Assembly: GCF_007991635.1 (NCBI RefSeq)
Contig: NZ_BJYS01000020.1
Location: 62,001-126,000, forward strand
Source of the DNA: Adhaeribacter aerolatus
Lineage (GTDB): Bacteria; Bacteroidota; Bacteroidia; Cytophagales; Hymenobacteraceae
DNA: 64,000 nt
Direction: 5' to 3'
Position numbers and translations under genes: made by a program
Notes under the pieces: generated by a model
What the model saw: only the letters and a program-made list of their open reading frames with translations
What the model was told of the DNA's origin: nothing
The model's database searches: none
Part shown: one piece after another, positions 1 to 64,000 of the stretch
Position numbering within the stretch: the first letter of the stretch is position 1
How the letters are laid out: each line of letters starts with the position of its first letter

Positions 1-723
1 GGTAGCTTCTACCCAGCCGCGAATTTCTTTCAGGTTGATACAGCCTTCGCCCATCAGGCCCCGGTCGTTCAACAAATCGGTGGTAGGGGTATTCCAGTCG
101 CAGATATGAAAAGCCATTAAGTTACCATTCTGGCCGCAACGCTTTATCTGATTTTCCAGGTCCGGGTCCCACCACAAATGGTAAACATCTACCGCTATGC
201 CTACCCACGGGGAATTTAGCGCTTCGGCCATATCGTTGGCCTGGGCCAGGGTGTTTACAGCCGAGCGGTCGTCGGCGTACATGGGGTGCAAGGGTTCGAT
301 GGCCAGTTTTACGCCAGCGGCAGCAGCATGGTCCAGGCAAGCGGCAATACCCTCCTGAATCTGTTTCCGCGATTCGGTTAAGGGTTGCCCCGGCACGGCT
401 CCGCAAACCAAAACCACGTGGGGTGCGCCCAAAGCTGCTGCTTCGTCGATGGCTTTTAAATTATCGTCGATGGCGGCTTGTCTTTTGGCGGGTTCCAAAG
501 CCGGTAAGAAACCGCCCCGGCACAACGATACTACTTCCAGGTTTAAATCCAGAAGCATCTGCCGGGCGTGGTTAATATTTTTACCGGCTAAAGTATCGCG
601 CCAAACGGTAATACCGCTTACACCGGCTGCCGAAAATTCTTTAGCCGCTTTCTCCAGGGGCCAGGGCTTGGTGGTAATGGTGTGCACACATAACCGCGAA
701 AAATCAGTTAACGCCTGGGCCAT
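1..723 (-). CDS. Sugar phosphate isomerase/epimerase-type TIM barrel (3' end cut by window edge)
   Basis: The reading frame runs from ATG at 723 to the window edge (241 codons, no stop), so only the N-terminal part is present. It has the AP-endonuclease-2 / xylose-isomerase-like TIM barrel pattern: a metal-site Glu in 'LAIEPLHPMYADD', Asp and His in 'GIAVDVYHLWWDPD' and 'FHICDW'. No signal peptide is visible, so it should be cytoplasmic, unlike the Tat-tagged relatives elsewhere in the window. Its start overlaps the stop of the GH88-like gene by one base (TAATG), so the two are probably translationally coupled and act on the same sugar. The family includes hydroxypyruvate isomerase and ketose 3-epimerases; the exact substrate cannot be read from the sequence. 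Confidence 0.85.
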   Translation of the reverse strand, partial: MAQALTDFSRLCVHTITTKPWPLEKAAKEFSAAGVSGITVWRDTLAGKNINHARQMLLDLNLEVVSLCRGGFLPALEPAKRQAAIDDNLKAIDEAAALGAPHVVLVCGAVPGQPLTESRKQIQEGIAACLDHAAAAGVKLAIEPLHPMYADDRSAVNTLAQANDMAEALNSPWVGIAVDVYHLWWDPDLENQIKRCGQNGNLMAFHICDWNTPTTDLLNDRGLMGEGCINLKEIRGWVEAT

Positions 724-2105
724 TATTTTACGCAGTTAAAGAATGTATAATAAGGCTCCTGGTTGATTAGCTTTTGCAGGTAAAGCGCCACTTCACGGAT
801 ATGATAATCACCCCACATACTCGATTCGCCATACGGAATGGTACTGCCATCGGGCACGTAATCCCAGCCGTTGGGCCAATGGTATACCGAATGCAACAAC
901 AAACCCTGATGGGCGGGGTCGATACTGAGGTATGGCTCCTGCAAAAGCGTTTGCAAAACGGTAAGGCCGGCCTGCCAATATTTATTACCGGCCTCTGTCT
1001 GGCCCGTTTGCTGCAGATAGCGCCCCAATCTTAACAAGCCCTGCGCTGCAATTGCCGCCGCCGAGCTATCTACGGGCTCCTGGTTATTATAAGGGTTGGC
1101 CGGCCGGTTTAAATAATCGCCCAATTTATGTAGGTTAGGGGCACCGGTATCCCAGTAAGGCACGCCATTGGTGGGGGTTTGCTCTATATAAAAATCGCAA
1201 GTAGCCTGGGCAGCTTTCAGCATAAATTCTTCTATTACTTGCCTATCTCCTAAATGGGTTAAATCCTGGTCGGGTATGGTTTGCAAAAATTCCAGTTCTT
1301 CGGCGAAGCCGCACATGGCCCAGGCCAAACCGCGGGTCCAGGTACTGAAGCCGGAATAACCCTGCTGGGTACCGGGGCAGCGGAAATTACCGTCTTTGGT
1401 ATTGAAGATGCTTTCGTGGGCGGTACGGCCCCAAATATCGTAGCGGTCGCGGCCCTCACCGTAGAAAACCGAATATTGCACTGTAGCGTGGCAATGCTGC
1501 AAAGCCCGTTCGAGCAGGTTAATCTTTACATCGTTTTCCCCCTGAAACTGGTGCCCCAGGCGGTAACTAACCATCAGGGCCCGGCAGGAACGAATAGTAT
1601 CGACAAACAAAGAATGTGGCCCGTTAAAGGAATGAATAAAGCCGCCGTTTTTGGTGGTCGTCCAGCGGCTGGCCTGTACGGCGCCGGATATTTTCAGGGC
1701 TAGTTCGTAAAAATTTTTCTCCCACTCGTTAAAGGGCGTTTTGCCTTCGTGCATCAACCGGAGCAGGTTACCGTAAGTGCTTACGTTGTTAAAACCGTGG
1801 TCGTGTACCCCAATGTGGCTGACGTGCGGGGCCATCAGGTTTAAGGTATTCTGGCGGCCGTAATTCAGGAACTCTTCCTCGCCGGTAGCATCAAACTGCA
1901 AAATAGCCGACCCAAACTGGAAACCTTGGGTCCATTCGGTCCAGCCGCGGGTGGTGTAGCGGCCCTGTACCGTAAAAACCGGCGAGCCTTTGCTCACATC
2001 GTATTGTTGTTGAATCAGTTTTACTTTCTGACCCGATAACTCCCAGAAATTTTGCAGGGAACTTTGTAAATCGGTGGGTTGTAGCGTGGTGTTGATTGAA
2101 ATCAT
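723..2105 (-). CDS. Glycoside hydrolase family 88/105-like unsaturated glucuronyl hydrolase
   Basis: This 460-residue protein has the alpha/alpha-barrel signature of unsaturated uronyl hydrolases: 'HDHGF' (candidate catalytic Asp102), a second Asp at about 169 in 'LFVDTIRS', 'WTRGLAWAMCG', 'PYWDTGAP', 'DSSAAAIAAQGLLRL' and the C-terminal 'SSMWGDYHIREVALYL'. Family members remove the 4,5-unsaturated uronic acid left by polysaccharide lyases, through hydration rather than normal glycosidic hydrolysis. No clear signal peptide is present, so it is probably cytoplasmic. It is the first gene of a minus-strand unit with the isomerase at 1-723. GH88 fits better than GH105, but the split between them is not certain. 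Confidence 0.8.
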   Translation of the reverse strand: MISINTTLQPTDLQSSLQNFWELSGQKVKLIQQQYDVSKGSPVFTVQGRYTTRGWTEWTQGFQFGSAILQFDATGEEEFLNYGRQNTLNLMAPHVSHIGVHDHGFNNVSTYGNLLRLMHEGKTPFNEWEKNFYELALKISGAVQASRWTTTKNGGFIHSFNGPHSLFVDTIRSCRALMVSYRLGHQFQGENDVKINLLERALQHCHATVQYSVFYGEGRDRYDIWGRTAHESIFNTKDGNFRCPGTQQGYSGFSTWTRGLAWAMCGFAEELEFLQTIPDQDLTHLGDRQVIEEFMLKAAQATCDFYIEQTPTNGVPYWDTGAPNLHKLGDYLNRPANPYNNQEPVDSSAAAIAAQGLLRLGRYLQQTGQTEAGNKYWQAGLTVLQTLLQEPYLSIDPAHQGLLLHSVYHWPNGWDYVPDGSTIPYGESSMWGDYHIREVALYLQKLINQEPYYTFFNCVK

Positions 2106-3365
2106 CTGTGGTGATAGAAGCGATTTATATGTTTTCTTAGTTTTATTTTCTGTTTAATGCTAATTAATATTTAGTCTGCTATTGGTTATGTACTCAAGTC
2201 GCATAAAATTTAAAATAAAAAAGTTCAGTAACCCATAACTGTCATTCTGGAAAAACCTCTTTAACATCCTCCTTAATAGGCTACTCTTAATTATTTACCG
2301 GCTCCAGCTGGGTTATTCAGGGTACTAATGGCTTCGGTAATGCAATCGTATTTGGAATAACCTGTATTATCAGCCACAAAATAAGGCCATCGGCAGTTGC
2401 CGGGTTGTTTAGCCAGATTTTTCTCATCGTATGTTTAGGCCCTGCAAACACCGCGGTTTCCGCATCCGGACCAATTTCCCGGCAAAACAGGCAACTTTTT
2501 TAGCAATTACGCAGGAGAAAAGATTACCCAAAATAAAAATTAAAAATATATAAGCTGCTAAGTCTTTTACGCGTGATAAGGAATGAGCCATTTTTAATAT
2601 CATACCTGAATTTACATGCCTTCAATATCCTGACTTTTTAAATCAGAATATTTTAAAGAAAAATGAATCCTGCTATATTTTTTTAAAGTCAGGATATTCT
2701 GCCCGGTAAGATATAGGTTTTATTAAAACGGACAAAGTTTAATTAAAACTGCCCAAAGTTTCCTGAGTTGGTAGGCGTCTTTTTACAGGCCCTAAAGGCT
2801 GAAGATGCAAATAGGTTAATTTAGGAATTAACAGGTTGTTATTAGTCAGATTTTACCCCGATTTAAACTGCCGTTCCTGCTTTTTCATCTCTGATAAACG
2901 GGTGTTAAACGCTTAAATATATCTATTTACCTACGCTGCGGGCTTTTTACAGAATAAGGTGTGAGGTATTATTTAGGAAGAAGTTAAACAAGATAGTTGT
3001 GATTCATGCTGTTTCGTCCTTATATTTTGCTATTTCAGCAAATAATGTAATTCAAAACTTAATATTTTACTTAAAAAGGATATAGTACACGAAAAATTTA
3101 CAATTAAAGTTGGTATTCCTGTTTATAATTTATTAAAAAAGATTAGACACTTCAAATGAATCTATACATATAATAATTTCAACTTATATTATAAAATTAT
3201 TACGAAAAAAGTTGACTAAACTATTGCTTTTATAATAATATTAATTTATTATTGTATATCATCAATCCTAAACTTTACTCCTGTAAGAGTACAACTTACA
3301 GAAAAATCAACACCATTTTTATGGTGAACAGTCATTTATTTTCCACTCTTTAACTTTTAACTATT
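2106..3365. other. 1.26-kb A/T-rich intergenic region
   Basis: This region lies between divergently transcribed genes and must hold the promoters of the GH88-like gene (minus) and the first TQGYWK lipoprotein (plus). Most of it is very A/T-rich and shows no open frame. A patch at about 2291-2499 is more G+C-rich and reads like a decayed gene (listed separately). A short inverted repeat with 7-base arms ctgtaag/cttacag lies at 3281-3301, about 65 bases before the downstream start. I could not place a convincing -33/-7 promoter. Confidence 0.6.
2291..2499 (-). pseudogene. Possible frameshifted gene remnant of unknown family
   Basis: The minus strand reads like coding sequence in two frames that meet near 2430. 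The upstream part (about 2499-2435) encodes 'REIGPDAETAVFAGPKHT'. The downstream part (2434-2291) encodes 'NCRWPYFVADNTGYSKYDC' and ends 'NNPAGAGK' before TAA at 2293-2291. The patch is clearly richer in G+C than its flanks. There is no start codon and no intact domain, so I read it as the tail of a gene broken by a frameshift. I do not recognise the family, and a chance open stretch cannot be excluded. Confidence 0.35.
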
Positions 3366-4997
3366 ATGTACAAAAAATTATTTAAAACCAGCTTAATGGC
3401 AGCTGCCTTATCGGTTATTTATGCTTGTAGTCCGGATGAACAGGTTGCCCCTAAAATTGACTCGATTAATAAATCGGAGGATGTTGTGGCGTGTGATATG
3501 ATAACCTTTGAGAATGCTACCACACGTAACGCCTCCGGATTTATAACCAACGTAGCAAGTACCGGCGGTCAAACCATTGGGGTGCAAGGATTTAGAAGGA
3601 CTTCTGGTGGCCCTAGCTATGGTACTACCAACTACGCTAACCTGTTTAATACTACCGGCACGAACCCCGGCGGCAGCGATGATACTGACCTGATGATGGC
3701 TGAAACCGGCAAAGTACTGATTGTAAACGGAACAGATAATTCTGGTACACCGGATGATTTTGCGAATGGTTCTAAACTGATGCTGGATTTCTCTTCTATG
3801 GGTTCAGTAACCTTAAACTCGCTTACTTACCTGGATAATGAAGAAACAGGTACAACTATCAGGTTATACAACGCCGCTAATATGGTGGTGAACACCATAC
3901 CTGTACCAGCAATGGGCGATGGCAGTGTTCAGACGGTAAACTTAGGCAATACTGCAGGTGTGGTAAGAATGGAAGTTATCTTAGGCAGCGGCAATACCGG
4001 TTCCGGTGCCATCGATAATATTCAATTCTGCCCACAAGTGCAGCCTCCCTGCGATATAATTACCTTTGAGCAAGCCGTTTCACGCAATGCTTCCGGTTTT
4101 GTTACCAGTGTAAAAAGCCTTTACAATGCCAATATTGGCATACAAGGTTTTAGAAGAATTAACGGTGGCAGCACTTACACCACTACCAGCTACGCTAACC
4201 TCTTTAACACTACCGGCACGAACCCCGGCGGCAGCGATGATACAGACCTGATGATGGCCGAGACCGGTAATGTTCTGATTGTAAATGAAGTAAAGAACCC
4301 AGATAATGCGTCTATACCAGATGATTTCGCGCGTGGCTCTAAATTAGTGGTTGATTTTTCATCTTTGGGCACGGTAAGGCTAAGCTCGCTCACCTACCTG
4401 GACAATGAAGAAGCAGGTACTAAAATTTACCTGTACGGCGTTGGTGGGGTATTATTAAATACCATCTCGGTTCCGGCAGCTGGCGACGGCAGCGTACAAA
4501 CAGTGAACCTGGGCAATACTGCCGGTGTGGTTAGAATGGAAGTTGTTTTGGGAAGCGGCGCTACTGGCTCCGGCGCCATCGATAATATCGTGTTCTGCCC
4601 TGAACCACCTAAAACCGGCTGTACCAGAACACAAGGCTATTGGAAAAATCATGCCTCTGATTCTAAGCATTATGATGCTACCTGGGCCAAAGTAGGTGAA
4701 TCTACCGCTTTCTTCAAAAGTGGCGCAACTTACCGCTCTATATTAGATATTCAGCCAAGAGGCAATGCCTATTACATTTTAGCCCATCAGTATGTAGCCA
4801 CTACCCTGAACCTGAAAGTCGCTTCTGCTCCGGCAGCAGTACTTGCAGCTTATACCCAGGCTACTACTTTCTTTAATGCCTATACCCCTGCCCAAGTGGC
4901 TGCCAACAAAGCACTGGAAACTCAGGCTACTCAGTTAGCCGGTATTCTGGATGCTTATAACAATGGAGTTACCGGCCCTGGCCATTGCGCGGACTGA
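3366..4997 (+). CDS. Secreted lipoprotein with two tandem beta-rich repeats and a TQGYWK C-terminal domain
   Basis: This 543-residue protein begins with a lipoprotein signal ('SVIYAC', lipidated Cys21). Two copies of a roughly 185-residue module follow (about 43-222 and 229-415). Both copies hold 'YANLFNTTGTNPGGSDDTDL', 'LTYLDNEE', 'GDGSVQTVNLGNTAGVVRME' and 'GSGAIDNI'. The style resembles jelly-roll or PEP-CTERM-type extracellular modules with Asp/Asn-rich, possibly calcium-binding loops. The C-terminal domain (418-543) starts 'GCTRTQGYWKNH' and ends in Cys-Ala-Asp; its two Cys (419 and near the end) could form a disulfide. The protein probably sits on the cell surface. It is followed by a terminator and then by a shorter paralogue. 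The function is unknown; surface adhesion or glycan binding is a guess. Confidence 0.85.
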   Translation: MYKKLFKTSLMAAALSVIYACSPDEQVAPKIDSINKSEDVVACDMITFENATTRNASGFITNVASTGGQTIGVQGFRRTSGGPSYGTTNYANLFNTTGTNPGGSDDTDLMMAETGKVLIVNGTDNSGTPDDFANGSKLMLDFSSMGSVTLNSLTYLDNEETGTTIRLYNAANMVVNTIPVPAMGDGSVQTVNLGNTAGVVRMEVILGSGNTGSGAIDNIQFCPQVQPPCDIITFEQAVSRNASGFVTSVKSLYNANIGIQGFRRINGGSTYTTTSYANLFNTTGTNPGGSDDTDLMMAETGNVLIVNEVKNPDNASIPDDFARGSKLVVDFSSLGTVRLSSLTYLDNEEAGTKIYLYGVGGVLLNTISVPAAGDGSVQTVNLGNTAGVVRMEVVLGSGATGSGAIDNIVFCPEPPKTGCTRTQGYWKNHASDSKHYDATWAKVGESTAFFKSGATYRSILDIQPRGNAYYILAHQYVATTLNLKVASAPAAVLAAYTQATTFFNAYTPAQVAANKALETQATQLAGILDAYNNGVTGPGHCAD

Positions 4998-5544
4998 TCT
5001 GGATTAAAGCAAAATTTATTTTTAAAATAAAAAACGGCGGGTTTGATATCCGCCGTTTTTTATTTTATTTTTTTTTACATCAGGGTTTAAAAGATAACCT
5101 GAAGGTCATTTAGCCAACTGCTCCCGAATTATAAAAAATAAAGTTAAGCTGCCAAAAACCATTGCCTTGTCCAATCCCCATCTTAACTAAAATTTTTATT
5201 CCAAGGCTTAACTATTTTACCGTATAAAATAATTTATACCACTCCATACGCTAGCGGAGTATAGCAGGGCATATTCTTAAAAATAATGATAAATTAATTT
5301 ATCATAATCCTAATACCAAAGTCATAAACAAAATTTTACTAAGTTTTTATATAACCATTTTCGCATGCAAGCGTAAGGAAATCTATATATTTAAATATCG
5401 ATTTTTGTCACTTCAAATGGGTATAAATCTGCCATTTAGCAATGACGGGCAAAGAAACTTAATATTTTAGGCAACTGCTATTTAGGCGCTCTATTAAGGG
5501 CTTTAAGCTTTGTATTTTTTCAATCTTAACCATACATCTATTTT
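4998..5544. other. Intergenic region between the paralogous lipoproteins
   Basis: The first 60 bases hold the terminator of the upstream gene (listed separately). The rest is A/T-rich, has no open frame, and presumably holds a separate promoter for the second lipoprotein. The two paralogues therefore appear to be separate transcripts. Confidence 0.6.
5030..5060 (+). terminator. Rho-independent terminator of the first TQGYWK lipoprotein
   Basis: Perfect 11-base inverted repeat (aaaaacggcgg / ccgccgttttt) with a 9-base loop, followed by a long T-rich tract, 33 bases after the stop codon. Confidence 0.9.
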
Positions 5545-6675
5545 ATGAAAGCAACACTCTTAAAATCCTGCTATTTAGCAGCCGCTGTTTCCTTGTTTTA
5601 TGCTTGTAGCCCCGAAGAACAGAGCGTAAAAGAACTTGATAAAATTTCGTCTTCGGAAAAAGCCATGACCACCGACATGCTTAGTTTTGACAATGGTGTA
5701 ACCCGAACAAGCAATTTTGTAACAACTGCCACCACCGACGGAGGAGCTATTATTGGTATCCGGGGAATTCAGCGATCGTTTGTTCCCAACTGGTCTCCGG
5801 CAAACCCTGGTGAATATTCAGCTGAAAACCGGGCCAACCTTTTCAACACCAATAATACTCCGGTTTCTGTACCGGATGCCACTATTCCGGGGGGCAGTAG
5901 AATAAGCGATGACGGCGATTTGGATGCTGCTTCTAATACAGGCAATGCTTTCATTATAAACCACAACAGCAGATATGATGTGCCCGACGATTGGGCTTGG
6001 GGCGGTGCCATGTACGTAGATTTTTCTGCGCTGGGAACGGTTACCTTGAAAAACCTGGTATTTTTAGATAATGAAGAAAATGGCACCTATATTAAGTTAT
6101 TTAATGCCAGCAATATGCAAATAGGCGCTAACATTCCGGTAGCCAACCTAGGTAATGCCAGCTCCCAGGTTGTTAATTTAGGAAATACGCCCGGAGTAGC
6201 CAGAATGGAAGTTCATTTGGGCACCACTTCCGTAACCGGCTCCGGTGCTATCGATAATATAACTTTTGACCGGGAAATTCCGGAAACCGGCTGCACCAAA
6301 ACCCAAGGTTACTGGAAAACGCACTCCAAATATGATGGTGCTAAAAAATATGATGATACTTGGAAAAAGGTGGGAGAAGATACGCCTTTCTTCACTAGCG
6401 GCGAAACCTATTACTCAATATTTGGCGTGCAACCAAGAGGTAATTCCTATTACAGTTTAGCGCATCAGTACATTGCCACTAAACTAAACCTGGCTACTGG
6501 CGCTACCGCCCCAACATCTGTAATGACTGCTTATAACAGTGCTACTACTTTCTTTACGAACAATACACCAGCAGCAGTGGCAGCCAGCAAAACTTTACAA
6601 GCAACGGCTACTCAATTAGCAGGAATTCTGGATGCTTATAACAATGGCGTAACTGGCCCAGGCCACTGCGATTAG
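5545..6675 (+). CDS. Secreted lipoprotein, shorter paralogue with one repeat and a TQGYWK C-terminal domain
   Basis: This 376-residue protein is a paralogue of the upstream gene. It has a matching lipoprotein signal ('SLFYAC', Cys21), a single copy of the beta-rich module (about 42-245, with 'LVFLDNEENGTYIKLFNA', 'VVNLGNTPGVARMEVHLG', 'GSGAIDNITF') and the same C-terminal domain (249-376, 'GCTKTQGYWKTH', ending 'GHCD'). The C-terminal 'TATQLAGILDAYNNGVTGPG' is almost identical in both proteins, more conserved than the repeats, so that domain is probably the functional or anchoring part. It has its own leader and terminator. Function is unknown. Confidence 0.85.
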   Translation: MKATLLKSCYLAAAVSLFYACSPEEQSVKELDKISSSEKAMTTDMLSFDNGVTRTSNFVTTATTDGGAIIGIRGIQRSFVPNWSPANPGEYSAENRANLFNTNNTPVSVPDATIPGGSRISDDGDLDAASNTGNAFIINHNSRYDVPDDWAWGGAMYVDFSALGTVTLKNLVFLDNEENGTYIKLFNASNMQIGANIPVANLGNASSQVVNLGNTPGVARMEVHLGTTSVTGSGAIDNITFDREIPETGCTKTQGYWKTHSKYDGAKKYDDTWKKVGEDTPFFTSGETYYSIFGVQPRGNSYYSLAHQYIATKLNLATGATAPTSVMTAYNSATTFFTNNTPAAVAASKTLQATATQLAGILDAYNNGVTGPGHCD

Positions 6676-6722
6676 CAAGTACCGGAAAATCTGAATCAGC
6701 CTAAACTGGTACAGAACTATTT

Positions 6723-6768
6723 AAACAAAAAAGTCGGCGGTTAATCACACCTGCCGGCTTTTTTGTTT
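6723..6768 (+). terminator. Rho-independent terminator of the second TQGYWK lipoprotein
   Basis: Long inverted repeat (aaacaaaaaagtcggcgg against ctgccggcttttttgttt, two mismatched or wobble positions) ending in a T tract, about 50 bases after the stop codon. Confidence 0.85.
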
Positions 6769-6938
6769 AAAGCATAATAGATTTCTTTTGCAATCCCAAT
6801 TTTCTGGAAAGCGTCTCTCCTACTTTCTAAGGGGTTAAAGTTGAAGTAAAACCGAAGCCCGGTTAATATTATACCCCTGGAAGGACTTTATAAAGTAAGC
6901 AAACGAACTTTAACCAAAAATAGGCAAGAGAAAGTCAC

Positions 6939-8879
6939 TTACGGCAAGGCAAACGCCAGGTAATAATCGCCGGGCTTGGTAGCCATTTTACCACCGCCGC
7001 CGGCCGCTATTACCACGTATTGTTTACCGTTTACCGCATAGGTACTCGGCGAAGCGTAACCGCCGGCTGGTAGGGTTACCTCCCACAAAACTTTACCGGT
7101 AGTTTTATCAAATGCCCGGAATTTTTCGTCTTTGGTAGAGGCAATAAATACCAGCCCACCCTTGGTTACCAGGGTACCGCCCAGATTAGGGGCACCGGTT
7201 GGTGGTATGCCCTTTTTCGTCAGTTCGTCAAATTCGCCCAGAGGTACCTGCCAGGCAAAATCGCCGGTGTTGAGGTTAATGGCTGTAAGCGTACCCCAGG
7301 GTGGCGTAACAGCCGGGTAGCCTGCCGGATCCCAGAAACGGTTATAACCCATATGCCGGTACGGGTAAGGCTTGCCTCGCTCGTTCGGGGCCAAAGTAAT
7401 AAGGCTTGGCAGTTCATTCGCATTTATGTACAACAAACTGGTTTCCGGGTCGAAGGACGCGCCGCTCCAGTTAGCCCCGCCTAAAAGCCCCGGCATGATT
7501 AAAGTACCCTGCGGACTGATGGGCGTAAACTGTCCGCCACTGGTAGACTTTCGGAATACCTCTAAGGCATATTGCCGCGCTTCGGGGTTCAAATTGGTTA
7601 TATCCTTTTCGGTTAATCCTTGCCGGGCAAAGGGCGCCGGTTTGGTAGGTATGGGTTGCGTTGGCCAGGCTTTTTCGCCGGGAACGTCCGAAGCCGGTAC
7701 CGGTTTTTCTTCAATCGGGAATAAGGGCTCACCGGTGTCGCGGTTAAACACATACACATAGCCGGTTTTGGCCACCTGGGCCACCGCATCTATTTGGTGG
7801 CCGTTGTGCGTTACCGTAACCAGGTTGGGCGGACAGGGCAAATCTTTATCCCAGATGTCGTGGTGAATAACCTGGTAATGCCAGATTCGCGCACCGGTAG
7901 CCGCATTTAAAGCGATTACACAATTACCAAACAAATTCTGGCCGGGGCGATCGGCACCGTAAAAATCCCAGGCGGGCGAACCGGTCGCTAAAAATACCAT
8001 ACCCCGCTTCTGGTCCAGGCTCATGCCGCCCCAGGCATTTACCCCGCCCGCGGTTTTCCAGGAATTATTCTCCCAAGTTTCTGCCCCAAACTCGCCGGCC
8101 CGCGGAATGGTCCGGAAAACCCAGTTCAGTTTACCCGTATGAATATCGAAAGCCCGTACGAAACCGGGAGCGGCTGCATCCGGGCCTTCGCCAACCGTGG
8201 AGCCCATAATCAGGTGGTTTTGGTAAATAACGCCCGGGGTGGTGCTGTTGTAATGCATACCGGTAATATCCCGGTCCAGGCCTTGCCGTAAGTCAATGCG
8301 ACCCTGGTTGCCGAAGCGGGTTACTAATTGACCGGTTTGGGCATCAACACAAAATAAATAGATGCCGGCGCTGTAGTAAATTCGTTTATCTTTTCCCTTA
8401 GCCCAGTACGTTACCCCCCGGTTTACCCAATAATTAAAGCCCGGTTGAATATTTATCTTTTCTTTTTCGCGCAGTTCTTTTAACAAAGCAGCAGGCAAGG
8501 GATTAAAACGCCATAATTCTTTACCGGAAACGGCATCTAAGGCTACTAAATGCAACGTGGGGGTAGTAGCGTACAAAACACCCCCTACAGCCAGCGGGTT
8601 ACACTCTAGCGTAGAAACTGGCTTTTCAGAAATATCGCCGGAACGATAAGTCCAGGCTAATTTAAGTTGCTTAACATTCTGTCGGTTAATCTGACTTAAA
8701 GTAGAATAACGGCTTTTGCTATCGTCGCCGGCGTAACTCGTCCAATCCGGACCGGCATATTGGGTACTGCCCTTGGGGCTTACCGTACAGGCTTCCAGCA
8801 GCGGCACCAGCAAAGCCAAAGCAGCAGTGCCTATTCTACCGTAACAGGCTGATTTAAATAATCGGGAAAGTATTTTCAC
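6939..8879 (-). CDS. PQQ-dependent (quinoprotein) dehydrogenase, lipoprotein
   Basis: This 646-residue protein has a lipoprotein signal ('LLVPLLEAC', Cys31) followed by an eight-bladed quinoprotein propeller. Visible marks are 'DWTSYAGDDSKSRYSTLSQI', 'WRFNP', 'GGVNAWGGMSLD', 'HHDIWDKDLPCPP', 'GANWSGASFDPETSLLYINA' and 'AAGGGGKMATKPGD'. This matches the soluble domain of glucose/alcohol-type quinoproteins (family related to membrane glucose dehydrogenase), without the N-terminal membrane helices and without a C-terminal cytochrome c domain. It should oxidise a sugar or alcohol in the periplasm and pass electrons to an external acceptor. It lies 47 bases after the Tat-exported isomerase and is probably co-transcribed with it. 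No PQQ biosynthesis gene is in the window. Confidence 0.9.
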   Translation of the reverse strand: MKILSRLFKSACYGRIGTAALALLVPLLEACTVSPKGSTQYAGPDWTSYAGDDSKSRYSTLSQINRQNVKQLKLAWTYRSGDISEKPVSTLECNPLAVGGVLYATTPTLHLVALDAVSGKELWRFNPLPAALLKELREKEKINIQPGFNYWVNRGVTYWAKGKDKRIYYSAGIYLFCVDAQTGQLVTRFGNQGRIDLRQGLDRDITGMHYNSTTPGVIYQNHLIMGSTVGEGPDAAAPGFVRAFDIHTGKLNWVFRTIPRAGEFGAETWENNSWKTAGGVNAWGGMSLDQKRGMVFLATGSPAWDFYGADRPGQNLFGNCVIALNAATGARIWHYQVIHHDIWDKDLPCPPNLVTVTHNGHQIDAVAQVAKTGYVYVFNRDTGEPLFPIEEKPVPASDVPGEKAWPTQPIPTKPAPFARQGLTEKDITNLNPEARQYALEVFRKSTSGGQFTPISPQGTLIMPGLLGGANWSGASFDPETSLLYINANELPSLITLAPNERGKPYPYRHMGYNRFWDPAGYPAVTPPWGTLTAINLNTGDFAWQVPLGEFDELTKKGIPPTGAPNLGGTLVTKGGLVFIASTKDEKFRAFDKTTGKVLWEVTLPAGGYASPSTYAVNGKQYVVIAAGGGGKMATKPGDYYLAFALP

Positions 8880-8926
8880 AATTGAATTATTGCAGAAGAT
8901 TATCTAACAGGCAATTAATAAAAGAA

Positions 8927-9889
8927 TTATAAATTGGCTTGTTTTAGCATGCCCCGCAGGGTTTCCAAATCGCGTTTCATAGCCGTAAATACCACCTCGG
9001 GCGCAACAGTTATCTGCTTTTTACCCGATTCGGCCCCGCCCAACGGGTATTCGTAATGAATAGACATCGGACCGGCATAATTATCGCGGCGGAGCAAACC
9101 CAGAAAAGTTTTGTAATCGGCCATACCCTCGCCCAACGGTACAATTACAGGTACCCACTTTTCGCCTTTCTTCTGCCAGGCTACGTCTTTAATATCTACT
9201 GTTTTTATATAATTTTTAAGTAAATCATACCCGTGAATCCAGGAGTTGGCGCCTTCTACGGTAGCATGTTTTAAATCGTACTGGCAGCCAAAATATTTTG
9301 GGTCCAGATCTTTTATTAGATGCCAGATATCCCACACCGGGCCGCCTACTCCTGTACCAGTATGGTTTTGGTAAGCTCCGTGGATGTTGTATTTCTGGTT
9401 TAAAGCAGCCAGTGCGGCTAGCTGTTGCTTATATTTTTCGAGGCTTTTGGCAACGCCCAGGCGTTCATCATATTTCAACCAACCGGTACGGTAATATTTT
9501 ATACCGGCTTTGCTGGCTGCTTTTACAATGGGTTCGGTATATTTATCAGTAGGGTCAGTAATAGCCGTGGTAATCATGGGCACCTCCAGGCCGGCTTTCC
9601 GGATAATATCTACCGCCCGGGGCAAATCTTCGGCTACCCTTTCCGGCACTACGTGGCCATCCGGCCTCACCGATAAATCCACGCCATCGAATCCCATTTT
9701 TTTAACGGCTTTAGCCATTTCGGCATAAGGCAGCCAATGCAAGTGCTTCGAAAATACACATAAAGTAAGGTTATTAGCCGCAGTGCTTTGAGCTGGTATA
9801 TTGGCGGCCAAACTGCTAAAAGGCAAAGCTGCACTGGCAGCAGCTAAAGTAGTGAGGAAGTGACGACGGGTATAAGTAGAATTATCCAT
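8927..9889 (-). CDS. Tat-exported sugar phosphate isomerase/epimerase-type TIM barrel
   Basis: This 320-residue protein starts with a twin-arginine signal (Arg8-Arg9 in 'YTRRHFLTTLAA'), so it is exported folded to the periplasm. The body is an AP-endonuclease-2/xylose-isomerase-like barrel: 'GFDGVDLSVRPDGHV', 'AYQNHTGTG', 'QYDLKHA', 'VDIKDVAW' and a 'GEGMADYKTFL' strand typical of the family. It is the first gene of a minus-strand pair with the PQQ dehydrogenase. An oxidation product of that enzyme is the natural candidate substrate, which is inference from position only. Confidence 0.85.
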   Translation of the reverse strand: MDNSTYTRRHFLTTLAAASAALPFSSLAANIPAQSTAANNLTLCVFSKHLHWLPYAEMAKAVKKMGFDGVDLSVRPDGHVVPERVAEDLPRAVDIIRKAGLEVPMITTAITDPTDKYTEPIVKAASKAGIKYYRTGWLKYDERLGVAKSLEKYKQQLAALAALNQKYNIHGAYQNHTGTGVGGPVWDIWHLIKDLDPKYFGCQYDLKHATVEGANSWIHGYDLLKNYIKTVDIKDVAWQKKGEKWVPVIVPLGEGMADYKTFLGLLRRDNYAGPMSIHYEYPLGGAESGKKQITVAPEVVFTAMKRDLETLRGMLKQANL

Positions 9890-10250
9890 TATTTTAACGA
9901 AGGGTATTTGTGGTAGTGAAGAATTAAGATTTAGTTTTTATAAATATTACCTGGTAAACTAATTAACAACATTTTCGGAATTAGCGAAAGCTATAAATCA
10001 AGCCGATTTGAAATATTACTTCTTCAACCGGGGTTTTCATTCGACTGAACAAACTTGCAAATGCCAATACTACCAGCACCAGCATATAATATTGCTTTAA
10101 CTTAAAAATAATATCTTTAAAAACCCAACCCTAATAGTTGATATACCCAGTTTACTCCAGCGTAAGTAATAAATTTTAATTGTAGGTGTAATAAACAAAA
10201 AAAATTAAATTAAGCCCCGGAAGAAACTTCACGCTAAATAATACAGATAT
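9890..10250. other. Divergent intergenic region
   Basis: A/T-rich spacer between the isomerase/PQQ-dehydrogenase unit (minus) and the esterase (plus). It must carry both promoters. No open frame, repeat or clear operator is visible. Confidence 0.5.
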
Positions 10251-11186
10251 ATGGCTTCTAAAAACCGCCGGCAATTTTTGAAAGACAGTACACTTTTGGT
10301 GGGCGCATTAGGACTGGCTTCGGTGCCTGCCGCTGTTGCTGCCTCCAGAACGCAAAACCCTAAACCTAAAATTGTGCGCAAAACCATTAACCTGTGGGCC
10401 GATAAATCGCCGAACAACCAGGTACACGAAAAATTTGGCCGCCCCCGCCTGGAATTGTATATACCTGAAGGAACAGCTACACAAAAGCGGGCGGCCATTG
10501 TGGTGTGTCCCGGCGGCGGCTACCGCAACCTGGCTCCACACGAAGGGCAACCGCTAGCCGAATTATTTGCTGCGCAGGGCATAGTAGGGGCGGTATTAAC
10601 GTATCATATTTCGCCGGAAAAACACACGTTGCCTTACGCCGATGCCTGTAGGGCCATTCGGCTGCTGCGCAACCAGGCCGCTGAGTTAAATATTGATGCT
10701 ACCCGCGTGGGCATTATGGGCTTTAGCGCCGGCGGCCATTTGGCAGCCACCGTTGCCACCCAACCCGAATTATTTAAAGACCCGCAGGATAATTTAGCTG
10801 GAAAGGTCTCGGCCCGGCCCGATAGGGTGATACTGGGCTATCCTGTAATTTCTTTCCAGGAATTTGCCCACAAAGGCTCCGCCGAAGCTTTATTAGGAAA
10901 AAATGCCGACGAAAAATTATTGCAACAATTCTCCAACGATCAGCAGGTAACCGCGCAAAATCCGCCGGCGTTTCTGTTTCATACCGCCGACGACGCCGGG
11001 GTACCCGTAGAAAATAGTTTGCGTTTTGCAGCCGCCTGCTCTAAACACAAAGTACCGTTTGCCCTGCACGTTTATCCGCACGGCCGGCACGGCGTAGGCA
11101 TGGCGCTGGATAACCCCGCCCTAAAAAGCTGGACGACCTTATTGGTGGATTGGCTGGCCGAGTGGTCGCTGCCACAGAAAGGTTAA
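10251..11186 (+). CDS. Exported alpha/beta-hydrolase, acetyl esterase-like
   Basis: This 311-residue protein has a Tat-type signal (Arg6-Arg7 in 'KNRRQFLKD'). The alpha/beta-hydrolase core shows the oxyanion motif 'CPGGGY' (about 86-91), nucleophile Ser159 in 'GFSAGG', an acid Asp near 247 in 'TADDAG' and His280 in 'HGRHG'. This is the BD-FAE/acetylxylan-esterase-like branch, whose members usually deacetylate plant polysaccharides. It stands alone between the PQQ unit and the fucosidase. The specific substrate is unknown. Confidence 0.85.
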   Translation: MASKNRRQFLKDSTLLVGALGLASVPAAVAASRTQNPKPKIVRKTINLWADKSPNNQVHEKFGRPRLELYIPEGTATQKRAAIVVCPGGGYRNLAPHEGQPLAELFAAQGIVGAVLTYHISPEKHTLPYADACRAIRLLRNQAAELNIDATRVGIMGFSAGGHLAATVATQPELFKDPQDNLAGKVSARPDRVILGYPVISFQEFAHKGSAEALLGKNADEKLLQQFSNDQQVTAQNPPAFLFHTADDAGVPVENSLRFAAACSKHKVPFALHVYPHGRHGVGMALDNPALKSWTTLLVDWLAEWSLPQKG

Positions 11187-11403
11187 TCTTGGTATATACT
11201 TAGAAGTTTTTTAGCGAAGCGTAATTGGTGCCTATTGATAAAGGTTAGTTTTCAACTGGCCGGAATTTAAAAACTTCCGCTCTTGGTACACACCAACTAC
11301 AAGCTGGCGCGAGCAAACATTGTTCTAAAATATTCCTTAGCCTGATAGCGAAGAGAAAAGATTCACTACAAACACCTTTTTCCAATCGCTTAACTTTGAA
11401 TTG

Positions 11404-11423
11404 CCCCTGACTTCAGTCAGGGG
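11404..11423. repeat. Perfect short hairpin (REP-like)
   Basis: Arms cccctgac and gtcagggg (8 bases, perfect) around a ttca loop. There is no T tract on either strand, so it is not an ordinary terminator. Short hairpins of this form occur as dispersed intergenic repeats in many genomes; only one copy is visible here. Confidence 0.5.
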
Positions 11424-11500
11424 TGCCAAAAACCGGGGCTAAAGCAGCAGGGCAATGCAAGGCTGCGCTTAACCTGATGCCTATGGTAAAAACACGTCAA

Positions 11501-11540
11501 TGGCTACTGACTAGCGAGTTATTATAATGCTAAACAGCTT
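11501..11540. repeat. Partial copy of the 35-kb element right end
   Basis: The segment reads ggctactgactagc, then about 10 variable bases, then atgctaa-a-cagctt. It matches 35374-35411 with few differences. A possible left end (agaagttttttagc) lies near 11202. Either this is a longer, diverged family member or only a fragment. Confidence 0.5.
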
Positions 11541-11547
11541 TTTTAAT

Positions 11548-11578
11548 AAAAAACGCCAAGTGAAAGCCCGGCGTTTTT
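11548..11578 (-). terminator. Terminator of the GH29 gene
   Basis: On the minus strand aaaaacgcc pairs with ggcgttttt, followed by T residues, 27 bases after the fucosidase stop. Confidence 0.75.
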
Positions 11579-11604
11579 GTTTAATCAGCAATAAATAATC
11601 TAAA

Positions 11605-12963
11605 TTATTCTTTGGCTGAAGCTTTGAATAAACCAACCTCGGCCAGCTGCACCGGGCCTTTGGCTTTAAGTACGGTTAACCGGATTTTATCGGTGTGCAC
11701 GGCCGGAAAGCGGAGTAAGCGTTTGTAGCCAATGGTAGTAAACTGATTTATTTTCTGCCATTTGCTGCCATCCCAGTATTCGAGTAAAGCAGTTTCGTTG
11801 TGCTGCCCATCGGCAATATTTTCCTGGAACATGGCCCGATCAAAAGAGGTGGCTTTGCCTAAATTAAAAACAATTGATTGGCCCTGGGGCAGGGATACAA
11901 ACGTATTTAGTTTAGTATCAGTCAGGCTTTTATTGCTTTTCTGGGTAGCCAGCAAGTTGGTTTTAAACGTCTCGTTCAGGGCTGCCCGGAACTCGCGTAA
12001 ACTGGCTACATCGGCATCGGCAAAAAGCCCTTCGCGGTTTGGCGGAATATTTAGTAAGAGTAAACTGTTGCGGCCTACCGATTGGTAATACAGGTTAACA
12101 AGTTGCTTACCGGTTTTAACTTTGCTGTCTTCGGCGGCATGGTAAAACCAACCCGGCCGGATAGAAACATCGGTTTCGGCCGGAATCCATAGCTTGCCGT
12201 TAGGATCGCCGGTGTTTAAATATTTAGGATCGGCTTTGCCGGGTGCCATGCCGGTAATATTTATCGTAGACCAGCAGGTTTCGCCGGCATTGCCCGCCTC
12301 GTTCCCAACCCAGCGTACATCCGGCCCCACATCCGAAAACAGCACTGCATTTGGCTGTAGCTGGCGCACCAAAGCCCAGTAACCATTAAAATCGTACTCC
12401 ATATCTTTGGCATTTTTGCCTTTAGCGCCATCGAACCAAACTTCCGATACTTCGCCATAATTCGTCAGGAGTTCCCGGAGTTGCGTTTTGTAAAAGTCGT
12501 TGTACTTGGCGGTACCGTAAGTGGGTTCGTGCTGATCCCAGGGCGATAAATAAAACCCAAACTTTACCCCTTGTTGTTTACAGGCATCGGCGATTTCTTT
12601 TACCACATCACCTTTACCATTTTTCCAGGGGCTGCTGGCTACGGTATGTTTGGTTACTTTGGAGGGCCATAAACAAAAGCCATCGTGGTGCTTCGCCGTG
12701 ATGATAACCATTTTAAAACCGGTTTCTTTTAAGGTACCCACCAGTTTATTTGCGTCAAAATTTACCGGATTAAATATTTGGGGACTTTCGGTACCATCGC
12801 CCCATTCTTTATCGGTGTAGGTATTAACGGTAAAATGCAGAAAAGCCGTGGTTTCGAGTTGCTGCCAGGCCAGCTGGCGCGGTGTGGGCTTGGGCAACGA
12901 CTGGGCTACCCCTAAAAAAGCCTGACTCACCGCCAGCACCAGTAATAAAGTAAATCTGAACAT
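11605..12963 (-). CDS. Alpha-L-fucosidase, glycoside hydrolase family 29
   Basis: This 452-residue protein has a signal peptide (first 20 residues, 'FLGVAQS'). The GH29 barrel shows 'FLHFTVNTYTDKEWGDG', 'AKHHDGFCLWPS' (91-102), 'FGFYLSPWDQHEP' and the catalytic nucleophile Asp178 in 'EVWFDGA'. A C-terminal beta-sandwich (about 335-450) follows, typical of the family. It should release alpha-L-fucose from glycans in the periplasm or at the surface. It is monocistronic with its own terminator. The 'HFTVNTYTDKEWGDG' form is typical of the Bacteroidota GH29 branch. Confidence 0.93.
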   Translation of the reverse strand: MFRFTLLLVLAVSQAFLGVAQSLPKPTPRQLAWQQLETTAFLHFTVNTYTDKEWGDGTESPQIFNPVNFDANKLVGTLKETGFKMVIITAKHHDGFCLWPSKVTKHTVASSPWKNGKGDVVKEIADACKQQGVKFGFYLSPWDQHEPTYGTAKYNDFYKTQLRELLTNYGEVSEVWFDGAKGKNAKDMEYDFNGYWALVRQLQPNAVLFSDVGPDVRWVGNEAGNAGETCWSTINITGMAPGKADPKYLNTGDPNGKLWIPAETDVSIRPGWFYHAAEDSKVKTGKQLVNLYYQSVGRNSLLLLNIPPNREGLFADADVASLREFRAALNETFKTNLLATQKSNKSLTDTKLNTFVSLPQGQSIVFNLGKATSFDRAMFQENIADGQHNETALLEYWDGSKWQKINQFTTIGYKRLLRFPAVHTDKIRLTVLKAKGPVQLAEVGLFKASAKE

Positions 12964-13021
12964 GAGGATTAAGAGAGGTTAATCTAATTAAAGATAAGCA
13001 AAACTTCCGGTTTAAAACCAG

Positions 13022-14188
13022 ATGCTTTTACCTAAAACTTTAAAGAATAAACAGCAAATCATTTTATTCTGTAAAAATAGAAAAGACTTCTTTATTTTTA
13101 ACCGTTCAATCAAAAACCTTTCCGCTGTGAACGAAATTGCTGCTCCTATTACCGTTGGCCTGGCCTCCTATGGCATGTCCGGCTTAGTTTTTCACGCCCC
13201 GCTGGTTTCGAGCCACCCCGGTTTTAAACTGCAGACGGTACTCGAACGCTCGGCTAATAAATCGCAGGAGCGCTACCCGGCAGTTAAAGTGGTTAAAACG
13301 TTTGAGGAACTCTTACAAGATAACTCGCTGGAACTTTTGGTAATAAACACGCCTAATGCGCTGCATTTAAGCATGGCGCAACAGGCTTTGGAAGCCGGCA
13401 AACACGTAATTCTGGAAAAACCGTTTACTGTTACCAGCCAGGATGCCCAAACCCTGATAAATATTGCCAAGGCCAATAACCGGGTGTTAAGCGTGTTTCA
13501 GAACCGGCGCTGGGACGGCGATTTTCTGACGGTACAGCAGGTTGTCAGGCAAAATTTACTGGGCCAACTCGTAGATTACGAAGCGCATTACGACCGTTAC
13601 CGGAATTACATTGAGGCGAATACCTGGAAAGAAGAAGCGGGTCCGGGTTCCGGATTATTGTATAATTTGGGTTCGCATATGATAGACCAGGCACTGGCGC
13701 TTTTTGGTAAACCCGCTACCGTTACGGCCGAGTTAGGCATTCAGCGGCCGGGCGGGCAGGTAAACGATTACTACCACATTACGCTCTTCTACCCTGCTCT
13801 AAACCTGCGGGTTACTTTAAAATCGAGTTACCTGGTACGGGAACCGGGACCACGGTATATTTTACACGGCACCGAAGGCTCGTTTTTAAAATACGGCCTC
13901 GACCCGCAGGAGGACGCCCTGAAAGCCGGTAAACTTCCCTCCGAACCCAGCTGGGGCCTGGAAGATAAAAGTACCTGGGGTCTCCTCAATACGCAGCTAA
14001 ACGGCCTCCATTTCCAGGGTACCATTGAAACTTCACCAGGCAACTATCTGCAATTTTACAACAGCATGTACGCGGCCATCCGCGAAGGGAAAGAGCTGGC
14101 CGTGAAGCCCGAAGAGGCCATGCTGGGTATTCAGATCATTGAAGCAGCAATCCGGAGTAACGCAGAAAAACGGACTATTAATTTATAA
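13022..14188 (+). CDS. Gfo/Idh/MocA family oxidoreductase (cytoplasmic)
   Basis: The NAD(P)-binding fold begins at 'PITVGLASYGMSG', followed by 'NTPNALHLSMAQQALEAGK' and the signature 'HVILEKPFTV'; 'GSGLLYNLGSHMIDQAL' holds the catalytic-region His. The fold is similar to the YdgJ/IolW/scyllo-inositol dehydrogenase branch. The first 35 residues of the longest frame are not family-like, and the GTG codon at 13127 is a more likely start. There is no export signal, in contrast to the Tat-tagged relatives at 18641 and 36026. It is divergent from the fucosidase. The substrate (cyclic polyol or sugar) is undetermined. Confidence 0.85.
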   Translation: MLLPKTLKNKQQIILFCKNRKDFFIFNRSIKNLSAVNEIAAPITVGLASYGMSGLVFHAPLVSSHPGFKLQTVLERSANKSQERYPAVKVVKTFEELLQDNSLELLVINTPNALHLSMAQQALEAGKHVILEKPFTVTSQDAQTLINIAKANNRVLSVFQNRRWDGDFLTVQQVVRQNLLGQLVDYEAHYDRYRNYIEANTWKEEAGPGSGLLYNLGSHMIDQALALFGKPATVTAELGIQRPGGQVNDYYHITLFYPALNLRVTLKSSYLVREPGPRYILHGTEGSFLKYGLDPQEDALKAGKLPSEPSWGLEDKSTWGLLNTQLNGLHFQGTIETSPGNYLQFYNSMYAAIREGKELAVKPEEAMLGIQIIEAAIRSNAEKRTINL

Positions 14189-14389
14189 TCAACTTCACCA
14201 ATAAAGTACCGGCTTATTTTAAATAAGACAAATTGTAGCGCTAATTCTTGCTGGGGAGGAATGGCTGGCAGAATGATACTAAAATAATATATTCCTGTTC
14301 AGCAAAAAACTGTTTATCACGTCATTCGTGGAGGCAATCTTCTGTTTAGAAAAGATTACAGGTAATTAATTTCCTGATGGCACGCGAGG

Positions 14390-14431
14390 ACCTCACCCTA
14401 AATCCCTCTCCTGAAAAAGGAGAGGGACTTT
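14390..14431 (+). repeat. Dispersed C-rich hairpin repeat, copy 1
   Basis: It starts acctcaccctaaat and holds a 9-base stem (ccctctcct / aggagaggg) followed by acttt. It is related to copies 2 and 3 at 14650 and 58189. No gene function is visible; such hairpins are common intergenic repeats in Bacteroidota. Confidence 0.65.
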
Positions 14432-14649
14432 GATTAGTTTTATAACCGTATGGTAATGCTGTTTAATGATTAGTAAAATAAGTTTATAAACGGCATTGAA
14501 TAACTAATCATGGTACTCCGATGGCAATCATAAATGACAAAGTAGTTTTAAAGGAATTTACTATATCTTCTATATGCTCTTTGTAATACATTACACTACA
14601 ATATTTCTCCTGCTGCTAAAAGCGTTTAACTTGAAAATAGCGTTAACGG

Positions 14650-14693
14650 AACTCCCCTTCGCCCAGAGGAGAAGGGGTTGGGGGATGAGGTGG
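14650..14693 (-). repeat. Dispersed C-rich hairpin repeat, copy 2 (inverted)
   Basis: Read on the minus strand it begins cctcatcccccaacccc, then forms a stem gaagggg/ccccttc. This is the same architecture as copy 1 in the opposite direction. Confidence 0.65.
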
Positions 14694-14739
14694 TTGCTGC
14701 GTAACATCAGTTATAAATAATATAAATATAGGTGGAGAA

Positions 14740-15681
14740 TCAATCCATATTAATAACCACCTTGCCACGGGTTTTGCCGGTTTCAATTTGCCGGTGGGCA
14801 TCGGCAATTTTATCAAACGAAAATTCCTGCGACACATGAGCTTTCAGAATGCCGGCCTGGAGTAGCTCAGCTAGCTTTTGCATATCGTCGCCGCTGGAGT
14901 GCACCAGGTAATTAGCGCCTTTAATATGTAAGGCATCGGCTCTTTTTTTCATTTCCTCGTTTACGCCGCCCACAATGCTAATCAGTTGTGCATCGTTTTT
15001 CAGAATTTTAAAATAACGCGGCACCATATCGGCTCCCAAGCTGTCCAGTACAAAATCAACAACGGGTAATTCTTCAAACTGCTCTTGGGTATAATCAATG
15101 TGCTGGTTTACTCCCAAATCTTTTAAGAAATCGGCATTGGCGCCGGAGGCTACTCCAATTACATAAGCCCCGATATGTTTGGCAATTTGGACCGCAAAAT
15201 GGCCCACCCCACCGGCGGCGGCCTGAATAAATACCCGTTGCCCCGGTTTTATTTTGGCCTGGTGTACCAAAACCTGCCAGGCCGTTAAGGCCGCCAAAGT
15301 AGCCGCTGCCGCTTCCTGGTGCGAGATAGATTCGGGTTTTAATGCCAGATGTATTTCGGGGGCTGCCACATATTCGGCGTAAGCTTTGCCATGACCCGGA
15401 AAATTTACCATGCCAAATACCGCATCGCCTACCTTAAATTTACTAACCTCCTTTCCCACTTCTACTACTTCGCCGGAAACATCCCAACCCAAAATAACGG
15501 GCGGCTCGGTTCGTAGCTGGCCATATTGCGCTTTACCCTTCCGGGTTTTAATATCTACCGGATTAATGCTTAAAGCTTTTGTTTTTATTAATACTTCATT
15601 TGGCTTTAGCGTGGGCTTTTCTATTTCCTGCAACTGTAAATTGTCAGGCTCGCCGGGTTCGGTCAGAATAATTGCTTTCAT
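14740..15681 (-). CDS. Zinc-independent MDR family NADP-dependent oxidoreductase (quinone oxidoreductase-like)
   Basis: This 313-residue protein has the medium-chain dehydrogenase/reductase layout. The GroES-like N-domain holds 'INPVDIKTRKG' and 'ILGWDVSGEVVEVG', and the Rossmann domain has 'IQAAAGGVGHFAVQIAKHIGA' centred near residue 155. The zinc-binding Cys residues of classical alcohol dehydrogenases are missing, so it belongs to the quinone oxidoreductase/enoyl reductase group and should use NADPH to reduce quinones or activated double bonds. It is cytoplasmic. A terminator at 15734-15761 separates it from the upstream cytochrome gene. Confidence 0.9.
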   Translation of the reverse strand: MKAIILTEPGEPDNLQLQEIEKPTLKPNEVLIKTKALSINPVDIKTRKGKAQYGQLRTEPPVILGWDVSGEVVEVGKEVSKFKVGDAVFGMVNFPGHGKAYAEYVAAPEIHLALKPESISHQEAAAATLAALTAWQVLVHQAKIKPGQRVFIQAAAGGVGHFAVQIAKHIGAYVIGVASGANADFLKDLGVNQHIDYTQEQFEELPVVDFVLDSLGADMVPRYFKILKNDAQLISIVGGVNEEMKKRADALHIKGANYLVHSSGDDMQKLAELLQAGILKAHVSQEFSFDKIADAHRQIETGKTRGKVVINMD

Positions 15682-15733
15682 AAGGTTAGATTTTAAGTTC
15701 CTGAAACGGAAAAACAGACTAAGACGGTCAAAA

Positions 15734-15761
15734 AAAGGCCGACACTTTTGTGCCGGCCTTT
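15734..15761 (-). terminator. Terminator of the cytochrome c gene
   Basis: Minus-strand stem aaaggccggcac / gtgtcggccttt with a 4-base loop and a run of seven T, 26 bases after the cytochrome stop. Confidence 0.9.
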
Positions 15762-15786
15762 AAATCAGTTTAATAAAAATATTTAA

Positions 15787-16236
15787 TTAGCCTTTTTTAA
15801 CCGGAGCCTTAGTGGCTGGTTTGGCTGGAGTAGCTGGTTTTGCCGGTGTAGCGCCAGGGGCTAACGACAAAATATATTTTACCATTTCGCCAGCATCGGC
15901 TTGCGAAATTTGCGGGTGCGGGCTCATTGGAATTTGGCCCCAGTTACCTGCACCACCCTGAATAATTTTTTCGGATAACTTGGCTACGGCCGTTTTATCG
16001 CTTTTGTATTTTTGGGCAATTTCTTTAAAAGACGGACCAACAATTTTATTATCTACCGAGTGGCAAGCATTACAGTCGCTTTTATCCATCAGGGCTTTGC
16101 CTTTTAAAGCAGCTGCACCGCCGGCCTGATACACCTCGGTTGTAGGATTTACCATTTTACCGGTAAATGCAAACGACCCCATAACAATTGCCAGTACGCC
16201 GGCCGCCTTAAAACAGTTTGTTAAACTCCTTTTCAT
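15787..16236 (-). CDS. Small periplasmic class I cytochrome c
   Basis: This 149-residue protein has an N-terminal signal segment ('LAIVMGSFAFTG'). A single haem-binding site 'CNACH' lies at about 56-60, after 'KGKALMDKSD'. The distal Met ligand is in 'GQIPMSPHP' and the domain ends 'EMVKYILSLAPG'. This matches the cytochrome c-551/c-552 type. A flexible Pro/Ala/Lys-rich tail ('PAKPATPAKPATKAPVKKG') follows. It has its own transcript. In this genomic neighbourhood it is a plausible electron acceptor for the PQQ dehydrogenase or for exported sugar dehydrogenases, but that link is inference. Confidence 0.92.
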   Translation of the reverse strand: MKRSLTNCFKAAGVLAIVMGSFAFTGKMVNPTTEVYQAGGAAALKGKALMDKSDCNACHSVDNKIVGPSFKEIAQKYKSDKTAVAKLSEKIIQGGAGNWGQIPMSPHPQISQADAGEMVKYILSLAPGATPAKPATPAKPATKAPVKKG

Positions 16237-16588
16237 TGATTTTTACTTTTACTAAAATTAAATATTTATAACTGATTCCCTGGCTGTACAACAACAACCG
16301 GCTGGTTTAATTCAATAACTATGCCTTCTTTGAAATTTCGGGTACAGATTTAAGCAAAATTGTGCTGTTTCGCAAATAAACGCCTGATATTCTCATTTAT
16401 TTTTGAGAATCTCAAAGTTACTCTATAAAAAGCGTATTCAAATATTCTGGCAGCGGCAACAGCATCTTTATTTCCGGACCAGCAGCATACCTACTAAGTC
16501 GTAAATACTCTCGTATTTATTTAGCAAGCTGGTTTTATTTTGTTCATCCGGCTGTAAAATCTGGTAAGGTTGTGTGGCGCTGTAAAGA

Positions 16589-17101
16589 TTAAGCGGAAAC
16601 GGCCCGGCGGCTTTTCTTGTGCGTGGTTCTCTGCCATTGTTTTTTGGTGGCAGCAACGGTACCTAGTATTATAAGCGAAGATATAACCGGCAGCAAACCA
16701 ATTGGGTTAAAAGGGAAAAGCGGAAAACTCAGCAGGGCCAAACTCAGGCAAAAAATGGCAAGCGGTTTGCGCATATAATATTTGCCCCGGCTCAAAAACT
16801 TAATACACCTTAACTGCAATAAGCTTAAGCTCAGAAACACAACGCCCATTAGCAGCAAATTATAAAAGTGCAGGTTATAAGAAAACGTGCCCGCCTGCAT
16901 TCTTTGGATATTAACCCATATTACCGCTACCAGATGCCCCACCATGTTTAACGCACACCACATAGCCATAAAAACCAGCAGCAACAGTGGTATTTTTTTA
17001 ATTTCTGATTTCCGGGTGCGGTAAAAATAATTACCGATTAGCCAGGCTGAGACTACTGTCAATAGCAATATGCTGGCATCAGCAACTTGGGTGTTTATCA
17101 T
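16589..17101 (-). CDS. Small multi-pass membrane protein of unknown function
   Basis: This 170-residue protein has about four hydrophobic helices: near 8-27 ('ASILLLTVVSAWLIGNYF'), 37-62 ('IPLLLLVFMAMWCALNMVG'), 80-98 ('FYNLLLMGVVFLSLSLL') and 112-150. It has a basic tail ('KKQWQRTTHKKSRRAVSA'). There are no catalytic motifs that I recognise. It lies alone between the cytochrome gene and the end of operon A. Confidence 0.65.
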   Translation of the reverse strand: MINTQVADASILLLTVVSAWLIGNYFYRTRKSEIKKIPLLLLVFMAMWCALNMVGHLVAVIWVNIQRMQAGTFSYNLHFYNLLLMGVVFLSLSLLQLRCIKFLSRGKYYMRKPLAIFCLSLALLSFPLFPFNPIGLLPVISSLIILGTVAATKKQWQRTTHKKSRRAVSA

Positions 17102-17536
17102 AAATTTAAAAGTAATTTTGGGTATCCGGGAATGATAAATATAAAATCAAAATGGAAAAGAAATATAAGAATAAATATTAAATATTCCGGCTAATATTCT
17201 TTTTAAAATCCTTTTAAACAGTCAATTACCTAAGTAAGTGGTAACACTGACACTGAAGCCGGTTAGCTGTATTATTAGTGAATAAATATTATATTTTTAT
17301 ATAACAGGCCTGAAGTTTGAACGTGCCCGACGGGCCATCCTCCGCTTACTTCATCAGCGGTATAAAATCTGATTGAGCCATTTGGGCAAGCGCAACAACC
17401 TACCGGAAAATGAGGCGCGATAAAAACTGAAAGCGGTAATATGAAAGGGATTTACCGGCTTAGGTAGAAATTCTTTTTTAAAGCAAAAAGGCCGCCACTT
17501 ACGTGGCGACCTTTCTAAAATAAGCGTAAACTCTTA
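17102..17536. other. Intergenic region upstream of the membrane protein
   Basis: It holds the terminator of operon A (17487-17514) and A/T-rich sequence that should carry the membrane-protein promoter. A slightly G+C-richer patch at 17320-17400 has no frame long enough to call. Confidence 0.5.
17487..17514 (-). terminator. Terminator of operon A
   Basis: Minus-strand stem aaaggtcgccac / gtggcggccttt (one G-U pair, 4-base loop) followed by TTGCTTT, 22 bases after the DUF6807 stop. Confidence 0.9.
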
Positions 17537-18622
17537 TTACTTAACCGCCGAAAATTTCTGAAACTCAGCGTTTACCTGGTCGTTGGTTAAGTTGCTGCCC
17601 GAATGAATAATTACTTTATGCCGGAAAGTAACCGATTTGCCGGGTGCCAGCTTATAGTTAAGCTCTTCTTTGCCGTTGCTCATGGCTTTCTGGCCTAGCG
17701 GATTAGCGGCGTATAAGCCGTAACCACGGGCGTGCCAGTAAGTAGGGTAACCAACATTCTGCGGATTATCCAGTATTACCAACGAAACGGGCTCTTGCCC
17801 AATAGTACCTACCAGGTTTACCCATTTACCCCGGGTTCCCCAAACATCGTCGCCGGTTTTACCTTCGCTGCTGATGTATTTGCCGGTTACGCCTTCGTTG
17901 TTAAGCTTAGGTACCGCAGTAGCCACACCGCTCGCATCGGTGAAAACTTCGGGCTTGTTAGAGGGGTGTTCCAGTTCGCGGGACAAGCGGATCCCCAGCA
18001 TACCTTCTTTGTTATCTTTAAACAATACCTCTTCTTTTAAAGCGGTTAGTTTAGTAATACGCTCGATGGTGCGGTCATTGCCCTGGCCGTTAAAAATAAA
18101 CCGGGTTTCTTCCAGCAGCAGGTTCGTGCCATCTGGTTTTTGCCAATCGGCGGTTACTACCAGTTCGGCTTTATCGTTGCCGCCGGTCATTTTGGTAACA
18201 GCCCGGTGCTTAATGGTACCGAAATCCTTTTTCTTTTCGGCCGGAATAGCGGTAGAGTTATTCCAGAAATCGAGACCGTTTACGTCGCCGTAGTTAAACC
18301 ACATACCTACGTGGTGCGGATGGTCTACCCGCTCGCCCGGCCGCGGGTCCATGGGCCAGCCCCGGGTTACGAGGGTACCTTTGGCAGTACGCAGCGGGTA
18401 TAAAACCGGCTTCATCAGCTCGTTGGGGTAAATATAAGAGGTAAAAGGTTTGCCGTCTACCGTAATATCTACGCGCTTGGCGGCTTTATTTTCGGTTATA
18501 GCAAAGCGTTGGGTTTTGGCAGGTTTACCTTGCCGCGGCTCTTTTGGTACAAAGCTCATGGCCAGGCAAACTACAGCCAGGGTAAGCATTCCCAGGCTTA
18601 CCCGTTTCATATTTCTCAGCAT
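17537..18622 (-). CDS. DUF6807 (PmoA-like) exported protein
   Basis: This 361-residue protein has a signal peptide ('LGMLTLAVVCLAMSFV'). It shows the DUF6807 pattern: 'YIYPNELMKPVLYPLRTAKG', 'RGWPMDPRPGERVDHPHHVG' with a His-rich cluster, 'MWFNYGDVNGLDFW', 'GMLGIRLSRELEH' and 'HARGYGLYAANPLG'. Database entries often call it 'methane oxygenase PmoA', but it is not related to methane oxidation; its role is unproven. It is the last gene of operon A, 18 bases after the Gfo/Idh gene, which points to a step in the same periplasmic sugar pathway. The conserved His cluster suggests a lyase-, epimerase- or metal-type site. Confidence 0.85.
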   Translation of the reverse strand: MLRNMKRVSLGMLTLAVVCLAMSFVPKEPRQGKPAKTQRFAITENKAAKRVDITVDGKPFTSYIYPNELMKPVLYPLRTAKGTLVTRGWPMDPRPGERVDHPHHVGMWFNYGDVNGLDFWNNSTAIPAEKKKDFGTIKHRAVTKMTGGNDKAELVVTADWQKPDGTNLLLEETRFIFNGQGNDRTIERITKLTALKEEVLFKDNKEGMLGIRLSRELEHPSNKPEVFTDASGVATAVPKLNNEGVTGKYISSEGKTGDDVWGTRGKWVNLVGTIGQEPVSLVILDNPQNVGYPTYWHARGYGLYAANPLGQKAMSNGKEELNYKLAPGKSVTFRHKVIIHSGSNLTNDQVNAEFQKFSAVK

Positions 18623-18640
18623 TCTCTTGATTTCTTCTCC

Positions 18641-19987
18641 TTAGCTAACTACAACATCCTGTTTGGTATCGTCGAAGGTTACCTTCTTACCGGTTTCCAT
18701 GGCGGTGCGGGTCATAATATTTGCAATAGAATGGTTATAACCAGCTTTTACCGAAGCATTAGGCGTTTTGCGGCTCCGCACGCATTCCATCCAGTTACGC
18801 ATGTGCAGCGAAGTCATCGGGTCGCCGCCGGTGTTGGCACCAGTTTCCATTTTAGCCGCGTTTGGCAAGGTAGCAGATTCCAGCAAGTTTGGTTTCATGC
18901 CCATTTCGTCGGCCATTTTTTTGGTTAAACCGCCTTCGGACGAAATTTTATTTGTATCCAGGTTTATCATACCGCCATTGGAGAAATACAGCTCTTTGGT
19001 ACCGCCGGCCGAGTTGTGGAACCGAGACGTGAATATTACCTGAAAACCTTTGGTCATGTCGTTTTGCGGACCGTAATCCATCACGGCAGTTAACGTATCG
19101 GCGTTGGTGCGGCCGTCTTTCCACACGTAAATACCACCGTTGGCGGCTACACTACGCGGATGATCCAGGCCGGTAAACCAGTGTACGGTATCAATCTGGT
19201 GTGCCATCCACTGACCAGGTATACCCGAAGAATAAGGCCAGAATAAACGGAATTCTAAATATTTACGCGGATCCCAGGCTACTTTCGGGCGGTTCATTAA
19301 GTAACGGTCCCAATCGGTATCTTCCTGACGGAGATCTTTTACTTCCGGTACCCGCCAGCGGCCGGGCTGGTTTACGTTCCAGCACATTTCTACCATGGTA
19401 ATATCGCCGAATTTACCCGAGCGGATGTAGTCGTTAGCGGCAATATAGTTAGGGGCACTGCGGCGCTGCGAACCAATCTGTACAATTTTCTTCGTTTCTT
19501 CCACGGCTTTCAGCAGGGCCCGCGCATCTTCCATGGTTTCGGCCATTGGTTTTTCAATATAGGCATCGCGGCCGGCCCGAACGGCTTCCACGCCCATTAA
19601 AGCGTGCTGAAAATCGGCAGTAGAAATAATTACCGCATCAATATCTTTATTGTCGTACAACTCATCGTTGTTCCGGTGCTTTTTAATTTTAACGCCTGCT
19701 TTGGATTTTATATAAGCCTCGGCGGCATCGCGGCGGCGGTTCCAGATGTCCGACACGGCGGCAAATTCAAAATTTAAATCTTTGGCATGGTTCATAAAAG
19801 AAGGCACCAGCGAACTTCTGAAACGATTGGAGAAGCCTACTATACCTACTTGTACCCGATCGTTGGCTCCTAAAATACGGCCATAGCTTTTTGCACTAAA
19901 GCCCATGTTCATGGCGGCTAAGCCTACCGTTCCCATCGCAGCTTTCTTCAAAAATGCGCGACGCGGGTTATTATTATTGTTTTCCAT
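18641..19987 (-). CDS. Tat-exported Gfo/Idh/MocA family oxidoreductase (operon A)
   Basis: This 448-residue protein has a twin-arginine signal (Arg9-Arg10, 'NPRRAFLKKAAMG'). The NAD(P)-binding domain starts 'RVQVGIVGFSNRF', with 'DAVIISTADFQHALMGVEAV' and the signature 'AYIEKPMAETMEDA'. 'IDTVHWFTGLDHP' supplies the conserved His of the catalytic region. Exported members keep a tightly bound cofactor and act in the periplasm. Established work on such clusters links them to oxidation of glycosides at C3 and to the matching reduction. Its neighbours are DUF1080 (53 bases upstream) and DUF6807 (18 bases downstream). The signal region is closely similar to that of the operon B paralogue at 36026. 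Confidence 0.9.
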   Translation of the reverse strand: MENNNNNPRRAFLKKAAMGTVGLAAMNMGFSAKSYGRILGANDRVQVGIVGFSNRFRSSLVPSFMNHAKDLNFEFAAVSDIWNRRRDAAEAYIKSKAGVKIKKHRNNDELYDNKDIDAVIISTADFQHALMGVEAVRAGRDAYIEKPMAETMEDARALLKAVEETKKIVQIGSQRRSAPNYIAANDYIRSGKFGDITMVEMCWNVNQPGRWRVPEVKDLRQEDTDWDRYLMNRPKVAWDPRKYLEFRLFWPYSSGIPGQWMAHQIDTVHWFTGLDHPRSVAANGGIYVWKDGRTNADTLTAVMDYGPQNDMTKGFQVIFTSRFHNSAGGTKELYFSNGGMINLDTNKISSEGGLTKKMADEMGMKPNLLESATLPNAAKMETGANTGGDPMTSLHMRNWMECVRSRKTPNASVKAGYNHSIANIMTRTAMETGKKVTFDDTKQDVVVS

Positions 19988-20040
19988 GTGTACTGTATGA
20001 TTTTAATTTAATTGGTGAATAATTCTGCAGTTAAGTTTAA

Positions 20041-20838
20041 TTAAAGCGTCCGGATTTTAATATTCCGGAAATGCACTTCATCGCTGTGGTCTTGTAATAA
20101 TAATGGCCCCTGGGCGGCTTCGCCAAAGTTTTCGAATTTCTGGTATTTGCTTTCGGCCACCAGTTTCCGGAATTCCGGACCGCCTCTTTCGTATTCCACT
20201 ACTTTGGTACCGTTCAGCCAATGTTCCACGTGTCTGTTTTTAGATATTACCCGTATCTGGTTCCACTCGCCAATAGGTTTGGCTTGCTTGCTTTGGGCTG
20301 GTATCAGGTCATAAAGTGAGCCAATGGTGCGGTTGCCGTTTTTGCCCATTTTAGCATCCGGGTGCCGGTCGTCGTCCAAAATTTGGAATTCCAGCCCGAT
20401 GGCCGAACCGGATCCTTTCCGTTCGGTTACAAAATATTTCAATCCGCTATTGGCACCGGGAGTTAACTTTGCTTCCAGGGTCAGTTCAAAATTATCAAAC
20501 TGGCTGGTTGTAACAATGTCACCGCCCTTCCGCGAGTCGCCGCTATTGGTTTTTAAAATTATTAGTTCGCCGTTTTCTATTTTCCAGCCCCCAGCCGGAA
20601 AAGCATCTTTGCCCACACCGCGCCACCCCGTGGCTGTTTTACCATCAAACAATAATTTCCAGCCGGCGCTTTCTTCCGCCGGTGTAAGCTGGTTCTGGTT
20701 CTCCGAATCGGCGTTTAGCTGCAAAGCCGCGCCTCCACCCAGATGAGTATCCGAAACCTGTTCCGCAGGCCGACAAGCGCCTGCTAAACCAGCTAAAACA
20801 AAGGCATAAATAAACAAGTAGCCTTTAATCAGGTGCAT
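20041..20838 (-). CDS. DUF1080 / 3-keto-disaccharide hydrolase family lipoprotein (operon A)
   Basis: This 265-residue protein has a lipobox ('GLAGAC', Cys22). The concanavalin-like DUF1080 domain (PF06439) covers about 58-264: 'GWKLLFDGKTATGWRG', 'GGDIVTTSQFDNFELTLEAK', 'GANSGLKYFV', 'LEFQILDDDRHPDAK', 'SLYDLIPA', 'GEWNQIRV', 'HVEHWLNGTKVVEYER' and 'FRNIKIRTL'. Family members have been linked to cleavage of 3-keto-glycosides. The lipid anchor puts it in the periplasm or on the outer membrane, next to the exported oxidoreductase that would make the keto sugar. The operon B paralogue is at 37449. Confidence 0.92.
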   Translation of the reverse strand: MHLIKGYLFIYAFVLAGLAGACRPAEQVSDTHLGGGAALQLNADSENQNQLTPAEESAGWKLLFDGKTATGWRGVGKDAFPAGGWKIENGELIILKTNSGDSRKGGDIVTTSQFDNFELTLEAKLTPGANSGLKYFVTERKGSGSAIGLEFQILDDDRHPDAKMGKNGNRTIGSLYDLIPAQSKQAKPIGEWNQIRVISKNRHVEHWLNGTKVVEYERGGPEFRKLVAESKYQKFENFGEAAQGPLLLQDHSDEVHFRNIKIRTL

Positions 20839-20991
20839 GTTATTTTCTTAATTTGGCTAAAAGATATTGTACAATGTTCTATTTAAATTATTTTATATTT
20901 ATAAATTAACAATTTACATATAAATATTTAAATTAGCTACCTCCATCGCCAAATATTATTCAGCAGCAAGCAATCTGCTTCCGCAAATGCA

Positions 20992-21924
20992 TTAAGATTG
21001 AACCTTAAAACCCAGCGTATTAAGATAACTACGGGTTATCTCGGCGCATTGTGCCGGGGTTTTAGCTTTATCCGGCACCGAGTCCAGTTCCACAATTCCC
21101 CAGCCTTTAAACTTCACATCGGCCAGAGCTTTAAACACGCCCGGCAGGTTTACATTCCCCTGACCCAGTTCCACAAAAGTATAAGCCTTTGGATTTGAAT
21201 CGCCGGTTTTGGGCCGCACATCTTTTAAATGCAAGGCATTTAAACGGCTTTGGTATTTTTTTATAGCCGCCACCGGATCGCCGCCACCCTGGTGATAATG
21301 GGCAGTATCGAGTTCCAGTTTTACATTTTGCGGATCGCAACTGCTCAGAATAATATCTACTTCTTCCGGAGTTTCGCCTAACTGGTGCATGTGGTTGTGG
21401 TAATTGGTTATTACGCCCATGTCGCGGCTGCGACGGCCTATTTCGTTTAGCAAGCGGCCGTATTTTTGCAAATCCTCGGTGGTAGGGGCGGCGCCGTCTT
21501 TAGGACGGGAAGAGTTGGTTATCTGAATATTCCGGCCACCCAGAGCTTTTACAAATTTAGCATTATCTAAGTGCGTCTGAATTACTTTTTCGTCGTCGCC
21601 AGTGTTAATATTGGCATTGCCGCTCGAAAACATGGGCAATTCCAGTTTATACTGGGTGAGCACAGCCTTTAATTCGGCGGGTTTGGCACTATATTCTTTT
21701 AAAACATTGGAGCGCAACTGCACACCTTTAAAGCCCAGCGCCGCAATATCTTTAATGGCCTGCACATCATTACCGCCCCAGGTTATGGCCGAATAGCCTA
21801 ATTTTAAACCGGGAACCGAAATGCGCCCCGTTCCACCGGCCTGAAAACCAGTTAACACCGGTAAAGAAAGTGCCGTGAGGCCTAATTGCGCAAGAAACGT
21901 TCTACGCGATATTTCTGTAGACAT
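20992..21924 (-). CDS. Tat-exported sugar phosphate isomerase/epimerase-type TIM barrel (operon A)
   Basis: This 310-residue protein has a twin-arginine signal (Arg7-Arg8, 'EISRRTFLAQLG'). The barrel has a typical metal site: 'GVITNYHNHMHQLGETPEE', 'VKLELDTAHYHQGGGD', 'LNALHLKDVRP' and 'WGIVELDSVP'. It should isomerise or epimerise a keto sugar in the periplasm. It is the first enzyme gene after the SusC/SusD pair. A hairpin lies between SusD and this gene, and 153 bases separate it from DUF1080. Confidence 0.9.
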   Translation of the reverse strand: MSTEISRRTFLAQLGLTALSLPVLTGFQAGGTGRISVPGLKLGYSAITWGGNDVQAIKDIAALGFKGVQLRSNVLKEYSAKPAELKAVLTQYKLELPMFSSGNANINTGDDEKVIQTHLDNAKFVKALGGRNIQITNSSRPKDGAAPTTEDLQKYGRLLNEIGRRSRDMGVITNYHNHMHQLGETPEEVDIILSSCDPQNVKLELDTAHYHQGGGDPVAAIKKYQSRLNALHLKDVRPKTGDSNPKAYTFVELGQGNVNLPGVFKALADVKFKGWGIVELDSVPDKAKTPAQCAEITRSYLNTLGFKVQS

Positions 21925-21962
21925 AGTAAGTTTTTAGTTGATTAAGCGAATAAGATATAAAA

Positions 21963-22002
21963 TATTCCCCAGTGATAAAAATTTGTTTACCACCAGGGAA
22001 TA
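21963..22002 (-). terminator. Hairpin after SusD in operon A (partial terminator or processing site)
   Basis: On the minus strand a 12-pair stem (tattccctggtg with cactggggaata, two G-U pairs, 16-base loop) is followed by TTTTAT. It lies between SusD and the downstream enzymes, so it may reduce rather than stop read-through. Confidence 0.55.
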
Positions 22003-22020
22003 ATTTTTCGAGTTAAACCA

Positions 22021-23646
22021 TTAATAACCTTGGTTTTGCGGGAAAGCTTCTTTCCCACCGGTAGTCCGGTCAATCTGGTCGTTAGGTATCGGACGCAGCG
22101 TATGAAATGGTTGAATATTGGGCCCGCCATCGGGATTATACTTTTTAACCCGCTCTACCAAAGTACCGGTTCTTACCAAATCAAACCAGCGTTCCATTTC
22201 ACCCAATAATTCACGGGCTCTTTCGTCCAGAATAAAGTCCAGGTTTAACTGACCTGCGGTTATTTCCATTTCCTTTTCTTTGCCCGGCAGCGCCGCACGC
22301 CGCCGCAGGGTGTTAATATAAGTAACTGCTTCTTCGGGTTTACCGGATTTAAGTAAAGCTTCGGCCGCAATTAAGTAAGTTTCGGCTAAACGAGCCACCA
22401 TAAAATCACGGGAACCTCTTTCTTCCTGCACCGAAAGCCGCTGTGGGTCTAAAAATTTACTTAAACTAGGAAAATAACGATAATTCCCGGCTGATAAAAC
22501 TTCTGCCCGGTCTATAATCCGGTAGTTCTTTTTGGCTTTAAACTCGGCCGAAATATTGGTAGGCGCTACCCAGATAGCGGTATCGCCAATTTTCATGCCG
22601 GGAGCCAACGTAGCCGGATTATTTGCATAAAATACCTGTTTAAAAGAACCGTTGTACCGGGAATCTTTCGTACGGTCGAACAAATCGAGTGTATACATGG
22701 TAGGCTTAAAACGTTTAAAGGGCCGGCCATTAGCTACATCACGCATGGTTCCTTTATGGCCCGCATCGTACTCCATAATAAAATAAAGATGGCCACTGTT
22801 GCCGTTACCATTCGTTAATAAGCTATTGGTGTACTGTACCGACCAGACTACTTCGGCATGTTCCTGGTTAGACTGATCAAAAACATCAGCAAAATTAGGC
22901 AACAGCCTAAAACCATAACTAGGGTTGTTTATTACACCTTTGGCCAGTTCTGCTGCCCGCTGATAATCATCTGGTTTGGCGGCACCTGCATTACTCGCCC
23001 GGGTTAAAAGCACTTTGGCCAGCATGTGTTCGGCAGCCGGTTTGGTGGCCCGGCCATATTCGGTTTGCTTTGTCGGCAATACTTTAATAGCCTCTTCCAA
23101 ATCCTGAACAATTACGTCGTAAACATCTTTAACCGATGAACGGCTGGCGGTAGTCTGGACTTCGGTGGTTTCGTGTAAGGCCAGGTGTATAGGCCCAAAA
23201 GTTTGAACCAATACAAAGTAGTAATGTGCCCGCAAAAACTTAGCTTCCCCTACCCGAATGGCTTTTCGGGCCTCATCTACTTCAACCGTGGGGGCGCGAT
23301 CGATAACGGTATTTGTAGTGTTAATAGCGCGGTAAAAATCATTCCACAGATCCCGGATATAATCTACCTGGGCATTTAGATTAGGCGTATAATCGTTCAC
23401 AAACTTATAATCACCATCGGCACCTTTGGTATAGGTATCGGTACCAAATACGGTAAGGGTAAAGCCGCGCTGGGTGCCGTACCACGAACGCAATGGCTCG
23501 TACGAGGCCTTTACAGCATCTTCGAAACCAGTTGGTGTTTTAAAATATTCCGGCGTAACCACCGATACAACTTCTTCTTCGAGGGTATCCTTACACGCTT
23601 GGCTGAAAAAGGCCAGGCAGCAGGTAAGTATTAATATCTTCTTCAT
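22021..23646 (-). CDS. RagB/SusD family outer-membrane glycan-binding lipoprotein (operon A)
   Basis: This 541-residue protein has a lipobox ('FSQAC', Cys18) and the SusD helical TPR fold: 'YFKTPTGFEDAVKASYEPLR', 'GEAKFLRAHYYFVLVQTFG', 'MLAKVLLTRAS', 'RLAETYLIAAEALLKSG', 'ILDERARELLGEMERWFDLV', and the C-terminal 'LRPIPNDQIDRT' with 'PQNQGY'. SusD proteins are surface lids that bind the glycan and close the SusC channel. It starts 20 bases after the SusC stop. The substrate cannot be read from the sequence. Confidence 0.95.
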   Translation of the reverse strand: MKKILILTCCLAFFSQACKDTLEEEVVSVVTPEYFKTPTGFEDAVKASYEPLRSWYGTQRGFTLTVFGTDTYTKGADGDYKFVNDYTPNLNAQVDYIRDLWNDFYRAINTTNTVIDRAPTVEVDEARKAIRVGEAKFLRAHYYFVLVQTFGPIHLALHETTEVQTTASRSSVKDVYDVIVQDLEEAIKVLPTKQTEYGRATKPAAEHMLAKVLLTRASNAGAAKPDDYQRAAELAKGVINNPSYGFRLLPNFADVFDQSNQEHAEVVWSVQYTNSLLTNGNGNSGHLYFIMEYDAGHKGTMRDVANGRPFKRFKPTMYTLDLFDRTKDSRYNGSFKQVFYANNPATLAPGMKIGDTAIWVAPTNISAEFKAKKNYRIIDRAEVLSAGNYRYFPSLSKFLDPQRLSVQEERGSRDFMVARLAETYLIAAEALLKSGKPEEAVTYINTLRRRAALPGKEKEMEITAGQLNLDFILDERARELLGEMERWFDLVRTGTLVERVKKYNPDGGPNIQPFHTLRPIPNDQIDRTTGGKEAFPQNQGY

Positions 23647-23666
23647 AAAATTGATGCTTTCTTTAA

Positions 23667-26600
23667 TTAAAATTTTGCGTTAATACCAAACATAATCAGC
23701 CGCGCAGATGGGGTGCCAATCGAGATTAGGTTTGATTGTTCGCGGTCGTTGTTCCGGCCCCGGGCTTGTTCCGGATCCAGGTTTTTGCCGTAATTAGAAA
23801 AAATGAACGGATTCTGTGCACTGGCATAAACCCGCAGCGACGACATTTTTACTTTACTGCTAATGGCAGCCGGAATATTATACCCCAGGCTAATATTTCT
23901 CACTTTGGTAAATGAACCATCGAAATAAGACATGGTGGTATTATACAGCGGGCGCTCCTGGTTTTGATTAGGCCGTGGGAAGGCGTTGGTTGGGTTATTC
24001 GGTGTCCAGTAGTCAACATCCATATTGTTGTACCGGCCAGCCAGGAAGTTTAGATTATTATACAAGTCGCTTTGGATAAGGCTTCCCTGGCGGGTAAAAA
24101 TAAAGAACGAGAAATCTATTCCTTTGTAGCTAAACCTATTGGTAATACCACCCGACCAATCCGGAATATCAGAGCCTAATATTACCCGGTCCAGCGCATT
24201 AATAGCGCCATCGTTGTTCTGGTCTTTTACTTTAATTTCGCCTGGGTTCTGCTTGTATTTCTTGGCTTCATCGGCTTCGCTGGTTTGCCAGATGCCTAGC
24301 TTGTCGTAATCATAATATACGGTTAGGGGCTGGCCTATAAAGTACAGACTACCGACATCGTTGTTTTTACCGTTATAAATTTCTACAATTTGTTCTTTGT
24401 TCGAGTTAAAGTTTAAATCGGTGGTCCATTTAAAGCCATCGCCGCCCATGTCTACGTTAACTGTTGAAATAGCAAATTCGACACCGGTGTTCTTGCTTTT
24501 ACCTACGTTTTGCAAGACACTGCCGTAGCCGCTGGTGAAAGGCAGGTTTCTGGGCATTAGCAAGTCGTAGGTATCTTGCTGGTACACTTCTAAGGATCCT
24601 GAAATACGGTTATCCAGGAATCCATAATCTAACCCTACGTTGGTAGTGGCTGTGGTTTCCCAGCGTAAATTCGGATTAACCAAGGTATTAGGTGAATAAC
24701 CAAAAGCACCTGAATTGCCAAATGCATAGGTAGTGCGGTTTAAAGAACCTTGCGTAGCATAGGCATTAATACCCTGATTACCGGTTAAGCCGTAACTGGC
24801 CCGGAGTTTCAGATTATCAATAAAGGCAATATCTTTTATGAAAGATTCTTCACTCAGGCGCCAGCCAATGGCCGCAGAAGGGAAGAAACCATATTTTTTA
24901 GTATCCCCGAATAAACCTGTTTCACCGGCAAATTTAGAAGATCCATCTATCCGGGTGGTCAGCGTCAATAAATATTTATCTTTAAAGCCATAGTTTATCC
25001 GGCCCATGTAAGAAAGTAGGCCACTTTCGTTCAAATCACTGTCTATGCCTTCAATATTTGGCGCATGTGATAATTTATAAAATAATTGTCTTTCAGAAGT
25101 TAAACCGCTGGCCCGTATACTATAGAATTCCCGCTGTTCCTTTTGGATTGAAAAGAGGCCGGTTATATTAATATCATGCATTTCCTTGAACGTTTTACTA
25201 TAGTTCAGGATGTTTTCCACGGTGTAGGAGAACAAATAATTGTTATCGTTCCGGGCAAAAGGGGTACCACCCGACCGGGCATTGGTCAGGCTGGCCTGAA
25301 ACTGACCACTACGACGGGCAGAATAATCCGGACCAAAATTTAAGCGGTAAGTTAACCCTTGTGCAATCTGGTATTCGGCAAATAAACTGGTAAAAATCCG
25401 GGCCCGGCGGTTTTCATTTACAACCGCATTGGGCACTACCTCTAATAAGGGGTTAGTCTGCGCCCCATCCGTTGTATTCCGGAAAAGAAGCTTACCATCT
25501 TTATCGTACGGCGAGCCCAAAGGATTTTCACGCAACGTAACGCCATAAGGGTTGGGACCAATATTCAGCTTTCCTAAACTACCCAGCATGGTTACCCCAA
25601 ATTTTAAGCGATCGGTTATCTGCTGGTCCAGCGATATACGAATATTGTCGCGGGTAAAGTCCTGCCCAATAGTTACCCCTTTTTCGTAGAAATGATTAAA
25701 AGAAACCGAATAGCGGGTTTTCTCACCACCTCCCGAAATACCTAGCTGGTGGCTTTGCTGGGAACCCGTCCGGGTTATATAATCCTGGTAATTAGTCGAC
25801 CGGCCGGAGGCTATGCCCTCTAATTCAACGGCATCAAAGATGGCTTTATCCGCCGCAACCGGGTCGGCATCATTGTATTTACCAATGGCCCGGCGCGACT
25901 CGCGTTTGTATTCGGCAAACTCGGGCCCGTTCATTACATCGTACTGATTAATTATTTTATTAACTCCGTAATACCCGTCGTAAGTAACACTTACCTTACC
26001 AGGGGTACCCCGTTTGGTGGTAATAATAACTACCCCATTGGCACCCCTGGATCCGTAGATAGCGGTAGAAGAGGCATCTTTCAGCACTTCCATAGATTCA
26101 ATGTCCTGTGGGTTGATATCACTGATATCACCCGAAAGCGGAATGCCGTCTACTACGAAAAGTGGATCATTCCCGGCGTTAAAGGACCGCCGGCCCCGTA
26201 TCCGAACATTTACCCCGCCACCCGGGCTGTTGCCCTGGCTTAAAACTTCAACCCCGGCTGCTCTACCCTGTAAGGCCTGTTGGGCATTGGTAACCGGTAG
26301 TTCAGAGATTTCTTTGGAAGATACCGAGGAAATGGCACCTGTTACCTGACTTTTCTTTTGGGTACCATAACCCACCACTACAACTTCCTGCAGCGCTTTG
26401 GCATCTTCGGACATGGTAATATTAACCGCCCCAGGACCAGAGAAGGTTTTTTCGGTGGTAGTAAAACCAATAAAGGAAAACACCAGCGTACCGCCTTGTT
26501 CGGGTACACTAATTGCATAAGTCCCATCTAATCCGGTGGTAGCGCCAATAGTGGTGCCTTTCAAAAGCACCGTAACGCCCGGCAGTGGCTCGCCTTTGGC

Positions 26601-26783
26601 CGAACTTACTTTACCGGTAATGGGCCAGTTAACGGGTTTGCTGAGATAAAGCTTAGCCGAAGTAAAATTTGCAGTAGTTAAACTGCTGCGGGCAGAAGGG
26701 CTGGCAAAAGCCCCATCGGATAAACAACATGCCAATAGCAAGACACAAACCTTGCCAGGCTTTAAACGGGTAAAGTTTCTCAT
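23667..26783 (-). CDS. SusC/RagA family TonB-dependent outer-membrane transporter (operon A)
   Basis: This 1038-residue protein has a signal peptide ('VLLLACCLSDGAFA'), an N-terminal carboxypeptidase-regulatory-like beta domain (about 54-130, 'ITGKVSSAKGEPLPGVTVLL'), the TonB box region 'ALQEVVVVGYGTQKK', a plug with 'GRRSFNAGNDPLFVVDGIP' and 'EVLKDASSTAIYGSRGANGV', and a long beta barrel ending 'LIMFGINAKF'. It imports oligosaccharides using TonB energy. Its first 145 residues and the 30 bases before its start are nearly identical to those of the operon B SusC, while the rest diverges. It heads operon A. Confidence 0.96.
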   Translation of the reverse strand: MRNFTRLKPGKVCVLLLACCLSDGAFASPSARSSLTTANFTSAKLYLSKPVNWPITGKVSSAKGEPLPGVTVLLKGTTIGATTGLDGTYAISVPEQGGTLVFSFIGFTTTEKTFSGPGAVNITMSEDAKALQEVVVVGYGTQKKSQVTGAISSVSSKEISELPVTNAQQALQGRAAGVEVLSQGNSPGGGVNVRIRGRRSFNAGNDPLFVVDGIPLSGDISDINPQDIESMEVLKDASSTAIYGSRGANGVVIITTKRGTPGKVSVTYDGYYGVNKIINQYDVMNGPEFAEYKRESRRAIGKYNDADPVAADKAIFDAVELEGIASGRSTNYQDYITRTGSQQSHQLGISGGGEKTRYSVSFNHFYEKGVTIGQDFTRDNIRISLDQQITDRLKFGVTMLGSLGKLNIGPNPYGVTLRENPLGSPYDKDGKLLFRNTTDGAQTNPLLEVVPNAVVNENRRARIFTSLFAEYQIAQGLTYRLNFGPDYSARRSGQFQASLTNARSGGTPFARNDNNYLFSYTVENILNYSKTFKEMHDINITGLFSIQKEQREFYSIRASGLTSERQLFYKLSHAPNIEGIDSDLNESGLLSYMGRINYGFKDKYLLTLTTRIDGSSKFAGETGLFGDTKKYGFFPSAAIGWRLSEESFIKDIAFIDNLKLRASYGLTGNQGINAYATQGSLNRTTYAFGNSGAFGYSPNTLVNPNLRWETTATTNVGLDYGFLDNRISGSLEVYQQDTYDLLMPRNLPFTSGYGSVLQNVGKSKNTGVEFAISTVNVDMGGDGFKWTTDLNFNSNKEQIVEIYNGKNNDVGSLYFIGQPLTVYYDYDKLGIWQTSEADEAKKYKQNPGEIKVKDQNNDGAINALDRVILGSDIPDWSGGITNRFSYKGIDFSFFIFTRQGSLIQSDLYNNLNFLAGRYNNMDVDYWTPNNPTNAFPRPNQNQERPLYNTTMSYFDGSFTKVRNISLGYNIPAAISSKVKMSSLRVYASAQNPFIFSNYGKNLDPEQARGRNNDREQSNLISIGTPSARLIMFGINAKF

Positions 26784-28005
26784 ACAGGTTAATTAAAATT
26801 ATTTGAGTGGATATTAAATTGGGTCTGGTGGTCCGGAAAAACCCGGAGTAAGATTAGAAGAGCGGAGGTACTAGTATCAGGGGCGCTTTATTTAAAGCAA
26901 ATTCTTCTTAGCTGTGGTCGATAGTGTTTACTTATTTTGTTCAACAATAAAGCAATATAATCAACTTTTAAATTTTTCATTATATAAGTTCTAATTTACG
27001 GAAAAACAAAATACAAATTTTTGAAATATTTGTTATTTAAATTTAACAAGCATAGGTATTTATACCCATAAATACAAATTAATTCCCGCAATCGATGCCG
27101 GGAACGTTTGCGAAAAAATCCAGTCGTTTAATGCTTTATTACAGCTTAAATACACGAACCTTGAAGATCGAAATATTACTCTTAATTTCTTTATCAGAAA
27201 GGCTATAATTGCAAACAAGAAGGATACGCCATTAACTGGCAGGAAGGATATGCCAGGATTAGGAGCTAAACATCTTTATTCTTAACAGTCTATAATAGAC
27301 AAAATGCATCCTACGCCATGAAAGCTCTAAAATGTGCGTCGAATATATAAAAAGGATTTTGGCAGATAAACCACTACTATTTTGCCAAACAAACAGGAGT
27401 TTCGAGCTTTGAGTGTAAATTGGGTTAAGCGGTAATAAATAACTAAATGCTTTGTCACAAGAAACAACCAAAACTCACCGAAGGTAATGTAGAAATCTGA
27501 TTTTCCTATTTGAAAATCACTAAAAAAATACTAACTTTTAGATGATTCTATATAACTAAACCCTGCCATTAAAGACCTGATACATCCAACGTTACAGCCC
27601 TAAACCACTTACTGTACACCTGCTAAATAACCCCAGCGGCTTACCACTTTAGTAATTATCTCTTTACACTTTAATATTTTAATGAGCACCAAGTTAAAGA
27701 AGCTTTAAAATTTTGAAGATTAGTTTATTTATTAACCATAATGTATATTCAGACTTTATATATACCTAATATGGCAAGCCATTAAAATTGTGGTTAAAAG
27801 GCCATTTCACCTCTGCTGAATTTTGGTTTAGAATACAAAGCACAAAACATACTGCTATAGTAAAAACCAGTTCATACGGAATAATTTTTAGTAAATGATT
27901 CCTAAGGGTATTAAACAAGAATCAAAGAAATTGAAGTTACCGGCAGATTACGTTTACCTGCAAATTTCACCATTTTACCCATAATATTTTTTATCAGAAT
28001 AATCT
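26784..28005. other. 1.2-kb divergent intergenic region between two Sus pairs
   Basis: A/T-rich DNA between the operon A SusC (minus) and an unrelated SusC (plus). It must hold both promoters. The 30 bases before the operon A start (aataattttaatta pattern) match the operon B leader. A palindrome with 8-base arms gtatttat/ataaatac lies at 27056-27075 and may be an operator. No regulator gene, RNA gene or credible open frame is visible. Confidence 0.6.
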
Positions 28006-31000
28006 ATGAATTTAAAATTACCTTCTGTAAGGGCAATTGGCATTAATTTAATGCTCACTGCTTTGCCCAGCCTGGCATTTGCGCAGGCATTACCTGTTAT
28101 TAGTCTCAATAATCCATTAGTCAGGAAGCCAGTTGTGCAAACCTTAATGGCCAGTTCCCGGGCTTTGCCGACTAACATTGATAAAATGGTGAAAGGCAGA
28201 GTGGTAGACCAAAAAGGCGAATCCCTGATTGGCGTGAGCGTACTGGTAAAGGGTACCTCCCGCGGTACTGCTACCGATGTATCCGGCCGATTTGAAATTG
28301 CGGTAGAAGATGTGGGTGCTACCCTGATATTTTCGTACGTGGGCTATGTGCGCAAAGAAATAGAAGTGGGTAATCAAACCGATATAACGGTAACCTTAGA
28401 AAACGATACCCAGGTTTTATCGGAAGTAGTGGTTACGGCCCTGGGTATTAAGCGGGAGAAAAAAGCTTTGGGCTACTCGGTGCAGGAAATTGGTGGCGAA
28501 GCCATTTCTACCGCCAAAGAAGCAAACCTGGCCACTACCCTGGCTGGTAAAATGGCCGGGGTGCAGGTAACCCGCTCGGCCAATGGGGCAGGCGGCTCGT
28601 CAAAAGTAGTAATCCGGGGTAATAATTCATTGGTAGGTAACAGCCAGCCCCTGTATGTAATCGACGGTATACCTATGGATAACAGCAACCCTAATTCACC
28701 GGGCAGCAGCGGCGGTATCGATTACGGCGATGGTATTTCCAACATCAACCCCGAAGACGTTGAATCTATTTCGGTTTTAAAAGGACCCAATGCGGCCGCC
28801 CTTTACGGGCAGCGTGGCAGTAACGGGGTGGTTTTAATTACCACCAAATCGGGTAAAGCGCAAAAAGGTATTGGCGTAAAATATGGTATCGATTATTCAG
28901 TAGGCGATGCCTTGGTTTTGCCGGATTTCCAGGACGAGTACGGCCAGGGACTGGACGGCAATTTTACCCATTTTAGAGGCAACGATGGCAAAATTTACAC
29001 CTGGGCCACGGCGCAAGCCGGCAATATACCAGGCATGCCCAAGACCAGCGGCGGCCGCGACCGGTTTACCCGCAGCAGCTGGGGCCCCAGAATGGAAGGA
29101 CAACAATACGAAGACCAGTGGGGTAACGTGTTAAACTTTACGCCGCAGCCCAATACGTTTCAGAAATTTTTTAACACCGAAACGCAAATGGTAAATAATG
29201 TAAGCTTAGAGGGCGGTACCGATAAAATAAATTACCGGCTGTCATATGGCAATACCCATATTAACGGCTATACCCCCGGCAATACGTTAGACCGCCACAA
29301 TATTAACCTGCGAACAATAGCCAAAATAACTTCTAAACTGGAGCTAGACGCCAAAGCCAACTACATCGACCAAAGAGGTGCCAACCGGCCCACTGTTTCT
29401 GATGCCAGCGATAATCCAGCCTATATTTTCATCAGTCAGCCGCGCAGCATGGGCATGGATATTCTGGCTAACTCGGCCTGGACCGCCGAAGATGTGAGCA
29501 GGCAATTGGGTTATGGTACCGTGCCGTTTGTGGGTATGGAAAAAACCTACGCCACCAACTCTTCTACGGCCAATCCTTACTGGACCCGCGACCATACTTT
29601 CAACTCTGATGACCGGCAACGTTTGATTGGTTTAATCCGGCTGAGCTACCAGTTTAACGACTGGACCAGACTAACGGCCAAAACCGGTACTGACCTTTAT
29701 ACCGACCAGCGTTACCGGCACCGCGAAATAGGCACTTACCAGAGTACTAACCGCAACGGCGATATTTCGGAGCAAGTAACCCGTAACCGCGAAGACAACA
29801 GCGATGTGCTTTTATCGTTAACGCCCGAATTTTCCGATAATTTTTCGGTGGGCTTAAACCTGGGGGCCAGCCACCAGAAATTTTATTCCCGCACCACCGG
29901 CAATACCGGTACCGAATTTATTGTGCCTAGATTATATGCCATTAACAACACGCTCATCAACTCCTATATTTACCGGCTAACCGAGAGCTCTATCAATTCG
30001 GTTTATTTATCCGGCCAGGTAGGTTTTAGAGAATATTTATTCCTCGATTTTTCGGCCCGCAACGACTGGTCTTCTACCCTTTCGCCGGAAAACAATTCCT
30101 TTTTCTACCCGGCTATCAGCACCAGTTTGGTCCTGTCCGATGCTTTAAATATCCAGAGCAATACGTTAAGCTTTCTCAAATTAAGAGGCTCCGTTGCGCA
30201 GGCGGGTAGTTCCGGTTCGCCGTACCAGTTAACCGGCACTTACTCTTTGGATCAGAATGCCCACGGCGGTGTGCCTTTGGCTTCTTTTTCGTCTACCATA
30301 CCAGATCCTAATCTAAAGAACGAGCTTACTACCTCCGTTGAAGTAGGTTTGGAAACACGTGTTTTCCAGAACCGGGCTGGTTTGGCGTTTGCCTATTACA
30401 ATGCCCGTACCGAAAACCAAATATTAGATGTGCCTTTGCCGCCTTCCAGCACTTTTGGTTCGCGCCGCATTAATGCCGGCGAAATTCGTAACCGCGGTAT
30501 TGAATTAACTTTAAACGGAACACCGGTAAAAACCGCGTCAGGCTTTACCTGGGACGCTACCTTTAATTTTTCCCGTAACCGCAACCAGGTTGTTTCGCTG
30601 GCAGAAGGCGTAGATACCTATATTTTAGGCTCGGACCGCGGCGTTAACGTAGTAGCCGAACCCGGTAAACCTTTCGGCACCATTATCGGCAACGGTTTTC
30701 AGTGGCTGCGCGACGAGAACGGCAACCGCCTGATTGATCCGGATACCGGCTTGCCTTTAAAAACCAACGGCAAAATATTATACGAAATTGGCAATGCGTT
30801 GCCTAATTGGTTAGGCGGTTTTAACAACAGTTTCCGGTACAAAGGCATAGCGCTGTCGGCATTAATTGATATTAGCCAGGGCGGTAAAATTTATTCCCAA
30901 AGTTTGCGCGAAGAGCTGGTTTACGGTACCATTAAAAAAACCTTACCCGGCCGCGATGGAACGTATGTAGCCGAGGGGGTAGTAGCCAACAAATCGGCCG

Positions 31001-31365
31001 ATGGCACCTGGACCAGTACCGGGCAGGTTAATACCAAGCAAGTGCGGGCGCAGGATTACTGGAACGTGGTAGCACCGGATAAAGACAATGTGGTACCCGA
31101 AGAAATGCTGAACGATGCCAGCTACGTGATGTTCCGGGAGTTAACCCTCAATTACGCTTTGCCTTCGGTACTGGTAAACCGCACGCCGTTTAAAGGTATA
31201 CGGGCCGGTATTTATGGCCGTAACTTGTTTTACTTACAACGCAAAACCGAAGGTTTTGCCCCGGAGGCTTCTTCATTTAACGTAAATAACTCTTCTCTGG
31301 GCTTAGAATCTACGGCCCTGCCTTTGTTACGTTATTTTGGGGTGAGCCTGAATGTAGAATTATAA
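28006..31365 (+). CDS. SusC/RagA family TonB-dependent outer-membrane transporter (second pair)
   Basis: This 1119-residue protein has a signal peptide ('LTALPSLAFAQ'), a regulatory-like beta domain ('VKGRVVDQKGESLIGVSVLV'), a TonB box region 'SEVVVTALGIKREKKALGYS', a plug with 'VVIRGNNSLVGNSQPLYVID' and 'SVLKGPNAAALYGQRGSNG', and a beta barrel ending 'YFGVSLNVEL'. The 'LGIKREKKALGY' form marks a SusC branch different from operons A and B. It stands with its own SusD-like partner and with no enzyme genes on the same strand. The long region with 'TPGNTLDRHNINLRTIAKI' is part of the barrel. Confidence 0.95.
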   Translation: MNLKLPSVRAIGINLMLTALPSLAFAQALPVISLNNPLVRKPVVQTLMASSRALPTNIDKMVKGRVVDQKGESLIGVSVLVKGTSRGTATDVSGRFEIAVEDVGATLIFSYVGYVRKEIEVGNQTDITVTLENDTQVLSEVVVTALGIKREKKALGYSVQEIGGEAISTAKEANLATTLAGKMAGVQVTRSANGAGGSSKVVIRGNNSLVGNSQPLYVIDGIPMDNSNPNSPGSSGGIDYGDGISNINPEDVESISVLKGPNAAALYGQRGSNGVVLITTKSGKAQKGIGVKYGIDYSVGDALVLPDFQDEYGQGLDGNFTHFRGNDGKIYTWATAQAGNIPGMPKTSGGRDRFTRSSWGPRMEGQQYEDQWGNVLNFTPQPNTFQKFFNTETQMVNNVSLEGGTDKINYRLSYGNTHINGYTPGNTLDRHNINLRTIAKITSKLELDAKANYIDQRGANRPTVSDASDNPAYIFISQPRSMGMDILANSAWTAEDVSRQLGYGTVPFVGMEKTYATNSSTANPYWTRDHTFNSDDRQRLIGLIRLSYQFNDWTRLTAKTGTDLYTDQRYRHREIGTYQSTNRNGDISEQVTRNREDNSDVLLSLTPEFSDNFSVGLNLGASHQKFYSRTTGNTGTEFIVPRLYAINNTLINSYIYRLTESSINSVYLSGQVGFREYLFLDFSARNDWSSTLSPENNSFFYPAISTSLVLSDALNIQSNTLSFLKLRGSVAQAGSSGSPYQLTGTYSLDQNAHGGVPLASFSSTIPDPNLKNELTTSVEVGLETRVFQNRAGLAFAYYNARTENQILDVPLPPSSTFGSRRINAGEIRNRGIELTLNGTPVKTASGFTWDATFNFSRNRNQVVSLAEGVDTYILGSDRGVNVVAEPGKPFGTIIGNGFQWLRDENGNRLIDPDTGLPLKTNGKILYEIGNALPNWLGGFNNSFRYKGIALSALIDISQGGKIYSQSLREELVYGTIKKTLPGRDGTYVAEGVVANKSADGTWTSTGQVNTKQVRAQDYWNVVAPDKDNVVPEEMLNDASYVMFRELTLNYALPSVLVNRTPFKGIRAGIYGRNLFYLQRKTEGFAPEASSFNVNNSSLGLESTALPLLRYFGVSLNVEL

Positions 31366-31392
31366 TTTTATCATCCGCTTTTATTTACCTCC

Positions 31393-32892
31393 ATGAAAAA
31401 TATATTTAAATCAATATTATTAACCGGCGTGGTTCTTTTTACGCAGGCCTGTACCAAAGACTTTGAGAAAATAAACACCCCACCCACTTCTGTAACCACC
31501 ATCGATCCGGGTTTGGTTTTAAGTAAAGTACAGAAAGACGCGGCCTTTGCCGAAGGCGTAGAATACCCGAATAATCAATACGGCTCCTGGATTCAGCACT
31601 GGGGCGGCGGGGTTTTAATATCCAGTTCGCGTTACATCGAACAAAGCGATAACGCCGCCTGGAGTAGCCACTATACTTTAATTCGTAACCTGGCCCAAAT
31701 CCGGAACGAGATATTGAAAGGCCAGGAAGATAGCCCAACCGGCCGGACCAAACTGGCCATTGCCAGAATTGTGGAAATTTCACTTTGGCAACGCCTTACC
31801 GATTTGTTCGGCGATGTTCCTTATTCCGAATCAGCTTTGGGCATTGCCGATATAAAAACCAAACCGGCTTTCGATACCCAGGAATCAATTTACAAATCAT
31901 TAATTGCGGATATTGATGCGGCCATGGCCCAACTCACCCCAACCGATGCCAGCTACGGCAACGCCGATTTTTATTACAAAGGCGATGTAAACAAGTGGAA
32001 AAAATACGCCAATTCGCTTAAACTAAGGTTGGGTATGCGTATTCGTTACGCCGACCCGGCTTTGGCGCAAAAAACTGTAACCGAGGCCATGGGGCAGCCT
32101 TTACTCGAAAGCAACAGCGACAATGCCGCTATTCCGACGTACAACAACGCCACCAATGCCAACGTGCACCCCATTTTAAACCATTTTTTGGCCGGCAGCC
32201 CCGACCTGAAATATTTGGCCGCACCTTTTGTGGCGCAGCTGGTTACCACCAACGATCCGCGTTTGCCCCGCATTGCCCAGCCTACGGTTAATTCGGTTAA
32301 GGCTGGTACCCCGGCATACCGCGGTATTGGCGTAGCCCTTACCGATGCACTGTTAAAAACAATTGTCCGGGACGATTATTCAACGGCTTCTACGCAAACA
32401 TTCTTTAACCGATCTTATAGCCCAGCCATTCCGTGTATCGTTTATTCGTTTTCGGATGTGTCGTTTTATAAAGCCGAAGCCGCCCTGGAAGGCTGGGGCG
32501 CTACGCCGGAACAGGCCGAAGGTTTTTACCAGGCGGGTGTAAGAGCAGCCCTGGCGCAGGAACCGTATAATATTACTACCGTGCCCACCAATTTTGCCAG
32601 TCAGCTTTCCTTTACCGGCTTAACCAAAGAACAAAAGCTGGAAAGAATAGGAACTCAGAAATGGATACAGTTATTTGGCCGGTCTTACGAAGCCTATATT
32701 GAATGGCGCCGCATGGGTTACCCCAAACTGCAACCAGGCCCTAATGCCGGCTCCACCAATGGCACCATTCCGCGCCGAACCATTTATTCATCGCAGGAAG
32801 CCCTGCTGAACGAAGAAAACTACAAAGCCGCCGTTGCCAGAATGCCTAACGGCGATTCGTATACTTCTAAAGTTTGGTGGGATAAACGGTAA
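31393..32892 (+). CDS. SusD-like family 2 outer-membrane lipoprotein
   Basis: This 499-residue protein has a lipobox ('VLFTQAC', Cys20). It belongs to the SusD-like_2 group: 'FEKINTPPTSVTTIDPGLVL', 'RIVEISLWQRLTDLFGDVPY', 'WKKYANSLKLRLGMRIRY', 'VYSFSDVSFYKAEAALEGWG', 'IGTQKWIQLFGRSYEAYIEW' and 'RRTIYSSQEALLNEENYKAA'. It starts 27 bases after the SusC stop and shares its terminator. In this group the partner SusC transporters have varied substrates, not only glycans, so peptide or other uptake is also possible. Confidence 0.93.
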   Translation: MKNIFKSILLTGVVLFTQACTKDFEKINTPPTSVTTIDPGLVLSKVQKDAAFAEGVEYPNNQYGSWIQHWGGGVLISSSRYIEQSDNAAWSSHYTLIRNLAQIRNEILKGQEDSPTGRTKLAIARIVEISLWQRLTDLFGDVPYSESALGIADIKTKPAFDTQESIYKSLIADIDAAMAQLTPTDASYGNADFYYKGDVNKWKKYANSLKLRLGMRIRYADPALAQKTVTEAMGQPLLESNSDNAAIPTYNNATNANVHPILNHFLAGSPDLKYLAAPFVAQLVTTNDPRLPRIAQPTVNSVKAGTPAYRGIGVALTDALLKTIVRDDYSTASTQTFFNRSYSPAIPCIVYSFSDVSFYKAEAALEGWGATPEQAEGFYQAGVRAALAQEPYNITTVPTNFASQLSFTGLTKEQKLERIGTQKWIQLFGRSYEAYIEWRRMGYPKLQPGPNAGSTNGTIPRRTIYSSQEALLNEENYKAAVARMPNGDSYTSKVWWDKR

Positions 32893-33318
32893 ACACTACC
32901 GGCCTCAAGTTTAAATATTAAGCTTTAACCCTGGTCAGTATTTTTTGCCTGTAAGTTAAGGCATTTCTTGCCACTTTATTTTGGTAAGAGCCCGCTAATT
33001 ATTTAAAAGTAATTGGCGGGCTCTTTACTTTTTGAGCTTACGAGCATTTCCGAAATTATTCTTTACAGATGATAAACCAATAATTAAAATGGCGTACTGC
33101 CGTAATAGGAACAGTGCTCTTCCGCTTTTATCTAAAAATACCAGACATAGGTAACAGACTTTACCTATATTAAAACGCTTGCCAAATGGCTCTGTGACGG
33201 GCAGGCTACCCACGAATAAACCTTTATAGAGTACTATAGAAGGTAACTTATTAAAATTCTTGCGGACAGAAGAAAAGAGTTACATTATTAGATAAAACCA
33301 GTGTGAACCTGCCTGTAC
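32893..33318. other. Intergenic region between convergent genes
   Basis: It holds the terminator of the SusC/SusD-like pair (32987-33024). The remaining A/T-rich DNA up to the VOC gene stop shows no gene or repeat. Confidence 0.55.
32987..33024 (+). terminator. Terminator of the second SusC/SusD pair
   Basis: Stem agagcccgc / gcgggctct (perfect, extended inward by taatta pairs) followed by TTACTTTTT. Confidence 0.9.
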
Positions 33319-34230
33319 TCAGCGCATAGGAAAAGGCTCCATCAGTTCAATCCGGGTTCCGTCCGGGTCGTATAAGTTAAGTTGCCAACGGTTATTGCGG
33401 CCAATCCGGGGAGATTCTAATTTATACGGTTGAGGGTCATTTAAACGGGTGCGAAGTACATCCAACGCTTTTTGCATACTGGGTACCTGTAGCGCTACAT
33501 GGTGCAAAACGCCTAATTGCTGCCGGCTTACCGGGCCCGAAACCAACATATATTCAAAATAATCAGTACCATCCGGCACCCGCATGTTAATCCAATTAAT
33601 AACGGTATCGGGCCGGCCCCCGCGCCAAATTTCCGAGAAGTCCAGTAAATTCAGGTAAAAAGCATCCATCTTTTTTACATCCGCTACGGTTATGCCCACG
33701 TGCAAAATTCTATCCGAAACAGCATCTGATAACTGCTCTTCCCGGAAGCTTTTAGAAGTATTTTTTTGCTTTAATTGAATAAATTTTATCAGATGCTTTT
33801 CCGGGTCTTCTACTGTAAACGATAAGATACCAGTCGGCTCCTGATCTAATTTAGGGGGAACTTTCAATCCTTTACTAAGCAGATATTGCCGCATTGCCTC
33901 GGCATTGGTTACCTCCAGTGCAATTTCCAGCATTCGTTCATCCTGCCCATCTGGCAAACCCGAAAATATTTTAAGGTGCTGACGGCCGTTTACTTTAAAA
34001 GTAACCTGCTCCGGAGCAGTATTTTTTTGGCGCATCCGGGTAGGTTTGTAGCCCAGCAAGCCGTGGTAGAAGTTAATGGCCTTAGATAAATCTTTTACCT
34101 GAAAGGCAACATGGCTAATCCCCAGAATAGCCGGCCTTGGGGTAGGTTGTGCCCAAACCCATGCTCCCATACTAGACCCCAGCCACAAGGCAAAAATTCC
34201 AAAAAACAACCAGCACCGTTTTTTTATCAT
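33319..34230 (-). CDS. Exported protein with two VOC (glyoxalase/dioxygenase-fold) domains (operon B)
   Basis: I start at ATG 34230 because the signal peptide 'MIKKRCWLFFGIFALWLG' begins there; an upstream ATG at 34287 only adds 19 unlikely residues. Two VOC domains follow: the first starts 'GISHVAFQVKDLSKAINFY', the second 'RILHVGITVADVKKMDAFY', ending 'DPDGTRIELMEP'. VOC proteins bind a metal and include lyases, epimerases and dioxygenases, so a step on a keto sugar is possible. It is the last gene of operon B, 110 bases after the isomerase. Confidence 0.85.
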   Translation of the reverse strand: MIKKRCWLFFGIFALWLGSSMGAWVWAQPTPRPAILGISHVAFQVKDLSKAINFYHGLLGYKPTRMRQKNTAPEQVTFKVNGRQHLKIFSGLPDGQDERMLEIALEVTNAEAMRQYLLSKGLKVPPKLDQEPTGILSFTVEDPEKHLIKFIQLKQKNTSKSFREEQLSDAVSDRILHVGITVADVKKMDAFYLNLLDFSEIWRGGRPDTVINWINMRVPDGTDYFEYMLVSGPVSRQQLGVLHHVALQVPSMQKALDVLRTRLNDPQPYKLESPRIGRNNRWQLNLYDPDGTRIELMEPFPMR

Positions 34231-34340
34231 TTTAACCAGAAGAGCCGCTTCGAAAATTAAAAAGAAATAATCCAGATGAGCGCACAAAAGAAATCAGCCG
34301 GATAACTTCTCTGGCAAAGAGTAAGCTATCCGGCAAAAAT

Positions 34341-35204
34341 TTATTCTTTCAGCGATTTCAGGTAAGCCATGGTCTGGGGCACCTGCACACTTTTTGCTTT
34401 ACTCTCATCCTCAATATAATAATGCTGCACACCGGCTTTTTTAGCGGCTTTTAATATTGCCGGAATATTTAGCTGGCCGGTACCCAAGGCCACATCATTT
34501 TCGGTAGAAGTCTGGCCCGTAAAGTCGCCTTTCACGCCTTTGCGTAAATCTTTCAGGTGCATTAATTTAAAGCGCTTGGGGTATTTATTCAGCAATTTGG
34601 CCGGGTTCTGGCCCGGATGAAAGGCCCACAATATATCCAGTTCAAACGATACGTATTTGGGGTCGGTATTCTGCACAATGTAATCGAAGAAAGTACCTTT
34701 TTGGTAAGGCTGAAATTCATAGCCGTGGTTATGGTAGCAAAAGGTTAAGCCGTGTTGTTCTTTCAATATTTTGCCGGCCTTATTAAAATCGGCTACGGCT
34801 TTCTGGGCATCTTCGAGTTTAAAAGGTGCTTTGTGCGGAATCCAGGCAACCCGTACGAAAGAGGCACCCAATACTTTGGCTTTACGGGCTACTTCCTCGG
34901 TTTTATTCACCAGTTCTTCGTAGCCCACGCCAAAAGAAGAACATTTAATATTGCGCTCGTCCAGTAATTTCCGCATCTCTTCCGGTGTTTTGCCAAACAA
35001 GTTGGAAAACTCCATATCGGTAATGCCAAGTGCCTTAATGGTATCCAGGGTAGCTGCCACATCTTTGGCAAAACTCTGACGGTGGGTATACGATACCAAA
35101 CCAGGCTTTTGCGGAAACAGGGGTTTGCCCGATTGGGCGAAACTATTATCCAGGCCCAAAAACAGCAGGGTAACAAAACTTAGTAGGTGATAAATTTTAG
35201 ACAT
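34341..35204 (-). CDS. Exported sugar phosphate isomerase/epimerase-type TIM barrel (operon B)
   Basis: This 287-residue protein has a Sec signal peptide ('FVTLLFLGLDNSFAQ'), not the Tat signal of its relatives. The barrel's metal-site residues are visible: 'LTFCYHNHGYEFQPY', 'VSFELDILWAFHPG', 'RFKLMHLKDLRKG' and 'QHYYIEDES'. It should act on a sugar in the periplasm. It is the operon B counterpart of the gene at 20992, but sits after the Gfo/Idh and cupin genes instead of before DUF1080. A short insertion-like element lies just upstream (35262-35412). Confidence 0.9.
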   Translation of the reverse strand: MSKIYHLLSFVTLLFLGLDNSFAQSGKPLFPQKPGLVSYTHRQSFAKDVAATLDTIKALGITDMEFSNLFGKTPEEMRKLLDERNIKCSSFGVGYEELVNKTEEVARKAKVLGASFVRVAWIPHKAPFKLEDAQKAVADFNKAGKILKEQHGLTFCYHNHGYEFQPYQKGTFFDYIVQNTDPKYVSFELDILWAFHPGQNPAKLLNKYPKRFKLMHLKDLRKGVKGDFTGQTSTENDVALGTGQLNIPAILKAAKKAGVQHYYIEDESKAKSVQVPQTMAYLKSLKE

Positions 35205-35261
35205 AATTATTTTGAAGATTATAAAAACAACTCCGACTTGAGCGAAGACTCGTAATATTTA

Positions 35262-35412
35262 GAAGCTGTTTGGTATTTAAAACTAAAACCAAATAATGGT
35301 CGCCATTGGTGGTGTTATCACCGCCAATTTTAAAGCTTTTACCCGGCTACTTGCCGGTGCCTCTACGGTAAGGGCTACTGACTAGCTAAATATTAAAATG
35401 CTAACCAGCTTC
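35262..35412. mobile_element. 151-bp MITE-like element inside operon B
   Basis: The ends are imperfect inverted repeats: left gaagctgtttggtat, right (complement) gaagctggttagcat, 12 of 15 matching. A TTA triplet flanks both sides (35259-35261 and 35413-35415), as expected for a 3-base target duplication. The interior has no open frame but holds a hairpin (ttggtggtg / caccgccaa, 35307-35328). The right end recurs near 11501-11540. It has no transposase of its own and sits between the cupin and isomerase genes. Confidence 0.6.
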
Positions 35413-35460
35413 TTAGTTTAGCAAAATGGTAATTAAGCAAACTTTAGATAATTAGACTAT

Positions 35461-35919
35461 TTAATTCTTGGCTTTATTTTTTAACATCCCCGGCGAATGC
35501 CAGCTAAAAACATGATAGGTAGCCGGCACATTGCCTACATTTTTAATATTGTGCATTTGATTGGAGGCTTGAAAAATAACCGAGCCCGGCCCTACCCGTT
35601 TCATTTGTCCATTAACCAGCGATTCCACCATTCCTTCTTTTATAATCAATATTTCTTCTTCCGGATGTTTATGTGGTGGATGAGATGCCTCGCCAGGTTT
35701 GAGGGTGGTTACATGGCATTCGAGCTCATCCAGGGTAGCGGTTGCTCCCCGGAAAAACCGCCGCGAAAAACCAGTGGGTGTTTCTTTTGCTTCTATTTGT
35801 TGCCAGTCGAAGATAGAGGATTGCATGACATTGCCCTGCGAATACGTAACCGCCACGGTTGCTAAAGTAGCGCTCATGGTAAATAAAGCTATGCCAATAT
35901 CTCTCCGGGTTATCATCAC
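35461..35919 (-). CDS. Exported cupin-domain protein (operon B)
   Basis: This 152-residue protein has an N-terminal signal-like segment with Arg5-Arg6 ('MITRRDIGIALFTMSATLAT'). The cupin barrel holds the metal motif 'HPPHKHPEEEILIIKEG' (two His and a Glu), then 'GPGSVIFQASNQMHNIKNVG' with the second His motif. Such small cupins often isomerise or protect sugars, or bind a metal. It follows the Gfo/Idh gene by 106 bases in operon B and has no counterpart in operon A. Confidence 0.88.
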   Translation of the reverse strand: MMITRRDIGIALFTMSATLATVAVTYSQGNVMQSSIFDWQQIEAKETPTGFSRRFFRGATATLDELECHVTTLKPGEASHPPHKHPEEEILIIKEGMVESLVNGQMKRVGPGSVIFQASNQMHNIKNVGNVPATYHVFSWHSPGMLKNKAKN

Positions 35920-36025
35920 TAAATATTTAGAGTTTTTGAAATATGCAGGTATAAATATTGGCTTGCCCCAAATTAGCTTACCAGTTTGGCAAACTAAAAC
36001 GGGACAAGCCTTACAATATCAGAAA

Positions 36026-37384
36026 TTAAGCAATCTTGGGCTCCCAGCCTTTTTCATACTCCCGGCTCCATAATTTCTCGGCTTCTTTATCGCCGATGAT
36101 GTGGCCATTCTTAGGATCGATTTTCAAGTCGCGACCTACCCGCCAGGAGATATTCCCGAGCTGCATGGCCACGGTACTCTTATGGCCCAGTTCCACATCG
36201 CAGTTCGGCCGCCGGTTATTTTTAATGGCATCGAGGAAATCGGCTACGTGCAGGCTGTCCATGCCCAGGCTCGGGCTGGCGGTATTACGGCCTTCCAGAC
36301 TGGCTGTTTCATTCGCTTTAACATCCTGTAAAAGTTTTCCTTCCTGATCGTAAATCCGGTAACCGTCATGACCGGTATCCAGGCTGCCTTTATCGCCATA
36401 AAAAATAATGCCCCGGTCCTGGCCTTCTATCTTCCTGCCGTTGGAACTGCGGCTTTCCCACATCAGCGATATGCGACCCGGATAATCCATTATCACTACT
36501 TGCGTGTCAGGCGTCTCCCAATCATCCTGGAACTGGTAGCGCCCTCCCACGGAGCTCACCCGAATGGGATAATCTACCCCTAAGCCCCAGCGGGCCACGT
36601 CTACCTCATGCGTTCCATTGTTGAGCGCTTCGCCGGTACCATAATGCCAAAACCAATGCCAGTCGTAATGAATTAACCCTTCTTTATAAGCTCTTCGGGG
36701 GGCGGGTCCTTGCCATAACTCATAATCCAGCCAGGAAGGTACTGTGCCCGGCTTCAGATTAGTAGCTTTGCGATTATTGGTGTACCAGGTTTTAGCCATA
36801 TACACCCGGCCAATAATACCTTCGTGCAATTTCTTAATTCCTTGCGTCAGGATAGGGGCTGAGCGGCGCTGGGCTCCCATCTGCACCACCTTATTATACT
36901 TGCGGGCAGCAGCAATGGCCAATTCACCTTCCCGGGGGTTGTGGCTCAGTGGTTTCTCCACGTACACGTGTTTGCCAGCCTGGCAACCCATAATAGTTAA
37001 AGGCGAATGCCAGTGATCGGGCGTAGCAATATAAATAGCATCAATAGATTTATCGGCCAATACTTTGCGGCAATCTTTTTCAGATTTAGGGGTGCTCTTC
37101 GCCTTCGCATCCATAATGCTTTTAATGGCCTTGGGAATGGCTCTTTCATCCACATCGCATACGGTGGCAACCTCCGCATTTTTCTGCTGCGCAATGGTGC
37201 GCCCCATACTATTGCCCCGGCTATTCACCCCAATAGTGGCAATGCGCACCAATTCATTGGCGCCAATAATGCGGTTATAACTCTTGGCACTAAAGCCAAA
37301 GGTGCTACTCAGGGCTAAGCCAACCGTTCCTAAACCGGCTTTTTTCATAAACTCCCGGCGAGAATTATTCTGTTCGTTATTCAT
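36026..37384 (-). CDS. Tat-exported Gfo/Idh/MocA family oxidoreductase (operon B)
   Basis: This 452-residue protein has a twin-arginine signal (Arg9-Arg10, 'NSRREFMKKAGLG') and 'GFSAKSY' after it, the same as in the operon A paralogue. The cofactor domain begins 'LVRIATIGVNSRG', with 'DAIYIATPDHWHSPLTIMGC' and 'HVYVEKPLSHNPREG'. 'HYGTGEALNNGTHEVDVARW' marks the catalytic region. The periplasmic location, DUF1080 neighbour and SusC/SusD pair suggest oxidation of a glycoside. The protein body differs clearly from the operon A copy, so substrate ranges probably differ. Confidence 0.92.
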   Translation of the reverse strand: MNNEQNNSRREFMKKAGLGTVGLALSSTFGFSAKSYNRIIGANELVRIATIGVNSRGNSMGRTIAQQKNAEVATVCDVDERAIPKAIKSIMDAKAKSTPKSEKDCRKVLADKSIDAIYIATPDHWHSPLTIMGCQAGKHVYVEKPLSHNPREGELAIAAARKYNKVVQMGAQRRSAPILTQGIKKLHEGIIGRVYMAKTWYTNNRKATNLKPGTVPSWLDYELWQGPAPRRAYKEGLIHYDWHWFWHYGTGEALNNGTHEVDVARWGLGVDYPIRVSSVGGRYQFQDDWETPDTQVVIMDYPGRISLMWESRSSNGRKIEGQDRGIIFYGDKGSLDTGHDGYRIYDQEGKLLQDVKANETASLEGRNTASPSLGMDSLHVADFLDAIKNNRRPNCDVELGHKSTVAMQLGNISWRVGRDLKIDPKNGHIIGDKEAEKLWSREYEKGWEPKIA

Positions 37385-37448
37385 GCTACTGTTAATTAAA
37401 TTTCGGATGCTCTAATTTTTTGATGGTGGAATATTTTTGTACCTGGTG

Positions 37449-38261
37449 CTAAATATTCTCCAGGTTCCGGATTTTGATATTGCGGTAATGTACGGTATCG
37501 CCGTGGCCCTGCAATAAAATATGGCCTTTAGGCATTTCGCCGAAGCCTTGCAAATCTTTGTATTTACTGGCGGCTACCAATTTGCGGAATTCGTCGCTAC
37601 TCCGCTCAAACGCCAAAACTTTGCTGCCGTTTAACCAGTGTTCCACGTGGTTACCCTTAACCACAATCTTAACCTGGTTCCATTGGCCCACGGGGTTCGC
37701 TTTTTTGTTTTTAGCCGGAATTAAGTCGTATAACGACGCTAAAGTACGATTGCCGTTCACGCCTAATTTGGCATCGGCGTGGTTGGCGTCGTCTATTATC
37801 TGGTACTCCAGGCCCAGGTAATTACCTTTCTGGTTCGGAAAATTATTAACCACAAAATATTTAATGCCGCTGTTGGCGCCCTTCGGGATTTTGAATTCCA
37901 GGGCTAATTCAAAATTGCCGTATTGTTCTTTCGTGATAATATCGCCGCCGCTGGCATGGCTATCGCCGGTAGCGCCTAACACCGTCAAAATACCGTTTTC
38001 TACTTGCCAGCCTTGCGCCGGGAAACCGTTGCCCTTGGTACCCGTCCAGGCTTCGGTCGATTTGCCATCGAAGAGTAATTTCCAGCCGTCACTTTTTTCT
38101 TTTGCCGTTAAGTTGTTGGTTCCACTGGCTCCTTTTGCCGCGCTGGTTTTCTGGCCAAATGCGGTAACGGAACTGCTCAACATTACCGCTAAAAGCAGCA
38201 ATAATACCCCTAAAGAATATCCCGAACCGGGCTGGTTAAAAATTATTTTTCTATTGTTCAT
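37449..38261 (-). CDS. DUF1080 / 3-keto-disaccharide hydrolase family exported protein (operon B)
   Basis: This 270-residue protein has a hydrophobic signal ('GVLLLLLAVMLSSSVTAFGQ') without a lipobox, unlike the operon A lipoprotein. The DUF1080 domain covers about 58-268: 'DGWKLLFDGKSTEAWTG', 'GGDIITKEQYGNFELALEFK', 'GANSGIKYFVVNN', 'LEYQIIDDANHADAKLG', 'SLYDLIPAKNKK', 'GQWNQVKIV', 'HVEHWLNGSKVLAFERS' and 'YRNIKIRNL'. It should cleave a keto-glycoside in the periplasm and partner the Gfo/Idh enzyme 64 bases downstream. Confidence 0.92.
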   Translation of the reverse strand: MNNRKIIFNQPGSGYSLGVLLLLLAVMLSSSVTAFGQKTSAAKGASGTNNLTAKEKSDGWKLLFDGKSTEAWTGTKGNGFPAQGWQVENGILTVLGATGDSHASGGDIITKEQYGNFELALEFKIPKGANSGIKYFVVNNFPNQKGNYLGLEYQIIDDANHADAKLGVNGNRTLASLYDLIPAKNKKANPVGQWNQVKIVVKGNHVEHWLNGSKVLAFERSSDEFRKLVAASKYKDLQGFGEMPKGHILLQGHGDTVHYRNIKIRNLENI

Positions 38262-38288
38262 ATATGTTGTTTTGTAACTAAAAAAGCT

Positions 38289-38332
38289 GGTGGCCTTCCT
38301 GCGGATATTTTAGCCGTGACCGGAAGGCCACC
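38289..38332 (-). terminator. Hairpin after SusD in operon B (partial terminator or processing site)
   Basis: Perfect 11-base stem ggtggccttcc / ggaaggccacc with a 22-base loop, followed on the minus strand by AGCTTTTTT. It lies 8 bases after the SusD stop and before DUF1080. Confidence 0.7.
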
Positions 38333-38339
38333 CTGCTGA

Positions 38340-39848
38340 TTAATAACCAGGATTCTGATTTATTTTTTCGGGGTTAGACTGAATTACCTGCAAAGGAATC
38401 GGGAACAACAGCATGTTGTCTTTCCAGGCCGTCGGGTTAAAACCATTCTGTTCTTTTTGCTCGGCCGTCATCACGGCTTTGGCCCTTTCGGTCCGGACTA
38501 AATCAAACCAGCGGTGGTTCTCGAAGGCCAGTTCTACGCGGCGCTCTTTTTCAATGGCCAGTAAAAATTCCGCATCAGAACTAAAGGGGGCATAATCCGG
38601 CAAAATATTGGCACTGCCGCCGGTGCTGTTGCGGGCCCGCTGCCGGATTTTGTTCAGGTAAGTAAGTGCTACGGCTTGTTGTTTACCCTGACGTACCAAA
38701 GCCTCGGCGTATATTAAGTAAATATCGGCCAAACGCAGTTCTATCCAGTTATTGTCGTTATCCGAACCACTAAAAGATACGTCGTAATATTTTTTCACAT
38801 ATTTCTCGTTTACGGTTTGGCCGCCGGGTACTGCCACGTAACCATCGCTCATCGAGATCGATTTACGCGGGTCACCGGGCTCGTAAGCCTTCGACATATC
38901 GGGCGTTGGGGCATTAAAGCCGCTCTTATCACCTACCTGCACTACTTCTTTGTTCGAAAAACGCGGGGCAAAATCGTTGTTCCAGGGGCTGCCGGTACTG
39001 GTGCCACCTTTTTTGTATTGAATTTCGAACAGCGATTCGGAACTGTTTTTCTTTGTAACATCAAACAAGGCTTTATAATCGGGTACCAGCGAATATTGCG
39101 GCATGTTAATTACTTCCAAAGCTTTTGCTTCGGCCAGGGCGTAATAGGGTGCACCTTTTTTAAGCGGGTAACCAGCCATGGTCATGTAAACTTTGGCCAG
39201 TAAACCTTTGGCTCCACCCACGGTAACGCGGCCTTTATCTACGGCGGCATAACTGGTCGGCAAATTGGCTTCGGCAAACTTCAGGTCTTCTACAATAAAA
39301 TTATAGATTTCTTCGGTTGAGGACCGCCCAATGGTATAAGCTTCCTGCACACTCAGTTGGTGGTCTACTTTGGGCACATCGCCGTACACCCGCACCAGCC
39401 AGAAATATACCAGTGCCCGGATAAACCTGGCTTCGGCTTTGTATTGCTCCTTCAGTTTATTATCGGTAAACGTAACAGCATCTATCTTATCCAGCACAAT
39501 ATTGCTCCGCAGAATGGTATTGTAGCTATCGTTCCAGACGTTGGTGATGAAGGTATTATCCGACAGCAGCGGGTCACCGAAATTATCGATGGAGGTCATG
39601 TCTTTGGAGTTGCCGGGCACCCACGAAAAAGTGGTATTATCGGACCGAATCTCGCTGACATAGATAAAATTCTGGTTGTACAGCGAACGTAAGGAGGCGT
39701 AAGGCGACAAAACCGCCTGGTTCATGTCTTTTTCGGTCTTGTAAAAAATGCCCGCATTCATATCCGAAATGGGCTGCAGATCAATAAAATCTTCTTTACA
39801 AGAAAAAGTAAAAAGACTTATTAAACCTAATAAATATATTTTCTTCAT
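38340..39848 (-). CDS. RagB/SusD family outer-membrane glycan-binding lipoprotein (operon B)
   Basis: This 502-residue protein has a lipobox ('LFTFSC', Cys17). The SusD fold is visible: 'GIFYKTEKDMNQAVLSPYAS', 'AEARFIRALVYFWLVRVYG', 'GLLAKVYMTMAGYPL', 'LRLADIYLIYAEALVRQGKQ', 'EKERRVELAFENHRWFDLVR' and 'FPIPLQVIQSNPEKINQNPG'. It starts 24 bases after SusC. It should bind the operon B substrate at the cell surface and close the SusC channel. Confidence 0.95.
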   Translation of the reverse strand: MKKIYLLGLISLFTFSCKEDFIDLQPISDMNAGIFYKTEKDMNQAVLSPYASLRSLYNQNFIYVSEIRSDNTTFSWVPGNSKDMTSIDNFGDPLLSDNTFITNVWNDSYNTILRSNIVLDKIDAVTFTDNKLKEQYKAEARFIRALVYFWLVRVYGDVPKVDHQLSVQEAYTIGRSSTEEIYNFIVEDLKFAEANLPTSYAAVDKGRVTVGGAKGLLAKVYMTMAGYPLKKGAPYYALAEAKALEVINMPQYSLVPDYKALFDVTKKNSSESLFEIQYKKGGTSTGSPWNNDFAPRFSNKEVVQVGDKSGFNAPTPDMSKAYEPGDPRKSISMSDGYVAVPGGQTVNEKYVKKYYDVSFSGSDNDNNWIELRLADIYLIYAEALVRQGKQQAVALTYLNKIRQRARNSTGGSANILPDYAPFSSDAEFLLAIEKERRVELAFENHRWFDLVRTERAKAVMTAEQKEQNGFNPTAWKDNMLLFPIPLQVIQSNPEKINQNPGY

Positions 39849-39872
39849 TTTCTTAAACCTGATGCTAAAAAA

Positions 39873-42800
39873 TTAAAAACTTACATTAAGACCCGCGATG
39901 AAGGAGCGGGCAGCCGGGTATCCCAGGTAATCGCCGCCCCGCGATAAGCCGGAGCCTTCGCTGCTGGTTTCGGGATCGTAGCCGGGATATTTGGTGAAGG
40001 TGTACAGGTTCTGGCCGGTTACGTACAGGCGTAAACCTTTCATGCGGATGCGCTGCAGCAAAGCATTATCGAAGTTATAACCCAAGGTAACGTTGCGGAT
40101 ACGCAGGTAAGAACCATTCTCCACCCAGTAGCTCGAAGGCTCTTTTTGTAAACCTTTGGGGTCGCGGTTGGCCCGCAAAATATCGCCACTGCCCACTTCG
40201 GTTTCGGAACGCCAGCGGTCGTTTAATTTATCCCGGCCGTTACGGTCGCCGTGGTAAATGCCCACCATCCGGTTAAAGAAGCTGAATATTTTAGCGCCCT
40301 GCGAACCGGTTAACTGTACATTAAAATCGAAGTTCTTAAAGGAAAAATCGTTGTTAAAGCCATAGATAAATTTAGGCTGATTATTGCCGAGGAAGGTTTT
40401 ATCGGCAGCCGTAATGGAGCCGTCTCCGTTTACATCTATATATCTGGGGTCACCCGGGCGATCGTTGGGCAAATGCGGTGCGGCATCTAACTCAGCCTGG
40501 TTTTTAAATACGCCATCATATTTGTAGCCGTAAAAGGTAGCTACCGGTTGGCCAATGGTGGTTATGAAAGTATTGGCAGCGTTAGCGGCACCGGCGTAGA
40601 TGGGCCGTGCATCCGGACCTAAAGCCAATACTTTGTTGCGGTTGAAGGAAATATTGAAATCGGTAGACCATTTAAAGTCGCCGGTTAAGTTGCGGGTACG
40701 CAGCAAATATTCCATGCCCTTGTTCTCCACCTGACCAATATTTTGCAGCTGCGAAGCATAACCGGTAAGCGTTGGCACCGGCACATTCAGTAATAAATCT
40801 ACCGAAGTACTGTTATAAAAATCGGCTTCTAATCGGATGCGGTCGTTCAGGAGGCCAAAGTCAAAGCCTAAGTTCCACTGCCGGGTTTTTTCCCAACCTA
40901 AATCGGGGTTCGGGTAATTAATCGGGTTAACCGTATTAACGAGCGCATTATTTAAAACATAATAACCGGTGCCGGTACGGGCAATGGCATCGTAATTACC
41001 AATGCGGTTGTTACCTACCAAACCCCAGCTGGCCCGCAGTTTCAGGTCGCTGATTTGGCTAACGTCGCTCAGGAAGCTTTCGCTGTTAACGCGCCAGCCT
41101 ACCGACACGGAAGGAAAAGTACCCCATTTGTTATTGGCGCCAAACCTAGAAGAACCATCCGTCCGGAAATTAGCCGTTAATAAATATTTGCTGTCGTAAG
41201 CATAATTAATCCGTCCGAGGTAAGAAATCATGGAATTCTGGTACTCGGTATTGCTACCGCCTACAATCTGCCCGGCGTTGATGGTGCGCACCACATCGTT
41301 CGGGAAATTTTGCGCATTTACGCGGGCGTACTCGCCGTAAACTTTTTGGGTGGTGTAACCAACCAAGGCATTAAAACTGTGTTTCTCGCCGAAGTTCTTG
41401 TTGTACGTCAGGGTTTGCTCAATTAGCCAGTCACGGTCGAGCCAGGTTTCGTTACGGGCATCAGCCGTTTTGGGCGCGCGGGAGCCGTCGGTATCCACAA
41501 AAGAAGGCCGGTAATATTTTAAACGGCGGTTATCCAGCGTACCGTTCAGGCTGATTTTATAGTTCAGTCCTTCTATAATTTGGTACTGCGCGTAAGTAGA
41601 AGCAATAATGCCGTTCTTGTTGGTGAAGTTGGTCACATTTTCGGCGATGCCCAGCGGGTTAGCTACGTCGCCGGCCCAGATTTCGGGGTTACGCACCTGC
41701 GAGCCGTAGGTGCCATCGGCATTCCGCACCGGGTAAATCGGCGGCAGGTAAATGGCATAAGAAAGTGGGCTGTCTTTACCGTTGTCCAGGTTATTGCTCT
41801 CAGAGAAGTAGCCGGCAATATTTAACCCTATTTCCAGCTTTTTGCCAATATTAGAAGTTACGCTGGTTCTTAAGTTATAGCGTTTGTAATCGCTGTGAAT
41901 CTCAATACCGTCCTGGTCGGTGTAACCGCCCGAAACCGAATAGCGGGTGTTTTCGCTACCGCCCATAATCGATAATTCGTGCCGCTGCATCATGGCGTTG
42001 CGCAACATTACATCCTGCCAGTCGGTGTCTACAAAGTTATTGGGGTCGTTAAAACTTTCCGGAATAACATAGAAGCTGGAGTTAGAATATTTCTGCCGCA
42101 TCGAGTTGGGATCGTTGATGGTATGGGCAGGGTCGCCGGCCATCGGCGCACGGTCGAGCCAAGCCTGGTTGTGGCCGTCTTTGAAGAACTGGAGATATTC
42201 CTCCCGGTTCATCATGTCGATTTTTTTAGCTGCCTGCTGCATGCCAAAATAGGTATTGAAAGCAATGGTAGGCGCACCTTTCTGGCCTTTCTTGGTGGTA
42301 ATAATTACTACCCCGTTAGAGCCCCGCGAACCGTAAATAGCCGTAGAAGAGGCATCTTTTAATACCTGAATGCTTTCAATATCCGAGGGGTTAATCAGGG
42401 AAAAGGCGCTGCTTTCCATGGGGTAACCGTCGATTACATACAGCGGCGACATACCCGCGGTAATAGAGCCCGTACCCCGTACCCGGATGCTTAAGCCTTC
42501 GCCGCCCGGCGCACCGCTGGTTTGCTGCACCTGCACCCCGGCCATTTGCCCCACCAAAGCCTCGCCGTAAGATACGGCCGCCTTGTTCTTGAATTTTTCG
42601 GCCGACACGGTAGCTACTGCCCCGGTTAAATCCGCTTTTTTCTGGGTACCGTAACCTACTACCACCACTTCCTGCAGGGCTTTGGCATCTTCGGACATGG
42701 TTATATTAACTGCCCCGGGGCCAGAGAAGGTTTTCTCGGTGGTGGCAAAACCAATAAAGGAAAATACCAGCGTGCCGCCCTGCTCGGGTACACTAATGGC

Positions 42801-43067
42801 GTAAGTGCCATCCACTCCGGTGGTAGCGCCAATAGTAGTGCCTTTTAGTAAAACCGTAACGCCTGGCAAGGCCTCGCCTTTGGCTGAACTCACTTTACCA
42901 GTAATCGGCCAGTTAACCGGCTTACTGAGGAGATGCTTGGTAGCAGAAGTTTTAACAGTAATTAAATTGCTTTTACCGACTGAGCCGGCAAAGGCTCCTC
43001 CGGAAAAACAACATGCCAATAGCAAGATATAAACCTTGCCTGGCCTTGTTCGGGTAGAATTTTTCAT
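39873..43067 (-). CDS. SusC/RagA family TonB-dependent outer-membrane transporter (operon B)
   Basis: This 1064-residue protein has a signal peptide ('YILLLACCFSGGAFAG'), a regulatory-like beta domain ('ITGKVSSAKGEALPGVTVLL'), a TonB box region 'ALQEVVVVGYGTQKK', a plug ('GTGSITAGMSPLYVIDGYPM', 'QVLKDASSTAIYGSRGSNGV') and a beta barrel ending 'SFIAGLNVSF'. From about residue 51 to 145 it is nearly identical to the operon A SusC, then diverges sharply. A palindromic operator lies about 225 bases upstream of its start (43292-43311), so a LacI-type regulator may control this operon. Confidence 0.96.
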   Translation of the reverse strand: MKNSTRTRPGKVYILLLACCFSGGAFAGSVGKSNLITVKTSATKHLLSKPVNWPITGKVSSAKGEALPGVTVLLKGTTIGATTGVDGTYAISVPEQGGTLVFSFIGFATTEKTFSGPGAVNITMSEDAKALQEVVVVGYGTQKKADLTGAVATVSAEKFKNKAAVSYGEALVGQMAGVQVQQTSGAPGGEGLSIRVRGTGSITAGMSPLYVIDGYPMESSAFSLINPSDIESIQVLKDASSTAIYGSRGSNGVVIITTKKGQKGAPTIAFNTYFGMQQAAKKIDMMNREEYLQFFKDGHNQAWLDRAPMAGDPAHTINDPNSMRQKYSNSSFYVIPESFNDPNNFVDTDWQDVMLRNAMMQRHELSIMGGSENTRYSVSGGYTDQDGIEIHSDYKRYNLRTSVTSNIGKKLEIGLNIAGYFSESNNLDNGKDSPLSYAIYLPPIYPVRNADGTYGSQVRNPEIWAGDVANPLGIAENVTNFTNKNGIIASTYAQYQIIEGLNYKISLNGTLDNRRLKYYRPSFVDTDGSRAPKTADARNETWLDRDWLIEQTLTYNKNFGEKHSFNALVGYTTQKVYGEYARVNAQNFPNDVVRTINAGQIVGGSNTEYQNSMISYLGRINYAYDSKYLLTANFRTDGSSRFGANNKWGTFPSVSVGWRVNSESFLSDVSQISDLKLRASWGLVGNNRIGNYDAIARTGTGYYVLNNALVNTVNPINYPNPDLGWEKTRQWNLGFDFGLLNDRIRLEADFYNSTSVDLLLNVPVPTLTGYASQLQNIGQVENKGMEYLLRTRNLTGDFKWSTDFNISFNRNKVLALGPDARPIYAGAANAANTFITTIGQPVATFYGYKYDGVFKNQAELDAAPHLPNDRPGDPRYIDVNGDGSITAADKTFLGNNQPKFIYGFNNDFSFKNFDFNVQLTGSQGAKIFSFFNRMVGIYHGDRNGRDKLNDRWRSETEVGSGDILRANRDPKGLQKEPSSYWVENGSYLRIRNVTLGYNFDNALLQRIRMKGLRLYVTGQNLYTFTKYPGYDPETSSEGSGLSRGGDYLGYPAARSFIAGLNVSF

Positions 43068-43291
43068 ACAGGTTGATTAAAATTATTTGTGGTGGATATT
43101 TATTATGATTGCGGTACTCGTTCGAAACAAGTCGGTTTAGGTGCAGACAGCCAGTCTAAAACTTAACCTTGAGTGATTCCATAAAACATTGGTGAATGAT
43201 ATCTTCTGAATTAGAATATTTCCAAGTATTACCTACTAACTTAACTGAAAACTAAGTAAATAACAATAAGAAATAAGAATATTTTTATCGA

Positions 43292-43311
43292 TAACGTTAC
43301 CGGTAACGTTA
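43292..43311. promoter_or_regulatory. Perfect 20-base palindrome, LacI-type operator candidate upstream of operon B
   Basis: Arms taacgttacc / ggtaacgtta with a central CG, which is the symmetric form expected for a LacI-family site. The related 12-base unit (gataacgttacc, ggtaacgttacc) occurs twice in a row from 43290 to 43313. It lies 225 bases before the SusC start. No LacI gene is in the window, so the regulator must be elsewhere. Confidence 0.6.
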
Positions 43312-43534
43312 CCAAACAATAGCAGGACTTTGTGATTTGATAAGATGTTTATTATGGTTCAAATCAGAAGTTAATTTCGCTGATTCTGAATAAACCCGGG
43401 CTACCTGGCTTACCGTATGGGTGGCTTGAAAAAAACGGCAACCGATAACAAGGTGAAGTTTTTCCGCGCGGAAATTCAGAAGGGTTGCATCTGGCGTTTA
43501 ACACCAAATCGTATAAACCAGCTGCGATAGATTA

Positions 43535-43815
43535 AACCTGAATCATCCCGAATTTTTGTAAAGGGAAGAAAAAACAGAAAAGCGCCCTGAGTTACTTCCA
43601 GAGCGCTTTTCTCATGCTAACACTTACCCGTAAGGTCTTCTAAATGGAGGCTATTGGGCTTATTCTTCCCAGTAAATGAATCATCTGAATCGTTATTTCC
43701 CACACAGTAGGCTTATAAAGCCTAAGAAAATAGAGCAAAGAAGCACCTTTTTACAACAAAAATGCCCCCTCCAGCTCCCAATTGCAGCTTTTTAAAGTTC
43801 GGGATGATTCATGTT
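43535..43815. repeat. Inverted repeat pair enclosing a possible small element
   Basis: Left copy aacctgaatcatcccgaatt (43535-43554) and right copy in reverse complement aacatgaatcatcccgaact (43796-43815), 18 of 20 matching. The about 240 bases between them carry only the terminator. This could be a decayed MITE; no flanking duplication is clear. Confidence 0.45.
43576..43612 (-). terminator. Terminator on the minus strand after the histidine kinase region
   Basis: Stem agaaaagcgc / gcgcttttct (perfect, extended by a ctg-cag pair) followed on the minus strand by TGTTTTTTCTT. It is about 320 bases past the histidine kinase stop, so it may end that transcript or belong to a lost gene. Confidence 0.7.
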
Positions 43816-43930
43816 GTACAACCGGTATAACCATTGTTCTGTTAGGGAAGAAAGAGCGTTCATGAGATTTGGTATAATAAAGAATTAGGAGGTTGCTTCG
43901 GTTAAAAATTTGCTCTTAGCCGTTTAGAAA

Positions 43931-46048
43931 TTAACGCTTAAAAAATATCCGGAAAGTGGAACCGGTACCTACTTCACTTTCTACCTGAATTAAACCACCG
44001 GCATTTTCTACAATCCTTTTTACAATGTACAACCCAATACCGGAGCCCTCTACATGGTCGTGCAGGCGGGTAAACATCGAGAATATTTTACTTTCCTGAG
44101 TCATATCGATTCCCAAACCGTTATCCTGCACGGTTAGCAGTACGTGTTCCGGGGTATTTTCGGTGGTAATTCGGATATAGGGCTGCCGGTCCGGCGAACG
44201 GTACTTTAAAGCGTTGCTCAACAAATTGTAGATAATACTACGGATATTTTTGGCCGAGAATTGAATGACCGCCGCCGTTGACAAATCCGTTTCAATCTGC
44301 GCGCCCGATTCCGTAATCTGGGCTTCAAAATCCAGGCGCACTTCTTCTAACACCTCTGCTACATTAATCGGGCTTACATCTTCGCCGGCTTGCCGTTGGG
44401 TTTTGGCTACTTCCGATAAATCGGTTACGGTGTTCTTAAACCGGCTTACCGAAGCTTTAATTAAGCTAATTACCCGGCTAATGTCCTCTACTTTTAGAAC
44501 TTCCGGAGGCAAGTCTTCTACCAGGGCTTGAATCAGACCATCAATATTCAGAATAGGGGTTTTCAGGTCGTGCGAGGCGGCGTAAACAAAATTATCTAAA
44601 TCGGCATTAGTAGCCAGCAACTCTTCGTTCAGGGCTTCTACCGACCGTCTGAATTTTACCTGCTCGCTAATGTCAATGGCAATGGCAATAACGCCCCGGA
44701 TAAAGCCCAATGAATCGCGCAACGGTTGATAAATAAAGTTAAGAAAAACCTCTTCTAGTTGGCCGTTACGCTCCAGTTGCAACGGTAATTCGTTGGCAAT
44801 AAAAGACTCGCCGGTATTTACTACGTTATCCAGCAACTGAATAATACCTTGGTCGGCTACTTCGGGCAAAGCTTCTATTACCGGCTTGCCCAGCACTTCT
44901 TCCGGTTTTCGGCCCCATATTTCGCATACTCCCGGGTTAGCCAGGTCTATGATGTGATGAGGACTTCTTAAAATAGTAATACCAACGGGTGCCTGCTGAA
45001 AAATTTCCTGCAAATATAGTTGTTGCCGGGCCAGCTCTTCCCGGGCCTGCACACTGGTAATAGATGTAGCAATCTGGGCGGCCAGCAAAGTATGGTACCC
45101 ACTGTAATCGGCATTGTAAACCAACCGCGGACTAATACCGGCTATAAAAAACCCAATTATCTGATTTTGCCCGGGCCGCATGATGGGCAGCACTGCCGCT
45201 TGCTTTACTGTATCCGGCGATCCTTTTTCCTGACTACTCTCCAGGTCAAGGCCCGAGCAGTCGCACAGTATCATTTGCTGAGAAGCCATTACCGCGGCAA
45301 ACCCCCACTCCGAGTTGTTTTCTGTTAAGTCTATCGTGGGCAATAGGGCTTTATTGGGTATATTACCGGTATGGCCAATCAGGGTAGTAGCGGTGCCCGT
45401 GTCGTCCAGCAGGTAAGTCATACAAAACGGAATATCTTCTTTATTCTGGTAAAGAATATCGCAGGTAAGCTGACTGGCTTGTTCCAAGGTCTGAATTTGC
45501 GTCATCCGCTCAGAAACATCTTTTAGAGACTTCAGGCGCCGCTGGCTCAGCACGGTATTGGTAACCTCCTGACAGGCGCAAAATATACCATTCACCTCGC
45601 CCTGGTCGTTGAAAGCCGGGCTGTAAGAAAAAGTCCAGTACGTTTCTTCGGCAAAGCCCTTACGTTCGAGCAAGAGCAGCAAAGCATCGGCAAAAAACGG
45701 CGCGCCGCCCTGCATAATATTATCTACTACTACCCCTAAATCATCCCAGATTTCGGACCACATAACCCGCGCCCGCGCGCCCAAAGCTGCCGGATGCTTA
45801 TTGCCCAGAGCCGGCAAATAAGCATCGTTATGAAACATATATAAATCCTGGGACCACCAGATAAACATGGGAAATCCGGAATTAAGCATTAGCCGGATAT
45901 TTTGCTGTAAGCTTTGCGGCCAGGTATCGGGGTGGCCCAGCGGATGATTCTCCCAGTTATAAGCAGCCATTAAAGCTCCCATTTCACCCCCACCTCGAAA
46001 TAGGTTTAAAGCATTTTCCGGCACAACTGCATTTTTATCCTGCGGCAT
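43931..46048 (-). CDS. Cytoplasmic hybrid-free sensor histidine kinase with PAS, GAF and PAS domains
   Basis: This 705-residue protein has no membrane helix. Rough order: an N-terminal PAS-like domain (about 35-165, 'FPMFIWWSQDLYMFHNDAYL'), a GAF domain (about 175-330), a second PAS domain with PAC (about 345-465, 'GITILRSPHHIIDLANPGVC'), HisKA with phospho-acceptor His493 in 'ASHDLKTPILNID', and HATPase with N-box 'NLLSNALKYRS', G1 'QDNGLGIDM' and G2 'GSGIGLYIVKRIV'. No receiver domain is attached, so a separate response regulator is needed; none is nearby. It probably senses an intracellular signal such as light or redox, but the ligand is unknown. Confidence 0.92.
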   Translation of the reverse strand: MPQDKNAVVPENALNLFRGGGEMGALMAAYNWENHPLGHPDTWPQSLQQNIRLMLNSGFPMFIWWSQDLYMFHNDAYLPALGNKHPAALGARARVMWSEIWDDLGVVVDNIMQGGAPFFADALLLLLERKGFAEETYWTFSYSPAFNDQGEVNGIFCACQEVTNTVLSQRRLKSLKDVSERMTQIQTLEQASQLTCDILYQNKEDIPFCMTYLLDDTGTATTLIGHTGNIPNKALLPTIDLTENNSEWGFAAVMASQQMILCDCSGLDLESSQEKGSPDTVKQAAVLPIMRPGQNQIIGFFIAGISPRLVYNADYSGYHTLLAAQIATSITSVQAREELARQQLYLQEIFQQAPVGITILRSPHHIIDLANPGVCEIWGRKPEEVLGKPVIEALPEVADQGIIQLLDNVVNTGESFIANELPLQLERNGQLEEVFLNFIYQPLRDSLGFIRGVIAIAIDISEQVKFRRSVEALNEELLATNADLDNFVYAASHDLKTPILNIDGLIQALVEDLPPEVLKVEDISRVISLIKASVSRFKNTVTDLSEVAKTQRQAGEDVSPINVAEVLEEVRLDFEAQITESGAQIETDLSTAAVIQFSAKNIRSIIYNLLSNALKYRSPDRQPYIRITTENTPEHVLLTVQDNGLGIDMTQESKIFSMFTRLHDHVEGSGIGLYIVKRIVENAGGLIQVESEVGTGSTFRIFFKR

Positions 46049-46164
46049 TAAAATATTGGCGTAAAACTGAATATTGCTTACTTTAATAGTGGCAATCCTG
46101 TTACAAACCGGTAAAAATAACTTACCGGCACCTGCTCCAGCCCCGCTTGATCAGCTTTAAATTA

Positions 46165-46803
46165 TTATTGGTTGGTTAGGTCGTAGATAGCTTTTATGTC
46201 GGCCAGGATATGATCGAAATCAATGTGCAGGTCTATAATCCGGCCGGTATGAATATCAAAAACCCAGCCGTGTACTTCGGGGAAGCCTTCTTTTAAATAA
46301 CTTAGCTGCAGCGCGGCCGTTTTAATAATATTTACGCATTGTTCCTGCACATTCAGCTCTACCAGGCGGTCATAGCGCTTGGGTTCGTCGGTGATGGCGT
46401 TCAGTTCGGCTTTATGCAGACGATACACATCCCGGATATTCCGCAGCCAGGGGTTCAGCAGGCCCATATCTTCCGGAATCATAGCCGCCTTTACCCCGCC
46501 GCAGTTATAATGCCCGCACACAATTATATGTTTTACTTTCAGGTACCGGATGGCGTAGTTAATAACAGCCATTACGTTCAGGTCTACATTATTTACCAGG
46601 TTAGCTACGTTGCGGTGCACAAACACTTCGCCCGGCCCTACGCCCATTATTTCTTCGGCCGTTACCCGGCTATCGCTGCAACCAATGTATAAATAATCGG
46701 GGTTTTGCTCTTTGGCTAACCGGGCGAAAAAGTCTTTATCCGTCCCTGTTTTTTGTTCAATCCACTGGCGGTTGTTTTGGAATATTTCTTCGTAAGGCGT
46801 CAT
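46165..46803 (-). CDS. Beta-class carbonic anhydrase
   Basis: This 212-residue protein interconverts CO2 and bicarbonate. The zinc site is complete: Cys42 and Asp44-Arg46 in 'IGCSDSRV', His98 and Cys101 in 'CGHYNCGG'. The protein has the usual length and no signal peptide, so it is cytoplasmic. It lies between the esterase and the histidine kinase on the same strand, with 116 bases to the kinase start. A link to the kinase is not evident. Confidence 0.96.
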   Translation of the reverse strand: MTPYEEIFQNNRQWIEQKTGTDKDFFARLAKEQNPDYLYIGCSDSRVTAEEIMGVGPGEVFVHRNVANLVNNVDLNVMAVINYAIRYLKVKHIIVCGHYNCGGVKAAMIPEDMGLLNPWLRNIRDVYRLHKAELNAITDEPKRYDRLVELNVQEQCVNIIKTAALQLSYLKEGFPEVHGWVFDIHTGRIIDLHIDFDHILADIKAIYDLTNQ

Positions 46804-47011
46804 CTGGTCTAAAATTTAAGAGCTTCGGTAAATCCGGATAAATCTGCAAAAAAATAAAAGAACTGGAAATAGTATAAAGCTGCTGTCTGTTTCCGGGGCA
46901 TGAAGTTAAGTAAAAACCACGTAACGATCCGGGTTATCGGTCCCGGTAATCAATTGGTAATTAGTTTTAAGCCGCTTACCTACCAAACAATTAAATGAAT
47001 ACCAGGTTTTA

Positions 47012-47986
47012 TTACCGGAATACTTTTTCTAAAAAAGAAGCGATATAATTAACGGTTGGCTCAAACCAAGGTTCGTACAGGCAGAAGGAATGCGGTGCAT
47101 TCGGGAAATCATGCACTTCCGAATAAATATTATATTTAGCTAATTCTTTCCGAAAATCGTCGCGGCCGGCGTGCATTCTGGCTACCGAGCTGTTCAGGAA
47201 CAGTGTAGGCGGGGTATTTTTGCCCACGTGCGCCAGCGGCGAGGCTTCGGCCCACAGTGCCGGATTATCTTTTTTCGGGTAACCAAACCAATGCGTTGCG
47301 GCCGAGGTGGAGCGGCTGTCGTCGCCTTCGCCGGATTCCGGGTGCACAAAAGAAAGGGTACCATCCATATCCACAATGGCTTGTACCTGGCTCGAATACT
47401 TAAGAGAACAGTTTTCGCCTTCGTACTTGGGGTTGTTGTTGGTAGTGCCCATAAAGGCCGCCAGTTCGCCGCCTGCCGAAAAGCCCAAGGCCGCTATTTT
47501 GGTAGTATCAATATTAAATATTTTGGCGTTGGCGCGCAGCCAGCGCAGAGCCGCTTTCAGGTCGTAAACGGCAGCCGGGTAAAGGGCTTCGGTAGAAAGG
47601 CGGTATTCGGCAGTAAAGCAAGCGTAACCCAGCGCGGCCAACCGTTGCGCCAGCGGGTAATGCTGCGACCGGTCGCCGCTGCGCCAGCCGCCGCCATGAA
47701 TAATTAATACAGCCGGTGTTTTTTGGTTGTTTTTGGGCTGCGGATAGAAAGCATCCAGCATTAATTTCCGGTCGCTGCGTTGGCAATATACCAGGTTACG
47801 CTTTTCCCGGACATCGGGCCGTTTAAATTCCCGGACTAATTTAATGTCGGGGTGCTGTTTCCTGGTTTTCTGGTAATCGGAGTAACTGGTGTAAGAAGTA
47901 TCCCTTTTGCCGGTCAGCCCGGTGGTGGTTTGGCTGTAAACCCGAAAAGTACAAAGCAGTAAAAAAACCAGGAGGTAATTTCTCAT
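47012..47986 (-). CDS. Exported alpha/beta-hydrolase, carboxylesterase-like
   Basis: This 324-residue protein has a signal peptide ('LLVFLLLCTFRVYSQ'). The hydrolase core has the oxyanion motif 'HGGGW' (96-100), nucleophile Ser169 in 'GFSAGGELAAF', and a C-terminal His in 'PNAPHSFCLYEPWFE'. The family (BD-FAE-like esterases) often removes acetyl or feruloyl groups from plant glycans. 'LYPAAVYDLKAALRWLRANA' is typical of the group. It is monocistronic as far as I can tell. Confidence 0.88.
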   Translation of the reverse strand: MRNYLLVFLLLCTFRVYSQTTTGLTGKRDTSYTSYSDYQKTRKQHPDIKLVREFKRPDVREKRNLVYCQRSDRKLMLDAFYPQPKNNQKTPAVLIIHGGGWRSGDRSQHYPLAQRLAALGYACFTAEYRLSTEALYPAAVYDLKAALRWLRANAKIFNIDTTKIAALGFSAGGELAAFMGTTNNNPKYEGENCSLKYSSQVQAIVDMDGTLSFVHPESGEGDDSRSTSAATHWFGYPKKDNPALWAEASPLAHVGKNTPPTLFLNSSVARMHAGRDDFRKELAKYNIYSEVHDFPNAPHSFCLYEPWFEPTVNYIASFLEKVFR

Positions 47987-48239
47987 TCTACATTAAAATG
48001 CTTCCGGTGTAAGTTACTAAAAAATAAACTGTAGCCGGTTTTAAGCGAAATTGGTTCTTCTTGCCGCCTTATATTTATGACCTGAACATTATTAATACTC
48101 AAACTAATATATACTTGCTTGCAGTTCCTTCCTGATTTCGCAGCCAATAACTGTTTAGAATTGTTAATATTTTAGACTCACCCTGCTCTTAGTACTGCAA
48201 CTAGTTTTGGGCATATTAATGGTACTATTTAACCCGCGT

Positions 48240-48776
48240 TTATACCCGCAGTTTACCTTCAATGGAGTCGTCGAGGGTAATGCCGGTTGCAGCTCCGGCC
48301 AGGGTTTTGACAAACGCAATGGCATTGCCGTGCTTGTTGTCCCAGTAATAGCCTTCTTTGGTGGCTACCTGAATGACGGTTATGCGCGGATCATCGATGC
48401 CTTCGGTAAACCAGGTTTTTAAGATCGGGTTCCAGAGCGCTTTTATTTTTTCCGGGTCTTTGCTAATGGTAGCAATACCGGCTACGCTGAGAAAATCGCT
48501 GTGGGTAGAGCCCTGAAATAAAAGATGTACCAGCCGGTCGGTGGCGATATCGGCATTTTTGTGGCTGTCGGCGGCACTTAAAAACCAAAAATTACCCTGC
48601 TCATCTACTTCCCGTACGGCCATGGGTCGCACTTTCAGGGGCAATCCGGTGGTTATTCTGGTACAGAAAAAGCAGGTATCAGCCTTTTCGGCCAACGCTT
48701 TTATTTTCTGACCGGCCGATTGCCCTTGCAAGTCTTCGTGGTTTTTCTCGGGTTGCTGCTGATTAATGCTGTCCAT
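48240..48776 (-). CDS. Pyridoxamine 5'-phosphate oxidase-like flavin protein (general stress type)
   Basis: I start at ATG 48776 ('MDSINQQQPEKN'); an ATG at 48809 adds 11 residues of low complexity. The split-barrel flavin fold shows 'FCTRITTGLPLKVRPMAVRE', 'LSAADSHKNADIATDRLVHL', 'STHSDFLSVAGIATISKDPE' and 'WTEGI'-like loop replaced here by 'KTWFTEGIDDPRITVIQV', as in 'general stress protein 26' relatives. Such proteins bind FMN or F420 and are not true PNPOx enzymes. It is cytoplasmic and stands alone. Confidence 0.85.
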   Translation of the reverse strand: MDSINQQQPEKNHEDLQGQSAGQKIKALAEKADTCFFCTRITTGLPLKVRPMAVREVDEQGNFWFLSAADSHKNADIATDRLVHLLFQGSTHSDFLSVAGIATISKDPEKIKALWNPILKTWFTEGIDDPRITVIQVATKEGYYWDNKHGNAIAFVKTLAGAATGITLDDSIEGKLRV

Positions 48777-49080
48777 GTTCGTAGAATTATTAGTTCTATC
48801 ATAAACCAATAACAGGCTAAAAGGTTATTCCTATTACTATTCTGTTCAGCCTTACACGCTTAAAACACCATCACTGCCAATAGCTTAATCTTTACCAAAA
48901 AGCAACAAGCCCCATTTTCTGCTATTGCATGTTAAGTAAGCACTGCCTCTTTTACCGGCCGCCGGCGGCTATTGTCAGTGAATATTATTTAAGCTTATTA
49001 TAGCGGCCAAAACCGGCAGTAATCACCAGCCTTATCCGGCGGGTTTAAAACAGCAAACCTTTAATCAAATAACCTTCAGA

Positions 49081-49257
49081 TCATCCCTTCTCTTCCCGGA
49101 TAAGTGTTTTCACTTGCTGGGCCATTTCTGGTGTTACCTCTACGCCGTGTACGTTACGGGCATGTTGAGCAGCCTGCTGTAATATTTCATTTTCATTTTC
49201 GGCCCGGATAACGGCATTGCAATCGAAACCGACCTCGCGGCATTTTAATACTTTCAT
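49081..49257 (-). CDS. Small DUF1059 family protein (58 residues)
   Basis: ATG at 49257 opens a 58-codon frame that ends TGA at 49083-49081. The protein starts 'MKVLKCREVGFDCNAVIRAE', then 'QAAQHARNVHGVEVTPEM' and ends 'LIREEKG'. This matches DUF1059: paired Cys (6 and 13) and a short His/Val region ('HARNVHG') that could bind a metal. Function is unknown. It is short enough to be missed by length-filtered gene finders. Confidence 0.85.
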   Translation of the reverse strand: MKVLKCREVGFDCNAVIRAENENEILQQAAQHARNVHGVEVTPEMAQQVKTLIREEKG

Positions 49258-49419
49258 GGCTAAGGAAGTTAAAGATTTATAATAAATTTATTTAAGGTGG
49301 TAAAAGGACAGCAGTAACCAAATAATACGGCAACTATTCCAGTGGCTTACATGGGGGCGGTAACCGAAATCACCAACAGTAGCAGATAAGCTGTATTGGT
49401 TATAGTGGGTTATAGTGGA

Positions 49420-49779
49420 TTATTTTGGAATGATATGAGCAGCCAAACTTTGCCATATAATTTTATCGCCGCTGATTTGGAAACTATCTGTCCCAACCGG
49501 AATATTAATAAATGGACTTTCAGTAGACCAAACCAAGTAGGCTTTATGCTCTTTTACAATTCGTTGCTTTATATCCAGGTTAAACTGTTCTTTGGGTAGA
49601 AGAGAAAAAATATACGTATAGAAAGCAGCTATGGCTTCCAAGCCAACTACGGCACCATCAGGTGTCCATACTTCCGATTCTGCGGAATAATCTTTCATTA
49701 ATTCCGCTAAATCATTGTTTCTAAAAGCCTTTAAATGATGGTCCAGAATGGTGTCGGTTGATATTTGTAAGGTTTCCAT
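49420..49779 (-). CDS. SnoaL-like / NTF2-fold small protein
   Basis: This 119-residue protein has the cone-shaped alpha+beta pattern of the SnoaL/DUF4440 group: 'LDHHLKAFRNNDLAELMKDY', 'SEVWTPDGAVVGLEAIAAFY', 'KAYLVWSTESPFINIPVGTD' and 'GDKIIWQSLAAHIIPK'. No signal peptide. Family roles range from polyketide cyclisation to unknown stress functions. It lies 45 bases before the homocysteine methyltransferase stop on the same strand. Confidence 0.75.
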   Translation of the reverse strand: METLQISTDTILDHHLKAFRNNDLAELMKDYSAESEVWTPDGAVVGLEAIAAFYTYIFSLLPKEQFNLDIKQRIVKEHKAYLVWSTESPFINIPVGTDSFQISGDKIIWQSLAAHIIPK

Positions 49780-49824
49780 AATAGTTGGGTTATGCGTGAA
49801 ATACCAAATAAGGAATCTTGTTTT

Positions 49825-50784
49825 TCAACAATTTGCTGCTGTTGCTACCTGTTCGGCAATGGCCTGTACATGCCGTTCATCGGTACCGCAACAGCCGCCA
49901 AAAACTGTTAAGGCCGGCAACAAGTCCTTTAATCGCTTGTTTTCCCGCGCTAGTTCTTCGGGGTTACCGCTATCCAGTTCGGTTGCTTCGTCCAGTTCGG
50001 CGTGGCTTTTACAGGAGGCATTGGCCCGTATCCCTTTAATCCGGTTAAGCCAGGGTTCCCCGGCACTCTTCTGCAGTTCCGGTATAAAATGCGAAGGGTG
50101 GGCACAATTAATCATGTAATAAACAGGCCGTTCGGCTACCCTGCTATCTACCAAAGTAATTGCTTCTTGTAAGGTCATGCCCGTTGGCAGTTTTCCGTCG
50201 GTTTCCAGGGTAAAAGAAATAGCTACCGGTAGGTTTACCGTATTGGCCGCCCGCACAATGCCAATCGCTTCTGCAGCATAATTTATGGTCATGGCCGAAA
50301 TCAGGTCTACCGGTAATTGGCTGAAGACTTCTATTTGGGCCGAGTGGTAGTGCTGGGCTTCTTCGGCGGACATCAGTTTTCCGGGTTTGTAGCCATCGCC
50401 CCGTGGTCCTATGCAGCCGCTGATAAGCAAATTATTTATTCTACCGGCAAATTCTGCTTTCAGGTCGGTTAATAATTGAACGGCTTTGGTATTAATATCC
50501 ATTAAAGCCGATTCGGGTAAATTCATTAGTTTAAGCCAATCGGGGTTGGCGCGCCACGTCGGGCTTTCCAGTATAAATCCGGTGTTCTGCTGCTGGGCAA
50601 TATTTAAATACCGCCGGTAATAATCCTGCATGGCTCGGTAGCCAGCTTCGTCGTTTAATAAATGGCAAGCCGCAAAATAAGGCAGCTCAAAACCTTGCAG
50701 AAAAACCAAAGTAGTTTCCAGCCCGCCATCGGTTAAAAATAAGTTATTGGATTGGTGCGGTAAACTTGTTCTGGTATCTGGCAT
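49825..50784 (-). CDS. Homocysteine S-methyltransferase family protein
   Basis: This 319-residue protein has the TIM-barrel methyltransferase pattern: 'LTDGGLETTLVFLQGFELPY', 'SGCIGPRGDGYKPG', 'PVAISFTLETDGKLPTGMTL'. The zinc Cys residues are in 'YYMINCAHPSHF' and 'FGGCCGTDERHVQAIAEQVA'. It transfers a methyl group from a donor such as S-methylmethionine to homocysteine to make methionine. Cytoplasmic. The next upstream gene is the decayed methyltransferase at 50869. Confidence 0.92.
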   Translation of the reverse strand: MPDTRTSLPHQSNNLFLTDGGLETTLVFLQGFELPYFAACHLLNDEAGYRAMQDYYRRYLNIAQQQNTGFILESPTWRANPDWLKLMNLPESALMDINTKAVQLLTDLKAEFAGRINNLLISGCIGPRGDGYKPGKLMSAEEAQHYHSAQIEVFSQLPVDLISAMTINYAAEAIGIVRAANTVNLPVAISFTLETDGKLPTGMTLQEAITLVDSRVAERPVYYMINCAHPSHFIPELQKSAGEPWLNRIKGIRANASCKSHAELDEATELDSGNPEELARENKRLKDLLPALTVFGGCCGTDERHVQAIAEQVATAANC

Positions 50785-50868
50785 GGAAGCGGTTGTTTGG
50801 GGTACAGAAAAGTAAAACCTACATAAGAACGCCTGATTAAAATAGGAGGAAATATAAGCGAAGAGAAT

Positions 50869-51093
50869 TTACCTGAATATTACTTCAGATTGCTCCCTGG
50901 CAGCGGCTGCTACATCGAGCACCCGCTGCCCCTCCGCAATATTGGCCATTGCTAACATTTTGCCGGTGGCTTTACCCAACCATTAGTTTAACGTAGGGCT
51001 CCAGCGGTACCAGGCTGCTGCGGCCACCTGCCATTGGTCGCGGGTAGTATTTTTATATTTTACCGGGTCGAATGGAGGGGTTGTCGTTTCCAT
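50869..51093 (-). pseudogene. Decayed class I SAM-dependent methyltransferase
   Basis: The frame opens with ATG at 51093, which lies 3 bases after the upstream methyltransferase's stop. It reads 'METTTPPFDPVKYKNTTRDQ', then 'WYRWSPTLN' and a TAA in frame at codon 37. Beyond it the same frame continues 'WLGKATGKMLAMANIAEGQ' and reaches the motif I region 'RVLDVAAAAREQ', where a family member usually has 'LDVAAGAGEQ'. It stops for good at 50871-50869, well short of a full methyltransferase. A truncation plus an internal stop make it non-functional. The start-region words match UbiE/Methyltransf_25-type enzymes as I recall them. Confidence 0.75.
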
Positions 51094-51096
51094 ATT

Positions 51097-52104
51097 TTAC
51101 ACACAAACAGCTTCTAATATTGACACCCCCGCAAAAGTCTGAATTTCGCGTTCCAGCTGAAAACCCGCTTGGGCTAATAAATTTTGGTATTCCTGGAGGT
51201 TGCGCTGGCGGCCACCCAACAAGGTTAACATGTGAATATCCAGCATTTTAGACCAGTGCGGCCCTGGTGCGTCGGGGATTAATTGCTCAACCAGCAACAA
51301 CTTTGCATGCGCCGGAGCCGCCTGCCGGATGGCCTGTAAAATCATCAGGGCCTCTTCGTCTGCCCAGTCATGAATTATTTCCATTACCAGGTAGGCATCA
51401 GCAACCGGAAGCGGATCTTTAAAGAAATCGCCTGCCTGCAGGCTCAGCCGCTCCGAAGCCAGACCGGCCGCTTCTGCCACTACATGGGGTAAATCGAATA
51501 ATAGGCCTTTAGCTGTAGGGGTTGCCGCTAATACGGCTTTTAGCAAATGACCTCTGCCGCCGCCTATGTCTGCAATTGTTTTAAAACCAGAAAAATCATA
51601 AGCTGCCATCACCCCGGCTACCTGACCAACTGCTTTGGTAGCCATGGCAGCGTTAAAAATTTTATTATCTTCCGGGTGCGCACCAAAATAATCCCATAAA
51701 CCCTCCGGAACAACTTTTTCGGCGGCGGGGCGACCGGTTTGTAGACTATATGTCAGCTTTTCGTAAATATTCCAGTATACCGGCAATCCGAACAGCCGGA
51801 CAAAGGGCTGCATCGACTGCGGGTGGCTGCTGCGCAATAATTCGGAAACCGGTGAATGTTTAAACGCTTCACCCTCCTGCTGAAACACCCCGAAGGTTGC
51901 CAGCAGGCGCATCATGCGGCCCAACGCATCCGGACTTACACCTACCGCATTTGCTAAATCCGGGGCCGTGCGCGGCGAACTCTCCAGTACATCGGCCACG
52001 CCTAACTCTGTAATTACATGCAGGCAACGCGCTACACAGTAGCCACTGGTAAGTTGCGCCAGGGTTTCAAATGCATCAGAATTGTTTGATTGTTCCTTTT
52101 CCAT
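51097..52104 (-). CDS. O-methyltransferase (methyltransf_2 family)
   Basis: This 335-residue protein has an N-terminal winged-helix dimerisation domain ('TSGYCVARCLHVITELGVAD', 'ALGRMMRLLATFGVFQQ') and a C-terminal SAM domain with motif I 'IADIGGGRGHLLKAVLAATP'. The usual catalytic His is in 'VMEIIHDWADEEAL', and 'KLLLVEQLIPDAPGPHWSKM' follows. It should methylate the hydroxyl of a small aromatic molecule. Cytoplasmic. It was probably co-transcribed with the decayed methyltransferase just downstream. Confidence 0.9.
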   Translation of the reverse strand: MEKEQSNNSDAFETLAQLTSGYCVARCLHVITELGVADVLESSPRTAPDLANAVGVSPDALGRMMRLLATFGVFQQEGEAFKHSPVSELLRSSHPQSMQPFVRLFGLPVYWNIYEKLTYSLQTGRPAAEKVVPEGLWDYFGAHPEDNKIFNAAMATKAVGQVAGVMAAYDFSGFKTIADIGGGRGHLLKAVLAATPTAKGLLFDLPHVVAEAAGLASERLSLQAGDFFKDPLPVADAYLVMEIIHDWADEEALMILQAIRQAAPAHAKLLLVEQLIPDAPGPHWSKMLDIHMLTLLGGRQRNLQEYQNLLAQAGFQLEREIQTFAGVSILEAVCV

Positions 52105-52721
52105 TCTTTCCTTTTAATTTAAATAGTGAAAGAGAGAGTAGTAAGCAGAATGAAGGTAACAATAATTACGGAAAAGTCTAATATTTTATTTGTTTAATTT
52201 AATTAAAGTGCATTCCTAGAAACCAGAATACGTTTTGCACTTGAGAAATTAATTTTCACGACCCAATTTGGAAGTTTAGGTGAAGGTTTTCATATAAGCC
52301 AGCGCCTAACCACTTAAAACTGGCCCACAATATTTTGCACCGGAAAGTTTAAGGTCTTACACCATAATAGCTTTTGAATGATTTATGCAGGTGGCTGGTG
52401 CAGATCTACAAAATACTTAAATCGCTAACTAAAAGTTAACTACAGAATACTTTGAGCTTGTACTTTAAAATATAGGCCGGCAATATTCGCCGGTTTGTTC
52501 AGATAGAATACGCACTTGAAGTGTCCGGGACAAAATTAAAATTAGGTGCTAAACCTAAATAAAGACGCAAAATATACCGGTGGATGTACACTGAAACAAC
52601 TTGGATGAACCGGGACTAGCGGGCTGCCAGTATAAAAGCAAGAACCATGCTTGGCTCTTTACTCAACAAAAAGCCCCGGCTCTAGCAGAACCGGGGCTTT
52701 TTATTACTTTAATATTTTAGA
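52105..52721. other. Intergenic region upstream of the O-methyltransferase
   Basis: A/T-rich spacer with no open frame. It carries the YceI terminator (52668-52702) and should hold the O-methyltransferase promoter. Nothing else stands out. Confidence 0.55.
52668..52702 (-). terminator. Terminator of the YceI gene
   Basis: Perfect 12-base stem aaaaagccccgg / ccggggcttttt with an 11-base loop and a T run on the minus strand, 20 bases after the stop. Confidence 0.93.
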
Positions 52722-53396
52722 TTATAAACGAGCTAAATCGTTTTGTTTAGCTACAATGTTGAAATCCAAAGTAAAATCATCGTTAATGGCTTTGTCGCCG
52801 ATGTTAGCGAAGAAAGATTTAGAGCCGTAACGAACATCCCACTTGGTACGGTCTAGGGTAGCTACGCCTTTGGCAGTAGCTGTGCCGTTGTTAACCGCCA
52901 CAGTAGCCGGAAAAGAAACAGCGTTGGTAATACCTTTAATGGTTAAGTTACCTTTAACGGTGTAGTTGGCCTGACCAGATTTGGCGCCTTTAATAGGAGT
53001 TACACTCGTGATCTTAAAAGTTGCTTTCGGGTGTTTTTCTACCGAAAAGAAATCATCCGACTTTAAGTGCCCTACTAATTTGCCGTTGTACTCCGGATCG
53101 GTTAGGTCGGTGTTCTTAATGCTGGTCATGTCGATATCGAAAGCACCGCCGGTTAGTTTGTTGCCGTTTACAGCTAACTGACCGTTGGCTACATTAATAG
53201 TACCGGAGTGTTCGCCGGTTACTTTTTTACCATTCCAGGTTAACTGGCTTTTAGCGGCATCTACCTGGTAGGTAGTGGCTTTGTTAACTTTGGTATTATT
53301 TACGGCAGTGGCAGTTTTGGTTTGAGCCGTAGCAAAGGTACCGGCCGATAAGAACAGGGCGGCAGAGAATAAAGCGGAAAAGGTTAATTTTTTCAT
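52722..53396 (-). CDS. Exported YceI family lipocalin-like protein
   Basis: This 224-residue protein has a signal peptide ('FSALFSAALFLSAGTFATAQ'). The YceI barrel shows 'YQVDAAKSQLTWNGKKVTGE', 'HSGTINVANGQLAVNGNKL', 'GGAFDIDMTSIKNTDLTDPE', 'HLKSDDFFSVEKHPKATFKI' and 'LDRTKWDVRYGSKSFFANIG'. The family binds isoprenoid or other hydrophobic ligands in the periplasm. It has its own terminator and lies alone. Confidence 0.95.
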   Translation of the reverse strand: MKKLTFSALFSAALFLSAGTFATAQTKTATAVNNTKVNKATTYQVDAAKSQLTWNGKKVTGEHSGTINVANGQLAVNGNKLTGGAFDIDMTSIKNTDLTDPEYNGKLVGHLKSDDFFSVEKHPKATFKITSVTPIKGAKSGQANYTVKGNLTIKGITNAVSFPATVAVNNGTATAKGVATLDRTKWDVRYGSKSFFANIGDKAINDDFTLDFNIVAKQNDLARL

Positions 53397-53534
53397 TTTT
53401 AATTAATTTTCAGTTCTAAGTTTTAATTATGTAAATATTTAAGTAAAATTATTATATTAATGTATTTACAATTAATGTACATACATGTATTTTTAGTAAA
53501 AGGTTCGCTCCTGCTATAATTTATTCCGAAAAAT

Positions 53535-54416
53535 TTAGCCGAGTTTAACGGAGGTCATGGTGAGCGAACCAGCCACGGCTTTGTCGTTGAAGAACGAAAC
53601 CGCATCTTTTTCTCCTTTTAAGCCCAGGGTATATAATAGCGGCAAATAATGTTCCGGTGTCGGGATGGCCAAACGCGCTTCAGGACCCAACCGGTCGTAA
53701 TGAATCAGGTTGGTGTAGTCGCCGCCGGCTATTAATTCCTTAAACTTGGTATTGAGTTGCAGGGCCCAATCGTAACCGTAGGCATCCTGGTTTAATTTAT
53801 CCCAGGCCACCATGCGCAGGTTGTGCACCATATTACCACTGCCCATAATCAGCACGCCTTTTTTGCGGAGGGCATAGAGCTCTTTGGCCAAATCAAAATG
53901 GTATTGCGGCCCTTTGGTGTAGTCGATGCTTAGTTGCAGTACTGGAATATCTGCTCCGGGATACATGTGGCGCACAATGGTCCAGGTACCATGGTCCAGG
54001 CCCCAATCGTGGTCCAGTTCTACGTGAGCGCTCTGCAGCAGCGCAACAGTTTCCCGGGCTAGAGCCGGATTACCGGGCGCCGGGTATTGCACATCGAACA
54101 AAGCCTGCGGAAAGCCGCCAAAATCGTGAATCGTCTGGGGGAAATCCATGGCAGTAATTTTGGTGCCTTTGCTAAACCAATGCGCCGAAACTACCAGCAC
54201 CGCTTTGGGCGTGGGAATTTCCTGTGCCATTTTTGTCCAGTGCCTGCTAAACTCATTGTCTTCAATGCCGTTCATGGGCGAACCGTGGCCCACAAAAAGT
54301 ACCGGCATCAGATATCCGTCTTCTTTTAAATCGGAGGTAAACTTATTAAATGCGCTTAAACCTGTCATTCCTACTGCTCCTGCTACAAGGGTTTTTATAA
54401 AATTCTTTCGCTGCAT
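53535..54416 (-). CDS. DODA-type extradiol ring-cleavage dioxygenase family protein
   Basis: I start at ATG 54416 ('MQRKNFIKTLVAGAVG'), which gives a signal-like N-terminus; the ATG at 54440 adds an unlikely 8 residues. It shows the 4,5-DOPA dioxygenase pattern: 'VLFVGHGSPMNGIEDNEFSR', 'AVLVVSAHWFS', 'HDFGGFPQALFDVQYPAPG', 'DHDWGLDHGTWTIVRHMYPG' and 'LIMGSGNMVHNLRM'. The His residues in 'GHGSP', 'SAHW' and 'LDHGTW' are candidate metal ligands. Substrate: an aromatic catechol or another small phenol. Confidence 0.88.
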   Translation of the reverse strand: MQRKNFIKTLVAGAVGMTGLSAFNKFTSDLKEDGYLMPVLFVGHGSPMNGIEDNEFSRHWTKMAQEIPTPKAVLVVSAHWFSKGTKITAMDFPQTIHDFGGFPQALFDVQYPAPGNPALARETVALLQSAHVELDHDWGLDHGTWTIVRHMYPGADIPVLQLSIDYTKGPQYHFDLAKELYALRKKGVLIMGSGNMVHNLRMVAWDKLNQDAYGYDWALQLNTKFKELIAGGDYTNLIHYDRLGPEARLAIPTPEHYLPLLYTLGLKGEKDAVSFFNDKAVAGSLTMTSVKLG

Positions 54417-54564
54417 GGTTATCACCTGCCCGCAAACCAAAAGCTTGCGGCAATTTTCTTTTATTTTGATAATGCAAAGTTACAATGCCTGGAGCAGGGC
54501 TCTATTGATGTGGGTTAAGAAATAGCCTTGATCTAAATCAACTGGTTTGTTTCCCAGGCAGCCT

Positions 54565-55110
54565 TTATTTTCCGGAGGCAAGTTGTTTGCGAATGCGGCT
54601 CAGCGTTTCGGGCGTAACACCCAGGTAGGAGGCAATCTGCTGCTGGGATATGCGCTGGGCAATATTGGGGTAAGATTCCAGGAGCTTGGTATATTTTTCT
54701 TCGGCCGAATAGCTTAAAGAACTTAACACCCGGCGCTGCATGGCAATTAAGCTTTTCTGCAACAGAATGCGGAAATAACGTTCCATTTTGGGCACCTTTA
54801 GCAGCAATTCTTTCTGCGCCTCGCGGGTTAACAGCAATAGTTCGGCATCTTCCAGCGCATCTATGTTGTAGGCCGAAGGTTCTTCGGTTAAAAAACTGTA
54901 AGAATCGGCAATCCACCAGCCTTCAAAAGCAAACTGAATCACGTGCTCCTGATCTTTTTTATCGACGTGGTACGAACGCAGTACGCCTTCCTGCAACAAA
55001 TATTGCTTTCTGCGCAATTTCTTCAGAGTAAAAAAACTGGCACACAATTGCATCTCGTCTTCGTTCAGAAAAACTTTTTCACGAATGCTTTTAGCCAGTA
55101 CTTCGTACAT
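54565..55110 (-). CDS. Crp/Fnr family transcription regulator
   Basis: This 181-residue protein has an N-terminal cyclic-nucleotide-binding-like domain ('KLRRKQYLLQEGVLRSYHVD', 'HVIQFAFEGWWIADSYSFLT') and a C-terminal helix-turn-helix ('ISQQQIASYLGVTPETLSRI'). It lies 148 bases upstream of the DODA-type gene on the same strand. No Cys cluster for an FNR iron-sulfur site is visible. Confidence 0.93.
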   Translation of the reverse strand: MYEVLAKSIREKVFLNEDEMQLCASFFTLKKLRRKQYLLQEGVLRSYHVDKKDQEHVIQFAFEGWWIADSYSFLTEEPSAYNIDALEDAELLLLTREAQKELLLKVPKMERYFRILLQKSLIAMQRRVLSSLSYSAEEKYTKLLESYPNIAQRISQQQIASYLGVTPETLSRIRKQLASGK

Positions 55111-55325
55111 GAAAATCTATTTTCAGGAATTTTGGGGTACTTACAGCCTTAATTTTTATATCTAAATTACCGGCGCTGCCTTTCAAATTCAAAAGCTAAC
55201 CTAACAGGGCAAAACGGATAATGCTTGCCCGTAGGAGCTTGATTTTTCCTGCCAACTGCCAAGCGGCCCGCGCGAAATTTCTACTGGCCCTTGTCTTTTG
55301 TAAACAGCATTCCCGATACCTTTGA

Positions 55326-56471
55326 TTATCGTTTAGCGGTAGCAAAAGTGTTCAGCTTCCACTCATCTTGCCAGCGTAGTACCGGTTTACCATTCTCGAA
55401 AACCAGGGGCAGCCAGATGTAACGGCCATCGATGGGGTTATTGGGTCGCCAGCGGTCGGCCATAAAGATGAAGGCATCTTTTTTACCGGCTACCGGCAAA
55501 ATAAAAGTACCCTGCGATTCAAACGTTAAGTCCGCGCCTTGGCCTACGGCCGGGTTACCTAGAGGTTGCCAGGGTCCCCACATAGACTCGGAAACAAAGG
55601 AGCGGGCGGCATTGGGGTCCCAACCGGTACAACCGGAGGTTATCAGGTAATATTTGTCTTTGTATTTACATATAGCCGGCGCCTCGTTGTGACCGGCCGG
55701 CGCTACCGCCAGCCACTTACCGGTAAAATTCAAATAATCATCCGTCAGTTCCGAAATATGCAGCGTCAGGTTTTCTTCGGCGGCGTGCAGGTGATAGGCT
55801 TTGCCATTGTCATCTACATACACGGTCATGTCCCGGGCCATCTGCCCTTTCTCGAAATCGCGCCGGATAAACAAACCTTCGGCTACTTCGTGCTTCCATT
55901 CGTCGCCCCAGGCTTTTAAATCTTTTTCGGTTATGGTTTTGGCTTTCCAGGCCGGGTTGAAATTAATGGGCCACACCCCGGCATTCGGCCGGTGCGATTT
56001 CAGGTAGGTATAAGGTCCGGCGGGGGAATCGCTTACGGCTACGGCGGTGCGGGCAGCATTGTATCCTTGCCCTTTCAGCTCCAGATGAAACCACATCACA
56101 AACTTTTTGGTGCGGGCATTATACACCACTTTGGGGCGTTCTATCACGCAGCCTTTTTCTATTTCGGAGCCGCTGTTTTCGGGCGCCACCGGTAGCGCAA
56201 TACCTTCGTTCTGCCAGTTATACAAATCGGTGGAGGAATAACAGCTAACCCCAACATTGGCGCGGTTACCGCCTTTACCGGCTGTTTTGTGCTCTCCGAA
56301 CCAGTAATATTTACCTTTATGAAAAAGAATACCGCCCCCGTGCGCGTTAATATGCTCGCCATCCGTATCGAGCCAGATTTCCCCAGGTTTAAAGGAAGTA
56401 TTTAAAGCTGGAAAAACCGGTTTCCACCAACCTAGTCCGGCCAAAATCACTATCAAAAAAATACTTTTCAT
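55326..56471 (-). CDS. Glycoside hydrolase family 43-like exported protein
   Basis: This 381-residue protein has a signal peptide ('FLIVILAGLGWWKPVFPA'). The five-bladed propeller holds the GH43 features: 'WLDTDGEHINAHGGGILFHK' (catalytic-base region), 'KGKYYWFGEHKT', 'VIERPKVVYNARTKKFVMWF', 'ARDMTVYVDDNGKAYHLH' and 'GHNEAPAICKYKDKYYLITS', where the Glu is the candidate acid. Such proteins act on arabino- or galacto-type chains. It is the last gene of a minus-strand unit (BNR protein, beta-helix protein, GH43), 60 bases after the beta-helix stop. Confidence 0.9.
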   Translation of the reverse strand: MKSIFLIVILAGLGWWKPVFPALNTSFKPGEIWLDTDGEHINAHGGGILFHKGKYYWFGEHKTAGKGGNRANVGVSCYSSTDLYNWQNEGIALPVAPENSGSEIEKGCVIERPKVVYNARTKKFVMWFHLELKGQGYNAARTAVAVSDSPAGPYTYLKSHRPNAGVWPINFNPAWKAKTITEKDLKAWGDEWKHEVAEGLFIRRDFEKGQMARDMTVYVDDNGKAYHLHAAEENLTLHISELTDDYLNFTGKWLAVAPAGHNEAPAICKYKDKYYLITSGCTGWDPNAARSFVSESMWGPWQPLGNPAVGQGADLTFESQGTFILPVAGKKDAFIFMADRWRPNNPIDGRYIWLPLVFENGKPVLRWQDEWKLNTFATAKR

Positions 56472-56531
56472 CGGAAGCTATTTTATTTTCTAAATTAATC
56501 CCACGCGGTTAATGCGCACAAGCACCATCCT

Positions 56532-58157
56532 TTACCGGGCCGGTTCATGAATACCAATGCTGGGGTGCTGGCCCGGCACTACCAAATTGCCGAAAAAATC
56601 TTTTATTGGTGCTGTTACCAGGGGTAAGCCTTTGCCCACAACCGGCGAGCCCACCTCCACCTGAAATGTTTTTAGAGCGGCCAGACCGTCCGCTTTTTTT
56701 AGCCTTACTATTTTAAAGCCCGGAGCTGCTGTCATACCGGCGGAGTCGGCGGGTTGCTGGTGATGCCGCCCGTAATATAAGTTATTTCTAAAAAAGTTGC
56801 GGCTGCTTTGGCCGTACAAATATTTAACGCCTCCTTCTACGTAAAAAATATTATTCGCAAAAAGCGTACTGTCGGCGTAGCCGTGCCAGGTATCCAGGTT
56901 TATCAGGGTGCTGTCCATGCCGGCACGCCGCTGGGTAACATAAATCAGGTTGTTGTAAATGCGCGTGTTGCGGGTAGGTCCGGCCACATGAATTACCGGC
57001 GAAAAACCGGCGTGCTGGCCTTGCGTGCGGTGCCCGTCGTTGATGCTAACATTGTACCGGATAATGCTGCCCACGTTGCCGGCATTATTACTCGCCGGGG
57101 AGCTGCCATCGTTGCAAACCAGCAAAAAGCCGCCTTCGTTATCGTGGCTGTAATTGTACTGAATAATGGTATTGCGGCAGTTCCAGTCGGAGTCGAAACC
57201 TTGTCCGTCCCAAGGCGCTTTGTGGTCGCTTACTTCGTTGTACTGAATAAGGGTGTTGTCGCAACTCCAGGGCCAGATGCCGGCAGCCGCTTCGCCGCGG
57301 GGTAACAGCCGCGGGCAATCGCGCATCACGTTGTATTCTATTAAAGCACCGTCGCAGCCGGTGGGCACAATGCCATCGCCGGGTACGCCTTCCAGCAGGT
57401 TTTTACGGATAACTACGTTTAAATTCGGATACCACTGGCTACGGCGCCAGTTACCGTTAATCAAAATACCATTGCGACCGCAGTTTTTTATACTACAGTT
57501 TTCTACCAGTAACCCATCGAACCGAGAAGGCGTTTGGCGACCGCCGTTTATGAAAATAATGCCGGCCCCGCCGCCCTGCTGTTTTACCAGGCTGCCGTTT
57601 ACCTCGTGTACCTCCAGGTTGCGCAGCGCAATGTTATGGGCCGTACCGAAATCCGCTATTTCTACTTGTACGCCGTACCTTTTGGCCTCCCGCTCTTTGC
57701 CCTGGTTAGAAATAGCTAAATTATCCACCTGGATGTACTGGGTATTGTACAGCAGCACCGCCGCTTGATATTTTCCATTCGCCCTTATTTGGGGTTTGGC
57801 TCCTTTTCCGTACTGGTCGATAATAATTAACTTGTCCTTTGCGCCGGCGCCCTGTATTTTCAGTTGACCTTCATAAGTAGTACCAGCTTTAAACAGCAAT
57901 TTATCACCGGGTGCAAAAACCTGGCTGTTTACTTTGGCTAAGGTTTTCCAGGCTTGTGCCGGCGAGCGGCCGGTGTGGGCATCATCTCCTTTAACGGCAT
58001 CTACGTAAAACAGCCTCTCCGCAGCAGCTTTTTGGCTCGCCCGCTGCGAAAAAGTACAGGCGGAGCAGCAGAAAAGCAGAAAAAATATTCCCCCGATGTT
58101 CTGCTTAGTTAAGAAATATGCTGGAAGGTTTAGCTTTAATTTAATTGTTCGCATCAA
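56532..58157 (-). CDS. Right-handed parallel beta-helix lipoprotein (pectin lyase-like fold)
   Basis: This 541-residue protein has a lipobox ('LFCCSAC'). The body is a long right-handed beta-helix with repeating short strands: 'FYVDAVKGDDAHTGRSPAQA', 'LAISNQGKEREAKRYGVQVE', 'IALRNLEVHEVNGSLVKQQG', 'LLVENCSIKNCGRNGILING', 'TLIQYNEVSDHKAPW' and 'NTIIQYNYSHDNEGG'. This fold is shared by pectate lyases, polygalacturonases and alginate lyases; the catalytic residues cannot be assigned here. It lies 101 bases after the BNR gene stop. Confidence 0.87.
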   Translation of the reverse strand: MMRTIKLKLNLPAYFLTKQNIGGIFFLLFCCSACTFSQRASQKAAAERLFYVDAVKGDDAHTGRSPAQAWKTLAKVNSQVFAPGDKLLFKAGTTYEGQLKIQGAGAKDKLIIIDQYGKGAKPQIRANGKYQAAVLLYNTQYIQVDNLAISNQGKEREAKRYGVQVEIADFGTAHNIALRNLEVHEVNGSLVKQQGGGAGIIFINGGRQTPSRFDGLLVENCSIKNCGRNGILINGNWRRSQWYPNLNVVIRKNLLEGVPGDGIVPTGCDGALIEYNVMRDCPRLLPRGEAAAGIWPWSCDNTLIQYNEVSDHKAPWDGQGFDSDWNCRNTIIQYNYSHDNEGGFLLVCNDGSSPASNNAGNVGSIIRYNVSINDGHRTQGQHAGFSPVIHVAGPTRNTRIYNNLIYVTQRRAGMDSTLINLDTWHGYADSTLFANNIFYVEGGVKYLYGQSSRNFFRNNLYYGRHHQQPADSAGMTAAPGFKIVRLKKADGLAALKTFQVEVGSPVVGKGLPLVTAPIKDFFGNLVVPGQHPSIGIHEPAR

Positions 58158-58188
58158 AAATTATTATTCTAGTAGGTGTCAGCAAATG

Positions 58189-58224
58189 GACCTCCTCCCC
58201 CTACCCCCTCTCAAGGGGGACTTT
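58189..58224 (+). repeat. Dispersed C-rich hairpin repeat, copy 3
   Basis: It starts gacctcctccccctaccccc and contains a short stem (ccccct / aggggg) followed by actttcg. The layout matches copies 1 and 2 near 14.4-14.7 kb. It separates the BNR and beta-helix genes. Confidence 0.6.
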
Positions 58225-58258
58225 CGTAGTTACTACCTTAAATAGTTGGCATTATTAT

Positions 58259-59578
58259 TCAGGGTTTCCACTCCAGTATGCGTACCATCTGGGGTTTAAT
58301 ATTTTCCAGTTTTTCACCGTCGCCCTGTCCTACGTTTTGCACGAACACGTGCAGCAAGCCGCTGTTGCGCCAGAGTTCGGTATCGTAACTGGGTTCCCAG
58401 TGCCCAACAGCATCCGCTGTTAGATCTTTTACCTCCCACTTTTTAGTGGCCAGATCTTTACAAATGCTCACCGATACTTTGCTGCCCCGTTCCTCGTCGC
58501 GGAACAACATGTAGGCCCCAATTTTACCGCCGGTTTGGTTAACCATAATCTGCGGCCGGGCAATAGGTATCTTTTTGGTACCCCCTCCGCTCAAAGAAAA
58601 AGGCGTTTGGCGGTTAGATATCTGCTGCACCTGCCATTGGGTACCATCGTGGAAAACCAGGTGGTACTGCGGTACCGGCGAACCCGCCGGACGGAAATAA
58701 GTGGCGATATACGGTCGGCCTTGCGCATCGGCGTACATCGAGGTTGAGTTGATAAGCTCGCTTTTCTGGGGAATTTTTAAAGCGTATTCGGCTGTGGCTT
58801 CTTTAATGGGCAACTCGTATTTTTCGCCGGTAGATTTTTGCCAGGTTTTGCCGCCATCTACGGAGCGGGCATAAGCCATATCGTGGTTTGATGCTACATC
58901 GGGGCTTTCGCGCCACACCCACGACACATGAATGGTACCTTTACTATCTACAAATGCTTGCCAGTAAGCATTGCGAAGCTTTTCACCATCAATGAGAACA
59001 TCGTGTAAACGGCTCCATTTCTTTTCGCTCCGGCTATACCGGTTCAACACCAAATCGCCGTTACCCGAAGCGCCATTGCGGTAAATAAACAGCAGGTCGC
59101 CGGTAGGTAAGCGGTAAAACTCCGGATAAGTAACCCGTGCTTCGTCTTGACCTACCATAGCCATTTTGGGTGATAACTCCAACGATCCCGGGCTTACGCT
59201 GCGGCTGTAGCGCAACGGATTGTTGTGATGATCCCAGGAAACATGCAAAAAACCGTCGCCGTCCACCATAATGCTAATAGCGTTATGGGCATCTTTTACA
59301 TTTCCCTGGTAACTGGTTCTTTTTACTTCCCACCGCTTACTTTTTAGCGCGCGTCTGGCCAGCACCATATACCCGGCGGTATCGTAATAAGCGGTATACT
59401 GCATGCCCGCATGGCTTACCACCGCGTTTTTCCGGAAAATTACGGCATTGACGGCATTTTTAGACCATCCCAGCCCGACCGGCGTTTCGTTATCTATTCT
59501 TTTGTAAGCCATTGAAACGGCCAATGCGAGTAAAACCAAAACAAAAAAGGAAATTTTAAATCGGAGAAGTGCAGACAT
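58259..59578 (-). CDS. Exported BNR-repeat beta-propeller protein
   Basis: I start at ATG 59578 ('MSALLRFKISFFVLVLLALA'), which gives a clean signal peptide; the ATG at 59638 only adds 20 residues. The propeller carries BNR-type blades: 'VGLGWSKNAVNAVIFRKNAV', 'AISIMVDGDGFLHVSWDHHN', 'SVDGGKTWQKSTGEKYELP', 'GKIGAYMLFRDEERGSKVSV' and 'LRNAYWQAFVDSKGTIHVSW'. The family (PF15892) includes proteins in polysaccharide loci whose relatives are lyases or sialidase-like enzymes, but no catalytic site can be assigned. It heads the three-gene glycan unit. Confidence 0.85.
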   Translation of the reverse strand: MSALLRFKISFFVLVLLALAVSMAYKRIDNETPVGLGWSKNAVNAVIFRKNAVVSHAGMQYTAYYDTAGYMVLARRALKSKRWEVKRTSYQGNVKDAHNAISIMVDGDGFLHVSWDHHNNPLRYSRSVSPGSLELSPKMAMVGQDEARVTYPEFYRLPTGDLLFIYRNGASGNGDLVLNRYSRSEKKWSRLHDVLIDGEKLRNAYWQAFVDSKGTIHVSWVWRESPDVASNHDMAYARSVDGGKTWQKSTGEKYELPIKEATAEYALKIPQKSELINSTSMYADAQGRPYIATYFRPAGSPVPQYHLVFHDGTQWQVQQISNRQTPFSLSGGGTKKIPIARPQIMVNQTGGKIGAYMLFRDEERGSKVSVSICKDLATKKWEVKDLTADAVGHWEPSYDTELWRNSGLLHVFVQNVGQGDGEKLENIKPQMVRILEWKP

Positions 59579-59814
59579 TTGCAATAGGTAATTCAGGCTG
59601 AAGCTAAAATTGGGGTTTGATGGCTGAAATATAATCAAAAAACCGAAGAATATCGCCCCGCCGGCTTATGTGGCTGCCGTACCAATAGCAATGGAAAACG
59701 TAAACGAATATTTTCGGAGGCAGGTGTGTTAAATTAGTTGGTTTCTCGTTTTCTTATTACCGTTTGTCGCGGTAAACTATTATTTTTAATTTTTTCAGCT
59801 AGTATCCTAAAACG

Positions 59815-60966
59815 GTGCAATTAATACATCCAGGCGAAAAGCGGTTGCGGCATATAACCATCCGGGCAAAAAAGAAGACTTTACTTTACAAGTTTATAGT
59901 TTTCCTGAACTGCCTGGCGGCCTTGCTATTGCTGGTTTCCATTCTGGCATCTTATATTAACCCGTCGTTTGCCTGGATGATTGCTCTGATTGGTATTGCC
60001 TACCCGTACATTCTGGTTGTTAACCTGCTTTTTGTTTTGTACTGGTTGCTTTTATTTGACCGCGCCATTTTTATCTCCATCGGGATGGTTCTGGCCGGGT
60101 ACCCGGTTTTGCGCAATCATTTTCAGTTTACCTGGTCTTCGCCCCCGCCGCTGAACCAGGAGAAGGCGTTTAAGTTTATAAGCTTTAACACCCGGCTTTT
60201 TGATGTGTATGGCTGGACCGACCGGATTGACACCCGCACCCGGATTTTTAATTTTATTAAACAGGAAGCTCCCCAGATTTTGTGCATCCAGGAGTTTTAT
60301 ACTTCTACCAGCCGCTCGGGCTTTAACAGCCTCGACAGCATAAAGGCCTTGCAGCAATCGCCGTACGTGCACGTGGCTTACACGGCCACCAAATGGGGCA
60401 CCGACCATTGGGGTATTGCTACCTTCAGTTCCTTCCCGATTGTTAAGAAAGGCAATATTCTTTTTAATGAAATCACGAATAATATTTGTATTTATTCGGA
60501 TATCAAAGTTAACCAGGATACCATCCGGGTATACAATATTCATTTTCAGTCGAACCGGTTCCGGAAAGAAGATTACGAATTTCTAAACAAGCCCGACGAA
60601 CAGAAAGATAAACTTTCGGCTTCCCGGAATATTTTAAACAAACTTAAAACCGCTTCCATCAAACGGTCGAAGCAGGTAGATGCGGTGGCCAACCACATCG
60701 AGCAATCGCCTTACCCCGTTATTATTTGCGGTGATTTTAACGACCCGCCTTCTTCCTATACTTACAATAAAATCAGCGGTAACTTAAAAGACGCCTTTGT
60801 AGAGAGCGGCACCGGCTTTGGTAATACTTATAACGGGCTCATTCCTTTACTTCGGATTGATTATATTTTACACGCGCCCCAAATTAGAAGCGCCGAGTTC
60901 CGGACCGTCAATCAAAAATTCTCAGATCATTTTCCGGTTACCTGCAAAATGGAGATTTTGCCGTGA
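59815..60966 (+). CDS. Membrane-anchored endonuclease/exonuclease/phosphatase (EEP) family protein
   Basis: The start is GTG at 59815; no ATG precedes the first helix in frame. This 383-residue protein has three N-terminal membrane helices (about 24-45, 54-78 and 80-100), then an EEP catalytic domain with 'KFISFNTRLFD', metal Glu in 'QILCIQEFYT', 'IRVYNIHFQSNRF', 'VIICGDFNDPPSSYTY' and the catalytic His pair in 'LRIDYILHAPQ' and 'FSDHFPVTCKM'. It is oriented away from the BNR unit. The substrate (phosphate ester or nucleic acid) is unknown. Confidence 0.88.
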   Translation: MQLIHPGEKRLRHITIRAKKKTLLYKFIVFLNCLAALLLLVSILASYINPSFAWMIALIGIAYPYILVVNLLFVLYWLLLFDRAIFISIGMVLAGYPVLRNHFQFTWSSPPPLNQEKAFKFISFNTRLFDVYGWTDRIDTRTRIFNFIKQEAPQILCIQEFYTSTSRSGFNSLDSIKALQQSPYVHVAYTATKWGTDHWGIATFSSFPIVKKGNILFNEITNNICIYSDIKVNQDTIRVYNIHFQSNRFRKEDYEFLNKPDEQKDKLSASRNILNKLKTASIKRSKQVDAVANHIEQSPYPVIICGDFNDPPSSYTYNKISGNLKDAFVESGTGFGNTYNGLIPLLRIDYILHAPQIRSAEFRTVNQKFSDHFPVTCKMEILP

Positions 60967-61215
60967 GGCGGCTATAATACAGGTTTTGCTGTTGGTTAAG
61001 ATTTTTGCCTTTTAAAGTTGTAGGTAATAGATGGAGAATATAAAGTCTGGCAGGACTAAGTTTTAAAATCAAATCTACTTCTGATAAATAGCACTTTTTA
61101 AGGTCTTATATTAGTAGGGTAAAATACCGCCACTTCTAAATGGTATTACACAAATATGTACTTTTTTTGAAAGATTCCATCTTTCAATGTTAAGGTGCTA
61201 ACTGTTTTCAGAAGC

Positions 61216-61482
61216 CTAAGAAGCCTCCTGGCCGGCGGGCCCCGTTTGGCCGCTCGGGCCTTTCATCTTTCCTTTCCTCCTCCGTCGGAATGCCTCGTCC
61301 CTCGGCACCGGAAACCTGAAAGGCCCTCGCTGTCCAAACTGCTGTAGTATGTGCTTAGCTGCTGCCTTACCAAGTTCAATCTTTATTGAATAATAAGCCT
61401 CCGCAACAAAGCTTTTCCATAATGTTCCGGTTCGGCCGAACTCCTTCCCTGATTCAGGAAAGGTGCCCGGATGGCGGAAGGG
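61216..61482 (-). other. G+C-rich open frame without a start codon (gene remnant or structured repeat)
   Basis: The minus strand has an 88-codon frame from after TAA (61485-61483) to TAG at 61218-61216. It reads 'GTFPESGKEFGRTGTLWKS', 'FVAEAYYSIKIELGKAAAKH', 'GPFRFPVPRDEAFRRRRKGK' and ends 'GPSGQTGPAGQEAS'. No ATG occurs before the late Met in 'KGKMKG'. The DNA around 61228-61325 is markedly G+C-rich and holds many short complementary runs (ggcc, ggcgggcccc). It could be a decayed gene, a dispersed repeat with coding-like composition, or a structured RNA. No intact domain is recognisable. Confidence 0.35.
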
Positions 61483-61670
61483 TTAATCTTATCCAGGGAA
61501 AAAAACAATCATCCGCCGCCGTGGCAAAAGCCGGCGAATAGAAAAAGCGCGGAAGGATAATAAAAATCTTATTCAGAATTAATGCTTGACCAGATTTTCT
61601 ATCGCCTGATCTTAAGCTATCGTGTGAACTTAATTGGAGTGTATATAAATTGTTAAACTACTGAGAAAGG

Positions 61671-61704
61671 AAAACCCCACAGTTCTGAAAAGCCTGTGGG
61701 GTTT
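61671..61704 (-). terminator. Terminator of the glycosyltransferase gene
   Basis: Perfect 10-base stem aaaccccaca / tgtggggttt with a 13-base loop, followed on the minus strand by TCCTTTC. Confidence 0.85.
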
Positions 61705-61793
61705 ACCTGTACTTATTTAACTCTATTATGAGAAATCAGTTTAAACCAGGCAAGTTTAGTTAAAAGGTAATCAGAAATAACTGAAGCTAAACT

Positions 61794-63164
61794 CTATTCC
61801 ACTACAGCCATTTTTTCAACTTCAGTTGCCGCTTTATTTGGCATTTTACTTTCTGGGGTAGTACCCGTGGCAACGGGTTTGCCAATCAGGTCGGCTACGT
61901 ATTTGGCACACAGTGCAGCCGGGTTGTAGAGGTTAAACTCTTCGCTTAGTTGCGTCACATTTTTCTTGTAAACTGGGTTTGCCAGTACCTGCTCTACGTT
62001 CAGGCGCATTTGCTGCGGGGTAGGCGTCTCGGTTTTCAGGTTAATACCTAATTTAAAATAGCCAATGCGGGCGCAAATTTCGTTTTTACCTTCGTGTACA
62101 CCCGCCACTACCAGCGGCAGTTTGTGCTGGATGCCCAGCATCACGCCACCATAACCACCGTTGGTTACATAAACATCGGCCAGCGGCATTACCTCAGAAA
62201 AAGGGATAAAATCTTCGATAATAATGTTAGGCTGCGGGTAACGGGCTCTTAGTTCGGCCGTGCCGGACCCACCCGTGGTAACAATTACCAGCCGGTCCGA
62301 ATCTTTAAAAGCTTCCAGGGTGGGTACAATAATTTTCTCGGGATCGGTTTCGACGGTACCCTGGGTAACCAATATTACTTTTTCGTAGGCCAGCGCTTTG
62401 GCGTGGTGCTTAAAGGTTACTTTGGTGTTTTTCAGGGTAGGCAGCAGCGGACCAATAAACCGGATATTGCGGCCCAAATCGCTTCTTTTGTATTCGAAAC
62501 CGGGCGTACCGCTCTGCAAAACCAAATCAGATTTCCGGTACAGCACATCAAATAAATTTCCTTTCTCCTGCTTAATACCGTATTGATTAAACATATTTTT
62601 AATGAGTTTGCTCGATTCGCCAAATAATATTTTATCAGCAAAAACCCGCATTACGTCTTGTTTACGGCGGCTCCAGAAACTCGTGCGGGGCGTAATGGCT
62701 AAACCATTCGGGGCTAAATCTTTGGAGGTTTCGCTCAGCGGCATGATGCCTATGGAAATAACTTTTTTCTTCAGCTTTTCCCGCACCCACGGAATACCCG
62801 TAAATGTGATATCCGCAATCAGCAAATCGAAATCAAACTCTTCGTTTATCTTTTTAATGTCCTGATAAAACTCCGGACCGCGCAGCAGGAAAACATTTTT
62901 GATGTCGAATTGTAATTTGCTAACCTGGCTTTTACATTTTTCCCGCTCCGGAAACATCTCCTCCGGGTTACCCGCCGAAAAATCAATGGCATTTACCAAT
63001 GGGTAATATGGAATGCCCAGGTTTGTAATTTTTTCTTCATACTTCCGGCCCGTGTACCAACGCACATCGTAGCCGATATTTTTTAAATGAACTGCCAAGC
63101 CGGTTAGCGGGTTAAAGTGGCCGTCGGCAGGGAAATTGGCGAATAATATTTTTTTGGTTTTCAT
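61794..63164 (-). CDS. GT1-type (UDP-glucuronosyltransferase/MGT-like) glycosyltransferase
   Basis: This 456-residue protein is cytoplasmic. N-terminal acceptor domain: 'ILFANFPADGHFNPLTGLAV', 'LKNIGYDVRWYTGRKYEEKI'. C-terminal donor domain: 'KVILVTQGTVETDPEKIIVP', 'LVIVTTGGSGTAELR', 'IIEDFIPFSEVMPLADVYVT' and 'NGGYGGVMLGIQHKLPLVVA' (donor-binding motif). The usual 'HGG' of macrolide transferases is 'NGG' here. Such enzymes attach a sugar to small molecules or lipids. It is divergent from a Rrf2-family regulator that may control it. Confidence 0.9.
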   Translation of the reverse strand: MKTKKILFANFPADGHFNPLTGLAVHLKNIGYDVRWYTGRKYEEKITNLGIPYYPLVNAIDFSAGNPEEMFPEREKCKSQVSKLQFDIKNVFLLRGPEFYQDIKKINEEFDFDLLIADITFTGIPWVREKLKKKVISIGIMPLSETSKDLAPNGLAITPRTSFWSRRKQDVMRVFADKILFGESSKLIKNMFNQYGIKQEKGNLFDVLYRKSDLVLQSGTPGFEYKRSDLGRNIRFIGPLLPTLKNTKVTFKHHAKALAYEKVILVTQGTVETDPEKIIVPTLEAFKDSDRLVIVTTGGSGTAELRARYPQPNIIIEDFIPFSEVMPLADVYVTNGGYGGVMLGIQHKLPLVVAGVHEGKNEICARIGYFKLGINLKTETPTPQQMRLNVEQVLANPVYKKNVTQLSEEFNLYNPAALCAKYVADLIGKPVATGTTPESKMPNKAATEVEKMAVVE

Positions 63165-63596
63165 AGTTTTATCTTTTTAGCGTTTTTCTATTGGGTTGAG
63201 TAATATTCTGGCTTTCGTAACCTAAGCTTGGCATCCTGTAACCAGCCTGTACAAAATAGCCCGGGCTTACATTCGCTTTAACTTATTGAGGTTTAAGCCT
63301 TTTACCCGGTGATGATACAAATATGCAGGGAGGTAGAGCGTTTGTAAAATAATATTGGCTAAAGCCCGCATTAAGGCGGCTGAATGGCTTAAACTAAGCT
63401 TTAAATAACCCGCTAAAAACAGGAAAACATTCAGTCTGAAACCGGCAAAACAGGGAGTCAGGGATATTGATAGAGACTTAATCTGGCCTGAAGCGGATGG
63501 ATTGTCCTTAATAATCAATAATATATTTTAAATACAGGCCGTTGCATTTGAACCAAAAGTGTATTTACTTTGTACTGTAATAAATATTATTACAGT
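63165..63596. other. Divergent intergenic region between glycosyltransferase and Rrf2 regulator
   Basis: It should carry both promoters. An 83-codon minus-strand frame at 63267-63518 has no family likeness and is not called. The plus-strand promoter candidate has TTG (63542-63544) and TTACTTTG (63565-63572), close to the Bacteroidota TTG/TAnnTTTG pattern. The operator palindrome sits directly after it. Confidence 0.5.
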
Positions 63597-63597
63597 A
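63573..63597. promoter_or_regulatory. Palindromic operator overlapping the Rrf2 start codon
   Basis: Perfect 10-base arms tactgtaata / tattacagta around a 5-base centre. The right arm ends on the A of the regulator's ATG. The position, symmetry and size fit an autoregulatory site of the Rrf2-type repressor. Confidence 0.65.
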
Positions 63598-64000
63598 TGA
63601 ACAACGGACGATTTGCTACGGCTTTACACATTCTGACCCTGCTGGCCAAACAGGAACCGGAATTGCTATCGTCGGAGTATATGGCCGGTAGTATTAATAT
63701 TAACCCGGTTTTGGTGCGCAAGGAGCTGAGTAACCTGCGTAACCTGGGTTTGGTTACGAGTAAAGAAGGTAAAAATGGCGGTAGTACGTTGGCCAAACCC
63801 GCAGACCAGATTTTACTTTCGGAAGTTTATAATGCCGTCCGGCAAGTACCTTTATTAGGCCGTTCTAACGACCCGAATCCAAAATGCCCGGTAGGTAAAC
63901 AGATAAACAATCACATTGGGGAATTGTACCTCGATGCCGAAGAAGCTTTGGTGCAGAAGTTAGGTAAACAAACCTTAGCTGATTTCGTTAACCGGTTCAG
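63597..64000 (+). CDS. Rrf2 family transcription regulator (3' end cut by window edge)
   Basis: ATG at 63597 opens a frame that runs to the window edge (134 codons, no stop). It has the Rrf2 winged helix: 'NNGRFATALHILTLLAKQEP', 'SININPVLVRKELSNLRNLG', then 'LVTSKEGKNGGSTLAKPAD'. A single Cys is seen in 'DPNPKCPVGKQ', so it looks like the YwnA-type or redox/thiol-sensing branch rather than the three-Cys iron-sulfur type. A perfect palindrome overlaps its start. It probably represses itself and the divergent glycosyltransferase. Confidence 0.9.
   Translation, partial: MNNGRFATALHILTLLAKQEPELLSSEYMAGSININPVLVRKELSNLRNLGLVTSKEGKNGGSTLAKPADQILLSEVYNAVRQVPLLGRSNDPNPKCPVGKQINNHIGELYLDAEEALVQKLGKQTLADFVNRF

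Follow-up and report, generated by a model that had tools for sequence, protein, structure and literature searches.

Two adjacent SusC/SusD-linked modules in Adhaeribacter aerolatus with a probable role in redox-assisted glycoside breakdown

Two neighbouring operons of Adhaeribacter aerolatus, here called A and B, place the same families of sugar enzymes behind a SusC/SusD pair, which raises the questions of whether they are copies of one ancestral operon and what chemistry they would perform. Our analysis points, with moderate confidence, to a pair of periplasmic modules, each linked to SusC/SusD and each assembled on its own, that break down glycosides with the help of redox chemistry and came to lie side by side in an Adhaeribacter-like sub-clade. 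Oxidative glycoside cleavage is a lately recognised alternative to glycoside hydrolases, in which gene neighbours reveal missing enzymes. The pathway type is known; the useful result is the combination of genes, their split origin and, above all, the pairing of a DUF6807 protein with a Gfo/Idh dehydrogenase.

Gene content and genomic setting

The window, meaning the whole 64,000-nucleotide stretch that was analysed, corresponds to C20:62001-126000 of a 6.68-Mb genome. Inspection of the sequence located all 13 genes of operons A and B on the minus strand, with the content, coordinates and order that an earlier note on this DNA had given, and profile searches assigned their families, every Pfam call exceeding its curated cut-off. 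The genes are listed 5' to 3' within each operon, together with a third SusC/SusD pair lying between them.

Operon B
39873-43067, minus: SusC B, a TonB-dependent importer with CarbopepD_reg_2, Plug and barrel domains
38340-39848, minus: SusD B lipoprotein (SusD_RagB, 3e-39)
37449-38261, minus: DUF1080-B, 3-keto-disaccharide hydrolase family (PF06439, 2e-50), Sec signal by inspection
36026-37384, minus: Gfo B, Gfo/Idh dehydrogenase of type B (PF01408), Tat motif RREFMK at residue 9, EKP at residue 143
35461-35919, minus: small cupin (PF07883, 5e-14), Tat-like RRDIGIA
34341-35204, minus: TIM barrel B, TIM-B (PF01261), Sec signal
33319-34287, minus: tandem VOC, a secreted metalloprotein (PF00903 twice), probable start at the internal ATG at 34230

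Between the operons
28006-32892, plus: third SusC/SusD pair (Pfam SusD-like_2), unrelated to the A and B pairs

Operon A
23667-26783, minus: SusC A (Plug and CarbopepD_reg_2)
22021-23646, minus: SusD A lipoprotein (SusD_RagB, 8e-38)
20992-21924, minus: TIM barrel A, TIM-A, isomerase-like (PF01261, 7e-32), Tat signal SRRTFLA
20041-20838, minus: DUF1080-A, 3-keto-disaccharide hydrolase family (PF06439, 7e-52), possible lipoprotein
18641-19987, minus: Gfo A, Gfo/Idh dehydrogenase of type A (PF01408), Tat motif RRAFLK, EKP motif at residue 145
17537-18622, minus: DUF6807, secreted, with a predicted galactose-mutarotase-like fold (PF14100, 7e-82)

The shared core described in the earlier note held up, its count of four functions being corrected to five families, with the TIM barrel common to A and B. 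Each operon joins a SusC/SusD pair to linked sugar-acting enzymes, the combination that defines a polysaccharide utilisation locus (PUL), and none of the nine A/B enzymes matched a glycoside hydrolase or lyase family in Pfam, in agreement with the earlier proposal of cleavage without a classical glycosidase. The whole genome contains 23 DUF1080 matches, so that the presence of two DUF1080 operons is by itself unsurprising. A search for the Bacteroidota promoter pattern returned one match in the window, which is below chance, and none upstream of A or B.

Inspection of the N-termini revealed twin-arginine motifs in Gfo A, Gfo B and TIM-A and a Tat-like motif in the cupin, along with Sec-type signals in TIM-B, DUF1080-B, DUF6807 and VOC, while DUF1080-A may be a lipoprotein. 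On the basis of these export signals, all nine enzymes are likely periplasmic. Farther downstream of A, the window also encodes an alpha-L-fucosidase (GH29) and a protein with a weak match to GH88-type uronyl hydrolases (11605-12963 and 723-2105), as well as two predicted proteins (3366-4997 and 5545-6675) that have no Pfam match and carry internal and mutual DNA repeats of 72-76% identity.

Relationship of the two operons

The earlier note regarded A and B as rearranged paralogous operons, and in its full form this reading holds that one ancestor gave rise to two operons for two glycosides, equipped with alternative finishing enzymes. The occurrence of the same five families in both operons speaks for it, as does an 82% DNA identity between SusC A and SusC B over their first 466 nt, a stretch that begins 32 bp ahead of the start codon. 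The identities of the remaining sequences argue otherwise, falling to 42% for SusC as a whole, 32% for SusD, 50% for DUF1080 and only 29% for both the Gfo and the TIM pairs. A tree of 70 Gfo proteins, built by a quick method that flagged some rows for long branches, placed Gfo A and Gfo B in separate deep clades, each spanning Bacteroidota, Acidobacteriota and other phyla, which indicates that the two operons are independent assemblies. Whole-operon duplication was ruled out by this tree together with the A/B identities.

The SusC likeness is itself confined to the N-terminus and represents a copied segment (window positions 26350-26815 and 42635-43100) that takes in the signal together with the N-terminal CarboxypepD-like domain (residues 55-136). 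Over codons 45-145 the paralogues are 84-88% alike, close to the 87-89% of orthologues, whereas after codon 200 the paralogues drop to 57% and the orthologues remain at 76-92%, the SusC B orthologue in relative G001 showing 92% DNA identity in this part. The simplest reading of these sequences is that one SusC took over the N-terminal module of the other in the ancestor of the sub-clade.

Gene order among relatives, a comparison that the earlier note had proposed, likewise speaks against rearranged paralogues, since each order is kept separately. Order A (SusC-SusD-TIM-DUF1080-Gfo-DUF6807) is conserved in G001, G002, G003, G005 and G006, where its chromosomal surroundings mostly differ, and it recurs without SusC/SusD in G012 and G040; it is present in all good genomes of the genus with data. 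Order B is kept in two of them, G001 and G007, the G007 contig beginning inside SusC. With VOC and DUF6807 also co-occurring in other genomes, as described below, we regard descent of both operons from a single ancestral operon as highly improbable. A and B are most likely separately assembled modules, made from related parts, that lie side by side in the Adhaeribacter-like sub-clade. Look-alike duplicate operons can thus be independent assemblies of one toolkit.

Adjacency is nevertheless a consistent feature of operon B. In G001 and G007, B lies directly upstream of A on the same strand, about 0.7 kb separating the end of VOC from SusC A with no genes between, and the third SusC/SusD pair that fills this junction on the opposite strand in the window is absent there. 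Among the genomes examined, B was found solely upstream of and adjacent to A (in its own genome, G001 and G007) and never alone. This arrangement would suit a joint action of A and B on one complex substrate rather than two, as would loci L110 and L117, where a type-B Gfo gene, a type-A Gfo gene and DUF6807 follow one another in a single operon. The 32% identity of the two SusD proteins suggests different ligands, however, and B is present in only three genomes; we therefore consider a joint substrate unlikely.

Predicted chemistry of the core enzymes

The uptake, oxidation and cleavage scheme of the earlier note stands as far as homology supports it, namely through SusC/SusD, the export signals and the combined Gfo, DUF1080 and TIM set. 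In the series of steps that we propose, SusC/SusD would import a small glycoside or oligosaccharide, and the Tat-exported Gfo/Idh, probably with a tightly held NAD, would oxidise a ring hydroxyl, most likely at C3. The TIM barrel and DUF1080 would then cut the glycosidic bond by C1-C2 elimination and re-add water, after which the keto sugar would be re-reduced, possibly by the same Gfo/Idh. Neither operon contains a second reductase, and with one exported Gfo each, a redox-neutral, self-recycling cycle in which the same Gfo/Idh performs the re-reduction is the most economical reading. We infer every one of these reactions, as well as the C3 position, the redox recycling and the leaning toward uronic acids discussed below.

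Membership of both dehydrogenases in the Gfo/Idh/MocA family is clear, with PF01408 scores of 63.0 and 63.8 bits against a cut-off of 24 and the EKP motif at residues 145 and 143. In a PDB search, their nearest solved relatives were 8tdh/8tdf for Gfo A (3e-16) and again 8tdf/8tdh for Gfo B (8tdf, 5e-24), and the DgpA structures 7xr9 and 9m3d matched both. The model of BT_2158-type glycoside 3-dehydrogenases (NF058561) gave 93 and 143 bits, below its equivalog cut-off of 750, and that of BT_2159-type disaccharide 3-dehydrogenases (NF058563) gave 38.7 and 23.1 bits, below 650. Given the distance from the BT_2158 cut-off, the oxidised position is not transferable by homology. DUF1080-A and DUF1080-B match PF06439 over the whole domain (176.7 and 171.8 bits; curated cut-off 26.8), and the solved relatives of DUF1080-A are 4jqt (2e-81), 3hbk (2e-75) and 8tda (2e-41). 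For TIM-B, the nearest solved structure was 8tct (5e-26), followed by 8tcs and 8tcd. We take the 8tc- and 8td- entries to belong to the work on the 3-keto-glycoside pathway of B. thetaiotaomicron. The YHNH..EF, ELD/QMD and HLKD/HIKD motifs of TIM-B align with 8tct, reproducing the metal-site motifs (YHNH, E/Q-x-D and H-x-KD) of the eliminase/hydratase TIM barrels, so that TIM-B is probably a 3-keto-glycoside eliminase or hydratase. TIM-A resembles IolE instead (3cny, 6.5e-14; active-site motifs YHNHM, DTAH, HLKDV and VELD aligned). IolE catalyses the loss of water beta to a ketone, a reaction of the type that also underlies keto-glycoside elimination.

These assignments agree with published work. 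DUF1080 proteins include a 3-ketotrehalose and a putative 3'-ketolactose hydrolase (PMC9007349), and BT2158 is a periplasmic glycoside 3-dehydrogenase (PMC11300592). Elimination and hydration fall to TIM barrels both in A. tumefaciens (PMC10628242) and, as LgdB1/LgdB2, in B. smithii (PMC7676230), which speaks against the treatment of the TIM barrel as a bystander isomerase in the earlier note. The overall logic of C3 oxidation, beta-elimination, hydration and reduction is likewise established (PMC7676230, PMC10628242).

The four known systems closest to A and B each differ from them. The B. thetaiotaomicron BT2156-BT2159 cluster shares the periplasmic Gfo/Idh glycoside 3-dehydrogenase and the DUF1080 3-ketotrehalose hydrolase (PMC9007349, PMC11300592), whereas A and B have a single Gfo per operon that falls outside the BT_2158 and BT_2159 equivalog models, their own SusC/SusD, and the additional DUF6807, VOC and cupin. 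The LgdA-LgdB1-LgdB2-LgdC levoglucosan route and the A. tumefaciens OGE/HYD clusters have 3-oxidation, elimination, hydration and reduction in common with our scheme, proteins resembling sugar-phosphate isomerases performing the elimination and hydration (PMC7676230, PMC10628242), but as described they operate without DUF1080, DUF6807 or SusC/SusD, and the A/B enzymes carry export signals. In the LacABC plus DUF1080 lactose route of Caulobacter and Pedobacter, DUF1080 and periplasmic disaccharide oxidation recur (PMC9007349), the oxidation being performed by the membrane LacABC dehydrogenase rather than by an exported Gfo/Idh. The C-glycoside deglycosidases DgpA-C and CarABC likewise pair Gfo/Idh 3-oxidation with a TIM-barrel Mn eliminase (PMC10628242); unlike them, A and B contain DUF1080, and no small beta-subunit gene of the DgpA-C/CarABC type was identified in either operon.

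Two other readings of the same enzymes deserve consideration. The exported Gfo/Idh proteins could be complete NAD-dependent glycosidases of the GH109, GH4 or NanOx type, running the full cycle in one active site and leaving the products to the other operon genes. Gfo B does match 2ixa (5.6e-7), which we take to be a GH109 structure, and a periplasmic location favours a bound, self-recycled cofactor. The dehydrogenase-family enzyme YjhC runs such a cycle, with regeneration of NAD (PMC7315737). Gfo B is much closer to 8tdf/8tdh (5e-24) than to 2ixa, however, and dedicated DUF1080 and TIM genes would be redundant, which leaves this possibility with little weight. Degradation of cyclitols or related polyols by a dehydrogenase and an inosose-dehydratase-like TIM barrel would explain why TIM-A is closest to IolE and why both Gfo proteins match inositol 2-dehydrogenase models, yet both matches lie far below the IolE and IolG cut-offs (on the IolE inosose dehydratase model TIGR04379, TIM-A and TIM-B score 114.4 and 59.7 bits against an equivalog cut-off of 290). 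Since DUF1080 would be out of place in an inositol route and TIM-B is closest to 8tct-type enzymes rather than IolE, cyclitol degradation appears doubtful, and oxidation-assisted glycoside cleavage remains our preferred reading.

Two observations in the region downstream of A concern redox partners. A small c-type cytochrome (15787-16236), which is also found near A in G001, G003, G006 and G007, is a possible candidate electron acceptor. Within 6939-9889, a PQQ-dependent dehydrogenase (PF01011) follows immediately after a Tat-exported TIM barrel (PF01261), possibly a further oxidation-plus-elimination pair; the same arrangement recurs downstream of operon A in G001 (L072).

DUF6807 and the other tail enzymes

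The DUF6807 protein matches PF14100 with 275.5 bits against a curated cut-off of 27, its closest named relative being a protein of an Adhaeribacter MAG (90%). Among 395 Bacteroidota genomes, 54 contain the family, whose range extends to Acidobacteriota and Gemmatimonadota. We compiled 75 DUF6807 loci, picked by closeness to a set including the window protein, many of them related and their counts accordingly not independent. In 50 of these 75, a Gfo gene on the same strand was at most three genes away, compared with 6 of 460 among farther genes in the same loci; a TIM barrel and DUF1080 were equally close in 22 and 14 loci, respectively. Where a Gfo gene stood directly upstream, it was of type A in 30 of 36 cases, and DUF6807 adjoins Gfo genes of both types.

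An AlphaFold model of DUF6807 based on 56 sequences reached a pLDDT of 91 and matched galactose mutarotases (3mwx at Z 17.0 across 235 residues, GalM 4bze at Z 16.7), consistent with their beta-supersandwich fold. Other supersandwich enzymes score alike, the domains of PL26 and further sugar enzymes giving Z values of up to 18.3. Alignment with a shallow GalM profile of two sequences gave an hhalign probability of 0.3, and on this comparison the likeness of DUF6807 to the tested GalM proteins may be limited to the modelled fold. The residues invariant among the 56 sequences include the polar D100, H101, H103, D203, K205, R264, D285, H297 and R299, which look like an active site, and the family has conserved motifs of its own (DHPHH, KDNKEG and WHARGYG). 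DUF6807 is thus a Gfo/Idh partner of wide distribution whose modelled fold is mutarotase-like, and it may act on a keto sugar shared with the dehydrogenase, either interconverting anomers or epimers or catalysing an elimination. A role as keto-sugar mutarotase or epimerase would fit both the predicted fold and the dehydrogenase pairing.

The genes around DUF6807 hint at uronic-acid-containing substrates. DUF6807 operons elsewhere hold altronate dehydratase, UxuA, UxaC and GH67. Cyclobacteriaceae loci (L109, L110, L117 and L118) place DUF6807 and Gfo behind genes for altronate dehydratase, an SDR and mannonate dehydratase, with a TRAP-type-looking transporter and a PfkB kinase nearby; in Parapedobacter, DUF6807 precedes glucuronate isomerase and an MFS transporter; and a distant DUF6807 in G046 adjoins UxuA and a GH67 alpha-glucuronidase. 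Of 44 genomes in the 395-genome sample that carried both genes, 5 had UxuA, counted among the matches listed, no farther than 10 kb from DUF6807, against 0.45 expected from random placement when genomes were treated as single molecules of rounded size, and none of 5000 random placements reached this value. Outside the genus, VOC-B has a single good relative (37%, G297), which adjoins DUF1080 and the tagaturonate epimerase UxaE. Within this genus, no uronate genes stand beside operon A, and UxuA of the own genome lies on other contigs, which makes uronic acids a lead and not a finding. Our tentative proposal, which we consider possible rather than probable, is that Gfo/Idh and DUF6807 form an undescribed multi-phylum catalytic pair for glycosides containing uronic acids, Gfo producing a keto-uronoside and DUF6807, as a free-standing protein of modelled mutarotase fold, taking the next step. 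If true, it would assign the first function to a family formerly annotated as methane oxygenase. Gene-neighbour evidence has tied DUF6807 to a partner enzyme, a modelled fold and a class of candidate substrates, so that its function is directly testable.

Contrary to the earlier note, the finishing enzymes are not ALTERNATIVES: A-type operons in other genera contain VOC alongside DUF6807, and a B-type Gfo can likewise be paired with DUF6807. A single-domain VOC gene lies within the A-type operons of G012 (TIM-DUF1080-VOC-Gfo-DUF6807, an order repeated in Sabulibacter ruber) and G020 (DUF1080-Gfo-DUF6807-VOC), and this co-occurrence ruled out an either/or choice of tail enzyme. The VOC-B protein itself is rare: apart from this genome, the close relatives that have it are G001 and G007, and the 395 genomes contain two distant relatives. 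Its four metal ligands (H196-E245-H263-E314) lie in the C-terminal half only; in an alignment with five relatives (A3) they are kept in the full-length proteins and missing from the N-terminal half. Extradiol enzymes have a three-ligand pattern, and a two-domain extradiol dioxygenase was provisionally set aside on account of the four-ligand H-E-H-E site, the full-length HpaD match being weak (49 bits against 321). A VOC model built from a single sequence (pLDDT 36) was discarded. The cupin carries an HxH...E...H motif and has only weak PDB relatives, with no KdgF-like match at E 0.001. As putative metalloproteins, VOC and the cupin would carry out an enediolate-type isomerisation in operon B. 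At L174:6828-10775, a SusC-SusD-aldo/keto reductase-DUF2264-VOC operon includes a distant relative of VOC-B (28% in alignment A3).

On a soil cosmid with which an S. meliloti mutant regained growth on lactose, a PF14100 gene forms part of a possible operon (PMC5342196). Directly downstream of DUF6807 in other Hymenobacteraceae (L093:11273-13597, and also L094 and L077), we observed a protein combining DUF7133, HEAT and cytochrome c domains, a set that resembles Lac161_ORF7, reported to be active on lactose (PMC5342196).
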